Positions 1 through 31,917 of a DNA stretch of 31,917 bases are shown in pieces (within the stretch, counting starts at the first letter, position 1; each line of letters starts with the position of its first letter). The position numbers and the translations under genes are program-made. The notes below the pieces were generated by a model. It searched no databases, was not told the origin of the DNA, and worked only from the letters and a program-made list of their open reading frames with translations. Origin of the DNA: a virus. The stretch is taken from the IMG/VR virus record IMGVR_UViG_3300031951_009668, positions 1 through 31,917 of that record. One strand, 5' to 3'.

Positions 1-659
1 ACATATCAATTCAAAAAGGTTTAGAGTTATTATTACATCGTTTATCACATATTGAAAAATTAATAATCATAAATCCAACCGTTGATGTTGGTAACGAAGA
101 TAAGTTAGGACATTTGCCTGGCGATTTGATGGAGAAGATTGCCGTACATAATGAATCATCTCTTTTTATAATGCACAAAATTATAGGACCGGTTGAAACT
201 AAAAAGTTAATAGAACAAGGTAAAATTGAATTCAGAGTATTAAACTTCCTTAGAGGTATAAACTTTGAAAAGAGTTATGTAATTTTAGATGAAGCACAAA
301 ACGCATCACCACATCAATTAAAAACTTTAATCACTCGTATTTCAGATGATACTAAATTAATCATAGAAGGTGACCTTTCTCAATGTGATAAGTACCGAAC
401 TAACGGCTCACCAGCTTATACAAAAAGTGGATTCTTTGATGTATGGAAACGATTGGGTAAACTAAAAGGTGTTTATCAAATAGAATTTACTAAGGATGAT
501 TGTATTCGTTCTGGTATTGTTAAAAGAGTGCTTGAAAGATATGAATTAGAAGAACAAATTTTATTAGGTGAAAATAACCCCTATGAATTGGACTTTAACT
601 TTAAGCCCTTTCCAGATGAAGAAGAAACGATTGAAAATGAAGGATTTATAACTCATTGA
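1..659 (+). CDS. phoH: PhoH-like P-loop ATPase, 5' truncated by the window edge
   Basis: The reading frame is open from base 3, so this is the C-terminal part of a longer gene; the first in-frame TTG near base 114 is internal. Visible PhoH hallmarks are the strand INPTVDVGNEDKLG, the GHLPGD segment, the Walker B motif VILDEAQNA and the downstream IIEGDLSQCD segment. The Walker A loop must lie upstream of the window. PhoH-family proteins are ATP-binding, predicted RNA or DNA helicase-like enzymes that are very common in large marine and T4-like phages; their role in infection is unsettled, and the name reflects phosphate-starvation induction in E. coli. The acidic C-terminal tail (PFPDEEETIENE) looks phage-specific. 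The gene is followed directly by a terminator hairpin. Confidence 0.9.
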   Translation, partial: ISIQKGLELLLHRLSHIEKLIIINPTVDVGNEDKLGHLPGDLMEKIAVHNESSLFIMHKIIGPVETKKLIEQGKIEFRVLNFLRGINFEKSYVILDEAQNASPHQLKTLITRISDDTKLIIEGDLSQCDKYRTNGSPAYTKSGFFDVWKRLGKLKGVYQIEFTKDDCIRSGIVKRVLERYELEEQILLGENNPYELDFNFKPFPDEEETIENEGFITH

Positions 660-674
660 TTTTCAATTACTTAT

Positions 675-722
675 AAAAAGGGTATAACTTGTTGATTTTC
701 AATAGGTTATACCCCTTTTTTT
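675..722 (+). terminator. Rho-independent terminator after phoH
   Basis: The A-rich arm AAAAAGGGTATAAC (675-688) pairs with GTTATACCCC followed by a long T run (706-722), with one bulged C. The loop is about 17 nt. It closes the phoH transcript immediately before a host-type promoter. Confidence 0.8.
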
Positions 723-723
723 A

Positions 724-755
724 TTTGGTAATATCAGATATTTTTCGTATCTTTA
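724..755 (+). promoter_or_regulatory. Bacteroidota-type -33/-7 promoter, variant
   Basis: TTTGG at 724-728 is followed after exactly 19 nt by TATCTTTA at 748-755, against the Bacteroidota consensus TTTG and TAnnTTTG. The spacing is identical to the three better matches at 2478, 5376 and 9293. The last base of the -7 box is A rather than G. The gene starting at 778 follows after 22 nt. Confidence 0.55.
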
Positions 756-777
756 TTATGTAATAAAAGTGATAGAT

Positions 778-1098
778 ATGCTTAATAGAAAGAAAAGGTC
801 TGACCGTAACCACATTATTTACGAAATTTTCAATACCTTCAATGGTAAAAGTTATTTGGGTATTACGGCCTGTATTGGTAGAAGAACAAATTATTCAGTT
901 GTTAATCGTTTTAACAAACATTGTTCAAGAGCTAAAATGGAAGATAAAGATTGGGCTCTTTATAGAGATATGAAAAAATTTAACAAAGATGTTTACGAAC
1001 TTTATATTGTTGAAGTTGTTAGAGGTAAAGCTCTAGCTCACCAAAAAGAAGTTGAATATCTTAAAGAATATAATTACGAACTTAATTCAACACATTAA
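778..1098 (+). CDS. GIY-YIG nuclease-domain protein
   Basis: The protein has 106 residues when started at the ATG at 778; a GTG nine bases upstream is also in frame but less likely. Residues 14-28 carry the diverged GIY and YIG signatures (IYE and YLG, as in FNGKSYLGIT). They are followed by R44 and H48 and by a C-terminal acidic motif with E91 and E93 in EVEYLKEYN, which fits the catalytic Glu of the family. GIY-YIG proteins cut DNA as homing endonucleases, repair nucleases or restriction enzymes. Such free-standing single-domain versions are frequent in T4-like phages. No intron or intein is visible next to it, so homing is possible but not shown. It sits behind its own host-type promoter and is followed after 2 nt by the HAD gene. 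Confidence 0.65.
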   Translation: MLNRKKRSDRNHIIYEIFNTFNGKSYLGITACIGRRTNYSVVNRFNKHCSRAKMEDKDWALYRDMKKFNKDVYELYIVEVVRGKALAHQKEVEYLKEYNYELNSTH

Positions 1099-1100
1099 TT

Positions 1101-1583
1101 ATGAATGATAAAAAAATAGTATGGATTGATATGGATGGTGTGCTTGTTGATTTCAATGGGCACGTTGAAGAAACTATATCAAAGAATGAATTTCTAAAAA
1201 CAGCTTATAAAGGAAGGTATGACCACATACCGGGTATTTTCAGAAACCCTAAACCAATTGAAGGAGCTGTTGAAGCAATTAAGAAATTAGCAGAAAGTGG
1301 AAAGTATAATTTGTATATCGCTACCGCAGCACCTTGGGGTAATCCGATGGCGGCTATGGATAAAAGATTTTGGATTGAAGAACACTTTGGTAGATTGTTC
1401 CATAAGAAAATGGCAATCACTCACCTTAAAGGATTATTAATTGGTGATTATCTTATTGATGATAGAACCGCAAATGGTGCTGGTGAATTCAAAGGTGAAC
1501 TATTAAGATTCGGATGGTCTTACGAAACAAAAGAATTTAACGAATACCCAACTTGGGATTCTATACTTAAAAAACTCCTATAA
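1101..1583 (+). CDS. HAD-family 5'(3')-deoxyribonucleotidase-like phosphatase
   Basis: This 160-residue protein starts with the HAD motif I signature D10-M-D12-GVLVD17, where D10 is the expected nucleophile and D12 the acid/base. Motif II is T75 in IATAA, motif III is around K110, and motif IV is the D116-YLID120-D121 segment with the downstream NGAGEFKG loop. That arrangement matches NT5C/YorS-type deoxynucleotidases, which dephosphorylate deoxynucleoside monophosphates. In a phage with thyA and an HD phosphohydrolase nearby, a role in adjusting nucleotide pools is plausible. The stop overlaps the next start (TAATG), so translation is probably coupled. Confidence 0.75.
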   Translation: MNDKKIVWIDMDGVLVDFNGHVEETISKNEFLKTAYKGRYDHIPGIFRNPKPIEGAVEAIKKLAESGKYNLYIATAAPWGNPMAAMDKRFWIEEHFGRLFHKKMAITHLKGLLIGDYLIDDRTANGAGEFKGELLRFGWSYETKEFNEYPTWDSILKKLL

Positions 1584-2131
1584 TGAAAAAGTTATTAACC
1601 CCTATCGCTTTATTATTTGTATTAGTATCTTGTGAGAAAAGAGATTACTATGAGCCAATTAAAGAGTACACATTCACAATTGATTCGGTACTAACAAGAG
1701 ATGGATTACGTTCCTTACCAAAAGATACCAATGGATTGTATCATCTTAAAATTGTTGTAAATGGTACTCCGCAATCACATAGAGTTGTTGGTAGAATAAA
1801 AGTGAATGGTAGAGAGCCAATACCGGCTGAATTAGTAGCTTGGGAAAGTAATATGTATTGGTGGTTGAGGCGTGGTGATACTACGGCAACTATTACACAA
1901 GCTTATGTAAATTATTTTACAGGCCAATATACAATAGTACAATTACCACCAATGATTGCTAGTAAAGATGAGTTAGTACCAACAATAAATAAATCAAGCT
2001 ACAGTGGTACTAATGGTGAAATTAATACTATAATATCTCCTATAAGAGAAATGATTGGTGATACTATGGTTGTTAAGGCATACAATTGGAATTCAAATAA
2101 AACTTTATTTACAAAAATAGTCATTGAATAA
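1583..2131 (+). CDS. Predicted lipoprotein of unknown function
   Basis: The 182-residue product begins with a short basic n-region, a hydrophobic stretch and the lipobox LVSC, followed by EKRDYYE. That is typical of a signal-peptidase II lipoprotein, and the charged residues after the Cys resemble Bacteroidota lipoprotein export signals. The mature part looks beta-rich and contains an aromatic WESNMYWWLRRGDT segment. No family was recognised. It overlaps both neighbours by TAATG junctions and so belongs to the operon of the HAD gene. An exported lipoprotein among early-type metabolic genes would suit an envelope role such as superinfection immunity, but that is only inference. Confidence 0.65.
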   Translation: MKKLLTPIALLFVLVSCEKRDYYEPIKEYTFTIDSVLTRDGLRSLPKDTNGLYHLKIVVNGTPQSHRVVGRIKVNGREPIPAELVAWESNMYWWLRRGDTTATITQAYVNYFTGQYTIVQLPPMIASKDELVPTINKSSYSGTNGEINTIISPIREMIGDTMVVKAYNWNSNKTLFTKIVIE

Positions 2132-2496
2132 TGAGAAAGAAAGAAGTTAAATTACCTATGACTCCTATAACTGAAAAAACCTTTGAAAGACAAGGTTGGA
2201 GAAAAGTAAATGCAGATGATGGTATGGATGAAGATGGAAACGAACAAAGTGGACATTACTATTATACACTTCCGATTCCAAAATATAGAGATGATGAATT
2301 CGCACCTATGTTGGTATCAAACTCAACTGATGAGCAATTACTCCTAAAAGAGATTGGTATAAAGCAAGGTCAATTTTTTATAGAGATTGGTGATATGGAT
2401 GGATTGGGATTTTGTAGTAGTGAAGAAGAATTGGATGTATTATATTCAGCCCTATGCGGTGAGGATATTGAAGAAAATTTGGAAAATCAAGAATAA
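2131..2496 (+). CDS. Hypothetical acidic protein
   Basis: This 121-residue protein was not recognised. It has a basic first ten residues, a tyrosine cluster (HYYYTLPIPKY) and a strongly acidic C-terminal half. There is no signal peptide and no membrane segment. Its start overlaps the stop of the lipoprotein gene, and the end of its coding region contains the -33/-7 promoter for the next gene. Uniform AT-rich coding and tight packing support it as a real gene. Confidence 0.55.
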   Translation: MRKKEVKLPMTPITEKTFERQGWRKVNADDGMDEDGNEQSGHYYYTLPIPKYRDDEFAPMLVSNSTDEQLLLKEIGIKQGQFFIEIGDMDGLGFCSSEEELDVLYSALCGEDIEENLENQE

Positions 2497-2509
2497 ATTT
2501 GTATATTTG
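2478..2509 (+). promoter_or_regulatory. Bacteroidota-type -33/-7 promoter
   Basis: TTTGG at 2478-2482, a 19-nt spacer and TATATTTG at 2502-2509 match the Bacteroidota primary-sigma promoter exactly. Only 5 nt separate the -7 box from the ATG at 2515, so the transcript should be leaderless or nearly so. Confidence 0.7.
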
Positions 2510-2514
2510 TAATT

Positions 2515-3180
2515 ATGAGAAATTATACTGAAAAACAATTGAAGGAAAATTACGATAAGTTCATATCCTTCGTAAAGAAAGCATTCGCTAATCAACCTGA
2601 GAGATTAGAGAAATTATTGTATATGTACTCCGAAGACCAATTAGGAATGGAGTTGTTGATGGCACCTGCAAGTGGTAAAGCGCATTTCCATTCAGCATAC
2701 ACTGGTGGTTACATTGACCATGTTATGAATGTATGTAAGAATTCAATTGGAATGATGAAGCAATACAAAGAGAATGGTGGTATCATTGATTTTGAAGTAG
2801 AAGAATTATTGTTTGCAGCATTACATCACGACTTAGGTAAGTTGGGTGATTTGGGTAAACCTTATTATGTTGAGCAGGAGAGCGATTGGCATCGTAAAAA
2901 TCAAGGTTCTTTATTCAAACAAAACCCTGATATTCATTATATGGATGTAACACATAGAGCATTGTGGACATTGCAACATTATGGTATATCTTTTACTCAA
3001 AAAGAAATGTTAGGTATTATGTTAGCAGATGGATTATATAATGAATCAAACAAAAAGTATTTTGTATCATACGATGAGAACTTTCAGTTAAAGACTGAAT
3101 TACCTTACTTATTACATTGGGCAGACCATATGAGTTGCCGAATTGAAAATAGTGAATATAGAAATGGCGTGAAATTTTAA
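2515..3180 (+). CDS. HD-domain metal-dependent phosphohydrolase
   Basis: The 221-residue protein shows an ordered HD-superfamily metal site: H69 in GYIDHV, H104-H105-D106 in ALHHDLGKLG, further histidines at 126 and 155, D172 in LADG, and D204-H205 in HWADHMSCRIE. HD enzymes hydrolyse phosphate esters of nucleotides, for example dNTPs, 5'-dNMPs or cyclic and alarmone nucleotides. The substrate cannot be read from the sequence. Its placement near the deoxynucleotidase-like gene and thyA suggests nucleotide metabolism. It has its own host-type promoter, so it is probably expressed early by the host polymerase. Confidence 0.8.
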   Translation: MRNYTEKQLKENYDKFISFVKKAFANQPERLEKLLYMYSEDQLGMELLMAPASGKAHFHSAYTGGYIDHVMNVCKNSIGMMKQYKENGGIIDFEVEELLFAALHHDLGKLGDLGKPYYVEQESDWHRKNQGSLFKQNPDIHYMDVTHRALWTLQHYGISFTQKEMLGIMLADGLYNESNKKYFVSYDENFQLKTELPYLLHWADHMSCRIENSEYRNGVKF

Positions 3181-3188
3181 TTTACGCT

Positions 3189-3197
3189 ATATTTATA
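3189..3197 (+). promoter_or_regulatory. Candidate late-promoter element ATATTTATA upstream of hsp20
   Basis: The exact ATATTTATA sits 82 nt before the hsp20 start. If it acts as a -10-like box, the transcript would begin around 3204 and carry both 5' hairpins described at 3202-3253. Confidence 0.45.
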
Positions 3198-3201
3198 TAA
3201 C

Positions 3202-3253
3202 GATAGTACCCGGCCGGTATATCAAACCCTAAATCGCTCAAAAGAGGATTTAG
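3202..3253 (+). promoter_or_regulatory. Two consecutive hairpins in the hsp20 leader
   Basis: Hairpin 1 pairs GATAGTACC (3202-3210, one bulged G) with GGTATATC (3216-3223) around a short GC-rich loop and contains the palindrome CCGGCCGG (3210-3217), which is striking in AT-rich DNA. Hairpin 2 pairs CTAAATC (3229-3235) and CTC (3237-3239) with GAG (3244-3246) and GATTTAG (3247-3253) around an AAAA loop. Together they form a structured leader. Thermosensor or stability functions are possible, but the start codon itself is not paired. Confidence 0.45.
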
Positions 3254-3279
3254 ATTTAACGCTTAAAAAAGGTAAAAAA

Positions 3280-3759
3280 ATGAAAAATCAAATTCAAAGG
3301 GGATTCCCTACCCCATTTAACAGGGACGAGTTTTTCTCGCCATTCGATACTCTTTTAGATAGAGTATTTTCTGAAAATTTTCCTGAATTATCAAAAGAAG
3401 TAGGTATCACACCTTTCGCAGCTTCGGCATATCCAAAATGTGATATTGTTGATTTCGCTGACCGTATTGAGATTATTGCGGAAATTCCTGGTCTAAGTAA
3501 AGACCAAATAACCATTGATGTAGAAGATTCAATCATTACATTGAAGGGTGAAAAAAATACCAAAGTTGAAGAAAAAGAAGGTGGTACATACCTTCGTAGA
3601 GAAGTGAAACGTTCTTCATTCCAAAGAACATTCACAGCCGATACAAAAATCTTCAATTTGGATAAGCTAAAAGCTAAGTTCGAAGATGGTGTGTTAGAAC
3701 TAACAGTACCAAAAAGAGAAAAGGAACAACCTAAGAAAAGAACAATTTCAATAGGTTAA
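3280..3759 (+). CDS. hsp20: Small heat-shock protein Hsp20 (IbpA-like)
   Basis: The 159-residue protein has a typical sHsp layout. A variable N-terminal arm is followed by an alpha-crystallin domain at roughly residues 48-148, including IEIIAEIPGLSKDQITIDV, LKGEK and the signature FEDGVLELTVPK. A C-terminal I-x-I anchor (I-S-I) lies just before the end. Such proteins bind unfolding clients independently of ATP and form oligomers. Phage Hsp20 genes are widespread in T4-like marine phages and may help with folding of virion proteins. The gene stands alone between a structured leader and a terminator. Confidence 0.93.
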   Translation: MKNQIQRGFPTPFNRDEFFSPFDTLLDRVFSENFPELSKEVGITPFAASAYPKCDIVDFADRIEIIAEIPGLSKDQITIDVEDSIITLKGEKNTKVEEKEGGTYLRREVKRSSFQRTFTADTKIFNLDKLKAKFEDGVLELTVPKREKEQPKKRTISIG

Positions 3760-3775
3760 TCCTATCAAAATAACG

Positions 3776-3808
3776 AAAGGGTGGGTATCAAAATCCACCC
3801 TTTTTATT
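3776..3808 (+). terminator. Rho-independent terminator after hsp20
   Basis: AAAGGGTGG (3776-3784) pairs with CCACCCTTT (3795-3803), followed by a T-rich run. A candidate late promoter follows directly at 3817. Confidence 0.85.
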
Positions 3809-3816
3809 TTTAATCA

Positions 3817-3825
3817 ATATTTATA
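3817..3825 (+). promoter_or_regulatory. Candidate late-promoter element ATATTTATA
   Basis: The exact motif lies 20 nt before the ATG at 3846, directly after the hsp20 terminator. Confidence 0.55.
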
Positions 3826-3845
3826 TAGAAACAAATAATAGTTTT

Positions 3846-4025
3846 ATGAAACCTGAATACAAAATGAGAGCTCAAGAAAACTTAGAAGCAATTGCTAAGA
3901 GAGCAAAAGTTATTTCTGAAATGTTAAAAGGCGAAAGACCAGCTAATCCTGCTGAGGCTACAAAATTAACAGTAGAAATTGAAAGATTAGTTGAGTTGAC
4001 ACAAAATATAGTAGACTTATCATAA
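3846..4025 (+). CDS. Small helical protein, 59 aa
   Basis: This short ORF starts MKPEYKMRAQENLEA and ends with IVDLS. It is predicted to be almost entirely alpha-helical and amphipathic, with a basic first half and a leucine/isoleucine/valine pattern in the second. It was not recognised. Its reality is supported by the candidate late promoter 20 nt upstream, the terminator before that, and the 4-nt spacing to the membrane protein gene that follows. Confidence 0.6.
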   Translation: MKPEYKMRAQENLEAIAKRAKVISEMLKGERPANPAEATKLTVEIERLVELTQNIVDLS

Positions 4026-4029
4026 GAAA

Positions 4030-5373
4030 ATGAATTGGTTAAAAATATTGGTTGGATTATCAGCAGTTATTGTTGCTGGTTGTGCAGCTTACTTCTCCGT
4101 AACGGGATTGGGTGTTCTATTTGCAGGAGCATCTATATCAGTAATGGTAATGGCAGGTTCTTTAGAGGCTGCAAAATTAGTTGCCGCAACTTATCTAAAG
4201 CAAGAATGGGATACACTTAAAGGATTTAATAAATGGTATCTAACGATAGCAGTAGCAACTTTAATGCTTATTACATCGGCTGGTATCTTTGGTTACCTTT
4301 CTAATGCCTTCCAACAACAAAATCTTTCCTTACAAAAAGTGGAAAGAGATATTGCAGTATATCAAACTCAAATTGAAAAGAACGATAAGGAAATTGAAAG
4401 ATATACTAATCAATTAAACAATCAACAAAACATTCGTAACTCACAAGAGGCAAATTTATCTAAACAAATTGATAAAGATAAATCAACAGCAAGAGTATCA
4501 CAAATGATTCGTAATGCTGATAAAGAGATTAGTTCTATATCCAAACGTATTGATGAACTAACAAAACAAAATAATGTTTCTTTAGATTCAATAAATTCAA
4601 TTAAAAATAATAATATTGAATTAGAAAGAGAAGTTGGTGGATTCCGTTTCGTAGCAGATGCGTTTGGTGTTCCACTTAATGATGTTGTTAAATTCTTTAT
4701 CCTTATTATCGTATTAGTATTTGACCCATTGGCAGTAGCATTGATTATTGCGTTTAATGGTTTGATTATGAAACGTAGAGAAGAAAAGATAATGGAAAAA
4801 ATTGAGAGTAAAGATTATGAAGTATATGGTGATAAAGAAAAGCAAAAAGAAGCTTTAGTTGAGATGATGAAGAATGACCAAGAATTGGGATTGTATGATG
4901 AACCAATGGAATTATCAGAAAATGATAAAAAAACATTTTTTGATAATATAGAAAATCCACCGGCTCCAAACGAAGAATTAAAAGAAGCGGCTTCTCAATA
5001 CAACGAAGAAGTAAAAAAAAACGAAATTAATTCCACTACAACAAATGTGGAAACGAATGAGATAATTAGTGAAGAAATAACTGATGCTGATTTGTTAAAA
5101 CTTGAACCTGATTATTCTCCAAGATATATTGATATTGATGGGGATGGATCTGTTGATGGAATTGATACAGATGGAGATGGTATAATAAATGAAGTAACTG
5201 CACATCCTAATAGAGCAATGGAAATACGAAATGCACTACCTTATTATGCTAGAGCAACTTTTGATTGGAATGACCGTAAGAGTTGGATAAATGACCAAAA
5301 TGCGGTTAATTATTGGATAAAACATATCAAACCTTCACAATATCCAACCGATTTTTCAAGTAAATCATATTAA
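4030..5373 (+). CDS. Membrane coiled-coil protein with tandem calcium-binding loops
   Basis: The 447-residue protein has hydrophobic segments at about residues 5-25, 28-50 and 70-92. A long Gln/Asn/Lys-rich coiled coil covers about residues 95-200, and another strong membrane segment covers about 215-245 (FFILIIVLVFDPLAVALII). The rest is a cytosol- or periplasm-facing charged tail. Near residues 365-388 lie two back-to-back DxDGDG calcium loops (DIDGDGSVDGIDTDGDG), as in dockerin, EF-hand or thrombospondin type 3 repeats, followed by a short C-terminal domain. A very similar calcium-loop pair occurs in the gene at 16981. Related membrane proteins of unknown role are common in large marine phages. 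Confidence 0.7.
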   Translation: MNWLKILVGLSAVIVAGCAAYFSVTGLGVLFAGASISVMVMAGSLEAAKLVAATYLKQEWDTLKGFNKWYLTIAVATLMLITSAGIFGYLSNAFQQQNLSLQKVERDIAVYQTQIEKNDKEIERYTNQLNNQQNIRNSQEANLSKQIDKDKSTARVSQMIRNADKEISSISKRIDELTKQNNVSLDSINSIKNNNIELEREVGGFRFVADAFGVPLNDVVKFFILIIVLVFDPLAVALIIAFNGLIMKRREEKIMEKIESKDYEVYGDKEKQKEALVEMMKNDQELGLYDEPMELSENDKKTFFDNIENPPAPNEELKEAASQYNEEVKKNEINSTTTNVETNEIISEEITDADLLKLEPDYSPRYIDIDGDGSVDGIDTDGDGIINEVTAHPNRAMEIRNALPYYARATFDWNDRKSWINDQNAVNYWIKHIKPSQYPTDFSSKSY

Positions 5374-5375
5374 TA

Positions 5376-5407
5376 TTTGGTAAATCCAAACATTTTTTGT
5401 ATATTTG
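5376..5407 (+). promoter_or_regulatory. Bacteroidota-type -33/-7 promoter
   Basis: TTTGG (5376-5380), a 19-nt spacer and TATATTTG (5400-5407) form an exact match. It drives the UV endonuclease gene, whose ATG at 5430 lies 22 nt downstream, and probably the operon behind it. Confidence 0.75.
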
Positions 5408-5429
5408 TATTACAACAAATAATACTAAA

Positions 5430-6305
5430 ATGATGAATTTAGGATATGCTTGTATCAATATGAGTATGGGTAAAAAAGTTACTACTAACCGAGCTATGGT
5501 TAAGAGGACTTTTCAAACTAAAGGATTGGATTATGTATCTGAATTAGCATTAGCAAATGCAAAAGATATAATCAAAATATTAGAGTGGAATAGAATGAAT
5601 GGGATTAAACTATTCAGATTATCTTCCGCTATCGTACCTTGGGGTGACCATATTGATTTAACCCAACTAAAAGATTACAAAGAGATTAAGAGTGAGTTAA
5701 AGAAAGCAGGTGATTTTGCTAAGTTCCATAACATGCGTATTAATTCGCATCCTGGTCCATTCGTTGTATTAACTTCACCAAATGAAGAAGTTGTTAAGAA
5801 CGCAATAGCAGATTTGGAATTGCATGGTAAGATATTTGATATGATGGGATTATCTAAAACACCATTCAATAATATTAATATTCATTGTAACGGAGTTTAC
5901 GGAGATAAGAAATCAGCAATGGATAGATTTTGTAACAACTTCAAACGTTTATCTAAATCAGTTCGTAGCCGATTGACGGTTGAGAATGATGACAAGGCTA
6001 CAATGTATTCCGTATTAGATTTGATGTATATTCATAATAAGATTAAAATTCCAATTGTGTTTGATTATCACCATCACACATTTTGTACAGGCGGATTAAC
6101 CGAAGAAGAAGCACTTAAATTAGCCGCAACAACTTGGCCTGATGGAATTACGCAAGAAGTTCATTACTCAGAACCAAAAGAAGGAACAAAACCACAGGCT
6201 CACGCTGATTACATAAAACAATTACCCGAAACATACGGATTAGATATTGATATTATGGTTGAGGCAAAAGCAAAAGAATTAGCAATATTACCTTTTATTA
6301 AATGA
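5430..6305 (+). CDS. uvsE: UV-damage endonuclease (UvsE/UvdE, TIM barrel)
   Basis: Started at the ATG at 5430 (5433 is equally possible), the protein has 291 residues beginning MMNLGYACIN, the characteristic start of UVDE enzymes. The TTG-initiated extension upstream would run through the promoter and is rejected. Family features include the KLFRLSSAIVPWG strand, INSHPGPFVVL, NINIHCNGVYGDK, LTVENDD and FDYHHHTF, which supply the His/Glu/Asp ligands of the metal cluster. The C-terminal THADYI-type segment is represented by AHADYI. UVDE nicks DNA 5' of pyrimidine dimers and starts an alternative excision-repair route. The stop overlaps the next start (ATGA). Confidence 0.9.
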   Translation: MMNLGYACINMSMGKKVTTNRAMVKRTFQTKGLDYVSELALANAKDIIKILEWNRMNGIKLFRLSSAIVPWGDHIDLTQLKDYKEIKSELKKAGDFAKFHNMRINSHPGPFVVLTSPNEEVVKNAIADLELHGKIFDMMGLSKTPFNNINIHCNGVYGDKKSAMDRFCNNFKRLSKSVRSRLTVENDDKATMYSVLDLMYIHNKIKIPIVFDYHHHTFCTGGLTEEEALKLAATTWPDGITQEVHYSEPKEGTKPQAHADYIKQLPETYGLDIDIMVEAKAKELAILPFIK

Positions 6306-6616
6306 TGAATTACATAGCAATATTAACCTTTCAAATAATGTTCAATATCTTTAAGGTATTGGAGATTAAATTTACTTATGAGAATCAACTAAATAGGTTA
6401 CTTATTAATTCAGTTTGGATTAATTTGGTATCACTTGCTTCAGTTTATTTTTCATTGGATAGTTTGTTAAAAGGAGATATGTGGGTACTACCATTTTATA
6501 TTGGAGGTAGTGTATTAGGTAAATGGATAGCAATGACTCAAATGGATAACTTAGAATCTAAATTATTTATATTTTTCAAAACAAAAGAAGATGGCAAAAG
6601 GAATACTAGAGTTTGA
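6302..6616 (+). CDS. Small multi-pass membrane protein
   Basis: The 104-residue product has three hydrophobic segments: about residues 3-20, 35-55 (INLVSLASVYFSL) and 60-80 (MWVLPFYIGGSVLGKWIAM). A basic tail (FFKTKEDGKRNTRV) follows. The GGSVLGKWIAM element resembles small phage membrane proteins of unknown function. It overlaps the UV endonuclease stop by an ATGA junction and the following gene by 26 nt, indicating translational coupling. Confidence 0.6.
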   Translation: MMNYIAILTFQIMFNIFKVLEIKFTYENQLNRLLINSVWINLVSLASVYFSLDSLLKGDMWVLPFYIGGSVLGKWIAMTQMDNLESKLFIFFKTKEDGKRNTRV

Positions 6617-6833
6617 CCTTAATGAACCAGATGATATATTGGCACATAAACGTGCAGTTAAAGCAACTGATATGGCTATTGCATTATTTCAATTTGCACA
6701 TAATACTAAAAAAGGATTTGAATGGAAATTGGACAAATACGAATCTAAAGAAGATTTGTTAGATGCGGTATATGAGCAGTTTTGGGATATAATGGAAGAA
6801 CATAATATAAGATTGGATGATATAATAAACTAA
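6591..6833 (+). CDS. Conserved small phage protein, unknown function
   Basis: This 80-residue acidic protein has the pattern FDLNEPDDILAHKRAVKATDMAI followed by a helical C-terminal half. I recognise that pattern from many tailed phages, where it is annotated only as hypothetical. No catalytic motif is evident. It lies between a small membrane protein and thyA, with 2 nt to the latter. Confidence 0.6.
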   Translation: MAKGILEFDLNEPDDILAHKRAVKATDMAIALFQFAHNTKKGFEWKLDKYESKEDLLDAVYEQFWDIMEEHNIRLDDIIN

Positions 6834-6835
6834 TT

Positions 6836-7657
6836 ATGGCTAACGAAATAGATAGACAATATAAAGAATTATTAGAACACATTATCAGATTTGGTGTTGA
6901 TAAAACTGATAGAACCGGTACAGGTACTAAATCTATTTTTGGATGGCAAATACGTCACAATATGCAGAATGGGTTTCCAGCATTAACAACGAAGAAATTA
7001 GCATGGAAGCAAGTATGTTCAGAACTACTTTGGTTCTTAACAGGCCAAACTAATATTGCTTTCTTACACAAATATAACAATCATATATGGGATGGTGATT
7101 ATGCTAAGAGTGGAAGAACTGATGGTGAGTTAGGACCTATCTATGGTAAACAATGGAGAAAGTGGGATGGTAAGAATGGAAGAATTGACCAAATAGATGA
7201 TTTAGTGAGAACCATAAAAGAAAATCCAGATAGTAGAAGATTGATGGTATCTGCTTGGAATGTAGGTGAATTAGACCAAATGGTTTTACCACCTTGTCAT
7301 TATGGATTTCAATGTTACGTTAGAGAAGGTAAGTATCTTTCCTTAATGTGGAATCAACGTTCAGTGGATACATTCTTAGGATTACCTTTTAATATTGCTT
7401 CTTATGGGTTATTACTTCATATATTAGCAAATGAATGTGGTATGATACCTGATGAATTGATTGGTAATTTAGGGGATGTACATTTATACTCTAATCATAT
7501 TGAGCAGGCTAAAGAACAACTAAGCCGAACTCCATATGAACTACCAACACTAAAAACCGAAGTGAAAATAGATGGTATATGTTGTGCTACACCTGATGAT
7601 TTTATATTAGAAGGTTATCAACACCACCCAACAATTAAAGCACCTTTAAGTAATTAA
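6836..7657 (+). CDS. thyA: Thymidylate synthase, ThyA type
   Basis: The 273-residue enzyme makes dTMP from dUMP with methylene-tetrahydrofolate. All core motifs are present: the phosphate-binding RTGTGT loop at residues 26-31, FPALTTKK, the WDGDYA segment, RRLMVSAWNV, the catalytic Cys154 in LPPCHYGFQC, and NQRSVDTFLGLPFNIASY. Also present are GDVHLYSNHIEQ and the C-terminal YQHHPTIKAP. The length is close to the bacterial enzyme, and nothing suggests inactivation. The phage appears to raise thymidine supply during infection, in line with the deoxynucleotidase-like and HD enzymes upstream. Confidence 0.97.
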   Translation: MANEIDRQYKELLEHIIRFGVDKTDRTGTGTKSIFGWQIRHNMQNGFPALTTKKLAWKQVCSELLWFLTGQTNIAFLHKYNNHIWDGDYAKSGRTDGELGPIYGKQWRKWDGKNGRIDQIDDLVRTIKENPDSRRLMVSAWNVGELDQMVLPPCHYGFQCYVREGKYLSLMWNQRSVDTFLGLPFNIASYGLLLHILANECGMIPDELIGNLGDVHLYSNHIEQAKEQLSRTPYELPTLKTEVKIDGICCATPDDFILEGYQHHPTIKAPLSN

Positions 7658-7659
7658 TT

Positions 7660-8049
7660 ATGGCAAATTTTGATGTAAAAATACAACACCCAAAAAGAGT
7701 AGAAAAAAAATGGGGATATGAATTGTGGATACATAATGATAAAGATTATTGTGGAAAGTTATTAGTGTTCAATAATAGTGGTGATAAATTTTCAATGCAC
7801 TATCATATGATTAAAGATGAAACGTGGTATGTACAAGAAGGAGCATTTCAGTTTGATTGGCTAGATACTGAAAATGGTGAAAGACTTTACACACAAATCC
7901 AAAAAGGTGATGTGATTGAAATTAAAAAAGGATTACCACATCAACTAACCGCATTAACTGATGGAGCAACTATCTTTGAAGTTAGTACACAACACTTTGA
8001 TGAAGATAGTTATAGAATTTACCGAAACCAACCAAGTGATTTAGAATAA
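7660..8049 (+). CDS. Cupin protein, sugar-phosphate isomerase C-domain-like
   Basis: The 129-residue protein is a single cupin barrel. Metal ligands of motif 1 are visible as H47-x-H49 and E54 in HYHMIKDETWYVQEG, and motif 2 has H94 in GDVIEIKKGLPHQL. The spacing and the end IFEVSTQHFDEDSYRI resemble the cupin half of type II phosphomannose isomerase/GDP-mannose pyrophosphorylase. An isolated domain of this kind could modify a sugar phosphate or simply bind one; the reaction is not determined. It lies 2 nt after thyA. Confidence 0.7.
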   Translation: MANFDVKIQHPKRVEKKWGYELWIHNDKDYCGKLLVFNNSGDKFSMHYHMIKDETWYVQEGAFQFDWLDTENGERLYTQIQKGDVIEIKKGLPHQLTALTDGATIFEVSTQHFDEDSYRIYRNQPSDLE

Positions 8050-8237
8050 TGACAAAGATAACAAAATATTTGAGAAATTTAGAAGAACTAAAAAAAGAAT
8101 TGGAAGAAAATCCTGAAAACATAAAATACTATATAGGTTATATGGGATTTAATTCTGAAGATGACCGTTCAATAGATTTCATAAACGAAAAAATAAAAGA
8201 ATATAAAAATAAACAAAATGAAAGTACAAAAAATTAA
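8049..8237 (+). CDS. Small charged protein, 62 aa
   Basis: This lysine- and glutamate-rich protein looks helical at both ends, with a short YYIGYMGF stretch between. It was not recognised. The start overlaps the cupin stop (TAATG) and the end overlaps the next gene by 20 nt, which supports it as a coupled member of the operon. Confidence 0.5.
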   Translation: MTKITKYLRNLEELKKELEENPENIKYYIGYMGFNSEDDRSIDFINEKIKEYKNKQNESTKN

Positions 8238-8793
8238 AGAATCTATTATAAGCACAGATGATTATAATGAATACAAATCTTTAATATCTAACCTAGATGG
8301 ATTTGTATTTAATGGTGCCGATGTTGGTATAGATAAAAGAATTATTACAATTCGTTTGGGTAATAAAGAAGATGAATTAAATTTGATTAATCCTAAAATA
8401 TTACAAGTTTCTGATAAACCATTGGTTTACTTTGAAAAAGATAGTATTAAAAAGAATAAAGTTAGAAAAACAATTCGTTATCCTTGGATTGTTTTACAAA
8501 CTGATAATTTAGGAAAAGTTGAATTCAAAGCAGAAAAAACTGATTGGAAAAACGCTGATGAGTTTTTTGGTGATGTTGGGTTGTTAGAGTGTGTTTTAGT
8601 ACAAAGAGCAATAGATGCAATTGATGGTATTGATATTACACACCCATCAAGATCTTATTCAGAAACTATTGTAAAGGATAAAGAACCTGGACGCAACGAA
8701 AGAGTTATGTTGCAGGGACCAAATGGTGAGATGGAATTTGTTAAGAGTAAAAAGATTGATTCCTATCTCGAAAAGGGTTGGCAATTAATCTAA
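8218..8793 (+). CDS. Peptide-deformylase-like protein with a lost active site
   Basis: The 191-residue protein aligns by motif order with peptide deformylase. NGADVGIDKRI (32-42) is in the place of motif 1 (GLAAPQVG), and INPKIL (57-62) matches the INP segment. VYFEKDS (70-76) occupies the EGCLS position without its Cys. QRAIDAIDG (129-137) stands exactly where QHExDHLxG should be. The two metal-binding His and the catalytic Glu are therefore replaced by Arg, Ala and Ala, so deformylase activity is not expected. A short C-terminal module after residue 160 (ending YLEKGWQLI) is like tails found on other phage proteins. It may act as a binding protein, for instance at the ribosome exit; this is inference. 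Confidence 0.65.
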   Translation: MKVQKIKESIISTDDYNEYKSLISNLDGFVFNGADVGIDKRIITIRLGNKEDELNLINPKILQVSDKPLVYFEKDSIKKNKVRKTIRYPWIVLQTDNLGKVEFKAEKTDWKNADEFFGDVGLLECVLVQRAIDAIDGIDITHPSRSYSETIVKDKEPGRNERVMLQGPNGEMEFVKSKKIDSYLEKGWQLI

Positions 8794-8804
8794 ACTCTAA
8801 AAAA

Positions 8805-9044
8805 ATGGCAAGATTTATATTTATCACTACCAACGAAGAAAATAGAGAAGCTTCTAAAATTGAGTTTACTGTTCCTGATGATTTGGATATTTGGGAGTAT
8901 AAAAGAATATGTATGAGAATGGCAGGGGCAATGGGTTATACAAATATATCTATTAAGAAGGCTTTTGGGCACGAATATAAAAGAGAATTAGATTACGAAT
9001 TAACACAAAACCTACAAGCCTTATATTCAGGCTCCTATGTATAA
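8805..9044 (+). CDS. Hypothetical small protein, 79 aa
   Basis: The ATG at 8805 (MARFIFITTNEENREASK) is preferred over an in-frame TTG at 8778, which would overlap the previous gene. The product has an N-terminal beta strand, a proline turn (FTVPDDLDIWEYKRI) and a helix. No family was recognised. The end overlaps the next start by 8 nt. Confidence 0.55.
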   Translation: MARFIFITTNEENREASKIEFTVPDDLDIWEYKRICMRMAGAMGYTNISIKKAFGHEYKRELDYELTQNLQALYSGSYV

Positions 9045-9291
9045 TATGGAAGCAAAAACAATAGCAGAAATACTAACACATCAGCAAGAAAATATACTTG
9101 CACTTAAAATTACTTTGGATTCTCTTATTGAAGAATTGAATGAATTGGAAGTAATTGATTATGGTAAGTTAGAAAAGAAAGTACAAAGAAGAATTAAAAA
9201 ACTTCACAATTTAGCAAAAAAAGCACAAAAAGAACATACAGAAATGGATATTCCATTTAACCTTTTTGGTAATCCAATTGCTGAGGCTTAA
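9037..9291 (+). CDS. Hypothetical coiled-coil protein
   Basis: This 84-residue protein is predominantly helical with heptad-like leucine/isoleucine spacing from about residue 10 to 65 and a lysine-rich second half. It ends in a proline/phenylalanine patch (IPFNLFGNPIAEA). The start is at 9037, overlapping the previous stop; an in-frame ATG at 9046 is an alternative. It is similar in style to small phage scaffold-like proteins, but no function was recognised. Confidence 0.55.
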   Translation: MYNMEAKTIAEILTHQQENILALKITLDSLIEELNELEVIDYGKLEKKVQRRIKKLHNLAKKAQKEHTEMDIPFNLFGNPIAEA

Positions 9292-9292
9292 A

Positions 9293-9324
9293 TTTGGAAT
9301 TATCAAAAAATTGTTGTATATTTG
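9293..9324 (+). promoter_or_regulatory. Bacteroidota-type -33/-7 promoter
   Basis: TTTGG (9293-9297), a 19-nt spacer and TATATTTG (9317-9324) match exactly. The ATG at 9343 follows after 18 nt. It should drive the membrane protein and gp55 genes, that is, host-polymerase expression of the late sigma factor. Confidence 0.75.
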
Positions 9325-9342
9325 TATAATAACTAAAAATTT

Positions 9343-9630
9343 ATGGATTATTTAATAGGTTTTTTATTAATAATATTATTACCAGCTTCAATAATATTCA
9401 ATATATTACTTCTTATCAGAGGTATTAATTTTGTAAAACAAAATGAACAATTAAAAGATGTAATTAATGTTTATGAAGATAAACAATTACAAACTCAAGA
9501 AAAATTAGAAACTATGTTGCAAATGATGAGAGATATTGATATTAGAGGTTCATTTGAATCAGATGACGAAGTTGGAGCTGTGTTCTCTGAATTAAAGAAC
9601 ACAATTGAAACTTACAAAAATGAAATCTAA
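9343..9630 (+). CDS. N-terminally anchored membrane protein
   Basis: The 95-residue product has one strong transmembrane segment at about residues 4-27 (GFLLIILLPASIIFNILLLI). An amphipathic, partly coiled-coil domain and an acidic segment around ESDDEVGAVF follow. The topology is N-terminal anchor with a soluble cytosolic domain. It was not recognised. It lies 2 nt before the gp55-like gene, in the same transcript. Confidence 0.6.
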   Translation: MDYLIGFLLIILLPASIIFNILLLIRGINFVKQNEQLKDVINVYEDKQLQTQEKLETMLQMMRDIDIRGSFESDDEVGAVFSELKNTIETYKNEI

Positions 9631-9632
9631 TC

Positions 9633-10355
9633 ATGCCAAGAAAAAAGAAAGACAGAGTTTATTTTACAATAGATACTGAAAAAGCAATTATTGAATATAA
9701 TAAAACAACCGATATAAAAATCAGAAATAAAATTTACGAAGAAAGTATAAAATATCCATTTGAGAAATTAGCAGAAAATATTCTTAATACTTTCAAATTT
9801 TCTTATTTTGATGTAAGTAAGGAAGATGTACAAATGGAAGTGGTATCTACACTAATTGAAAAAATACATATGTTCCAAGAAGGTAAGGGTAAAGCATTCT
9901 CTTATTTTTCTATTGTTGCTAAAAACCATTTGATTCTAAAAAATAATAGCAACTACAAACGTTTCAAAAAAACAGCACTACTTTCTGAAATGCCCGAAAG
10001 CTGGAATCCAGAAGATGATTTTAGAGAAGTAGAACAAGGAAATGAGTTTGTAGAATTCAAAGAATTAATGTTAAAATATTGGGACCAAAATTTGACAAGA
10101 GTTTTTACAAAGAAAAGAGATATTCAAATTGCAGATGCTGTTTTAGAATTATTCCGTAGAAGTAGGTATATAGAAAATTTTAATAAGAAACACCTATATT
10201 TACTAATCCGAGAAATGACAGATTGTAAGACTCACTACATTACAAAAGTGGTAAACGAAATGAAAAAACATCAGGTAAAGATGTTAAACGATTACTTAGA
10301 CCACGGAATGATTAAATCTCCAAATAACGATTTTTGGGAAGAAGAATATTTATAA
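9633..10355 (+). CDS. 55: T4 gp55-like late-transcription sigma factor
   Basis: The 240-residue protein carries the most recognisable stretch of gp55 homologues at about residues 87-105, EGKGKAFSYFSIVAKNHLI, the region-2-like core that contacts RNA polymerase and the promoter. The N-terminus (basic RKKKDR, then YFTIDTEKAIIEYN) and the C-terminal KKHQVKMLNDYL segment also fit. In T4, gp55 directs host RNA polymerase to TATAAATA late promoters together with gp33 and the gp45 clamp. This one is longer than T4 gp55 (185 aa). Its last codons contain an ATATTTATA element that probably serves the next gene. The family assignment is from memory of motifs, not from a search. Confidence 0.8.
   Translation: MPRKKKDRVYFTIDTEKAIIEYNKTTDIKIRNKIYEESIKYPFEKLAENILNTFKFSYFDVSKEDVQMEVVSTLIEKIHMFQEGKGKAFSYFSIVAKNHLILKNNSNYKRFKKTALLSEMPESWNPEDDFREVEQGNEFVEFKELMLKYWDQNLTRVFTKKRDIQIADAVLELFRRSRYIENFNKKHLYLLIREMTDCKTHYITKVVNEMKKHQVKMLNDYLDHGMIKSPNNDFWEEEYL
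10346..10354 (+). promoter_or_regulatory. Candidate late-promoter element ATATTTATA
   Basis: The exact motif overlaps the last codons and stop of the gp55-like gene and lies 19 nt before the ATG at 10374. Confidence 0.55.
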
Positions 10356-10373
10356 TCTATAAAGGATTATATT

Positions 10374-10739
10374 ATGACAGATTTAGCTTCAATGTTATTA
10401 CACAGCCGTACACAGGCTCACGTATTCCATTTAAGGGTATCTCCTAATGGATTAGCTCCGCATCTTGCTTTAGAAGGGTACTACGATGGTATTGTAGGGA
10501 TGATAGATGGTTTGGTAGAGGGTTATCAAGGAATGGCTGGTTTGATTGAATTCAAAGCAGTAAAAGGAATTGACAATGATGCATCTATTGAGAACATCAT
10601 CGCTTATTTTGAAGACCTGTTAAAATTTGTACAAACTAATAGAAAATCAGAAGAATTATCAGCTAGCTGGATTCAGAACGAAGTTGATAATGTTGAAAAA
10701 TTAATATATTCTACACTCTATAAGTTGAAAAATTTATAG
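10374..10739 (+). CDS. Phage ferritin-like / DUF5856-type protein
   Basis: The 121-residue all-helical protein has the pattern LLHSRTQAHVFHLRV, then ALEGYYDGIVGMIDGLVEGYQG, which is typical of the small Dps-like DUF5856 family found in many large phages. Histidines and acidic residues are spaced as in ferritin-like helical bundles, but I cannot confirm a ferroxidase site. It probably binds DNA, metal or another protein. It is preceded by a candidate late promoter and the leader TAAAGGATTATATT, so it is likely expressed late. Confidence 0.65.
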   Translation: MTDLASMLLHSRTQAHVFHLRVSPNGLAPHLALEGYYDGIVGMIDGLVEGYQGMAGLIEFKAVKGIDNDASIENIIAYFEDLLKFVQTNRKSEELSASWIQNEVDNVEKLIYSTLYKLKNL

Positions 10740-10766
10740 TAATTTTACTTAAAAAAGTTAGTAATT

Positions 10767-10803
10767 AATGGGTATCTAATATTTATGCTTAGATACCCAT
10801 TTT
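10767..10803 (+). terminator. Perfect 13-bp hairpin, probable terminator
   Basis: AATGGGTATCTAA (10767-10779) and TTAGATACCCATT (10789-10801) pair perfectly around the 9-nt loop TATTTATGC. Only four or five T follow, so termination is likely but not certain. The remaining intergenic stretch to 10910 shows a second copy of GTATCTAAT at 10805-10813 and no clear promoter. Confidence 0.55.
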
Positions 10804-10910
10804 AGTATCTAATTGTTTTGCTTTAGTACGTTATTTCCTATTTGTTCCGTTTATTGGTTTCCGCAAGTGTTATCTAACTTGTTATACTAACATAATAAGC
10901 TGATATACTC

Positions 10911-11567
10911 ATGCAATACATTAAATCTCAGGTTTTGAACTTAAAAGAGTTTTTGTTCAAAGCGTTTCTTACTGGTGTGCTTACCTTCATAGGTTTAGCA
11001 TTCCTGTTCCAAGTTTTTATGGTGTTCTTAACCTTCTCAGGTAATGAACAACTAATTGACAAAATTACACACGAACTAACAATTCGTTTTGATGGCAGGT
11101 TTTCCGATAATCCTGCGAACATTAATTACCAAGCCGAAGACCACATTTGGGTTGAAGGTGTAGACAACCAAGTTAAAATTGGTAAGCTAGCCGGCAATAG
11201 AAATTTGGCATTTGGTGTTAAAAATATCTTAGAGGAATTCCTTCAAGAAAAAGGATATGACCTAAATGAAAATGCACAATATAAATTAAAAGTTAATATT
11301 GTGTATTTGGATGTTCTATCTACAAAGACAAACATTTCAGTATTCCATAAAGGAGAAGAAGAAGTGGTTGTTCGTTTACAGGGAATACTTTACAAAGATG
11401 GCAAAAAAGAAAAAGAAGTTGTAGTTGAAGAATCTTCATCTGAAATATCAATGTCCACACTTATTGTAGACCAGGGTGGTAAATTCAATCAAACTTCATT
11501 ATCTAACGCACTTAAAAAAGCATCGGATAAGTTGATTACTAAGCTATTCGGTGGAAAAGCAAAATAA
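10911..11567 (+). CDS. Membrane-anchored CsgG-like envelope protein
   Basis: The 218-residue product has an N-terminal transmembrane segment at about residues 15-42 (KAFLTGVLTFIGLAFLF) without a lipobox. The exported domain carries FGVKNILEEFLQEKGY, which resembles the CsgG-family element in which a helix precedes the strand leading to family-specific beta sheet. It ends with KFNQTSLSNALKKASDKLI. That C-terminal helix closely parallels KFNQSTISISTKKALDIAC in the protein at 19476. The two are probably distant paralogues with a CsgG/TolB-like alpha-beta fold. CsgG itself forms an outer-membrane secretion pore for curli; pore formation here is not shown. Confidence 0.5.
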   Translation: MQYIKSQVLNLKEFLFKAFLTGVLTFIGLAFLFQVFMVFLTFSGNEQLIDKITHELTIRFDGRFSDNPANINYQAEDHIWVEGVDNQVKIGKLAGNRNLAFGVKNILEEFLQEKGYDLNENAQYKLKVNIVYLDVLSTKTNISVFHKGEEEVVVRLQGILYKDGKKEKEVVVEESSSEISMSTLIVDQGGKFNQTSLSNALKKASDKLITKLFGGKAK

Positions 11568-11568
11568 T

Positions 11569-13227
11569 ATGAAAAGAATATTAACCTTAGTAGCGGCAGT
11601 TTTAATAAGCTTTGCAGCAAAAGCTCAAATAATTGTCAACCAATCAGTTTCAGCAGGACCTTATAGAGTAGGGGATACAATCACTGTAACTTATACGGTA
11701 GATAAGGGAACAACTAAGCCACGTTATTTTTGGTTAAGATATGACTACAATAATAAGGCTTTAACTTATGTTTCCACAACCTTCTCACAGGGTAATCAAT
11801 CACAAACTTATTACACAAGTTGGAACAACTATAAGTTTACTGCAGCTGCAAACATCGCAGATACATCTTTATATGCACAATATGGCTCTACACCTTGGGG
11901 ATATGCTGTAAACAACGATTGGAATGTTGGACAGATTGCAGTTCAAAGAGTAGACCAAAGCGTAAATGGTGTAGTGGCAACTCAAAAGTATATTCTTAAA
12001 GACCAAAACACTTATGCTGGTATTTTTAAGTTAAACCTATCTTACGCAACTGATAGTGCTAGTGGAGCAAATATTCCATTCATTAGAACAACAGCTGGTC
12101 CAACAACAATAACTGGTGTAACTGGTAATACTTCTTATTTCAAAGTAAGAGTTCTATTCCCTTCTGGATATAACATTGGTGACCATAACGTTCAATTAAT
12201 GAGATTAAAAACCGATGGTACTGGTGATATAGATTGGTCACAACAACCTATTGCACAAAGAGCATTAGATGGTAGTGGTGAAGCAATATTTACATCAGGT
12301 ATCAGAGTTGGTGATAGTTTAGGCGTATTTGTAGCAAATGCATCATCTAAGACTTGGATGAATAATGTGGTGACTGTATCTGATGCATATAAATCATTCT
12401 TAGGTATTTCACAAACTGATTTAAGTGGTAACACTACTTACTTCACAAGACCAAACTTAGAAAAGAAAGTTGGTAATATTACTAAGAACGATGCCGTATT
12501 TACTGAAGCAGATGCATACTATTCATTTGCGCATGTAATGGGAGTTGATGTATCAGCAAACGCTTTCATTCCAACTTCTACCGCAACTTCTTGGAGATGG
12601 CATAGTGGTTTATTAAATCAAAGTTGGTTAGATGGTACTTCAAAATATAGAGTTTATGTGACACAACCTACACAAACTGTAGATGCTGTATTCGCATGGG
12701 GTGGTGACTTAGATTGGTCACATTCATCTCATCCTGATACAATCGCATCAAGAATAGCAGCTGGTATCTTTACTAATAAATCAAACGATTTAACAATTGG
12801 TGAAATTAAAACTATGGCTATGACATCTAATATGAGTAACTCTTATAATGAGTCTGTATTAGAAGAAGTTAAATTGGGTGTAGCATCTACAATACAAAAT
12901 GGTAAAGTAGTTCTTACCACAAACTTAACTAAAGAAGGTTTAGCAGGTTTGCAAGTTATTATGAACTACGATTCAACAAAATTAGATTTGGAAAATATCA
13001 TATTTGATTCTGGTTCAACTATCACAAACTTCTCAACAAAGGATAATGGTAGATTGACATTTGGTTCTATTGACCAACAAAAGACAGCTAGAATCAAAAC
13101 TGGTACTCCATATAAATTAATATTTAATCCAAAAGTTCCATTAAGCAACACTGCAGGTTTATTCTTCTTTGTGTTAGCCGATGCGGTAGATGCTAATGGA
13201 AAGAAAGTAGAACTTGTAATTGAATAA
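11569..13227 (+). CDS. Exported adhesin-like protein with dockerin-like and cohesin-like C-terminus
   Basis: The ATG at 11569 gives 552 residues beginning with a clear type I signal peptide (LVAAVLISFAAKA, cut before QIIVNQ). The N-terminal half is beta-rich, repetitive in Thr/Ser/Asn and resembles Ig-like surface domains. Around residue 300 lies NDAVFTEADAYYSFAHVMG, a degenerate EF-hand/dockerin half. The second half is WGGDLDWSHS. Residues about 430-552 form a cohesin-like beta sandwich (GLAGLQVIMNYDSTKLDL). The same order of dockerin-like halves and cohesin-like domain is found in the next gene, so the two share a homologous C-terminal half. It could be a host-surface protein or an appendage component. 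Confidence 0.6.
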   Translation: MKRILTLVAAVLISFAAKAQIIVNQSVSAGPYRVGDTITVTYTVDKGTTKPRYFWLRYDYNNKALTYVSTTFSQGNQSQTYYTSWNNYKFTAAANIADTSLYAQYGSTPWGYAVNNDWNVGQIAVQRVDQSVNGVVATQKYILKDQNTYAGIFKLNLSYATDSASGANIPFIRTTAGPTTITGVTGNTSYFKVRVLFPSGYNIGDHNVQLMRLKTDGTGDIDWSQQPIAQRALDGSGEAIFTSGIRVGDSLGVFVANASSKTWMNNVVTVSDAYKSFLGISQTDLSGNTTYFTRPNLEKKVGNITKNDAVFTEADAYYSFAHVMGVDVSANAFIPTSTATSWRWHSGLLNQSWLDGTSKYRVYVTQPTQTVDAVFAWGGDLDWSHSSHPDTIASRIAAGIFTNKSNDLTIGEIKTMAMTSNMSNSYNESVLEEVKLGVASTIQNGKVVLTTNLTKEGLAGLQVIMNYDSTKLDLENIIFDSGSTITNFSTKDNGRLTFGSIDQQKTARIKTGTPYKLIFNPKVPLSNTAGLFFFVLADAVDANGKKVELVIE

Positions 13228-15806
13228 TGAGAATATTATTAACACTATTATTATCTTTAATTGTATCTTTAGGGTTTGGTCAGCAGGTAAATGCACCAGA
13301 CCCTAAAGAGTTTACGGTAAACACATCTGCACAAAATGCAAGCGGTTTTAGTTTAAGTGGATTTAATTCTACTGATGTTTTACTATGTGCTATTGGTTTA
13401 CCTGTTGCTCCAACTGGAACTACGTTTTACATAACAACTACAACGGGTCTTACCGCATCCATTGGATATACTTTGACCGGTAATAAAACTCGTTTAACTT
13501 TTACGGGTACTCAAGCTAACATTAACAACGCATTAGCATCTCTAAAAGTAAACACAACAGGTACCGCAGGTAATGTTCAAATATCGGTATCTGCAACTGT
13601 AAACCCAACTGGATATTTTTATCTTCCAACAAATGGACACTTTTATAGACCAATATCAACCGGTGTGTTTTATTCACAATCTAAAATAAACGCAGCTGCA
13701 ACAACATTCAAAGGGCAAAGAGGGTATTTGGTAACTATAACTTCTTCAGATGAGGATTTATTTATTTTTAATAATGTACCACAATCTAACATATGGTTTG
13801 CATTAACGGATTCAATAACCGAAGGAACTTGGAGAATAGATGATGGACCTGAAAAAGGTACTATCGTAAGAATAGGTACAACAAATCAGCAAGGTGTTTA
13901 TAACAATTGGGCAGGTGGTGAACCAAATAACTGGGGTGGAAACGAAGATTATGCGGTAACTAAATGGGGTGGTTCTCAATGGAACGATTTGAATTCTAAC
14001 TATAATAATCCGTATGTAATTGAGTATGGAACATGGACAAATCCTGATGACCAAACTTTTACTGAATTCTACAATAATAGTGTTATTAATACAAATGGAC
14101 CTAACTTAAATTTGGTAGGTCAATTTAATTTTAACTTTGGTGGTAATATTGATGAAACTAAATTTTTAGGAACGATATTCAAAAGAAACAACTCCACATC
14201 GGCATGGACGGGAAATACATATAAAACATTAAATGGTTTAGGTAGAGTAACTCTTTCTGAACAATTAGATACTGCAAAACTATTTTCATCTGCAATATCA
14301 ATAGCAACCGCAAATGATATGACTGCATATAGTGAAACCGATATAGGTAAGATATACAAAATGACCATAACAGGTAATACAGGTGGTACAATTTGGGGAA
14401 CAAACATATACACAAACGATTCATATATTCCAAAAGCAGCTGTGCATGCTGGGGTAATAACTGCCGGACAAACAAAAGATGTTTACATTAAAATAGTTGA
14501 GGGATTAAATGATTATCCAGCATCAACACAAAATGGTGTAACATCAGATAGTTGGGGAGCATGGGGATTGAGTTATCAATTTGTAAACGAACCATCATCC
14601 TACAAAGCAACCATAACAACTGGACAAGCAGAATTTTCTTATGTTAATATTTCAAATGGTGTTACAACTCTTTATATTGATTTAACTAGATTTGGAAGTA
14701 CACAACCATCAACAATATCTAAAGTTAAAATATTGGATTGTTATGATGGGCCTGTAACATATCAACAAACATCTGCATATTGGGCACATTATGTTGTTCC
14801 ATCAACACTTACAAAAGTTACCGATGGAACTTCGGCATTTAATTCATCAATAAGAAATGCTGGAAATAATAATTGGGCTTTTATGTCTAATATTTCTTTT
14901 GCACAAAATGGTACTTACAAACAACATAAATTCCAATTTCAAAATTATGATTCAGTACAACTTAAAACACTTTACAATAGTATAGTTACTGTATCGGATG
15001 TTTATTTAGCATTTAAGGAATTGGCAGAAGCTGGTGGTATATTTGGTGGTGGTAGTGGAACGCAATTCACTTATGGTATGCAATTCAAAAATGCGGATAT
15101 TGATGATAATGGTGTATTCAATGAAGCGGATTGTTTTAGATTATTACAAAACTTAACAGGTGCTAAAAACTTAGTGGATAACTACACATTGGATAATACA
15201 ATGAAAATAGTTTTAGATTCAACTTATGCAACTATTGGTAAATCTAATTGGAAAGATTTTCCATCTTATTTAGGTAAAGAGTATGGATTCAGTTTATTGG
15301 ATGGTAAAATAAATTACACATACAATTTAGCAGTAACTTGGAAAGGTGATGTAAACTTATCACACTCAGCAACTCCACCTTCAAATGGTATAACAACAAT
15401 GTCAGCAAACTTTGGTGAAAGAAGTATGAGTGTAAATGGTGAACCAACTGCATATATTATCTCGCAAATAGTTGGAGATAGTTTAATTGCAACTATTAAA
15501 TTCAATCCAAATATAAATTCTATTGTTGGTACTCAATTCCAAATAAATTATGATAACTCTTTAATTACGTTATCTTCAACAAAATACAAAACAACAGGCT
15601 CACCTATAAACTTCGCAAATGATAGAGGAACATTTATTAATTTAGGTTCTCTTAATACTGGTGGTGAATTATTAGATGGTACTACCGAATATCAACTTAC
15701 GTTCAAATTAAAACAACAATTGGATAACTCTTTAGGTTTGGTTTCTATTGCTGGAAACGAAGCGGTAAATAAAGATGGTAAAACTATTAAAATAAGAATA
15801 CAATAA
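13227..15806 (+). CDS. Large exported C-type lectin protein with dockerin-like and cohesin-like domains
   Basis: The 859-residue product has a signal peptide (LLLSLIVSLGFGQ) and an Ig/cadherin-like beta domain at about residues 30-127. A C-type lectin-like domain follows at about 130-268. The lectin domain shows the calcium/sugar motifs EPN (232-234, GGEPNNWGGNEDY) and WND (252-254), and the spacing expected before them; EPN is the triplet usually linked to mannose-type sugars. A long beta-rich middle follows. A clear calcium loop D-I-D-D-N-G-x5-D with its helix (ADCFRLLQNLTG) comes next, then WKGDVNLSHS, then a cohesin-like sandwich at about 735-859. The gene overlaps both neighbours by TAATG junctions. 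Confidence 0.75.
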   Translation: MRILLTLLLSLIVSLGFGQQVNAPDPKEFTVNTSAQNASGFSLSGFNSTDVLLCAIGLPVAPTGTTFYITTTTGLTASIGYTLTGNKTRLTFTGTQANINNALASLKVNTTGTAGNVQISVSATVNPTGYFYLPTNGHFYRPISTGVFYSQSKINAAATTFKGQRGYLVTITSSDEDLFIFNNVPQSNIWFALTDSITEGTWRIDDGPEKGTIVRIGTTNQQGVYNNWAGGEPNNWGGNEDYAVTKWGGSQWNDLNSNYNNPYVIEYGTWTNPDDQTFTEFYNNSVINTNGPNLNLVGQFNFNFGGNIDETKFLGTIFKRNNSTSAWTGNTYKTLNGLGRVTLSEQLDTAKLFSSAISIATANDMTAYSETDIGKIYKMTITGNTGGTIWGTNIYTNDSYIPKAAVHAGVITAGQTKDVYIKIVEGLNDYPASTQNGVTSDSWGAWGLSYQFVNEPSSYKATITTGQAEFSYVNISNGVTTLYIDLTRFGSTQPSTISKVKILDCYDGPVTYQQTSAYWAHYVVPSTLTKVTDGTSAFNSSIRNAGNNNWAFMSNISFAQNGTYKQHKFQFQNYDSVQLKTLYNSIVTVSDVYLAFKELAEAGGIFGGGSGTQFTYGMQFKNADIDDNGVFNEADCFRLLQNLTGAKNLVDNYTLDNTMKIVLDSTYATIGKSNWKDFPSYLGKEYGFSLLDGKINYTYNLAVTWKGDVNLSHSATPPSNGITTMSANFGERSMSVNGEPTAYIISQIVGDSLIATIKFNPNINSIVGTQFQINYDNSLITLSSTKYKTTGSPINFANDRGTFINLGSLNTGGELLDGTTEYQLTFKLKQQLDNSLGLVSIAGNEAVNKDGKTIKIRIQ

Positions 15807-16153
15807 TGAGATACCTTTTAACGATATTATTTTTAATTTCAATATGGGGATGTAGAAAATTAGATGTAGTCCCAACCCCACCACCTGCTCCATCTGATAT
15901 ATTCTCTGTTAAAGAAACATCTATTGGAAATGGTGAACAAATCAAGTTCAATCTAAAGACCGAAGGGGTCTATACACTTACTTTATTTGATTCAGTTGGC
16001 CAGCAAGTTGTGGCCCGAGAAAGAATAATTGGAAAAACTGGATTAAATACACTAAAACTTTATACTAAATCACTACCTATTAAATATTTATATCTGACCT
16101 TAGAGGACCAGAATAGTGTTGAAGTAGGTAAAACGTTACTGATAATTAATTAA
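15806..16153 (+). CDS. Lipoprotein with sorting-domain-like beta fold (copy 1)
   Basis: The 115-residue protein has an SPII signal ending WGC, followed by RKLDVVPTPPPAP. The mature domain (YTLTLFDSVGQQVVARERIIGKTGLNTLKLYT) resembles the C-terminal beta-sandwich that targets cargo to the Bacteroidota type IX secretion system, but here it is nearly the whole protein. The next gene encodes a paralogue with the same layout, so the pair arose by tandem duplication. It is coupled to the lectin gene by a TAATG overlap, which suggests that it anchors or assists that protein at the outer membrane. Confidence 0.65.
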   Translation: MRYLLTILFLISIWGCRKLDVVPTPPPAPSDIFSVKETSIGNGEQIKFNLKTEGVYTLTLFDSVGQQVVARERIIGKTGLNTLKLYTKSLPIKYLYLTLEDQNSVEVGKTLLIIN

Positions 16154-16166
16154 AAACAAACAAAAA

Positions 16167-16541
16167 ATGAAAAAATTATTATTAGTATTGTTTGGAGCAC
16201 TATTAATTGTTGGCTGTAGAAAATTAGATATTTATCCACAACCACCAGTTGTAAATCCAAATGAGGAACTAAAAATGGCAGCGGCTTCTGGTTTGAAACT
16301 ACAATCAGTATTCGTAACTTCAGAAGTGGCTATTAACGTAAAGTTAGAAGCTGGACAAAACGTAACAATTAAAATCTTTGATATTGCAAATAGAGTAGTA
16401 TCTAAAGAAACAATGTACGCAAACACCGGTGATAATATATTAAAGGTTTATACTAATGCATTTCCAGCATCAGCATATAGAATAGCTCTATACGATGCAA
16501 ATGGTAAAATGTTAGGTATTACCGATTTTAATAAGTTATAA
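16167..16541 (+). CDS. Lipoprotein with sorting-domain-like beta fold (copy 2)
   Basis: The 124-residue paralogue of the preceding gene has an SPII signal ending VGC and the same RKLD-x-x-P-x-PP motif directly after it. The beta domain reads TIKIFDIANRVVSKE, then TGDNILKVYTNAFPASAYRIALYDANGK. Compared with copy 1 it has a slightly longer linker (NPNEELKMAAASGLK). An ATATTTATA sequence occurs 75 nt upstream inside copy 1, too far away to claim as its promoter. Function is unknown; it is probably located in the outer membrane. Confidence 0.65.
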   Translation: MKKLLLVLFGALLIVGCRKLDIYPQPPVVNPNEELKMAAASGLKLQSVFVTSEVAINVKLEAGQNVTIKIFDIANRVVSKETMYANTGDNILKVYTNAFPASAYRIALYDANGKMLGITDFNKL

Positions 16542-16568
16542 AATTTGTAACAATAAAATAAAAACAAA

Positions 16569-16886
16569 ATGTCAGAAGAAGTAGAAAGCACAAATGATGG
16601 TACTTGGTCTGGTTTGAAGAAAACAATAATCGGTGTTGCAACAACAGCGGTTATGGGCTTAGGTACTTGGGGTGTAACAAAAATCACAGGCGGTGGAGAT
16701 GAAGCAGCTCCTGCACCTGCAGCAGCACCCGTAATCAACATCACAAATTCTAACCAGCAATCTCAATCAGCAGGTGGAACAACTAAAATCATTGAAAGAG
16801 AAAAAGTTGTAGAAAAACCAGCTGCAGCTCCAGCACCTAAAAAGAAAGATGGTGATGAGTTCAAAGAGAAACCAGCTGAGTGGTAA
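16569..16886 (+). CDS. Single-pass membrane protein with Ala/Pro-rich tail
   Basis: The 105-residue product has a soluble acidic start, a moderately hydrophobic segment at about residues 16-40 (TIIGVATTAVMGLGTWGV) and a Pro/Ala-rich linker. A polar stretch with INITNSNQQSQSAGG and a lysine/glutamate-rich end follow. It was not recognised. It begins a run of four small membrane proteins up to 17962 that may be lysis or envelope proteins. Confidence 0.55.
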   Translation: MSEEVESTNDGTWSGLKKTIIGVATTAVMGLGTWGVTKITGGGDEAAPAPAAAPVINITNSNQQSQSAGGTTKIIEREKVVEKPAAAPAPKKKDGDEFKEKPAEW

Positions 16887-16889
16887 TAT

Positions 16890-16994
16890 ATGGGATATAA
16901 AATTGGGGTTACATTATTTTTCATAGCCTTCTTATTATGGGCTATGAATCATGCAAATAACGAAAGAATACGAAAAGAAAATGGCAGAGAATAA
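16890..16994 (+). CDS. Micro-membrane protein, 34 aa
   Basis: An ATG 3 nt after the previous stop opens a 34-codon frame, MGYKIGVTLFFIAFLLWAMN and then a polar, basic end. The hydrophobic stretch of about 16 residues can span or insert in a membrane. It overlaps the next gene by 14 nt if that gene starts at 16981. Its position between two membrane protein genes without a gap argues that it is translated. A holin- or spanin-like accessory role is only a guess. Confidence 0.45.
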   Translation: MGYKIGVTLFFIAFLLWAMNHANNERIRKENGRE

Positions 16995-17652
16995 TCAACA
17001 ACCACCAAGCGGCTTTAAGGACCTTCTTAATTCAATGATGAAAAGAAGATGGTGGATTACCGCATTGGTATTAGGTGGGTTTATGTTTATAATGGCAGGA
17101 ATGTTCGGGGCTATATTTATGAAATCCGAAATTGCAGGTGAATGGAAAGAACTTCTTTTATTATTATTAGGTGCTTTCATTGGTAGTTATGGTAAAATCA
17201 TAGATTACTGGTTTAGTGATACCGATAAAGATAAGATGTTAGTTCAGAAAATGGATGAGGAAGATGGAACTTCACTTTCACATACAAACGATATGAAGGA
17301 AAGTAACAAACCTACAACTCCACTTATTCCAGATGCATTTGTCCAAGCTGCAAATCATGCACATGAAATCAATCTAATAGAAGCTAACAAACCAAAAGAA
17401 GAAAAAGTTGAATCACAAATTACAGACGCTGTAACCGCTCCAACTCCAAAAGCAGGTAGAACTGGTGTAGAAGTTGATGAAGATGGTGATGGTGTAATGG
17501 ATGGTATTGACTTTGATGGTGATGGTAAGATTGATGTTTATTTCGCACATAGACAGTGTGAACACATTTGGGGTGATAAAGATGGTGATGGTGATGAAGA
17601 ATGTTTGAAATGTGGAAAGATAAAAGACGAAGATGCTGAACAAGCAGGGTAA
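16981..17652 (+). CDS. Two-pass membrane protein with tandem calcium loops and Cys motif
   Basis: The ATG at 16981 (MAENNQQPPSGFKDLL, 223 residues) is preferred; an in-frame ATG at 16951 would overlap the micro-ORF more. Two transmembrane segments lie at about residues 22-45 (ITALVLGGFMFIMAGMF) and 54-72 (ELLLLLLGAFIGSYGKII). After a charged linker come tandem calcium loops (DEDGDGVMDGIDFDGDG) near residue 175. A Cys/His cluster with C-x-H-x-W and a later ECLKCGK, which could bind zinc, follows, with another DKDGDGDE loop inside it. The calcium-loop pair is nearly the same as in the protein at 4030. Confidence 0.6.
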   Translation: MAENNQQPPSGFKDLLNSMMKRRWWITALVLGGFMFIMAGMFGAIFMKSEIAGEWKELLLLLLGAFIGSYGKIIDYWFSDTDKDKMLVQKMDEEDGTSLSHTNDMKESNKPTTPLIPDAFVQAANHAHEINLIEANKPKEEKVESQITDAVTAPTPKAGRTGVEVDEDGDGVMDGIDFDGDGKIDVYFAHRQCEHIWGDKDGDGDEECLKCGKIKDEDAEQAG

Positions 17653-17701
17653 TATAAATCAGTTACGCATAGGTTACATTAATAAACTAAATAAGTAAAC
17701 T

Positions 17702-17962
17702 ATGGGATGGTTAAAAGAACTATTCAGCGATGACAATCACATCAATGAAAAATCAGTAGTAGGTTTCGGTGCATTCATAATGATGGTTATTACTCTTTCA
17801 GTTGATATTATCACTGGTGTAATGGGTAAAGAAATGCCAATCCACGAATTTGTATTTGATGGATTTATGGTAATCACATTGGGAGCATTCGGTATCGCTT
17901 CAGTTGATAAATTCATCAACGCTAAGAAGGGAAAGAAAGTTGAAGAAGAAGAATTAGGATAA
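17702..17962 (+). CDS. Holin-like small membrane protein
   Basis: The 86-residue product has a short amphipathic start and two hydrophobic helices (about residues 17-38, FGAFIMMVITLSVDIITGVM, and 50-70, FMVITLGAFGIASVD). A lysine/glutamate-rich cytoplasmic tail follows. Size, topology and the short glycine-containing loop fit several phage holin families, which form lethal inner-membrane holes at lysis. No endolysin gene is adjacent, so the assignment stays tentative. It is followed directly by a terminator. Confidence 0.5.
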   Translation: MGWLKELFSDDNHINEKSVVGFGAFIMMVITLSVDIITGVMGKEMPIHEFVFDGFMVITLGAFGIASVDKFINAKKGKKVEEEELG

Positions 17963-17965
17963 TAT

Positions 17966-17994
17966 AAAGGGAGAACATAGTTTCTCCCTTTTTT
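17966..17994 (+). terminator. Rho-independent terminator, copy A
   Basis: AAGGGAGAA (17967-17975) pairs with TTCTCCCTT (17982-17990) around a 6-nt loop, then T6. It is nearly identical to the terminator at 19423, and both run into ATATTTATA. Confidence 0.9.
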
Positions 17995-18003
17995 ATATTT
18001 ATA
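17995..18003 (+). promoter_or_regulatory. Candidate late-promoter element ATATTTATA
   Basis: The exact motif begins at the end of the terminator T run and lies 14 nt before the ATG at 18018. Confidence 0.6.
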
Positions 18004-18017
18004 CTAAATAAAATGTT

Positions 18018-18221
18018 ATGGCACTACCTTGTCCCGCTTGCAAACAACCTTTGGGATTAACTTTAGAATTTATATTCAAACATCCAGTTTCAGCCTGTCC
18101 ACATTGTGAGACAGTTTTGGATTTTACAGTTAATGATGAAATAAAGGAAAAATATAAGGAAGCACTTGTTGAAATAGAAAAAATCAAAAAAGAGTACCAA
18201 GGAGTAGTAAAATTTGGATAA
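18018..18221 (+). CDS. Zinc-ribbon protein
   Basis: The 67-residue protein has two CPxC-type knuckles, CPACKQ near residue 5 and CPHCET near residue 28, with the spacing of a small zinc ribbon. A charged helical tail follows. Such proteins bind nucleic acid or protein partners. It is followed closely by the DUF2589-type pair, and the three may form one functional unit. An ATG five bases upstream is out of frame. Confidence 0.65.
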   Translation: MALPCPACKQPLGLTLEFIFKHPVSACPHCETVLDFTVNDEIKEKYKEALVEIEKIKKEYQGVVKFG

Positions 18222-18245
18222 TTGGGGTGTTTTATACTTTTTGGG

Positions 18246-18254
18246 ATATTTATG
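18246..18254 (+). promoter_or_regulatory. Possible late-promoter variant ATATTTATG
   Basis: This one-base variant lies 41 nt before the ATG at 18296 in a short intergenic gap. The same 9-mer also occurs inside a coding region near 17113, so it is weak. Confidence 0.3.
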
Positions 18255-18295
18255 TTCAAACAAGTTACAAAAATTAATTATAAAAACTTAAATTT

Positions 18296-18910
18296 ATGGC
18301 AGGTATCGCAGACCAATTCGCAGGTCTTCCTATTGAAGATTTGATTGTTTCACCTATTGTTGGTATGGCAAAAGGTCAAGCAAAATTAAACGAAGTAACT
18401 TGGAAATATATTTCTGAAGTAGCATTCGTAACGGACGAGAAAACTAAAAAAACTAAAGCACGTGCTTTAGATGTTGAAATGAACAGAGTTGTAACCGATG
18501 GTGCAACAGGTGAACAAAAACTACAAAAAATTTATAGTAAAGTTCCTATGTTACCATTAGTACCACTTCCTTCATTAGCAATTACTTCAGCAGATATTGA
18601 ATTTGCTATGGAAGTAAAAACTTCAGAGACAGAAAAAAGTGATGTAAAAACTGAAAGCAGTGTTGAAGTATCAGCTGGTGGTAGATTTTGGGGTATGAGC
18701 TGGAATGCAAAAATTTCTGGTAAAGTAGCTACAAACAAAGAGAACACTAGAAGCACTGACAACTCAGCTAAATACAATGTAAAAGTACACGCTGAACAAT
18801 TACCAGCAACTGAAGGTATGTTGAAATTATCAGATTACCTAACTCAAATGTTAGAACCATCTTTAATTCCACTTACTGAAGACCCAGCAACTGGTGGTGG
18901 TAAGAAGTAA
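18296..18910 (+). CDS. DUF2589-type protein
   Basis: The 204-residue protein shows features I associate with DUF2589. It begins with a helical LIVSPIVGMAKGQAKLNEVTWKYI segment. The signature VPMLPLVPLPSLAI (about residues 83-96) is followed by ITSADIEFAMEV. A variable Ser/Lys-rich stretch comes next, and then a final strand KYNVKVHAEQLPATEGMLKL with a helix. The family is found in bacteria and some phages and has no established function known to me. The next gene encodes a shorter, related partner. Confidence 0.65.
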   Translation: MAGIADQFAGLPIEDLIVSPIVGMAKGQAKLNEVTWKYISEVAFVTDEKTKKTKARALDVEMNRVVTDGATGEQKLQKIYSKVPMLPLVPLPSLAITSADIEFAMEVKTSETEKSDVKTESSVEVSAGGRFWGMSWNAKISGKVATNKENTRSTDNSAKYNVKVHAEQLPATEGMLKLSDYLTQMLEPSLIPLTEDPATGGGKK

Positions 18911-18938
18911 TAGATAAAAATAAAATAAAGGTTATATT

Positions 18939-19415
18939 ATGGCAAGATTAAATGTAGAGGAACTTGTTGGCGGTCTCTTAGAGGCCGCCATGGTTTCTCA
19001 AGGTATAAGTGAAAGACAGCATATTAATGCTATCCGAAACTATTTCAATGAAGATGGTACACCCAAAACCACTACCTTTAATATAGGTGGTAAGGATTTG
19101 GTTGTACCTCTTTATATTTTGGCGGACCATTCATCTATTGGATTGGATGAGCTAGATATTGAGTTTACTTGTAGACTTATATTTGGTGACGAAGAAAAAG
19201 AAGTATCCAGTCTTAAAAAATCTCTATTAGGTTTATTTAAGAAAAAAGGATACGAACACAATATCAAAGGTATTGAAGTTGATTCAGGTTACAATCCAAC
19301 TGAAGCTGGTATGGCTAAAATAAAGGTTAAGTTTAAGGCTGATGAAAAGCCCGAAGCTGTAAGTAGATTGATTGATGAATATATCAAAAATCTTGAAGAC
19401 CCAAATGTAAAGTAA
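18939..19415 (+). CDS. DUF2589-like partner protein
   Basis: The 158-residue protein has an N-terminal helical segment (VEELVGGLLEAAMVSQGISERQ). A VVPLYILADHSSIGLDELDIEFTCRLIF element follows, in the same order as the signature of the preceding protein (proline strand, then a xxDIEF strand). It ends with a beta strand and an amphipathic helix (EAVSRLIDEYIKNL). The shared order suggests a related fold and a hetero-oligomer with the upstream product. The leader TAAAGGTTATATT before the ATG resembles the one at 10374. A terminator follows. Confidence 0.55.
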   Translation: MARLNVEELVGGLLEAAMVSQGISERQHINAIRNYFNEDGTPKTTTFNIGGKDLVVPLYILADHSSIGLDELDIEFTCRLIFGDEEKEVSSLKKSLLGLFKKKGYEHNIKGIEVDSGYNPTEAGMAKIKVKFKADEKPEAVSRLIDEYIKNLEDPNVK

Positions 19416-19422
19416 ATAAATT

Positions 19423-19451
19423 AAGGGAGAACATCGTTTCTCCCTTTTTTT
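19423..19451 (+). terminator. Rho-independent terminator, copy B
   Basis: AAGGGAGAA (19423-19431) pairs with TTCTCCCTT (19438-19446), then T7. It differs from copy A at 17966 mainly by one loop base. Confidence 0.9.
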
Positions 19452-19460
19452 ATATTTATA
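19452..19460 (+). promoter_or_regulatory. Candidate late-promoter element ATATTTATA
   Basis: The exact motif follows the terminator T run directly and lies 15 nt before the ATG at 19476. Confidence 0.6.
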
Positions 19461-19475
19461 AGAAATTATCTATGT

Positions 19476-20204
19476 ATGAAAAAATTATTCGTATTATTAA
19501 GTATATTGTTGATTACGAGTGGTGTGGGTGTCCTACATGCTCAAACAATAGGAAAAACTAAAACTGAAGATTTCAAAGCAGATTTTGAAAAGAAAAAAGA
19601 TATATCTGCATATTTGGATTATGAAGGTCCAAAGAAAAATATCCAAATCCTTAAATGTGGTATTGGTGAAGAAGTGTACGAAATGTACCCTGAATTAAAA
19701 GAAAAGAGAGTAGGATTGGGTGTTGCAAATATCGTATTAGAATATTTGGATAACCTTAATCGTTTTGAATTTACCGAAGATAAGACTGAAATTAAAAATA
19801 GAATGGTGCAACAATTCAAAGCATCAAACGCTGGTATTTCCGAAAACAAAATTGAAGGTAGAGGAAAGATTAAATTGGCACATTACTTTGTAGAGATTGA
19901 AGTATATGATTATTCAGTATCAGAAGATGAAACTATTAACTTAAAAGATGGTATCAAAGATAACTTAGTAACTCGTTTAGGTTTACAGGTTAGATTTACA
20001 AATGCTGAGAATGGTTCAATCATCGCAGCATCTGGTTTGGGTGAAGCTAAAACAAATAGAGAACTTACTTTACTTTCTGATGCAACTGTGGACCCAATTA
20101 AATTCAACCAATCTACAATTAGTATTTCAACTAAGAAAGCATTGGATATAGCTTGTGCAAACATTTTGGACAAGATGATTAAAAAGGGTGTATTTGAAAA
20201 ATAA
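19476..20204 (+). CDS. CsgG-like exported protein
   Basis: The 242-residue product has a type I signal peptide (LFVLLSILLITSGVGVLHA, cut before QTIG) and no lipobox. The mature domain contains RVGLGVANIVLEYLDNLNRFEFTED, which corresponds to the CsgG-family helix followed by the strand before the variable region. The end FNQSTISISTKKALDIACANILDKMI matches the family's C-terminal helix. CsgG is the outer-membrane export channel of curli; related proteins occur in cyanophage and other marine phage genomes. The length is slightly below E. coli CsgG, and the missing acylated Cys makes a classical pore uncertain. Its stop overlaps the start at 20204. Confidence 0.65.
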   Translation: MKKLFVLLSILLITSGVGVLHAQTIGKTKTEDFKADFEKKKDISAYLDYEGPKKNIQILKCGIGEEVYEMYPELKEKRVGLGVANIVLEYLDNLNRFEFTEDKTEIKNRMVQQFKASNAGISENKIEGRGKIKLAHYFVEIEVYDYSVSEDETINLKDGIKDNLVTRLGLQVRFTNAENGSIIAASGLGEAKTNRELTLLSDATVDPIKFNQSTISISTKKALDIACANILDKMIKKGVFEK

Positions 20205-20446
20205 TGATTAGCTTAAAAACTATATTATCAGAATCAACCAAAACCGAATATATTGTTTGGGGTATTCCTCCTGGTAAAAGAGATGAGGAAATTTTATACA
20301 CAAAAGCTAAATCAAGTGGTGAAGCTAAAAAAGTAATAGATATATTAACACAAAAGCATGGATGTAAAAAGTGTAGAGTTCAGGTCTTAAATTTATCGCA
20401 AGATACCGATTTCTCACAAGAATTTGGAAACACTGTAAAACGTTAA
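20204..20446 (+). CDS. Leader-bearing small protein 1
   Basis: The 80-residue protein begins MISLKTILSE, the shared leader, ending in the I-x-E type cleavage site. The rest (YIVWGIPPGKRDEEILYTKA, then a Cys pair in HGCKKCRVQVLNL) resembles a small phage protein of unknown function with a beta-alpha-beta feel. It overlaps the CsgG-like gene by TAATG. By analogy with T4 internal head proteins it may be packaged in the capsid and lose the first 10 residues. Confidence 0.6.
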   Translation: MISLKTILSESTKTEYIVWGIPPGKRDEEILYTKAKSSGEAKKVIDILTQKHGCKKCRVQVLNLSQDTDFSQEFGNTVKR

Positions 20447-20449
20447 GAT

Positions 20450-20572
20450 ATGGCAAAAGCAAAACCAAAACCAGTACCTATGAGAAGTAGGAGAAGCGGT
20501 TTGAAAAAAATGAAGTTAATTAAACAAAATTTAGAAGTATTAAAAAGATTAGAGAATGATAAAGTTAAGTAA
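20450..20572 (+). CDS. Small basic peptide, 40 aa
   Basis: The short frame from the ATG at 20450 encodes MAKAKPKPVPMRSRRSGLKK and a helical, basic second half. It starts 3 nt after the previous stop and overlaps the next start by 17 nt, so packing supports it. The composition (Lys/Arg/Pro-rich, no acidic residue in the first 30) suggests DNA or RNA binding. It has no leader of the shared type. Confidence 0.5.
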   Translation: MAKAKPKPVPMRSRRSGLKKMKLIKQNLEVLKRLENDKVK

Positions 20573-21047
20573 TATACTAAAAGAAAACTACTCTCATATC
20601 AGATATTTAGTATCTGACCTTAAGAATCTATACTATGAAGTTAATGATAAAAAGTTAAAACAAATAATATTGGATTTAATTCCTTCAGGAACACAATACA
20701 CATATACTCCACAAAAATCAGATTTTTATATTAAAAAATTTAATGAGTTAGAAACATTAAGTAAAAAAGTATTAAAACCAAACAACCCAGCTCTTAAAAC
20801 AATACAAAAAGTAGTTAAGGGTGGTATGGATTTTTGGAATCAGAAAGAGAATATCAAAGAAATAGAAGTAGGACAGGGACACGAAAACGATAGAGATATG
20901 GTTGTGGGTGTTGCTGAAATTATTCGTATGGTAGATGATATGAACAATAGAAAGGAAATAGCAGATGCTATGTTAAGAAAGTTCAAATCAGAAGATGTAA
21001 TACACAATGCAAAGGAGTTCCTAACATTATGTGGAATTTCTTCATAA
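20556..21047 (+). CDS. Leader-bearing protein 2
   Basis: The 163-residue product begins MIKLSNILKE (shared leader, I-L-K-E). The remainder is helical and highly charged: LVSDLKNLYYEV, a serine/threonine loop, GGMDFWNQKENIKEIEVG, then GVAEIIRMVDDM. No enzyme motif was recognised. It is separated from the TonB receptor gene by about 70 nt that hold the long hairpin at 21074-21136. Confidence 0.55.
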   Translation: MIKLSNILKENYSHIRYLVSDLKNLYYEVNDKKLKQIILDLIPSGTQYTYTPQKSDFYIKKFNELETLSKKVLKPNNPALKTIQKVVKGGMDFWNQKENIKEIEVGQGHENDRDMVVGVAEIIRMVDDMNNRKEIADAMLRKFKSEDVIHNAKEFLTLCGISS

Positions 21048-21073
21048 TTTCTTAATATTAAAATAACCAATTT

Positions 21074-21136
21074 AGAGAAACGCTTTCATAGTTATTGGGG
21101 AACTAACCTAAAATAACTTTATGAGAGCGTTTCTTT
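21074..21136 (+). promoter_or_regulatory. Long hairpin sequestering the TonB-receptor start codon
   Basis: The arm 21076-21090 pairs with 21120-21134 (15 bp with one G-U). After a 2-nt bulge, GTTATT (21091-21096) pairs with AATAAC (21112-21117), around a 15-nt loop. The ATG at 21121-21123 is inside the 3' arm. T-rich sequence follows, so it could also terminate or attenuate transcription. Confidence 0.65.
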
Positions 21137-23373
21137 TATTTCTGTTACTACCTTTATCAACATTTTCGCAAGATACATTATTTAACAAAGTCCTTTCAGA
21201 AGTGACTGTAAAATCTGCCGGTCAAAGGATAACCGAAGCATCCATTGTAAGAAGTATTCGTAATTCAAATGTAGTATCCGATGGATTATCAGTTGAGTTT
21301 ATTAAAAAAACACCCGATAGAACCGTTGGTGATGCACTTAAAAGAGTAAGCGGTGTTACTATTCAAAACGATAAGTTTGTATTGGTAAGAGGATTAGCAG
21401 ACCGTTACAATTCTGCTATGTTAAATAAAACTCTACTGCCATCAACCGAACCAGATAGGAGAGCATTTTCATTTGATATAATTCCTACATCCCTAATTGA
21501 TAATATAATCATAGCTAAATCAGCTTCAGCAAATCTACCTGGTGATTGGAGTGGTGGATTGGTGCAAGTTTCTACAAAAGAAGTTTCCAACAATTTTTTC
21601 AATATCTCATTGGGAAGTGGTTGGGGTTCGGTTTCATCTCTTAAAGATTTTAAGTTAGTTCAAGCTACTGAATTTCCTTCCACATTCCCATCCACTTATC
21701 GTTTCCGAATAAGCCCAAACATTGAAAGGAGAGCATTTACAAAGTTAATAGGTTCACCAACAACCGAAGGGTTTACATCTCCACTTAATACAAATGGAGC
21801 ACTTTCATTTGGATATAAGAAGGGTAAGTTTAATGCTTTACTTAGTTCTACAATACGAAACTCATTCAATCTAAACTATATTGAAAGAACTGATTATCAA
21901 TCTTCAACTGAATTGGCATACGATTACAAAGATACACTTTACTCAAAAAGATTTCAAGCAAATGGATTACTTAACTTAACTTATTTGGGTGAAAACCGAT
22001 ATAGTTGGAAAACATTAGTAAGTTATCAAACTGATGACTCGTATATGAATAGAGTTGGTGAGAACTATGATAATGTTCAGAATGTATTAAGTAATTCTTC
22101 TAATCATATCCGCAACTTTGTTCTTAATTCACAATTAGACGGTAAGATTAAGACATGGGATTTTAATGTAGGATATAATTTTATTTTTAGAGAACAACCT
22201 GATTATAGAGTTAATCCAATTACAAAATCATTGGGTGTAAACGAACCATATGCAACCGCATGGAGAGACACATATCGTTTCTGGTCAATTATGGATGAGA
22301 ACGGAATGAATGGTAACATTAACAAAGATTTTGGTAAGATAAAAGTTGGTGGTGGTTATCTAAAAAAGATTAGAGGATTTAACGCAAGAGTTTTTAGATA
22401 TACCGCAGTTGATATGTTGGATGAAATAACAAACAACACCGATAGATACACCGCAGATTTTGATTTAGGTAATGGTTATGTAATGTATGATGGTGAGTGG
22501 GGTAAATGGAAATTGAATAGTGGATTGAGAACTGAATATAATATCTTTAGAGTTAATACATCTGATTTTAGCGGAATACAAATAAATGTAGATAGAGAGT
22601 ATTTGGATTTGTTACCTTCATTAAATCTTTCATACAACGAAGAAAAAAGTAAGTATAGATTTTCAATGAGTAAAACATTAGCAAGACCTGAATTTAGAGA
22701 AGTGGCTAATTTTGCTTATTATGATTTTGTAAGAAACGCACAATTATTGGGTAATTCAAATCTTAAAAAATCTGACATCTATAATGTAGACCTTAAATGG
22801 GAATACTATCCATCAAATAAAGAAAGTATATTCATTTCTGCGTTTGGTAAAAACTTTGTAAATCCAATTGAACAAATAGTAGCGGATGGTTCAGTTCCTT
22901 CCAATCTTCTTTTAACTTACACAAATCCAAAACAAGCAACAATATATGGTGTAGAATTGGAAATCAGAAAAAAGATAAATGGTTGGTTTGATTTTTATAC
23001 AAACACTTCGGTAATGAATTCGCAAGTAAATGCAAATGGAATTAGAAGACAATTGCAAGGACAATCAAACTATGTTATTAATTCTGGTATAAACATACAT
23101 AAGAAAAATGAAACATTAAATATTTCATATAATAGAGTTGGAGATAGAATATCAGCAGTTGGTTTCCAAGGTTACTCTGATATTTTTGAAAACGCTAGAG
23201 ATGTAATAGATATTGTGTTTCTACATAAATTAAAAAAAGGAGAACTTAAATTTGCGGTAGCAGATATACTTGCACAACCATCGGTTTATTATCAAAAGTT
23301 ACAAACAAAACGAAATTTGATAAAAACAAACAACGAACAAACAATTTCATTAACATTAAATTTAACACTATGA
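21121..23373 (+). CDS. TonB-dependent outer-membrane receptor
   Basis: The 750-residue protein has a signal peptide (FLLFLLLPLSTFS before QDT) and a TonB-box-like EVTVKSAG. A plug domain covers about residues 25-150 (TVGDALKRVSGVTIQND, FVLVRGLADRYNSAML, LIDNIIIAKSASANLPGDW, GGLVQVSTK). A 22-strand-type barrel rich in alternating aromatic residues follows, ending NEQTISLTLNLTL. Unlike many Bacteroidota receptors it lacks the N-terminal carboxypeptidase-regulatory-like domain. Such receptors import siderophores, B12, glycans or other ligands across the outer membrane using TonB/ExbBD. The substrate is unknown. It overlaps the following lipoprotein gene (ATGA). Finding one in a phage is unusual. 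Confidence 0.88.
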   Translation: MRAFLLFLLLPLSTFSQDTLFNKVLSEVTVKSAGQRITEASIVRSIRNSNVVSDGLSVEFIKKTPDRTVGDALKRVSGVTIQNDKFVLVRGLADRYNSAMLNKTLLPSTEPDRRAFSFDIIPTSLIDNIIIAKSASANLPGDWSGGLVQVSTKEVSNNFFNISLGSGWGSVSSLKDFKLVQATEFPSTFPSTYRFRISPNIERRAFTKLIGSPTTEGFTSPLNTNGALSFGYKKGKFNALLSSTIRNSFNLNYIERTDYQSSTELAYDYKDTLYSKRFQANGLLNLTYLGENRYSWKTLVSYQTDDSYMNRVGENYDNVQNVLSNSSNHIRNFVLNSQLDGKIKTWDFNVGYNFIFREQPDYRVNPITKSLGVNEPYATAWRDTYRFWSIMDENGMNGNINKDFGKIKVGGGYLKKIRGFNARVFRYTAVDMLDEITNNTDRYTADFDLGNGYVMYDGEWGKWKLNSGLRTEYNIFRVNTSDFSGIQINVDREYLDLLPSLNLSYNEEKSKYRFSMSKTLARPEFREVANFAYYDFVRNAQLLGNSNLKKSDIYNVDLKWEYYPSNKESIFISAFGKNFVNPIEQIVADGSVPSNLLLTYTNPKQATIYGVELEIRKKINGWFDFYTNTSVMNSQVNANGIRRQLQGQSNYVINSGINIHKKNETLNISYNRVGDRISAVGFQGYSDIFENARDVIDIVFLHKLKKGELKFAVADILAQPSVYYQKLQTKRNLIKTNNEQTISLTLNLTL

Positions 23374-24566
23374 GAAAATTATTAGGACTTATTTTAATCT
23401 TAGGATTATTCAGTTGCGAAAAAAATTTAGGTGGATATGAACCGCCTGTAAATGTTCCCCTTTCAACAACATTAAGTGGAACATACAAAGAAACTATCAC
23501 ACTAACCGCAGATAAAGTGTGGATATTAAAAGGATATGTTTATATCACAAATGGTTCACAATTAAGAATTCAACCGGGTACAAAGATTGTATCTGATGTT
23601 GCTGAAAAGGGTGCATTGTGTATCGAAAGAGGTGCACAAATAATTGCGGAAGGAACTGCACAAAAGCCAATCGTATTTACATCAGGAAAACCAGATGGTG
23701 AGAAAGCACCTGGTGATTGGGGTGGTATTGTAATATTGGGTATAGCTCCAACTAATAGAACATCAGAACCAACTATTGAAGGTGGTATTGGTAGACCTTA
23801 TGGTGGTACACTACCTGCTGATAATAGTGGTGTTCTAAAATATGTAAGAATTGAATACGCTGGAATCGCAGCAATGCCAAACTCCGAAATTAACGCACTA
23901 ACATTGGGTGGTGTTGGTAGTGGAACAATCATTGAGAATGTTCAAACTATTTACGCTAACGATGATGCATTTGAATTTTTTGGTGGAACTGTAAATGCTA
24001 AAAACTTATATGCATTCGCAACCGCAGATGATGATTTTGACTTTGATTTTGGATATACTGGAACTATTACAAATGGTGTGGCAAAGAGAGACCCACAATT
24101 TGTAGATAACGGAGATGCTGGAAATGGTATTGAGTGTGATAACGATGGAACAGGTTCAACCGCAACTCCATATACACATCCAAAACTATTCAATATGATT
24201 TTAGTTGGACCTAATACCTCAACTGCATTAGCAAACCATAACTTAGGTTTAAGATTTAGGAGAGGGACTCAATTCACAATGAAGAATAGTGTAATTTGGG
24301 GATGGATGAAAGGTGGATTGAGTTTAGAAAGTAATGAAACAGCACAATTCGTAAAAGATGGTGTTTCTGTATTTGAAAACAATTCAGTAGGAACATTTAA
24401 TCCTACCCTAAACTTTATCAGTAGAGCAACCACAATTTTAACAAATGAACAACTTAAAACTTTAGCATTAGGTAAAGGTAATAAGGAAATAGATGTGGTA
24501 ATACCTGAATTAGATAAACCAATATGGGTTAATGGATGGACTAGATTTCCAACAAAAGGTAATTAA
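23370..24566 (+). CDS. Parallel beta-helix surface lipoprotein, receptor partner
   Basis: The 398-residue product has an SPII signal ending LFSC, then EKNLGGYEPP. The repeated short strands (LRIQPGTKIV, AQIIAEGTAQKPIVFTSG, DWGGIVILGIAPTNR, GVLKYVRIEYAGIA, DDAFEFFGGTVNAKNLYAF, ADDDFDFDFGYTG) are those of a right-handed beta-helix family common in Bacteroidota. Members are often misannotated as 'multidrug transporter' and are frequently encoded next to TonB-dependent receptors. The Asp-rich DDDFDFDF segment may bind metal. The ATGA overlap with the receptor indicates coupled translation and suggests a two-part uptake or binding unit like SusCD. Confidence 0.8.
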   Translation: MRKLLGLILILGLFSCEKNLGGYEPPVNVPLSTTLSGTYKETITLTADKVWILKGYVYITNGSQLRIQPGTKIVSDVAEKGALCIERGAQIIAEGTAQKPIVFTSGKPDGEKAPGDWGGIVILGIAPTNRTSEPTIEGGIGRPYGGTLPADNSGVLKYVRIEYAGIAAMPNSEINALTLGGVGSGTIIENVQTIYANDDAFEFFGGTVNAKNLYAFATADDDFDFDFGYTGTITNGVAKRDPQFVDNGDAGNGIECDNDGTGSTATPYTHPKLFNMILVGPNTSTALANHNLGLRFRRGTQFTMKNSVIWGWMKGGLSLESNETAQFVKDGVSVFENNSVGTFNPTLNFISRATTILTNEQLKTLALGKGNKEIDVVIPELDKPIWVNGWTRFPTKGN

Positions 24567-24570
24567 AACG

Positions 24571-24597
24571 AAAGGGAGTACTAAACTCCCTTTTTTT
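24571..24597 (+). terminator. Rho-independent terminator after the receptor pair
   Basis: AAAGGGAGT (24571-24579) pairs with ACTCCCTTT (24585-24593) around ACTAA, then T7. ATATTTATA follows directly. Confidence 0.9.
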
Positions 24598-24606
24598 ATA
24601 TTTATA
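24598..24606 (+). promoter_or_regulatory. Candidate late-promoter element ATATTTATA
   Basis: The exact motif lies 19 nt before the ATG at 24626. Between them is a strong Shine-Dalgarno AAGGAGG, unusual for Bacteroidota genes. Confidence 0.6.
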
Positions 24607-24625
24607 GGTACAAAAAGGAGGACCT

Positions 24626-25447
24626 ATGAAAAAACTATTATTCTTAATAATGTTACTACCATTAGTTGCATTATCTCAAGTCTCCTCTTGGAGAACTAAT
24701 CCACCACAACCTAGAGTATCAACTCCATCTGTTCAAGGACAGAGAAGTGATATGAGTATGTGGAGAAACCAATCACCTAGAGAGTTTAATAGACCACAAA
24801 CAAAGCCTGGCTCAAACATCATCATCAACAACAATCCTTGGGGTTGGAACAATTGGGGATGGGGTTGGAATAGATGGGATATGTGGGGAGCACCTGGTTT
24901 CGGTTGGAACTTCTATACTCCTATGTGGTATTGGAATGATTGGGGATACCGTCAACCTGCAAGAGTATATGTTTACAATGATGGTAGGAAAGATACTATA
25001 AGAGGTAAAAAACCTATCATAAATTTTGGTTTACACAAAACAACAAACGAACAAATCGGTGGTTATTTCGCAGTTGGTAACAAAGGATATTTCATAATGG
25101 ATTTTGTTTCAACTTATGCAACTGACCGTTCTACTTTCTTTCCTTATGGTACAATTGGTAGAGTAGATTTCCCACTAATTTCAGACCTTAAAAAAGAAAG
25201 AACGTTTTATGTTGGTGGTGGTATCCGATACAAAAGAACCGGCTTCCATACAATGATAGGTGCTGGTAGAGAGATAGTAAGATGGAGAGGTAAAGATGCT
25301 TTGGGTGAAATAACTTTCCCTAAGTACAATTCAAATTTTGTTACAGCGAAGGTCGGTGTTATGTATGACATTAAAAACTTTACAATCAAGTTTGACACTG
25401 ACCCTATTAGAGATTATGTCCAATTTGGTTTAGGACTTAATTTCTAA
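24626..25447 (+). CDS. Exported Trp/Asn-rich protein with beta-barrel-like end
   Basis: The 273-residue product has a signal peptide (LLFLIMLLPLVALS before QVSSW). A low-complexity segment at about residues 20-108 is rich in Pro, Asn and especially Trp/Gly (NNPWGWNNWGWGWNRWDMWG). From about residue 130 the pattern turns to amphipathic beta strands (INFGLHKTTNEQIGGYFAVG, FYVGGGIRYKRTGFHTMIGA) and ends QFGLGLNF with a terminal Phe, like a small outer-membrane barrel. It is preceded by AAGGAGG, the clearest ribosome binding site in the window. It forms a transcript with the next gene, which has a similar barrel-like end. Confidence 0.6.
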   Translation: MKKLLFLIMLLPLVALSQVSSWRTNPPQPRVSTPSVQGQRSDMSMWRNQSPREFNRPQTKPGSNIIINNNPWGWNNWGWGWNRWDMWGAPGFGWNFYTPMWYWNDWGYRQPARVYVYNDGRKDTIRGKKPIINFGLHKTTNEQIGGYFAVGNKGYFIMDFVSTYATDRSTFFPYGTIGRVDFPLISDLKKERTFYVGGGIRYKRTGFHTMIGAGREIVRWRGKDALGEITFPKYNSNFVTAKVGVMYDIKNFTIKFDTDPIRDYVQFGLGLNF

Positions 25448-25448
25448 A

Positions 25449-26864
25449 ATGGTAAAATATCTAAGTATTTTTTTATTGGTATTAAGTTGCCTGTTCACAC
25501 AAAATGTGAGCGGGCAAACTTATACCCAATCCTATGTGGACAAGTGTACTGGTGAATTAAAGCTAGTTACAACACAAATGGTGAATGGTAACTATGTGGT
25601 ATCATTCTATAATCAGGTCAGAACATTTACTGCAACTGAAGTAATGAGTGGTGTTACACAGGCTTGGTTGACAACCGTTTACGCACAATATTCTACAATG
25701 GGTTGTCCTACTAATCAGGTGGTGCAACAAACTGTAAACCAAACTGTAAATCAGGCAACATCCCAAGCAGCATCAGCAGCGGCATCGGCAGCAAGTTCAG
25801 CTGCATCATCTGCTGCTAGTTCAGCCGCTTCATCATCAGCAAGTTCAGCAGCAAGCAGTTCCGCATCAGCGGCAGCATCTTCATCGGCTAGTTCTACACC
25901 ACCACCTACATCTTCATCATCAGGAAGCACTACTTCTGGAAGTTCTAGCAGTAGTTCTGGTTCATCTTCATCCAGCTCAAGCAGCTCATCATCTTCATCT
26001 TCTGAAACTAAATCGGAGAGTAGTAGTTCATCATCTTCATCAGAACAAAAGAGTGAACAAAAATCTGAGCAGAAGCAGGAAGAGCAAAAGAGTGAAAGTA
26101 AATCGGAAGAAAAGAAAGAAGAATCTAAATCCGAAGAAAAAAAGGAAGAAAAGAAAGAGGAGAAAAAAGAGGAAAAGAAGGATGATAAAAAGAAAGGAAA
26201 GAATGCAGTAAATCCTATGTTAGTTTCAGCAGATTTAGCAGGAACTCAAGATATGGAAGGAAAATATGCAGCATTGGCAAGTGTTGGTATATCTAAATCA
26301 TCTCTTATGGGTGATAAATCTTATTCTGCTACCGCACTTATTTGGAGTACGTTAGACCAATACGCAGTTAGTGGTGGTATGACAAAGATGGATTTTGAAG
26401 AAGGTAAATTAAATGGTATTCATTCATATTCAGTAACCGCAGCGTATCTGAAAGGAACTTGGATGCAAATGTTAGGATATACCTATGTAAAACCACATCC
26501 TAAATGGGGAACTTATGGATACAATGTTGGTGTTATTGCATTACAAATTAAAAATCCAATGACTCAAAAATATAATTTGAATTTGTTGACATCATTTGTG
26601 GGATTTTGGACTAAACCTTACCAAATCAATCGTAAAACCACAATTTCACCACAAATATTCTATATGAATTCACCAATTAGTTACAATCCATCAACAAAGG
26701 GAACATTGGTGACAAGAATACCTGGTTTTGTTGTGGGAAGTGGATATGATTTCAGACTTAGTAAAAGATTCGCATTTTCAGCAGCTTATAGGGCTGTATT
26801 ATCTTTAGAACCTAAGTTTACTATTATGAACAACTTCCAAATTGGTTCTAAATTGGTTTTGTAA
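25449..26864 (+). CDS. Exported protein with Ser/Ala and Lys/Glu repeats and a beta-barrel-like domain
   Basis: The 471-residue product has a signal peptide (IFLLVLSCLFTQNVSG before QTYTQS) and a small N-terminal domain with two Cys (C33, C86). A 145-residue low-complexity segment follows: Ala/Ser repeats (105-150), poly-Ser (155-200), then Lys/Glu/Ser and Lys/Glu repeats (200-250). The C-terminal 220 residues are amphipathic beta strands with aromatic girdles (YSATALIWSTLDQYAVSGG, GTYGYNVGVIALQI, FVVGSGYDFRLSKRFAFSAA) ending in QIGSKLVL, suggesting an outer-membrane barrel. The Ser run mixes TCA, TCT, AGC and AGT codons. Confidence 0.6.
   Translation: MVKYLSIFLLVLSCLFTQNVSGQTYTQSYVDKCTGELKLVTTQMVNGNYVVSFYNQVRTFTATEVMSGVTQAWLTTVYAQYSTMGCPTNQVVQQTVNQTVNQATSQAASAAASAASSAASSAASSAASSSASSAASSSASAAASSSASSTPPPTSSSSGSTTSGSSSSSSGSSSSSSSSSSSSSSETKSESSSSSSSSEQKSEQKSEQKQEEQKSESKSEEKKEESKSEEKKEEKKEEKKEEKKDDKKKGKNAVNPMLVSADLAGTQDMEGKYAALASVGISKSSLMGDKSYSATALIWSTLDQYAVSGGMTKMDFEEGKLNGIHSYSVTAAYLKGTWMQMLGYTYVKPHPKWGTYGYNVGVIALQIKNPMTQKYNLNLLTSFVGFWTKPYQINRKTTISPQIFYMNSPISYNPSTKGTLVTRIPGFVVGSGYDFRLSKRFAFSAAYRAVLSLEPKFTIMNNFQIGSKLVL
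25761..26201 (+). repeat. Low-complexity coding repeat (Ser/Ala then Lys/Glu)
   Basis: This internal part of the preceding gene encodes Ala/Ser, poly-Ser and Lys/Glu repeats. At DNA level it is a mixed, imperfect triplet repeat, with purine-rich GAA/AAA/AAG runs from about 26041 onward. Confidence 0.8.
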
Positions 26865-26873
26865 ATATTTATA
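26865..26873 (+). promoter_or_regulatory. Candidate late-promoter element ATATTTATA
   Basis: The exact motif starts one base after the stop of the preceding gene and lies 17 nt before the ATG at 26891. No terminator precedes it. Confidence 0.55.
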
Positions 26874-26890
26874 CACAAAAATAATACCTT

Positions 26891-27547
26891 ATGAAAAAAT
26901 TTGTTAATTTCAAAAACATTGCCATTGCCGCATTGGTAATTTGGATTTTATTACAATGGTTTAACCCAGGTGGAGTTATGCCAGGCGGAAGAACTATCAG
27001 AATTGATGGTAAAAAATACGAAGTTATAAAACATACGATAGATACTGTTGAAGTAGAGAAAGTAAAAGTAGTTACTAAGAAAGGAAAAGATATTGTACAT
27101 GAAGTAATTGATGTAGATACTTTAGTACTTAAAGAAATGATAAATGTAGATAGTGCAGCAATCCTTAAAGATTACTTAGCAAAGATTGTTTACAAAGATA
27201 CCCTAACTTTAGATGGTGGATTGGGAACTATTGCATTAACGGATACTATCACAAAGAATAGAATATTAGGTAGAACTTGGGATGCTAAAGTAAAAGAAAG
27301 AATCATCAAAGAAGAACTTATTGTTAAAGAACCTGCAAAAGCACAACTTTATTATGGTTTGAATGCTGGGTTTAACAAAGAAGATTATGTATCTGCAGTT
27401 GGAGCTGGTTTAATCTTAAAAACTAAAAAAGATAAAATTTATCAATTTGGTTTAGGTGTAAACAATAGAACTACTGATGGAACTAATGGTTCATTCTCAC
27501 CTTATGTTGGATTTGGTACTTATTGGAAAATTAAAGTTAAAAAATAA
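26891..27547 (+). CDS. Membrane-anchored envelope protein
   Basis: The 218-residue product has an N-terminal transmembrane segment at about residues 8-25 (NIAIAALVIWILLQWF) without a cleavage site. A valine/lysine/aspartate-rich, probably elongated helical or beta stalk follows (VEVEKVKVVTKKGKDIV). The C-terminal domain contains barrel-like strands (YYGLNAGFNKEDYVSAVGAG, YQFGLGVNN, FSPYVGFGTYWKI). It could span the periplasm. It was not recognised as a named family. Its stop overlaps the first of the leader-bearing genes (TAATG). Confidence 0.5.
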   Translation: MKKFVNFKNIAIAALVIWILLQWFNPGGVMPGGRTIRIDGKKYEVIKHTIDTVEVEKVKVVTKKGKDIVHEVIDVDTLVLKEMINVDSAAILKDYLAKIVYKDTLTLDGGLGTIALTDTITKNRILGRTWDAKVKERIIKEELIVKEPAKAQLYYGLNAGFNKEDYVSAVGAGLILKTKKDKIYQFGLGVNNRTTDGTNGSFSPYVGFGTYWKIKVKK

Positions 27548-27819
27548 TGATAAAGCTAACACAAATTAACGAAGCATCGGAAGTGATGTATAAAGAATTG
27601 AAACCAGTTCATCAAAAGCAGGTTCAAGCATTTGAAAAAATCATAGGTGGAAAGCACTCTCAAATATTTGATGGTATTCACGGAATGATTGTTGATATAG
27701 AAGCAAGTGGTAACTTTGGTAGCGGATATAGATTTGATGCTAATACACTAAAAAAGTTATTAGCACTTAAAGTTCGTTGGATAGAAGCTGATGGTGATTT
27801 AGTAACAATAGCATTTTAA
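27547..27819 (+). CDS. Leader-bearing small protein 3
   Basis: The 90-residue protein begins MIKLTQINEA, a one-residue-shorter form of the shared leader that still ends I-N-E. The body (VQAFEKIIGGKHSQIFDGIH, then FGSGYRFDANTLKKLLALK) looks like a compact alpha/beta fold. It was not recognised. It starts the densest leader cluster; the next gene begins after 1 nt. Confidence 0.55.
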   Translation: MIKLTQINEASEVMYKELKPVHQKQVQAFEKIIGGKHSQIFDGIHGMIVDIEASGNFGSGYRFDANTLKKLLALKVRWIEADGDLVTIAF

Positions 27820-27820
27820 T

Positions 27821-28168
27821 ATGATAAAGTTAAAAGATTTAATAACAGAAGCAAAATCAGATTATCAAGTATATCATAAAACATACTCAGCAGCAATAGC
27901 TACAGCTAAAGCATATGCGGAGAAAAAAGGATATGAAGTTGATGATGAAGATTCTTTTAGAAAAATAGGAATGGGCCCTAGAAAACCATCTGCTGGTAAG
28001 ACAAATAGATTTTCAATTGAATTAACTAAAGATGGAAAACCACAAAAGAAAATGCTACATATTCAAGTTTATAATATGGGTACTTTCAAAAGAGATTCTG
28101 ATGGTTCTTTAGTTAGAAGTATGTATGGTGGGCAAAACGAATATGAACTAAACGCTTACATCAACTAA
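27821..28168 (+). CDS. Leader-bearing small protein 4
   Basis: The 115-residue protein begins MIKLKDLITE (L-I-T-E). The body contains YHKTYSAAIATAKAYAEKKG, GMGPRKPSAGKTNRFSIELT and a C-terminal strand YELNAYIN, a combination I recall from several T4-like marine phage hypothetical proteins. The basic GPRKPSAGKTNR segment could contact nucleic acid. The stop overlaps the next start (TAATG). Confidence 0.6.
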   Translation: MIKLKDLITEAKSDYQVYHKTYSAAIATAKAYAEKKGYEVDDEDSFRKIGMGPRKPSAGKTNRFSIELTKDGKPQKKMLHIQVYNMGTFKRDSDGSLVRSMYGGQNEYELNAYIN

Positions 28169-28482
28169 TGATATTACTTAAAGACATATTAGGAGAAGAC
28201 CTTCGTAAGTGGTTTGGTAAGGGCAAGACTGGTTCTACAACTGGTGGTGGTTGGGATAGATACAATGCACAAGGTAAGAAGGTTGGTAAGTGTGGTGATT
28301 CAAAAGCAGGAGACCCATACGCAGCTTGCCTATCAAAAGAAAAAGCAGCTAAGTTAGGACCTGATGGTAGAGCGGCATTTGTAAAAAGAAAAAGAGCTGC
28401 ACAATCAAAAGCAGGAGATGCTAAGAAAGGCGGTGAAAAATCAAAAGGTCAAAAACCAACATTTGTTAAGACAGGTGCATAA
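28168..28482 (+). CDS. Leader-bearing small basic protein 5
   Basis: The 104-residue product begins MILLKDILGE (I-L-G-E), followed by DLRKWFGKGKTGSTTGGGWD. It is strongly basic, glycine-rich and carries two cysteines (GKCGD, AACLSKEKAAKLG) with a lysine-rich, probably unstructured tail. Similar small basic Gly/Cys proteins occur in large phages and giant viruses. Binding of the packaged genome is plausible and fits an internal head protein. The stop overlaps the next start. Confidence 0.6.
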   Translation: MILLKDILGEDLRKWFGKGKTGSTTGGGWDRYNAQGKKVGKCGDSKAGDPYAACLSKEKAAKLGPDGRAAFVKRKRAAQSKAGDAKKGGEKSKGQKPTFVKTGA

Positions 28483-29099
28483 TGATTTCACTAAAAAAGA
28501 TATTATCAGAGGTTGGAGAAGGTTCAGCAAAACCATTTTCATACAATAGAAAAGGTAATTTCAGTTCATTTTTCAAATCACTAAAAACGGCATCAACAAT
28601 TGACAAATATACAAAGCAAAAAGATTTTGTGTATGAAGTAATTGGTGATAAGTCTCGTTATTTGGTAAAATTTGCTTGTATTTTAAGAAAAAAGAACCCT
28701 ATGATTTTGGTATTACCTGGTCAAAAAAGAAAAGACCCACCAAAAGATAAATACGAAATGGAAGTTTCAATTGGATTTAATGTAAAGAGAGCAAGGGATG
28801 AATATGAAACCGGTTTTGGAGAAATGTATAGTTTAATGGCTACTGTAATTGAAACTATAAAAGATTTTGTGAAAGGTGTTGATGATGATATTAAGGTAAA
28901 TGGAATTCACATTTATCCAAAAGCAGATTTCAAAGGACTTGAAAGTGATGTTGATTCAAAAAGAGGTAGAATATATTTATCTTATATTAAGAAGAATATA
29001 GGAAAACTACCAGGCAAATGGTCAGCATTTCAATACAATGATAGAATTGAAGTAAGAAATGGTGATTGGACTGGTAATGATATAATAGCAAAAAGTTAA
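28482..29099 (+). CDS. Leader-bearing protein 6
   Basis: The 205-residue protein begins MISLKKILSE (I-L-S-E). The mature part reads as an alpha/beta domain with several basic patches (YLVKFACILRKKNPMILVLP, KVNGIHIYPKADFKGLE, RGRIYLSYIKKNIGKLPG). No family or active site was recognised. It is the largest soluble member of the leader group. It sits between two small basic members with a TAATG overlap upstream and 3 nt downstream. Confidence 0.55.
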   Translation: MISLKKILSEVGEGSAKPFSYNRKGNFSSFFKSLKTASTIDKYTKQKDFVYEVIGDKSRYLVKFACILRKKNPMILVLPGQKRKDPPKDKYEMEVSIGFNVKRARDEYETGFGEMYSLMATVIETIKDFVKGVDDDIKVNGIHIYPKADFKGLESDVDSKRGRIYLSYIKKNIGKLPGKWSAFQYNDRIEVRNGDWTGNDIIAKS

Positions 29100-29102
29100 A
29101 CT

Positions 29103-29405
29103 ATGATAAAGCTAACCGATATAATTAATGAAAAATGGAGCCAGAAGTATAAGCGCTCTATTGATTGTAACAACCCAAAAGGATTCTCACAAAAAGCACA
29201 TTGTCAGGGTAGAAAGAAAAACGAGTTGGTAGAAGAAGCTTTAGAATTATTTTTAGAAAAGAATTGTCCAACTGACCCAGAAAAGTGGTCAGCATCAAAA
29301 GCGGCAGCTAAAAGAAAGTTTGATGTATATCCATCAGCATATGCAAATGGATGGGCTGCAAAAAATTACAAATCAAAAGGTGGTGGTTGGAAGACCTGTA
29401 AATAA
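29103..29405 (+). CDS. Leader-bearing DUF5872-like protein 7
   Basis: The 100-residue protein begins MIKLTDIINE (I-I-N-E). A CNNPKGFSQKAHCQGRKK segment with two Cys follows. The end KRKFDVYPSAYANGWAAKNY is what I know as the DUF5872-type signature in phages and large DNA viruses. Function is unknown. The basic composition suggests nucleic-acid contact. The next leader-bearing gene starts 1 nt after its stop. Confidence 0.65.
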   Translation: MIKLTDIINEKWSQKYKRSIDCNNPKGFSQKAHCQGRKKNELVEEALELFLEKNCPTDPEKWSASKAAAKRKFDVYPSAYANGWAAKNYKSKGGGWKTCK

Positions 29406-29406
29406 T

Positions 29407-29985
29407 ATGATAAAGTTAAAATCATTAATAAAAGAAAGTTTTGTACAAGAAGCTGTAACATGGCTATTTGTAAATGTGGCTATATTTGTAATTAGTCAGG
29501 TCATAAGAGGTATCAGAAATAAATCCGAATATAAAAATTATACACAAGAACCACATATAAAATGGTTAGACAGAATTGGTAATAATACTAATTTTAATAA
29601 ATACGTTTACTTTACACTTAAAAATGATAAAAAAATAAAAGAGTTTGAGGCGGAATTTGAAAAATTAAAAGATACCAAACAATATATGAAACAAAAAAGT
29701 TTAGATTGGGATAAGTTTCAATATGAAAAATCATTAGTTAGTAAATGGTTAAGTTCTAAAATAGCACAAGAAGAATTAGAAAAAACATTCAAAGAAATAC
29801 ACCCTGATAAAAACGAAAATAGTAAAGATATTCCATTAAAAAACGGATTAACAATAAGCTATAAACAATGGAAAAATAATATAACTAGAGAAGCTGTTAA
29901 AGAATGGACTGGTGTGTTGAGTGATGGTACTACAAAAAAGTTTATAAATAAATTTGCACAACAACAAGGATTACCAACCATATGA
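29407..29985 (+). CDS. Leader-bearing membrane protein 8
   Basis: The start is placed at the ATG at 29407, giving MIKLKSLIKE (L-I-K-E) and 192 residues; an upstream in-frame ATG at 29320 would add 29 residues lying entirely inside the previous gene. After the leader comes a hydrophobic helix (VTWLFVNVAIFVISQVI) and then a long lysine/glutamate-rich helical domain. A leader followed by a membrane-inserting helix would fit an injected protein that acts at the host membrane. The last bases overlap the next start. Confidence 0.6.
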   Translation: MIKLKSLIKESFVQEAVTWLFVNVAIFVISQVIRGIRNKSEYKNYTQEPHIKWLDRIGNNTNFNKYVYFTLKNDKKIKEFEAEFEKLKDTKQYMKQKSLDWDKFQYEKSLVSKWLSSKIAQEELEKTFKEIHPDKNENSKDIPLKNGLTISYKQWKNNITREAVKEWTGVLSDGTTKKFINKFAQQQGLPTI

Positions 29986-30794
29986 TAAACGAATGTATTA
30001 TTGTATCCAAAGAAGTTGGAGATAAGTTTATCTTAGCTAAAAATAGAGATAGAGCTTACAATCCATCTTTAGAAATTGTTCACACTATTATAGATGGTGT
30101 GGAAGTTGCATACCTACATGATTTAGTAACTGACTGGAGTGAAGGATTAAACGAAAAAGGAATTGGAGTAGTTAATTCAGCACTATTGGTTGGACATGAT
30201 GAGGCTGAGCATAAGATTGTAAAGAAAGGTGGTAAGCCTGGTCCTGACGGTGATAAGATGAGAAATATCATCAAACAACCTACACTAAAAGATGCTCTTA
30301 AAGCAACAATTACATACAAAGGTAAAAGTGGATTATCTCTCAAAGGTCACACATTCATATCTTCACCAAAACATATGATTAGTGTAGAAACTACATCTAA
30401 ACATAAACCTGATATTAAATTACAAAATACCGAATCACCCGTTGTTCGTACAAATCACGGACATATGTTTACCGATGCGGGATATACACATGGTGAGAAA
30501 TACCTAAGTTCAAAGATGAGAAAAATATCAGCTGAAAAATCAGTTGATAAAGTTGAAGATTGGACAGAAATTGCACAGGCTATGAGAAAAGAGTTCTTTC
30601 CAAATAGACCTCAATTGAATATGAAAAGAGATACAAAAGAAATGTCTACATCATCTCAAACGGTAATGAATCTTACCGACCGTATATTACAAATTACTTA
30701 TTTCAAAGATAAGGTAAAAGAATTCAAAGGTATAAACAATCAATTACCAAAAGGATACCAACCTAAGATTAAAATTGAGATAATCTCAGTTTAA
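29982..30794 (+). CDS. Ntn-hydrolase-like protein (C45/C59/NRDE type) with MINE-C start
   Basis: The 270-residue protein starts M-I-N-E-C5. Cys5 followed by a beta strand and then FILAKNRDRAY (residues 16-26) is the N-terminal-nucleophile layout of acyltransferase/choloylglycine-hydrolase relatives, where Cys becomes the first residue and a following Arg (R22) assists. Further matches are SEGLNEKGIGVVNSAL (53-68) and RTNHGH (156-161), like the Asn-His element of C45 enzymes. These enzymes hydrolyse or transfer linear amides. Activation requires removal of the residues before Cys. Here those residues form an I-N-E cut site like the ends of the neighbouring leaders. Confidence 0.65.
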   Translation: MINECIIVSKEVGDKFILAKNRDRAYNPSLEIVHTIIDGVEVAYLHDLVTDWSEGLNEKGIGVVNSALLVGHDEAEHKIVKKGGKPGPDGDKMRNIIKQPTLKDALKATITYKGKSGLSLKGHTFISSPKHMISVETTSKHKPDIKLQNTESPVVRTNHGHMFTDAGYTHGEKYLSSKMRKISAEKSVDKVEDWTEIAQAMRKEFFPNRPQLNMKRDTKEMSTSSQTVMNLTDRILQITYFKDKVKEFKGINNQLPKGYQPKIKIEIISV

Positions 30795-30815
30795 TCCCAA
30801 CTTTTCCTGATATAC

Positions 30816-30824
30816 ATATTTATA
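30816..30824 (+). promoter_or_regulatory. Candidate late-promoter element ATATTTATA
   Basis: The exact motif lies 22 nt before the ATG at 30847, in the gap preceding the virion-like genes. Confidence 0.6.
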
Positions 30825-30846
30825 GACATACATTAAAAGAATTAGT

Positions 30847-31239
30847 ATGTCAACAGATTTCGAGTTATTTAAGGGTAAAAATCTAAGTTCCCTATTTGAA
30901 GATATTTACAACAACCAAGTATCTAAAAAACAAAAAATATCTTCTCTTATAGAAGAATTGAAGAAAATGGTAAAACATGCAGGCGATGTTGCTACGGTAG
31001 GACCTGTACTTCAAGGATTAATTGATTCATCGGTAAAAAATGATGACCAATTAGTGAAACTTGCATCAATTGCACAAAAGATTGTAGCGGCTGAAAAGAA
31101 AAGTGAGGGACAAGAAGGATTCCTTACTGAGTTTGAAAAAAATCAACTTCTTAGAGAATTAGAAGAAACTAAACAAGAAGTAGAAAGAGTAGATGATTTA
31201 GAATTTGAATTGGAAGAACTTAAAAAAGCGGTAAAGTAA
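30847..31239 (+). CDS. Conserved phage protein with C-terminal coiled coil
   Basis: The 130-residue protein has the pattern LFKGKNLSSLFEDIYNNQ, then a helical middle (DVATVGPVLQGLIDSSVKND, DQLVKLASIAQKIV) and an acidic coiled coil at the C-terminus (ELEETKQEVERVDDLEFELE). I recall this arrangement from T4-like marine phages, where the gene precedes a baseplate or virion gene. It is probably structural or an assembly factor. The next gene starts 1 nt after its stop, and a candidate late promoter lies upstream. Confidence 0.6.
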   Translation: MSTDFELFKGKNLSSLFEDIYNNQVSKKQKISSLIEELKKMVKHAGDVATVGPVLQGLIDSSVKNDDQLVKLASIAQKIVAAEKKSEGQEGFLTEFEKNQLLRELEETKQEVERVDDLEFELEELKKAVK

Positions 31240-31240
31240 T

Positions 31241-31917
31241 ATGGCAATACAAAATTCTACAATATCAACAAATATTGTTGCGCAAGGTAATGAAAAAGCA
31301 AGAAGCACGCCAGGCACAGGTGTAGTTTATTCTGTAATATTAGATGAAAATCATCCTAGAATAAAAAACTCAGAAAATATTGAAGAAAAAACACAATTAG
31401 TTGGAGCTATTGAATTCAGATATACCGGTCTTACTCAAAATAATGAAAAAAATTTACCTTTAGCATTCCCATCTGAAAAGGTAATTAAAAGTTTACCTGT
31501 TAGAAATGAGGTAGTAGAAATCATTAGTACAGGTGGTGGTAATACGTTATATAGAAGAATTGGAGCAGAACAAACACCAAACATTAATTCAGATCCTGAA
31601 TATATTAAAAAAACTTATCCAGCAGTTCAGGAACAAAACTCATCTACTGATTATAAAATTGTAGAAAATACAGGTCTTCCAAAATCAACTAATTCAAGTC
31701 AAAATAAATTTGATGGATTTGGTGATTATTTTAGTCCACAAAAAGGAATTCATAAATTAAAATTGTTTGAAGGTGATAGTATTATAGAATCTAGATTTGG
31801 ACAATCTATAAGGTTTTCAGCTTATAATAATGATAGAAATGAATTTTCACCATCAATCATTATAAGAAATTCAGAAAATTCAAATTCAAGACAAAATCTT
31901 ATAACTGTAACAACAAT
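31241..31917 (+). CDS. Virion/baseplate-hub-like protein, 3' truncated by the window edge
   Basis: An open frame from the ATG at 31241 runs to the end of the window. It begins MAIQNSTISTNIVAQGN and contains GVVYSVILDE, VGAIEFRYTGL, PSEKVIKSLPVRNEVVEII, and later KLFEGDSIIESRFGQSIRFS followed by SIIIRNSEN. The EGD-x-I-x-x-x-RFG-x-SIRF element followed by an IIRN strand is familiar from structural proteins of T4-like marine phages, sometimes annotated as baseplate hub or OB-fold protein. The exact role is not certain. It starts 1 nt after the preceding gene. Confidence 0.5.
   Translation, partial: MAIQNSTISTNIVAQGNEKARSTPGTGVVYSVILDENHPRIKNSENIEEKTQLVGAIEFRYTGLTQNNEKNLPLAFPSEKVIKSLPVRNEVVEIISTGGGNTLYRRIGAEQTPNINSDPEYIKKTYPAVQEQNSSTDYKIVENTGLPKSTNSSQNKFDGFGDYFSPQKGIHKLKLFEGDSIIESRFGQSIRFSAYNNDRNEFSPSIIIRNSENSNSRQNLITVTT

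Follow-up and report, generated by a model that had tools for sequence, protein, structure and literature searches.

Two separable cassettes of predicted exported proteins in a probable Bacteroidota phage: a lectin–cohesin gene cluster and a TonB receptor–lipoprotein pair

Cyanophages carry phosphorus-acquisition genes such as pstS and phoA, and, to our knowledge, the known phage phosphorus genes all act in the periplasm or the cytoplasm. The main text of a study on phosphorus genes of soil phages makes no mention of TonB (PMC10987575). In the bacterium Flavobacterium johnsoniae, the genes Fjoh_0545/0546 (PUSIV) specify a receptor with Plug and OMP_b-brl_3 domains and a lipoprotein of the pectin-lyase fold, in a PhoBR operon; their transcripts change by 8.0 and 9.9 (taken here as log2) upon phosphate depletion, and such receptors are induced under phosphate depletion only (PMC8115612). 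In Caulobacter crescentus, the secreted lipoprotein ElpS is paired with the TonB receptor CC0171, where cc0171 is constitutive and its loss leaves ElpS production going (part of PMC2996285). In the megaphages LR745206 and Mar_Mega_1, a receptor was named SusC and carbohydrate uptake was proposed for it (part of PMC9723777). A limited literature search yielded this SusC note as the only mention of a phage TonB receptor, and no published account of the lectin cassette described below.

The window analysed here is the whole 31,917-nt stretch of IMG/VR record IMGVR_UViG_3300031951_009668, a 31.9-kb fragment of a phage that probably infects Bacteroidota bacteria. Using a home-made signal-peptide rule, which is blind to the difference between a cleaved signal and an anchor, and family and fold searches, we identified ten ORFs of exported or envelope type between 10911 and 26864. 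The rule was positive for nine of the 18 ORFs in this region and for three of the 31 in the remainder of the window (1583, 4030 and 26891; Fisher p = 0.004); if 4030 (multi-TM) and 26891 (anchored at its N-terminus) are removed by eye, 9/18 versus 1/31 remain (p = 1.9e-4). The predicted cluster of exported and outer-membrane-type products is thus real, but it is not a single block: it consists of two separable, conserved cassettes, Module A (10911-16886, 19476-20204, 25449-26864 and usually 16951-17652) and Module B (21121-24566). All their genes are listed in Table 1. ORFs without export signals also lie inside the region (the DUF2589 pair at 18296-19415; 18018; 20204; 20556).

The original prediction also had the region sharing promoters, terminators and composition with the rest of the phage. 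Promoter-like sites are not in excess (73, versus 79.2 in shuffles), which leaves the sharing of promoters unsupported. The terminator-like elements at 17967, 19423 and 24572 do have one common stem (chance expectation, 0.00), but all three are inside the region and, therefore, do not link it to the remainder of the window. The GC content per kb is 0.30–0.39 within the region and 0.26–0.34 outside.

Table 1. Features in the 10911-26864 region. Fractions of 35 refer to full-flank lectin loci.
Feature	Coordinates	Strand	Evidence and occurrence
N-terminally anchored 218-aa protein, weakly CsgG/Lipoprotein_16-like	10911..11567	+	PF03923 E 7e-5, below cut-off; 35/35
Secreted cohesin-domain protein	11569..13227	+	Cohesin E 2.7e-5, just over cut-off; signal peptide by rule; 35/35
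Secreted C-type lectin with LCCL domain	13227..15806	+	Lectin_C, LCCL; PDB profile matches are C-type lectins
Small lipoprotein 1	15806..16153	+	Lipobox by rule, also in 61/66 relatives; 35/35
Small lipoprotein 2, Ig-like domain	16167..16541	+	Lipobox by rule in 65/65 relatives; 35/35
Single-pass membrane protein, Ala/Pro-rich	16569..16886	+	35/35; homologue immuto gp016, 57.6 bits
Membrane protein, usually in Module A	16951..17652	+	31/35
Two-TM protein, adjoining Module A in roughly half of the loci	17702..17962	+	Two TM stretches; 19/35
CsgG-fold exported protein (predicted model)	19476..20204	+	Model Z 11.8 to CsgG 6l7a; 35/35
TonB-dependent receptor	21121..23373	+	Plug + OMP_b-brl_3; profile match colicin I receptor, E 2e-6; 63 viral loci
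Right-handed beta-helix lipoprotein	23370..24566	+	Lipobox by rule; 4-nt overlap between its start and the receptor stop
Terminator-like stem	24572..24592	+	Directly 3' of lipoprotein gene; same pattern right after receptor/lipoprotein pair in many relatives
Exported protein with C-terminal Phe	24626..25447	+	Signal peptide by rule; 11/35
Module A exported Ser/Lys-rich protein	25449..26864	+	33/35, place within cassette varies; homologue immuto gp018, 33.5 bits

A search with the lectin was restricted to the best 80 of 257 loci, of which 79 were examined (L061 was left out), and 35 of these offered more than 23 kb of sequence. Seven Module A genes occur together in all 35; these are not 35 independent cases, because L230 is the contig of L003 (99-100% identical to the window in matched genes) and others are near copies (L243, L251, L253; L280, L281). 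When all 79 loci are considered, cut ones included, 10911 is present in 77 and 19476 in 59. The genes are packed as in an operon, with median intergenic gaps of 1, 1, -1, 5 and 26 nt, and the homologues have diverged, being 29-85% identical for 10911 (mean 56%) and 31-85% for 15806 (mean 48%). The comparison with relatives called for by the original prediction thus found the genes in many of them. At E 1e-5, the 19476 profile hit 30 of 31 phage records and none of 296 Bacteroidota genomes; these counts lend no support to Module A having been taken over from a cell in one piece. The LCCL domain and the DUF2589 genes come and go among the lectin loci.

The lectin itself is confirmed (Lectin_C 5.8e-11, LCCL 1.6e-15), and its EPN and WND columns are invariant in nine of nine rows; the two small lipoproteins are predicted as such by the rule, which also finds the lipobox in nearly all relatives. 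The lipoprotein at 16167 matches DUF3244 at E 5e-5, below the cut-off. For the cohesin gene, the ATG at 11569 is favoured over the GTG at 11551. Dockerin-like stretches can be discerned by eye in 11569-13227, 13227-15806 and gp013/gp014 of Flavobacterium phage immuto; a Pfam search of these four found no dockerin match even at E 1. The product of 17702..17962 is a probable holin, and both membrane genes, 16951 and 17702, may have a role in lysis; in L062, the 17702 homologue lies after an ORF that is lysozyme-like by eye. The C-terminal part of the 25449..26864 product is possibly a barrel.

Where two CsgG-like proteins had been announced, one appears well supported, on the strength of a predicted model. 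The best match of the 19476 model, with a pLDDT of only 63, is CsgG, as are all of its top eight entries. The identity is about 11%; a PDB profile search with 19476 gave no match up to E 1, and when 79 Module A members, including 14 homologues of 19476, were compared with Pfam, CsgG was not among the 17 families that matched. As for N-terminal acylation of the CsgG type, the window copy is devoid of a lipobox, while the rule is positive in 17 of 58 relatives. The second candidate, 10911, is only weakly similar: it shares two short motifs with 19476 in the same order, a profile comparison of the two was weak (12% and 20% probability), and a PDB sequence search returned chance-level matches only. 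Its product is not flagged by the signal-peptide rule, yet it has an N-terminal membrane stretch.

Modules A and B are two cassettes rather than the one integrated block originally envisaged, because they mostly occur apart: the receptor is present in four of 30 large contigs with the lectin cassette and in the flanks of five of the 35 lectin loci. The receptor pair likely has a function of its own, in phosphorus uptake, and its sister group is cellular. The locus sets found with receptor, lipoprotein and lectin overlap, several contigs occurring in two or three.

The predicted TonB receptor is corroborated by its domains (Plug, 1.6e-7; OMP_b-brl_3, 2.6e-24); its match to TIGR01782 (TonB-Xanth-Caul) reaches E 4e-48, yet is below the family cut-off. 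It recurs in 63 IMG/VR loci at 65-100% identity in varied contexts, and in 46 of 47 viral loci with both genes, these overlap by 4 nt. Many phage receptors are without the N-terminal CarboxypepD_reg-like part (about 750 versus 825 aa). The lipoprotein search gave 171 stretches, of which the best 80 were kept. For the lipoprotein, a Pfam search at E 0.01 and a PDB sequence search were both empty, and Foldseek alone found nothing at E 1e-3; a second structural comparison with its model (pLDDT 80) gave mostly beta-helix proteins, judged by title, with Z 19.9-23.1 to the 50 matches listed. A SusCD importer was rejected for want of a SusD partner: the lipoprotein models as a beta-helix, and SusD_RagB was found in none of 50 phage records, a Bacteroides control genome being positive.

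The compared Module B copies are under purifying selection, with dN/dS of 0.06-0.19 for the receptor (seven comparisons) and 0.03-0.28 for the module overall (13 comparisons); the reading frame of the L054 receptor is broken. The receptor sits in true phage genomes. T4-type Gp23 is encoded in 12 of 50 receptor records and in seven of the 10 longer than 100 kb, the remainder being fragments or without that family. Faecal "Bacteriophage sp." records of 5.7, 7.7, 15.9 and 16.7 kb were left out as phage evidence. In a quick tree (69 rows, 62 different; L003 left out), a single clade (SH-aLRT 96) unites 48 phage receptors, and its sister group is made up of the receptors of Aquirufa (100).

By analogy with its cellular relatives, Module B is likely a phage-borne gate for phosphorus uptake. 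In the three closest cellular loci (Aquirufa and kin, 66-69% identity), the pair is invariably followed by a phosphatase and a PHO4 transporter: L066 and L067 have, next to it, a metalloenzyme resembling phosphatases and PHO4 (E 9e-88 and 2e-47), and L104 has the same gene order, judged by sequence. Elsewhere, PHO4, PhoU_div and Porin_O_P are neighbours in L105 and L107, and PBP_like_2, two BPD_transp_1, ABC_tran and a kinase/regulator pair in L112. Some counts speak against the phosphorus reading. Across 20 wider cellular regions, phosphate-type neighbours were found in only five, L104 among them, and one of the five, L110, has just a generic two-component pair; the other 15 were judged by eye from ORF beginnings. 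In the 50 of the 63 phage receptor records that were counted for these families, many of them fragments, we found neither PstS-type PF12849 (0/50) nor PHO4 (0/50).

TonB receptors mostly take up carbohydrates, iron complexes and vitamins, which speaks for Module B importing one of these and not phosphorus. We find this improbable, even though the carbohydrate uptake proposed for the megaphage SusC points the same way (part of PMC9723777), since the closest cellular copies lie in phosphorus loci, SusD_RagB is absent from the 50 phage records and the LR745206 (L002) receptor also adjoins a beta-helix lipoprotein. Many phages enter through TonB receptors, and the gene lies here beside an adhesin cassette; the pair could then be a decoy or receptor-modifying device that replaces or blocks the host receptor of competing phages. 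We regard this as highly improbable, given that the receptor travels with its lipoprotein partner, that the compared copies are under purifying selection and keep the pairing seen in phosphorus loci, and that the adhesin cassette is usually not alongside.

As for Module A, the lectin and cohesin proteins could be fibre or decoration proteins of a virion adhesion apparatus that binds host glycans. Phages use the C-type lectin fold in receptor-binding proteins, e.g., Mtd of BPP-1, and Ig-like domains are common on virions; the lectin with its EPN and WND motifs and the Ig-like lipoprotein would fit. We nevertheless consider a virion apparatus rather unlikely. The CsgG fold has no virion role that we are aware of, most Module A members across relatives have signal or lipoprotein N-termini by the home-made rule, and the cohesin protein of immuto bears a T9SS sorting domain; these Sec and lipoprotein signals and the sorting domain favour export over ordinary virion assembly, so the products do not look like ordinary virion parts only. 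The region could also be a chance accumulation of morons that have no logic in common. That description holds for A and B having come together, as they mostly occur apart, and the variable LCCL domain and DUF2589 genes agree with it; as an account of the whole it is unlikely, with seven Module A genes together in 35/35 loci despite the divergence of the 10911 and 15806 homologues.

With moderate confidence, we therefore read the region as two independent cassettes that re-equip the outer surface of the host, so that envelope remodelling would hold in outline. This reading builds on the observed conservation, operon packing, domains and folds, the phosphorus genes around the closest cellular copies and the purifying selection on Module B; the export signals are predicted, and transport, timing, surface location and purpose are what we infer. 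Module B would be a cell-derived phosphate-starvation uptake pair, inserted in the host outer membrane and relying on the host TonB; phosphate or another phosphorus compound would thereby reach the periplasm, from where host inner-membrane carriers would continue, and the synthesis of phage DNA would be fed where the water is poor in phosphorus. Module A would be a phage-typical cassette that probably acts on the surface of the infected cell. Its lectin and cohesin proteins would be exported via Sec, then perhaps pass a CsgG-type channel or the host T9SS, and be held on the cell surface by the lipoproteins. The lectin would occupy surface glycans and alter adsorption; control of adsorption is the most likely purpose, if a tentative one. 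It is equally tentative that Module A forms an outer-membrane secretion and display machine of its own kind, with a CsgG-type channel, a cohesin/lectin scaffold and lipoprotein anchors, common to a large phage group and undetected in the searched cells, which would lay a sugar-binding coat over the infected cell to hold, hide or protect it. If true, viral control of nutrient uptake would, with Module B, be shifted to the surface of the cell, by means of the phage's own outer-membrane gate and lipoprotein, and the megaphage "SusC" would be re-read. Module A poses a testable puzzle: why many large phages keep genes for an exported lectin, cohesin, lipoproteins and a CsgG fold together.

Compared with known systems, Module B resembles Fjoh_0545/0546 in that a Plug and OMP_b-brl_3 receptor adjoins a pectin-lyase-fold lipoprotein, a likeness by description and not by alignment (part of PMC8115612), and some of its cellular relatives adjoin two-component and phosphate genes; unlike that locus, Module B is in a phage and has no regulator or phosphatase. 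It is also like ElpS/CC0171, again by description and not by alignment, which in contrast lies beside T2SS genes (part of PMC2996285). The LR745206 receptor adjoins the same kind of beta-helix lipoprotein, but there the lipoprotein gene comes first and the receptor stands apart on the tree, on a long branch of unsure placement. As with pstS, phoA and the genes of soil phages (PMC10987575), the phage would supply part of the phosphorus uptake of the host. In Module A, the modelled fold of 19476 recalls the CsgG curli export channel (Z 11.8), from which it differs in sequence, with about 11% identity and no CsgG Pfam match. The two lipoproteins have no clear match among gp012-gp022 of immuto (NC_055915), the receptor has no immuto match, and the weaker matches (11551, 10911 and 25449) are modest because their E-values were computed over 11 proteins only. 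The gene order of immuto differs and its proteins are mostly shorter, but its gp013-gp019 line up lectin, cohesin, membrane, CsgG-like, Ser-rich and second CsgG-like genes as Module A does, so that a version of this cassette is at hand in a cultured phage, growing on Flavobacterium sp. LMO8.

In all, ten ORFs between positions 10911 and 26864 of the 31,917-base virus record look like exported or envelope-bound products, nine by a home-made signal rule and the one at 10911 by a membrane stretch. The rule picks out 9 of the 18 ORFs in this block versus 3 of the 31 outside it (p = 0.004); the original prediction of at least ten exported or envelope-type products here is thus borne out, as predicted features. 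It had also taken these genes for one block, and this part does not hold. The genes of the window were mapped in two sets of loci: 63 viral ones retrieved with the TonB-dependent receptor, to which L001 and L002 were added, and 79 retrieved by means of the lectin (from the best 80 of 257). Seven genes, starting at 10911 (weakly CsgG-like), 11551 (cohesin), 13227 (C-type lectin), 15806 and 16167 (lipoproteins), 16569 (membrane) and 19476, each occur in all 35 full-flank lectin loci, near copies included, together with 25449 (Ser/Lys-rich) in 33, 16951 in 31 and 17702 (probable holin) in 19. The receptor, however, is present in only 5 of these 35 loci, its lipoprotein in 8, and among the whole lectin-set contigs longer than 60 kb, the receptor is found in 4 of 30. 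Gene order is constant for most genes of this lectin cassette, while 25449 and the receptor pair shift position.

The receptor and lipoprotein 23370 are both held in 47 of the 62 receptor loci examined (L004–L065); stop and start overlap by 4 nt in 46 of these, the exception being L054, where the receptor frame is broken. The next commonest neighbour family occurs in 16 loci only, and the remaining neighbours are variable. Each module coheres but the receptor seldom accompanies the lectin cassette and, therefore, two modules meet in this phage.

PhoH, thymidylate synthase and an endonuclease family in the window point to a phage, and homologues suggest Bacteroidota as its probable hosts. Of 30 large lectin contigs, 15 have the T4-type capsid protein Gp23 (14 above the cut-off), as do 12 of 50 receptor contigs, so both modules live, at least in part, in T4-like phages. 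Elsewhere in the window, 10374-10739 matches PHROG 858, a starvation-inducible transcriptional regulator (E 7e-15), and 29982-30794 has a weak, below-cut-off match to C45 autoproteolytic acyltransferase/hydrolase (a possible amidase).

Small proteins starting with M-I-x-L-x-x-I/L-x-x-E lie at 20204, 20556, 27821, 28168, 28482 and 29103, with variants at 27547 and 29404. We take this start to resemble the sequence that targets T4 internal head proteins to the capsid. Across 62 related loci, 48 of 1395 ORFs begin with the motif (in 21 of the loci) versus 0.4 in shuffles, for a pattern drawn from the window and with near relatives included; perhaps these proteins are a battery packed in the head.

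Successive genes of the lectin cassette are tightly spaced (medians 1, 1, -1, 5 and 26 nt). In lectin 13227, EPN and WND, which presumably mark calcium-dependent, mannose-type binding, are invariant in all nine aligned rows. An LCCL region is found in four of the nine aligned lectins (window, L004, L055 and L059) and is missing from the rest, a case of module swapping. Protein 19476 is modelled, with modest confidence, as a CsgG fold: the best eight entries are all CsgG (Z 10.3–11.8), followed by PelC (Z 8.8) and FlgT (Z 8.3). Family searches by sequence (PDB profile, Pfam) gave no match backing this fold. Its profile, A3, matches 30 of 31 phage records and none of 296 Bacteroidota genomes. 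Two DUF2589 proteins are encoded at 18296-18910 and 18939-19415; the first is identical to that of L008, with six third-position changes in the gene, while gene 19476 differs from its L008 counterpart at 67 positions, which points to either strong constraint or recent exchange.

The cultured Flavobacterium phage immuto carries matches to six cassette profiles in one run of genes, gp013-gp019 (see table); 19476 and gp017 share 53% identity over 99% (tblastn). In the cohesin protein gp015, two domains score above curated cut-offs, Cohesin (5.9e-9) and T9SS sorting (2.4e-8). A phage protein with such a sorting signal of the host's secretion system hardly fits the role of a virion part. Immuto is absent from the records matching the receptor. 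The cassette probably acts at the surface of the infected cell; adsorption control may be its purpose, at less than even odds. Protein 19476 may form a channel, and the lectin may be displayed or released, with the masking of receptors, the joining of cells or service to the virion as its candidate uses. We found no description of the cassette in one open literature library, which does not prove absence.

Profile matches in immuto and the further receptor-like gene near the receptor pair
Feature	Locus or gene	Position	Score and remark
13227 profile	immuto gp013		47 bits
11551 profile	immuto gp015		13 bits; weak, mainly from the shared cohesin domain
16569 profile	immuto gp016		58 bits
19476 profile	immuto gp017		308 bits
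25449 profile	immuto gp018		34 bits
10911 profile	immuto gp019		25 bits
Large OMP_b-brl_4 receptor-like gene	L024	6146-9427	
Large OMP_b-brl_4 receptor-like gene	L032	6534-9872	
Large OMP_b-brl_4 receptor-like gene	L038	5628-8903	
Large OMP_b-brl_4 receptor-like gene	L027		
Large OMP_b-brl_4 receptor-like gene	L046		

The receptor has plug and OMP_b-brl_3 barrel domains, and its lipoprotein is modelled as a right-handed beta-helix. In the pairs compared, both are under purifying selection, with dN/dS of 0.06–0.19 for the receptor (seven comparisons) and 0.03–0.28 for the lipoprotein (six); gene 19476 would have given a fourteenth comparison but was dropped for frame. Right behind the pair comes a terminator-like stem, both in the window and in many relatives. 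The receptor-like gene of the table (~1,090 residues), a third gene, adjoins or lies near the pair in these five viral loci, with CarboxypepD_reg and OMP_b-brl_4 domains in the three scanned; a relative is near the pair in 3 of 20 cellular regions (L114, domain-scanned, L121 and L122).

A quick tree groups 48 phage receptors in a single clade, with the receptors of Aquirufa antheringensis and one further genome as its sister. The receptor of megaphage LR745206 sits apart on a long branch, its placement unsure, so the pair seems, with the same reservation, to have been gained by phages at least twice. In this megaphage (L002, LR745206.1, 634,780 bases), the lipoprotein gene comes first and the receptor gene second, opposite to the order in the other phages.

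Cellular copies of the pair suggest what it does. Next after the Aquirufa pair (L066) come a metalloenzyme-family phosphatase and a PHO4 phosphate transporter; an alkaline phosphatase lies ~5 kb further on. The first of these steps recur in a Cytophagaceae MAG (L067) and, by sequence, in G012 (L104), which has a phosphate porin nearby. Close receptor relatives occur in 4 of 222 Aquirufa-family genomes at E 1e-60, one merely 36% identical, while the lipoprotein family is widespread (250 of 395 Bacteroidota genomes at E 1e-30). Among the 20 cellular regions fetched, Pfam matches place four (L104, L105, L107 and L112) next to phosphorus genes; L110 lies beside a two-component pair. L112 is flanked on one side by a PBP_like_2 protein with two permeases and an ATPase, and on the opposite side by a kinase-regulator pair. 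No phosphorus genes were seen, by eye, in the other 15. The link is, therefore, solid for the closest copies and uneven among more distant ones.

A published note on the megaphage receptor proposes that such a receptor is a SusC for carbohydrate uptake (PMC9723777), but the LR745206 receptor has the same type of lipoprotein alongside, and SusD_RagB is found in none of 50 phage receptor records. Neither PstS-type genes nor PHO4 occur in these 50 records; for those inner steps of phosphorus uptake, the phages would rely on the host.

Similar pairs are known from phosphate-starved bacteria. According to one study, Fjoh_0545/0546 of F. johnsoniae, of the same make-up as the phage pair, lie within the PhoBR operon and increase strongly when phosphate is depleted (8.0 and 9.9 in its table, read as log2), and related lipoproteins share 31–36% identity with the Caulobacter low-phosphate lipoprotein across about half their length (PMC8115612). 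In Caulobacter, ElpS neighbours receptor CC0171, and the authors suggest a link with phosphate uptake (PMC2996285). Together, the phosphorus neighbours of the cellular copies and these F. johnsoniae and Caulobacter precedents make phosphorus uptake the best reading of the phage pair, and a likely one.

Follow-up and report, generated by a model that had tools for sequence, protein, structure and literature searches.

Which phage proteins enter the host cell alongside the DNA is a gap of long standing, owing to the small size and rapid evolution of these proteins. With a portable tag that can be read from sequence, the matter would be open to a direct test, and candidate first-wave effectors and anti-defence proteins could be listed even in phages that have never been cultured. 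The DNA analysed here as a whole (the window), a viral record of 31,917 bases, is a fragment whose phage genes include PhoH and a C-type lectin/LCCL protein, and it raises the question in concrete form: why do eight of its genes begin with the same short leader and then continue with different bodies? In this T4-like phage, the leader very probably loads the eight proteins into the head, where a phage protease then removes it, and dozens of other proteins in related viruses bear the same tag and cut site.

The Shared Leader and the Proteins Behind It

All eight genes were found on the plus strand at the starts originally predicted, and no further open reading frame (ORF) of at least 30 residues in the window matches the leader pattern M-[IV]-x-[LFIV]-x-x-h-(h)-x-E (Table 1). 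Their consensus is M-I-[KSL]-L-x-x-[IL]-[IL]-x-E, and [IL]-x-E closes the leader in 8/8 genes, as had been claimed. The leader of gene 27547 is indeed one residue shorter, and this nine-residue form is kept in its orthologues from two related genomes (MIKLTQLNE in G031, MIKLNNLNE in G023). Chance does not explain the eight shared leaders: when the residues of the eight proteins were shuffled, 19,995 of 20,000 trials produced no leader match and the other five produced one each. A stricter pattern with hydrophobic residues at positions 4, 7 and 8 and Glu10 matches six times at the starts of the 48 predicted window ORFs, a count that leaves out 27547 with its short leader and one ORF whose start was misplaced; at 39 other offsets of the window ORFs it matches 0.23 times on average and twice at most. 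Seven of the eight leaders fit these positions, the exception being the conserved nine-residue form of 27547.

Table 1. Leaders and predicted mature bodies of the eight genes; the arrow marks the predicted cut.
Feature	Position	Strand	Details
Leader MISLKTILSE	20204..20233	+	gene 20204-20446, 80 aa, basic body, pI 9.2
Predicted mature body of 20204	20234..20446	+	inferred from cut after [IL]-x-E
Leader MIKLSNILKE	20556..20585	+	gene 20556-21047, 163 aa
Predicted mature body of 20556	20586..21047	+	inferred from cut after [IL]-x-E
Leader MIKLTQINE (9 residues)	27547..27573	+	gene 27547-27819, 90 aa
Predicted mature body of 27547	27574..27819	+	inferred from cut after [IL]-x-E
Leader MIKLKDLITE	27821..27850	+	gene 27821-28168, 115 aa
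Predicted mature body of 27821	27851..28168	+	inference, leader swaps and internal junctions
Leader MILLKDILGE	28168..28197	+	gene 28168-28482, 104 aa, DUF6321-like, very basic, pI 10.2
Predicted mature body of 28168	28198..28482	+	inference and junction E↓DLRKWF
Leader MISLKKILSE	28482..28511	+	gene 28482-29099, 205 aa
Predicted mature body of 28482	28512..29099	+	inferred from cut after [IL]-x-E
Leader MIKLTDIINE	29103..29132	+	gene 29103-29405, 100 aa; SIDCNNPKGFSQKAHC module and weak DUF5872
Predicted mature body of 29103	29133..29405	+	inference and conserved junction in fused proteins
Leader MIKLKSLIKE	29407..29436	+	gene 29407-29985, 192 aa; hydrophobic segment early in body
Predicted mature body of 29407	29437..29985	+	inference and internal junctions in fused proteins

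Behind the common leader the bodies are unrelated, which bears out the original prediction; phmmer detected no mutual similarity among them (at most 3.4 bits between bodies). Searches of the eight bodies against Pfam and PHROGs yielded little, namely phrog_27331 for 29103 and, for the same gene, the DUF5872-like match that had been proposed, which exists but is weak (E 0.0011) and lies below the Pfam cut-off. The suggested membrane-active member is a weaker point, its sole basis being the hydrophobic stretch in 29407. The body pI exceeds 9 in six of the eight leader genes, compared to 23 % of the other window genes. The structure predicted for 27821 combines a low-confidence leader (pLDDT 49) with a folded body (mostly 74–91) that has no PDB or viral match at an E value of 0.001 or better, whereas the 28482 prediction is poor throughout (mean pLDDT 55). 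Remote relatives of 28482 that carry leaders were found at the loci L010, L064 and L057 and in the gp21-encoding Flavobacterium phage immuto. The leader genes of immuto lie at 24569 and 103366, with predicted cuts after LTE and LKE. In G023, the orthologue of 20204 (at 38252) bears the leader MISLKSLLKE, and a fragment of the 20556 body matches a fused protein at 33 %.

The first ten residues of the T4 internal protein IPIII suffice for packaging; suppressor mutagenesis assigned targeting mainly to residues 4 and 7 and processing to residues 8 and 10, and the gp21 protease cleaves after the motif L/I-X-E (PMC9026906). The conserved positions of the window leaders are precisely those defined by mutagenesis in this capsid-targeting sequence (CTS). 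Searching T4 itself with an MK form of the leader returned three starts, IPIII, IPII and gp61.1, the last beginning MKTFKEFIKE. The leader search of three non-T4 Bacteroidetes phages (phi4:1, phi14:2 and crAss001) revealed no leader gene, its one match being a 10-codon stub.

Prohead Protease and Capsid Protein in Related Phages

A DNA-pattern scan for the leader matched at least 120 viral stretches. The pattern is present in 30/30 viral records at 71 sites, while the reversed pattern gave zero matches; these 30 records had been selected by the leader itself. The gp21-like protease that the original prediction called for is absent from the window, a 32-kb fragment in which Gp23 was not found either, but it is present in relatives. 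Among them is G031, which is syntenic with the window over 21.1–31.9 kb, the shared genes being 45–97 % identical and most of them above 70 %, and which encodes a gp21-type prohead protease (Peptidase_S77) about 47 kb from its leader cluster. The gp21 family PF03420 occurs in 16 of the 30 leader-bearing records, including every record of at least 87 kb; gp21 is present in G001, and Gp23 occurs in 15 of the 30. A leader gene follows within three genes of gp21 in 11 of the 16 gp21 loci fetched, and a leader protein is often found inside the gp21-gp22-gp23 cluster. The major capsid proteins of the relatives, including that of G001, have an [LV]-x-E in the region of residue 60, with A, T or S as the next residue; in T4, the propeptide removed from gp23 is 65 residues long (PMC9026906).

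Leader-Bearing Proteins in Cyanophage Virions

No virion proteome was found for this Bacteroidetes lineage, and a cleaved N-terminus has not been observed, so the available virion evidence comes from cyanophages. In S-CREM2, 52 of 219 proteins were detected in purified virions by published mass spectrometry (PMC10665884). Five of the six proteins with hydrophobic residues at 4, 7 and 8 and Glu10 were detected in virions versus 47 of the 213 others (Fisher p = 0.003), the five being a SAM hydrolase, an APH-like kinase, a cytidylyltransferase, ORF13 and ORF136. Part of the S-CREM2 N-termini had been inspected before the strict pattern was run; the positions nonetheless agree with the T4 mutagenesis. 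With a looser leader pattern, 6 of 15 proteins were detected in the same data and significance is lost (p = 0.11), so spacing matters.

The S-SCSM1 proteome alone gives no significant enrichment: detection is confined to one gene out of the three with the pattern, and the three include a recombinase that is probably a chance match. Of the other two, the NMNAT (leader MKSFLQFLKE) is tagged as a virion protein there and gp030 (leader MKTFKQFMSE) is not. Also tagged as a virion protein in S-SCSM1 is gp029, a relative of the cyanophage protein T4-GC_119. Counterparts of the 28168 and 29103 bodies are found as modules in T4-GC_119 proteins or their neighbours, the 28168 body being a module of such a protein with the junction given in Table 1. 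In S-SM1, the single MK-type match is a cytidylyltransferase, and virions of this phage are reported to contain a cytidylyltransferase, T4-GC190 (PMC3037559); the two may be one and the same gene. A leader is not mentioned in the cyanophage virion papers, as far as their accessible text goes.

The leader could instead send to the assembling head structural or DNA-condensing components that are not injected effectors. We consider this unlikely, yet it remains a possibility to be taken seriously: the bodies are basic, one virion-tagged protein of a cyanophage contains DUF6321 and SIDC-type modules, and the frequent place of a leader protein among gp21, gp22 and gp23 would suit such a role. Other cargo, however, is enzyme- or toxin-like, the domains named among relatives being ART-PolyVal, zeta toxin and cytidylyltransferase (the last, in G031, behind the leader MNRLAQFLIE), and the S-CREM2 SAM hydrolase and kinase bear leaders of this spacing. 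Leader genes have moreover been lost, gained, fused or moved among the window, G031 and G023 while flanking genes are conserved; on the genomes compared, the cassette at 27.5–30 kb is thus one of fast turnover in an otherwise conserved neighbourhood, unlike core structural genes. For leader bodies of the YHFTS/WHLTT type, an ADP-ribosyltransferase identity was also considered; it rests on likeness by eye without Pfam support and is not claimed.

That the leader is a sorting signal to a destination other than the head, such as a phage-made compartment or a membrane, is very unlikely, given that S-CREM2 virions contain proteins with leaders of this spacing and that the conserved positions are those of the T4 CTS with the gp21 motif at the cut site. 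The hydrophobic stretch in 29407 and the signal-peptide-like starts on several window neighbours are the observations that would fit it.

Portability of the Leader

Recurrence of the leader on different bodies in related phages, which had been proposed as a check, was confirmed. Among the loci listed, 190 distinct full-length leader proteins, with a handful of cyanophage proteins and probably a few ORFs matched by chance among them, fall into 59 single-linkage body clusters. One body can also carry different leaders: the 27821-type body, for which we found 34 homologous loci, stands behind MIKLKDLITE, MISLKKILKE, MISLVRLITE, MISLKALLTE and a longer MK-type start. It further occurs inside longer proteins, with h-x-E before the body in all clear cases. 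The 29103 junction E↓xWSxKYxxSIDC is likewise kept in fused proteins, and in G031 a body homologous to that of 29407 is fused behind ...SEILKE↓GILQDAL; one internal site of a putative polyprotein reads VTE↓AKSDY. Taking internal junctions of all bodies together, [ILVMF]-x-E sits exactly at the putative cut in 40 of 59 distinct cases versus 1.4 expected from random controls (maximum 7 in 2000 draws), and within a few residues of it in 46 of 59 versus 6.7 expected. As the counts take in related families, the 59 junctions are not 59 independent events; even so, the enrichment of these predicted sites far exceeds anything in the random draws. A leader also opens several of the fused proteins themselves, which leads to a polyprotein model.

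These swaps also bear on whether the leader is merely the N-terminal part that has stayed conserved in a single family of homologous domains with diverged bodies, an outcome that would have refuted the original prediction. The leaders are alike in length and pattern and several of the genes are adjacent, as such a family would have it. We nevertheless regard this as highly improbable, because the bodies lack mutual similarity, the 59 clusters carry different Pfam domains, one body is found with different leaders or without its own, and the 27821 model separates a low-confidence leader from a folded body.

Conservation of the leader at the DNA level, which had been suggested together with its spread as a module, was confirmed in part. 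All five M-I-K leaders use ATA AAG, which elsewhere in the window serves for only 3 of 63 Ile-Lys pairs, and T4 IPII and IPIII have identical leader DNA. The remaining three leaders use ATT AGC, ATA TTA and ATT TCA, and the DNA is thus genuinely, though only partly, conserved. Copying of leader DNA between genes would explain the shared codons; the codon bias suggests such a modular spread without proving it. A translation-start or mRNA feature of A-rich, stop-start overlapping genes without a role at the protein level is scarcely credible in spite of this ATA AAG bias and of several genes overlapping their upstream neighbour in TAATG, as many relatives encode the same residues by ATT AAA, ATA AAA or other codons, hydrophobic residues 7 and 8 and Glu10 sit past the initiation region, and h-x-E is kept at junctions within longer genes where there is no start codon.

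Proposed Packaging and Processing

Almost all of the checks turned out favourably. Taken together, the gp21 protease of the relatives, the portability of the leader, the retained (L/I)-x-E, the CTS positions and the S-CREM2 enrichment support the reading of the leader as a T4 IPIII-type capsid-targeting sequence on gp21-processed capsid cargo, which we hold with high confidence. The leader with its positions, its portability, the conserved site at internal junctions and gp21 in relatives are established from sequence, and data of others support leader proteins in the virions of a cyanophage; cleavage, packaging, injection and effector function in this lineage are all inferred. By analogy with T4, a tagged protein would be drawn into the prohead core via leader residues 4 and 7, and the gp21-type prohead protease would cut after [IL]-x-E (residues 8–10), whereby the leader is lost and a mature, mostly basic body remains with the packaged DNA. 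At infection, the bodies may then pass into the host, where they would be first-wave effectors or companions of the DNA. The designation as injected effectors is a weaker point, resting on the types of cargo domain and on analogy. With a portable tag, bodies could exist as separate tagged genes or be appended to longer cargo behind an internal h-x-E, and the same protease would free several products per polyprotein; the sites are recognised by sequence, and cutting has not been shown.

The capsid protease may thus serve a second purpose, the processing of effector polyproteins. A wider reading, to which we incline with only moderate confidence, is that T4-like Bacteroidetes phages, and in part cyanophages, follow a general grammar in which a 10-residue tag, or an internal h-x-E within a tagged polyprotein, denotes a packaged effector released by the protease. 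If true, sequence alone would suffice, by way of the tag, to predict dozens of injected effector families that are still unknown. It also offers a reason for the presence of a cytidylyltransferase, a SAM hydrolase and a kinase in cyanophage virions.

Comparison with Known Systems

Diverse T4 internal proteins with only the CTS in common have been reviewed before (PMC3012670) and are thus already known; the novelty lies in the breadth of the cargo, the lineage and the polyproteins. The window system represents an enlarged variant of the T4 internal proteins, which apparently comprises effector polyproteins that the capsid protease cleaves. As in T4 IPI, IPII, IPIII and Alt, a 10-residue N-terminal leader has hydrophobic residues at 4, 7 and 8 and Glu at 10; the cut motif is (L/I)-x-E, the bodies are diverse and mostly basic, a gp21-type protease is present in relatives, and an ADP-ribosyltransferase-type domain is found among the relatives' cargo. 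In contrast to T4, the leader reads MIKLxxILxE instead of MKTYQEFIAE, there are many more cargo families, several tagged genes are clustered in cassettes, cargo polyproteins contain internal cut sites and the hosts are apparently Bacteroidetes.

The non-structural proteins associated with virions of Kyanoviridae (SAM hydrolase, APH-like kinase, NMNAT/cytidylyltransferase and T4-GC_119) have the same leader spacing in different letters, MKxFxxFLxE. Cyanophages moreover share the DUF6321 and SIDC modules with window bodies, and cytidylyltransferase cargo with G031. Among other systems, Dar anti-restriction proteins are likewise sent into the head by an N-terminal signal (<30 residues), but have no consensus leader according to their paper. 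In SPN3US/phiKZ-like giant phage heads, propeptides are likewise cut by a prohead protease and a targeting role is inferred, but several exceed 100 residues and the cut motifs differ (PMC5694885). The polyvalent proteins of phages and plasmids are also multi-domain delivered effectors and have the ART-PolyVal domain in common with our set, in which cargo proteins with several modules were seen as well; there, a built-in peptidase domain has been proposed to separate the domains (PMC5512222), whereas the sites described here fit the capsid protease.

Surroundings of the leader genes

Besides the genes carrying the ten-residue N-terminal leader, the window encodes several other proteins (Table). 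The phage-encoded TonB-dependent-receptor-like barrel gene is kept in the related viral records G031 and G023. Annotated lectin C-type and cohesin genes also lie near each other in the Flavobacterium phage immuto. The 40-residue basic ORF was found to be without the leader.

Features of the window and leader-like proteins of other phages
Feature	Record	Position	Remarks
Cohesin-domain protein	window	11551-13227	adjoins lectin protein
C-type lectin + LCCL protein	window	13227-15806	adjoins cohesin-domain protein
DUF2589 protein, first of neighbouring pair	window	18296-18910	
DUF2589 protein, second of pair	window	18939-19415	
Very basic ORF, 40 residues	window	20450-20572	MAKAKPKPVPMRSRRSG...; between first two leader genes
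TonB-dependent-receptor-like outer membrane barrel	window	21121-23373	Plug + OMP_b-brl_3
Three leader proteins	Mel-JY01 (L142)	10276-12718	continue ISDRVWHLTT or similar
gp61.1	T4 (L234)	18966-19130	annotated hypothetical
Fused protein	G023 (L224)	37638-38249	starts MIRLSDIFVK

Leader-like sequences in other phages

The Mel-JY01 leader proteins with this type of continuation are possibly ADP-ribosyltransferase-like, judged by eye only; Pfam gave no match for the one of the three searched. In the Cas9-like gp12 of cyanophage S-CREM2 (L151), which is detected in virions, a leader-like FASFMAEA lies about 18 residues in, not at the start.

With MKTFKEFIKE as its first ten residues, gp61.1 of T4 could be a further internal protein of that phage. 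The fused G023 protein lacks Glu10 in its leader-like start and features an internal EMNE|KWSAKY site (bar, predicted cut point); for the capsid-targeting sequence of T4, Asp at position 10 is described to still permit targeting, while cutting does not occur (PMC9026906).

Follow-up and report, generated by a model that had tools for sequence, protein, structure and literature searches.

A two-gene receptor and lipoprotein cassette of T4-like Bacteroidota phages with a probable role in phosphorus acquisition

The window analysed here, 31,917 nucleotides of IMG/VR record IMGVR_UViG_3300031951_009668, carries a TonB-dependent receptor (TBDT) gene joined to the gene of a beta-helix lipoprotein. 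The pair is probably a self-contained, phage-borne phosphorus-acquisition cassette under host PhoB control, whose ligand and expression we infer. Nutrient capture, one of the roles proposed in an earlier note on this DNA, is supported and narrowed to phosphorus by the phosphate-gene context of the host relatives, the published induction of relatives by Pi starvation and the Pho box of the phage group. The features of the locus are as follows.

21038..21068, + strand: Pho-box-like array of three units with an 11-bp period (TTCATA / TTAATA / ATAACC); it overlaps the end of the ORF before it
21089..21097, + strand: promoter-like element TAGTTATTG, conserved, 32 bases 5' of the receptor start codon
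21121..23373, + strand: TonB-dependent receptor, 750 aa (Pfam, structure model, Foldseek, dN/dS)
23370..23373, + strand: ATGA stop-start overlap of receptor and lipoprotein
23370..24566, + strand: lipoprotein, 398 aa, Cys16 lipobox, predicted right-handed beta-helix (sequence, model, tree)
24570..24594, + strand: terminator-like hairpin with a T run behind it, just 3' of the lipoprotein stop

Both reading frames are intact in the ORF check, and the coordinates and ATGA coupling given in the earlier note were borne out. A chimera of phage and bacterial DNA at the pair is ruled out, as a second contig (IMGVR_UViG_3300032093_008073, locus L002) matches window positions 11121-29567, across the pair, at 99.96% identity. 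Unselected passenger DNA is ruled out by dN/dS values of 0.04-0.30 over 17 pairs of phage loci, the L018-L023 receptor comparison being saturated and giving no ratio; the pair is kept under purifying selection in phages. An Rfam search around the locus gave no useful match, a BFVD fold search gave none at E <= 0.001, and a sigma-70 promoter scan found 26 sites against 23.5 in shuffled sequences.

The assignment of the first gene to the TonB-dependent transporters, with a plug inside an outer-membrane barrel, is supported by Pfam matches to Plug (32.2 bits, cut-off 23.9) and OMP_b-brl_3 (86.5, cut-off 27) and by a plugged-barrel model (pLDDT 85), for which PhuR is the top Foldseek match (E 2e-24). 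The predicted layout, with borders set by eye, comprises a signal, a TonB-box-like stretch at about residues 25-32, a plug at about 53-155 and a barrel at about 156-750. The stretch at 25-32 reads LSEVTVKS, which may be a TonB box, and has a mean column identity of 0.52 among phages. The window receptor has no N-terminal CarboxypepD_reg-like domain, unlike longer relatives such as the 827-aa phage receptor L084, where it is present (PF13715).

The second product, described beforehand as a beta-helix lipoprotein, carries an N-terminal lipoprotein signal with Cys at position 16, judged by eye, and is modelled as a right-handed beta-helix (pLDDT 91) similar to AlgG (VIA Z 23.9). PHROG, Pfam and NCBIfam profiles gave no match to it at 0.01, and the PDB sequence search returned nothing useful; PHROGs were equally uninformative for the receptor. 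By sequence, model and tree the lipoprotein appears to be a partner of the Pho-type (FII/ElpS-like) kind.

The survey of other phage genomes shows that the pair recurs: 113 distinct IMG/VR contigs carry one or both genes. Counting repeats of one contig, 142 phage loci were collected, 115 with both genes; 26 are single-gene loci ending within 400 bases on the partner side, and one has no clear assignment. The 4-base overlap is found in 111 of the 115 two-gene loci, a 2-base gap in three, and a split receptor frame in one. The T4-like assignment holds for the group, since gp23 (PF07068) is present in 11 of the 17 long carrier records. A strong terminase match is likewise found in 11 of these 17, a count kept at 11 rather than 12 because the model also matches bacterial genomes and overlaps the PhoH gene in G012; PhoH is present in 16 of 27 carrier records, and a PstS-like gene in none of the 27. 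The lipoprotein was absent from all 18 other long contigs (each >=44 kb) searched among the 80 gp23 relatives listed, of which there are at least 80. The view that such pairs are not standard cargo of T4-like phages therefore stands only in part: the pair is recurrent, but accessory. MT838075 groups with Parabacteroides in both trees and was dropped as a phage carrier; MT837092 is the same 'UNVERIFIED' fecal kind of record.

When the receptor phylogeny was set against host receptors, the phage copies (29 representatives) formed a single clade with support 100, as did the phage lipoproteins (33 representatives, support 100), and both clades are nested among Chitinophagaceae-type relatives. In the lipoprotein tree, support is lower, at 84-88, where the phage clade joins single hosts. 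This topology suggests that a group of T4-like Bacteroidota phages probably took up the pair once, from a Chitinophagaceae/Sphingobacteriaceae-type host. As host-derived genes fixed in viral genomes, the two qualify as phage auxiliary metabolic genes with a putative metabolic benefit.

The host relatives point to phosphate. Of the 11 host rows closest to the phage clade, 9 have PitA- and PhoU-type genes next to the pair, and in the L154 neighbourhood PHO4, PhoU_div and kinase/regulator genes surround it. Among 80 host loci, PitA occurs in 13, PhoU_div in 12, a histidine kinase in 25 and a response regulator in 27; in 6 of the 35 host genomes behind 35 of these loci, PHO4 and the lipoprotein are no more than 10 kb apart, against about 0.2 expected on a rough chance estimate. 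No phosphate-transport-type seed is found at 55 of the 80 loci, many contigs being short, and Pedobacter relatives near the phage clade are flanked by RNase Y and Mpo1-like genes, not by phosphate genes. The labels PstS, PstC, PstB, PhoU and porin denote similarity to seeds named by eye. Pfam confirmed PBP_like_2 in the PstS-like proteins of L170 and L211, PhoU in L170, Metallophos in L149 and Porin_O_P in L187, but matched none of the porin-like proteins in L148, L154 and L170. The PstB and union counts were set aside because generic ABC matches inflate both. Taken together, trees, the lipoprotein model, gene order and neighbourhoods show a TBDT gene adjoining a beta-helix lipoprotein gene, both with homologues in host pairs that lie next to phosphate genes.

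Host receptor promoters contain TAAYA repeats with an 11-bp period (spacing peaks at 11, 22 and 33), which also occur upstream of phosphate genes, among them those of PhoB-type regulators. When trained on host sequences only, a matrix finds this box upstream of 31 of 55 phage receptors, against 12 of 747 other phage genes; the remaining 24 receptor upstreams fall under 8 bits. With intergenic sequence only, the figures are 30/55 against 2/233, and in the spacing control 15/55 upstreams match at 11 bp, against 0-3 at other spacings of 7-21. Some receptor starts (e.g., L019 and L103), set by the longest-frame rule, seem placed too far upstream, and the box test is consequently weakened. In hosts, the box precedes 20 of 31 phosphate genes against 48 of 861 others, the 31 having been chosen after the box-negative PitA (0/10), PhoU_div (0/10) and PstC (0/2) upstreams; adding those 22, which may also sit among the 861, gives 20/53. 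A 634-kb phage carrying the pair has no box upstream of it. The box of the window itself is degenerate: with two units, positions 21038-21060 score 7.9 bits, fifth in the window and under the 8-bit line, while the three-unit scan ranks 21041-21068 as the best site on both window strands (7.1, the next 5.1). A Pho-box promoter is thus indicated for the phage group, the window being weak with two units and best with three. A caution applies, in that computed Pho boxes in phages are described as unreliable in PMC10976474.

In 25 of 55 phage loci the 80 bp before the receptor contain the motif TARTTATTG, which is found at this distance from only one other ORF; TAGTTATTG may act as a -7-like promoter element. 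Among 67 distinct phage loci, 34 have a terminator-like structure after the lipoprotein, as do 45 of 850 other ORFs; within a 5.1-kb stretch of the window such sites number three against 2.1 in shuffles, which alone is unsurprising.

Under the phosphorus reading, phosphate shortage in the infected cell would lead phosphorylated host PhoB to bind the array (about 21038-21068), turning on a two-gene message ending at the 24570 hairpin. The lipoprotein, presumably surface-exposed, would act together with the receptor's conserved outer loops to capture a phosphorus-containing ligand (phosphate or an organophosphate), which the receptor, powered by host TonB-ExbBD, would move to the periplasm. Host phosphatases and PitA-type transporters would complete the uptake and so supply phage DNA synthesis, and a phosphorus-poor infected cell could go on feeding virus production.

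Other roles have to be weighed against this reading. The earlier note also considered a decoy or replacement receptor keeping out other phages or colicin-like toxins, and a receptor switch. TonB-dependent receptors are often exploited by phages and toxins, and superinfection exclusion via phage surface proteins is possible; these roles are nevertheless unsupported, because the outer loops of the receptor, with L2, L7, L8 and L10 among the conserved ones, are better conserved than the periplasmic turns (0.78 against 0.63) and the plug is well preserved (0.84). Retention of the partner lipoprotein and of the gene overlap, together with control that looks tied to phosphate status, also argues against them, and we regard them as very improbable. 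Host-derived import of a non-phosphorus cargo (iron complex, vitamin or glycan), as general nutrient capture, would be in line with the generic receptor fold, whose nearest solved structures are haem and siderophore transporters, with the nearest NCBIfam model being the broad TIGR01782, below its cut-off, and with a lipoprotein fold common to glycan-active enzymes. The phosphate genes near the closest hosts, the Pho box in hosts and phages and the published induction by Pi depletion only (accessible text of PMC8115612) render this unlikely. The neighbourhoods inspected, which were screened for phosphate-type and regulatory genes, lent no support to siderophore or B12 uptake.

A variant of the phosphorus reading, rather than its opposite, is that the lipoprotein is a surface enzyme or activator, by ElpS-like stimulation of a phosphatase or as a glycan-cleaving beta-helix, with the receptor importing the product only. 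Many acidic residues are invariant in the lipoprotein (D198, D199, E202, D220, D221, D224, D226, E255 and D257), its fold is that of epimerases and lyases, and ElpS overexpression raises phosphatase activity although ElpS is seemingly no phosphatase itself, according to the available part of PMC2996285. With no catalytic family match by sequence and a best Foldseek hit of only E 4e-3, we consider this variant possible, on balance rather doubtful.

More tentatively, the phosphorus reading can be extended to lytic phages of freshwater Bacteroidota carrying a complete, self-terminated outer-membrane import operon that belongs to the host PhoB regulon. Infected cells might then use a TonB-driven route to gather organic phosphorus from outside, perhaps as nucleic acid or nucleotide debris of lysed neighbours. 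If so, viruses would have an energised, outer-membrane way of acquiring phosphorus, and receptor-lipoprotein pairs would gain a new ligand class. The best-known examples of viral control over phosphorus uptake are cyanophages, with PstS in the periplasm; the cassette would add heterotrophic Bacteroidota and the outer membrane, and would show a phage retaining a host-type phosphate switch along with host-type genes. In the open-access literature searched, as far as its accessible text goes, no phage-borne TonB-dependent receptor tied to phosphorus was found. The import by Pho-regulated Bacteroidota TBDT-lipoprotein pairs and the effect of phages on lake phosphorus flow become testable, and TAAYA units at 11 bp are offered as a candidate Pho-box consensus for Bacteroidota.

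Among known systems, SusCD and BtuB/BtuG likewise pair a TonB-dependent receptor with a surface lipoprotein. The window lipoprotein is modelled as a beta-helix rather than a SusD-like helical protein, and the pair contains no SusD Pfam domain at 0.01, which places it outside SusCD as far as sequence and model indicate. Phage phosphorus-acquisition genes from soil and public databases are also on record, with no outer-membrane receptor or lipoprotein among the 17 kinds given in the accessible part of PMC10987575. Cyanophage pstS under host PhoBR is likewise phage-borne, T4-like and preceded by a host-type Pho box, and the box of cyanobacteria, PyTTAAPyPyT/A, is similar to the TTAAYA unit of the phage pair; PstS, however, serves an ABC system of the inner membrane as its periplasmic binding protein in cyanobacterial hosts, whereas the window encodes an outer-membrane, TonB-driven pair (available sections of PMC10976474). 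In Caulobacter crescentus, the TBDT gene of the CC0171/ElpS system adjoins that of a surface lipoprotein made under phosphate starvation, but the phylum differs, ElpS release depends on the T2SS and receptor expression occurs in rich as well as poor media (available sections of PMC2996285).

A close likeness is offered by Fjoh_0545/Fjoh_0546 of Flavobacterium johnsoniae, a TBDT and lipoprotein FII in the phoBR operon (PUSIV), strongly induced by Pi depletion; lipoproteins FI-FIII are 31-36% identical to ElpS over about half their length (both from the accessible text of PMC8115612). Extracellular phosphorus uptake by these relatives is deduced from induction in the accessible parts of PMC8115612 and PMC2996285. 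A kinase-regulator pair beside the TBDT-lipoprotein genes, like that of Fjoh_0545/0546, is also found at the Chryseobacterium loci L175-L178. The Fjoh genes are chromosomal, the window receptor is without the N-terminal domain, and the likeness is drawn from published description rather than sequence. The Fjoh receptor shares its three Pfam domains (pf07715, pf13715 and pf14905) with L084, the long phage receptor, and a pectin-lyase-fold lipoprotein adjoins it under phosphate-starvation control (accessible text of PMC8115612).

Both genes of the pair are whole in the window, a 31,917-base IMG/VR virus fragment, and the receptor stop and lipoprotein start share an ATGA, in agreement with the earlier note, which had described the pair as intact and translationally coupled. 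The same 4-base overlap is present in 111 of the 115 loci showing both genes (142 loci inspected). The features discussed below are:

21041-21068, array of three Pho-box-like units at 11-bp period, candidate PhoB site
32 bases 5' of the receptor start, TARTTATTG element, conserved across phage loci
21121-23373, + strand, receptor ORF, 750 aa, intact
23370-24566, + strand, lipoprotein ORF, 398 aa, intact
24570-24594, terminator-like hairpin (3 such sites in 5.1 kb vs 2.1 in shuffles)

TARTTATTG precedes the receptor by at most 80 bp in 25 of 55 loci and is found in front of just one other ORF. At the far end of the pair, 34 of 67 distinct loci have a terminator-like hairpin 3' of the lipoprotein, vs 45 of 850 other ORFs. 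Predicted promoter, two genes and hairpin together resemble a cassette of the moron type. In locus L053 the receptor frame is broken in two (9974-12128), the sole such case among the 115 both-gene loci.

The receptor matches Pfam Plug and OMP_b-brl_3, and its predicted structure is a plugged barrel. Judged by length, 10 of 29 phage receptors are long (about 825 aa; L008, L084 and others), with an N-terminal CarboxypepD_reg-like domain that is Pfam-confirmed in L084 only, and 19 are short and devoid of it; the receptor tree requires four changes in its presence. For the lipoprotein, searches of Pfam, PHROG and NCBIfam at 0.01 gave no match. Its model is a high-confidence right-handed beta-helix, with alginate epimerases, lyases and tailspikes as near structural matches; such a predicted fold is by itself no proof of function. 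Invariant acidic residues suggest a metal or ligand site.

The possibility raised earlier that the contig is a phage-bacterial chimera at this point is contradicted by a second contig (L002/L065), 99.96% identical to window 11121-29567. The IMG/VR scans (63 receptor loci; the best 80 of 115 lipoprotein matches) yield at least 113 distinct contigs, whose names carry 92 different sample numbers. The T4-like character of the carriers is borne out by gp23 in 11/17 long records and a strong terminase match in 11/17, a count that leaves out a twelfth, weak match overlapping PhoH. PhoH occurs in 16/27 carrier records and the ribosomal protein bS21 in 12/27. In three of these (G001, G008 and G014, the records of L027, L025 and L014), bS21 sits on the opposite strand, with gp23 to one side and terminase to the other, an arrangement reported for freshwater Bacteroidetes phages in PMC9723584, which ties them to those phages. 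Among the matches listed, the lipoprotein is missing from all 18 other long contigs that have a gp23 relative. The pair is thus accessory but recurrent, which qualifies the remark that it is not standard cargo of T4-like phages.

The phylogeny proposed as a check places the phage receptors (29 in the tree) in one clade with support 100, joining L147/L148 at 99. The phage lipoproteins, represented in the tree by 33 of 123 full-length sequences, likewise form one clade with support 100, with values of 84-88 around the phage-host join. Their nearest hosts are mostly Chitinophagaceae by record titles, some family names being presumed. The closest relatives of the window's genes, excluding near-identical L002/L065, are L038 for the receptor (94%) and L066 for the lipoprotein (95%; it clusters with L008 in the tree), so that the two genes seem partly reshuffled among phages. 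The 634-kb phage LR745206 carries a pair in reversed order, and its long, distant branches in both trees suggest that it was probably acquired separately. Two fecal 'Bacteriophage sp.' records, L145 (MT838075) and L146 (MT837092), were also found; L145 clusters with Parabacteroides and was rejected as probably bacterial DNA. A separate clade of paralogous lipoproteins (L230-L237, L239-L242) adjoins receptors of about 1,090 aa, in front of which a protein of about 300-370 aa is usually encoded; these pairs possibly have different control and a different ligand.

Several other genes of the window were also inspected. A secreted 242-aa protein (19476-20204) gives no Pfam match at 0.01 and presumably resembles CsgG; 33 loci encode a relative, in most cases at a similar position. 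Two more secreted proteins (24626-26864) have C-termini that look barrel-like by eye, and the second has a long Ser-rich stretch, then a Lys/Glu-rich one; their relatives are encoded in 31 and 43 loci, respectively, for the most part directly after the pair. Two DUF2589 proteins lie side by side at 18296-19415 (Pfam), and an 859-aa protein with C-type lectin and LCCL domains (13227-15806; Pfam) is unexpected in a phage.

Upstream of host receptors (200 bases), the hexamer [TGC]TAA[CT]A recurs at spacings of exactly 11, 22 and 33 bases, never 9, 12 or 13; a spacing of 11 occurs in 14/20 near hosts and 17/46 others. A matrix built from 58 sites in 37 of 66 host upstreams reaches at least 8 bits in 31/55 distinct phage receptor upstreams vs 12/747 other phage ORFs (Fisher 4e-31), and in 30/55 vs 2/233 with intergenic upstreams only as control. 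Hexamer pairs in phages peak at 11 (15), 22 (7) and 33 (3), with 0-0.4 in shuffles, and 28 of 31 box sites lie 57-83 bases upstream of the start. The window's array is its top three-unit site; with two units it scores only 7.9 bits (rank 5). With all receptor upstreams excluded, the matrix marks 20/31 host phosphate-gene upstreams vs 48/861 other host ORFs (1e-16): PhoB-type regulators 8/12, porin-like 6/9, PstS-like 2/5 and phosphoesterases 4/5. The box is absent at host PitA (0/10), PhoU_div (0/10) and PstC (0/2), which stand outside those 31; with them added the count is 20/53.

PitA- and PhoU_div-type genes adjoin the pair in 9/11 host rows of the fork nearest the phage lipoproteins, and L154 is surrounded by PHO4, PhoU_div and a kinase-regulator pair. 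Across 80 host loci, short contigs included, PitA occurs in 13, PhoU_div in 12, kinase in 25 and regulator in 27, and in 6/35 host genomes no more than 10 kb separates PHO4 from the lipoprotein. Against a phosphate link stand the Pedobacter relatives, with housekeeping neighbours, and 55 of the 80 loci, where no phosphate-transport-type seeds were found. The earlier proposal of nutrient capture is best kept in a narrower form, with host context and box pointing to phosphorus. The alternative of a decoy receptor under pressure to vary is disfavoured by conservation over the 29 phage receptors, which, with loop sides set from model strands and the usual topology of such receptors, is 0.78 in outer loops, 0.63 in periplasmic turns and 0.84 in the plug; loops L1 (0.59) and L11 (0.70) vary most. 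The better-kept outer loops fit ligand capture and lipoprotein docking. Pairwise dN/dS is 0.04-0.30 (17 chosen pairs of loci), showing purifying selection.

All in all, the pair most likely serves, under the control of host PhoB, to capture a phosphorus compound during infection and to import it with TonB as the driver. Host PhoB would bind the array and control expression, and the pair, placed at the surface, would capture the compound for import, presumably to the benefit of the phage. The phage and host box unit resembles the cyanobacterial Pho box PyTTAAPyPyT/A given in PMC10976474, which also warns that computed Pho boxes in phages are unreliable. In Caulobacter crescentus, the lipoprotein ElpS is made in phosphate starvation and its gene adjoins that of receptor CC0171 (PMC2996285). 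The Flavobacterium johnsoniae pair Fjoh_0545/0546, whose Pfam set is identical to that of phage relative L084, is located in the phoBR operon and rises strongly upon Pi depletion, according to PMC8115612.
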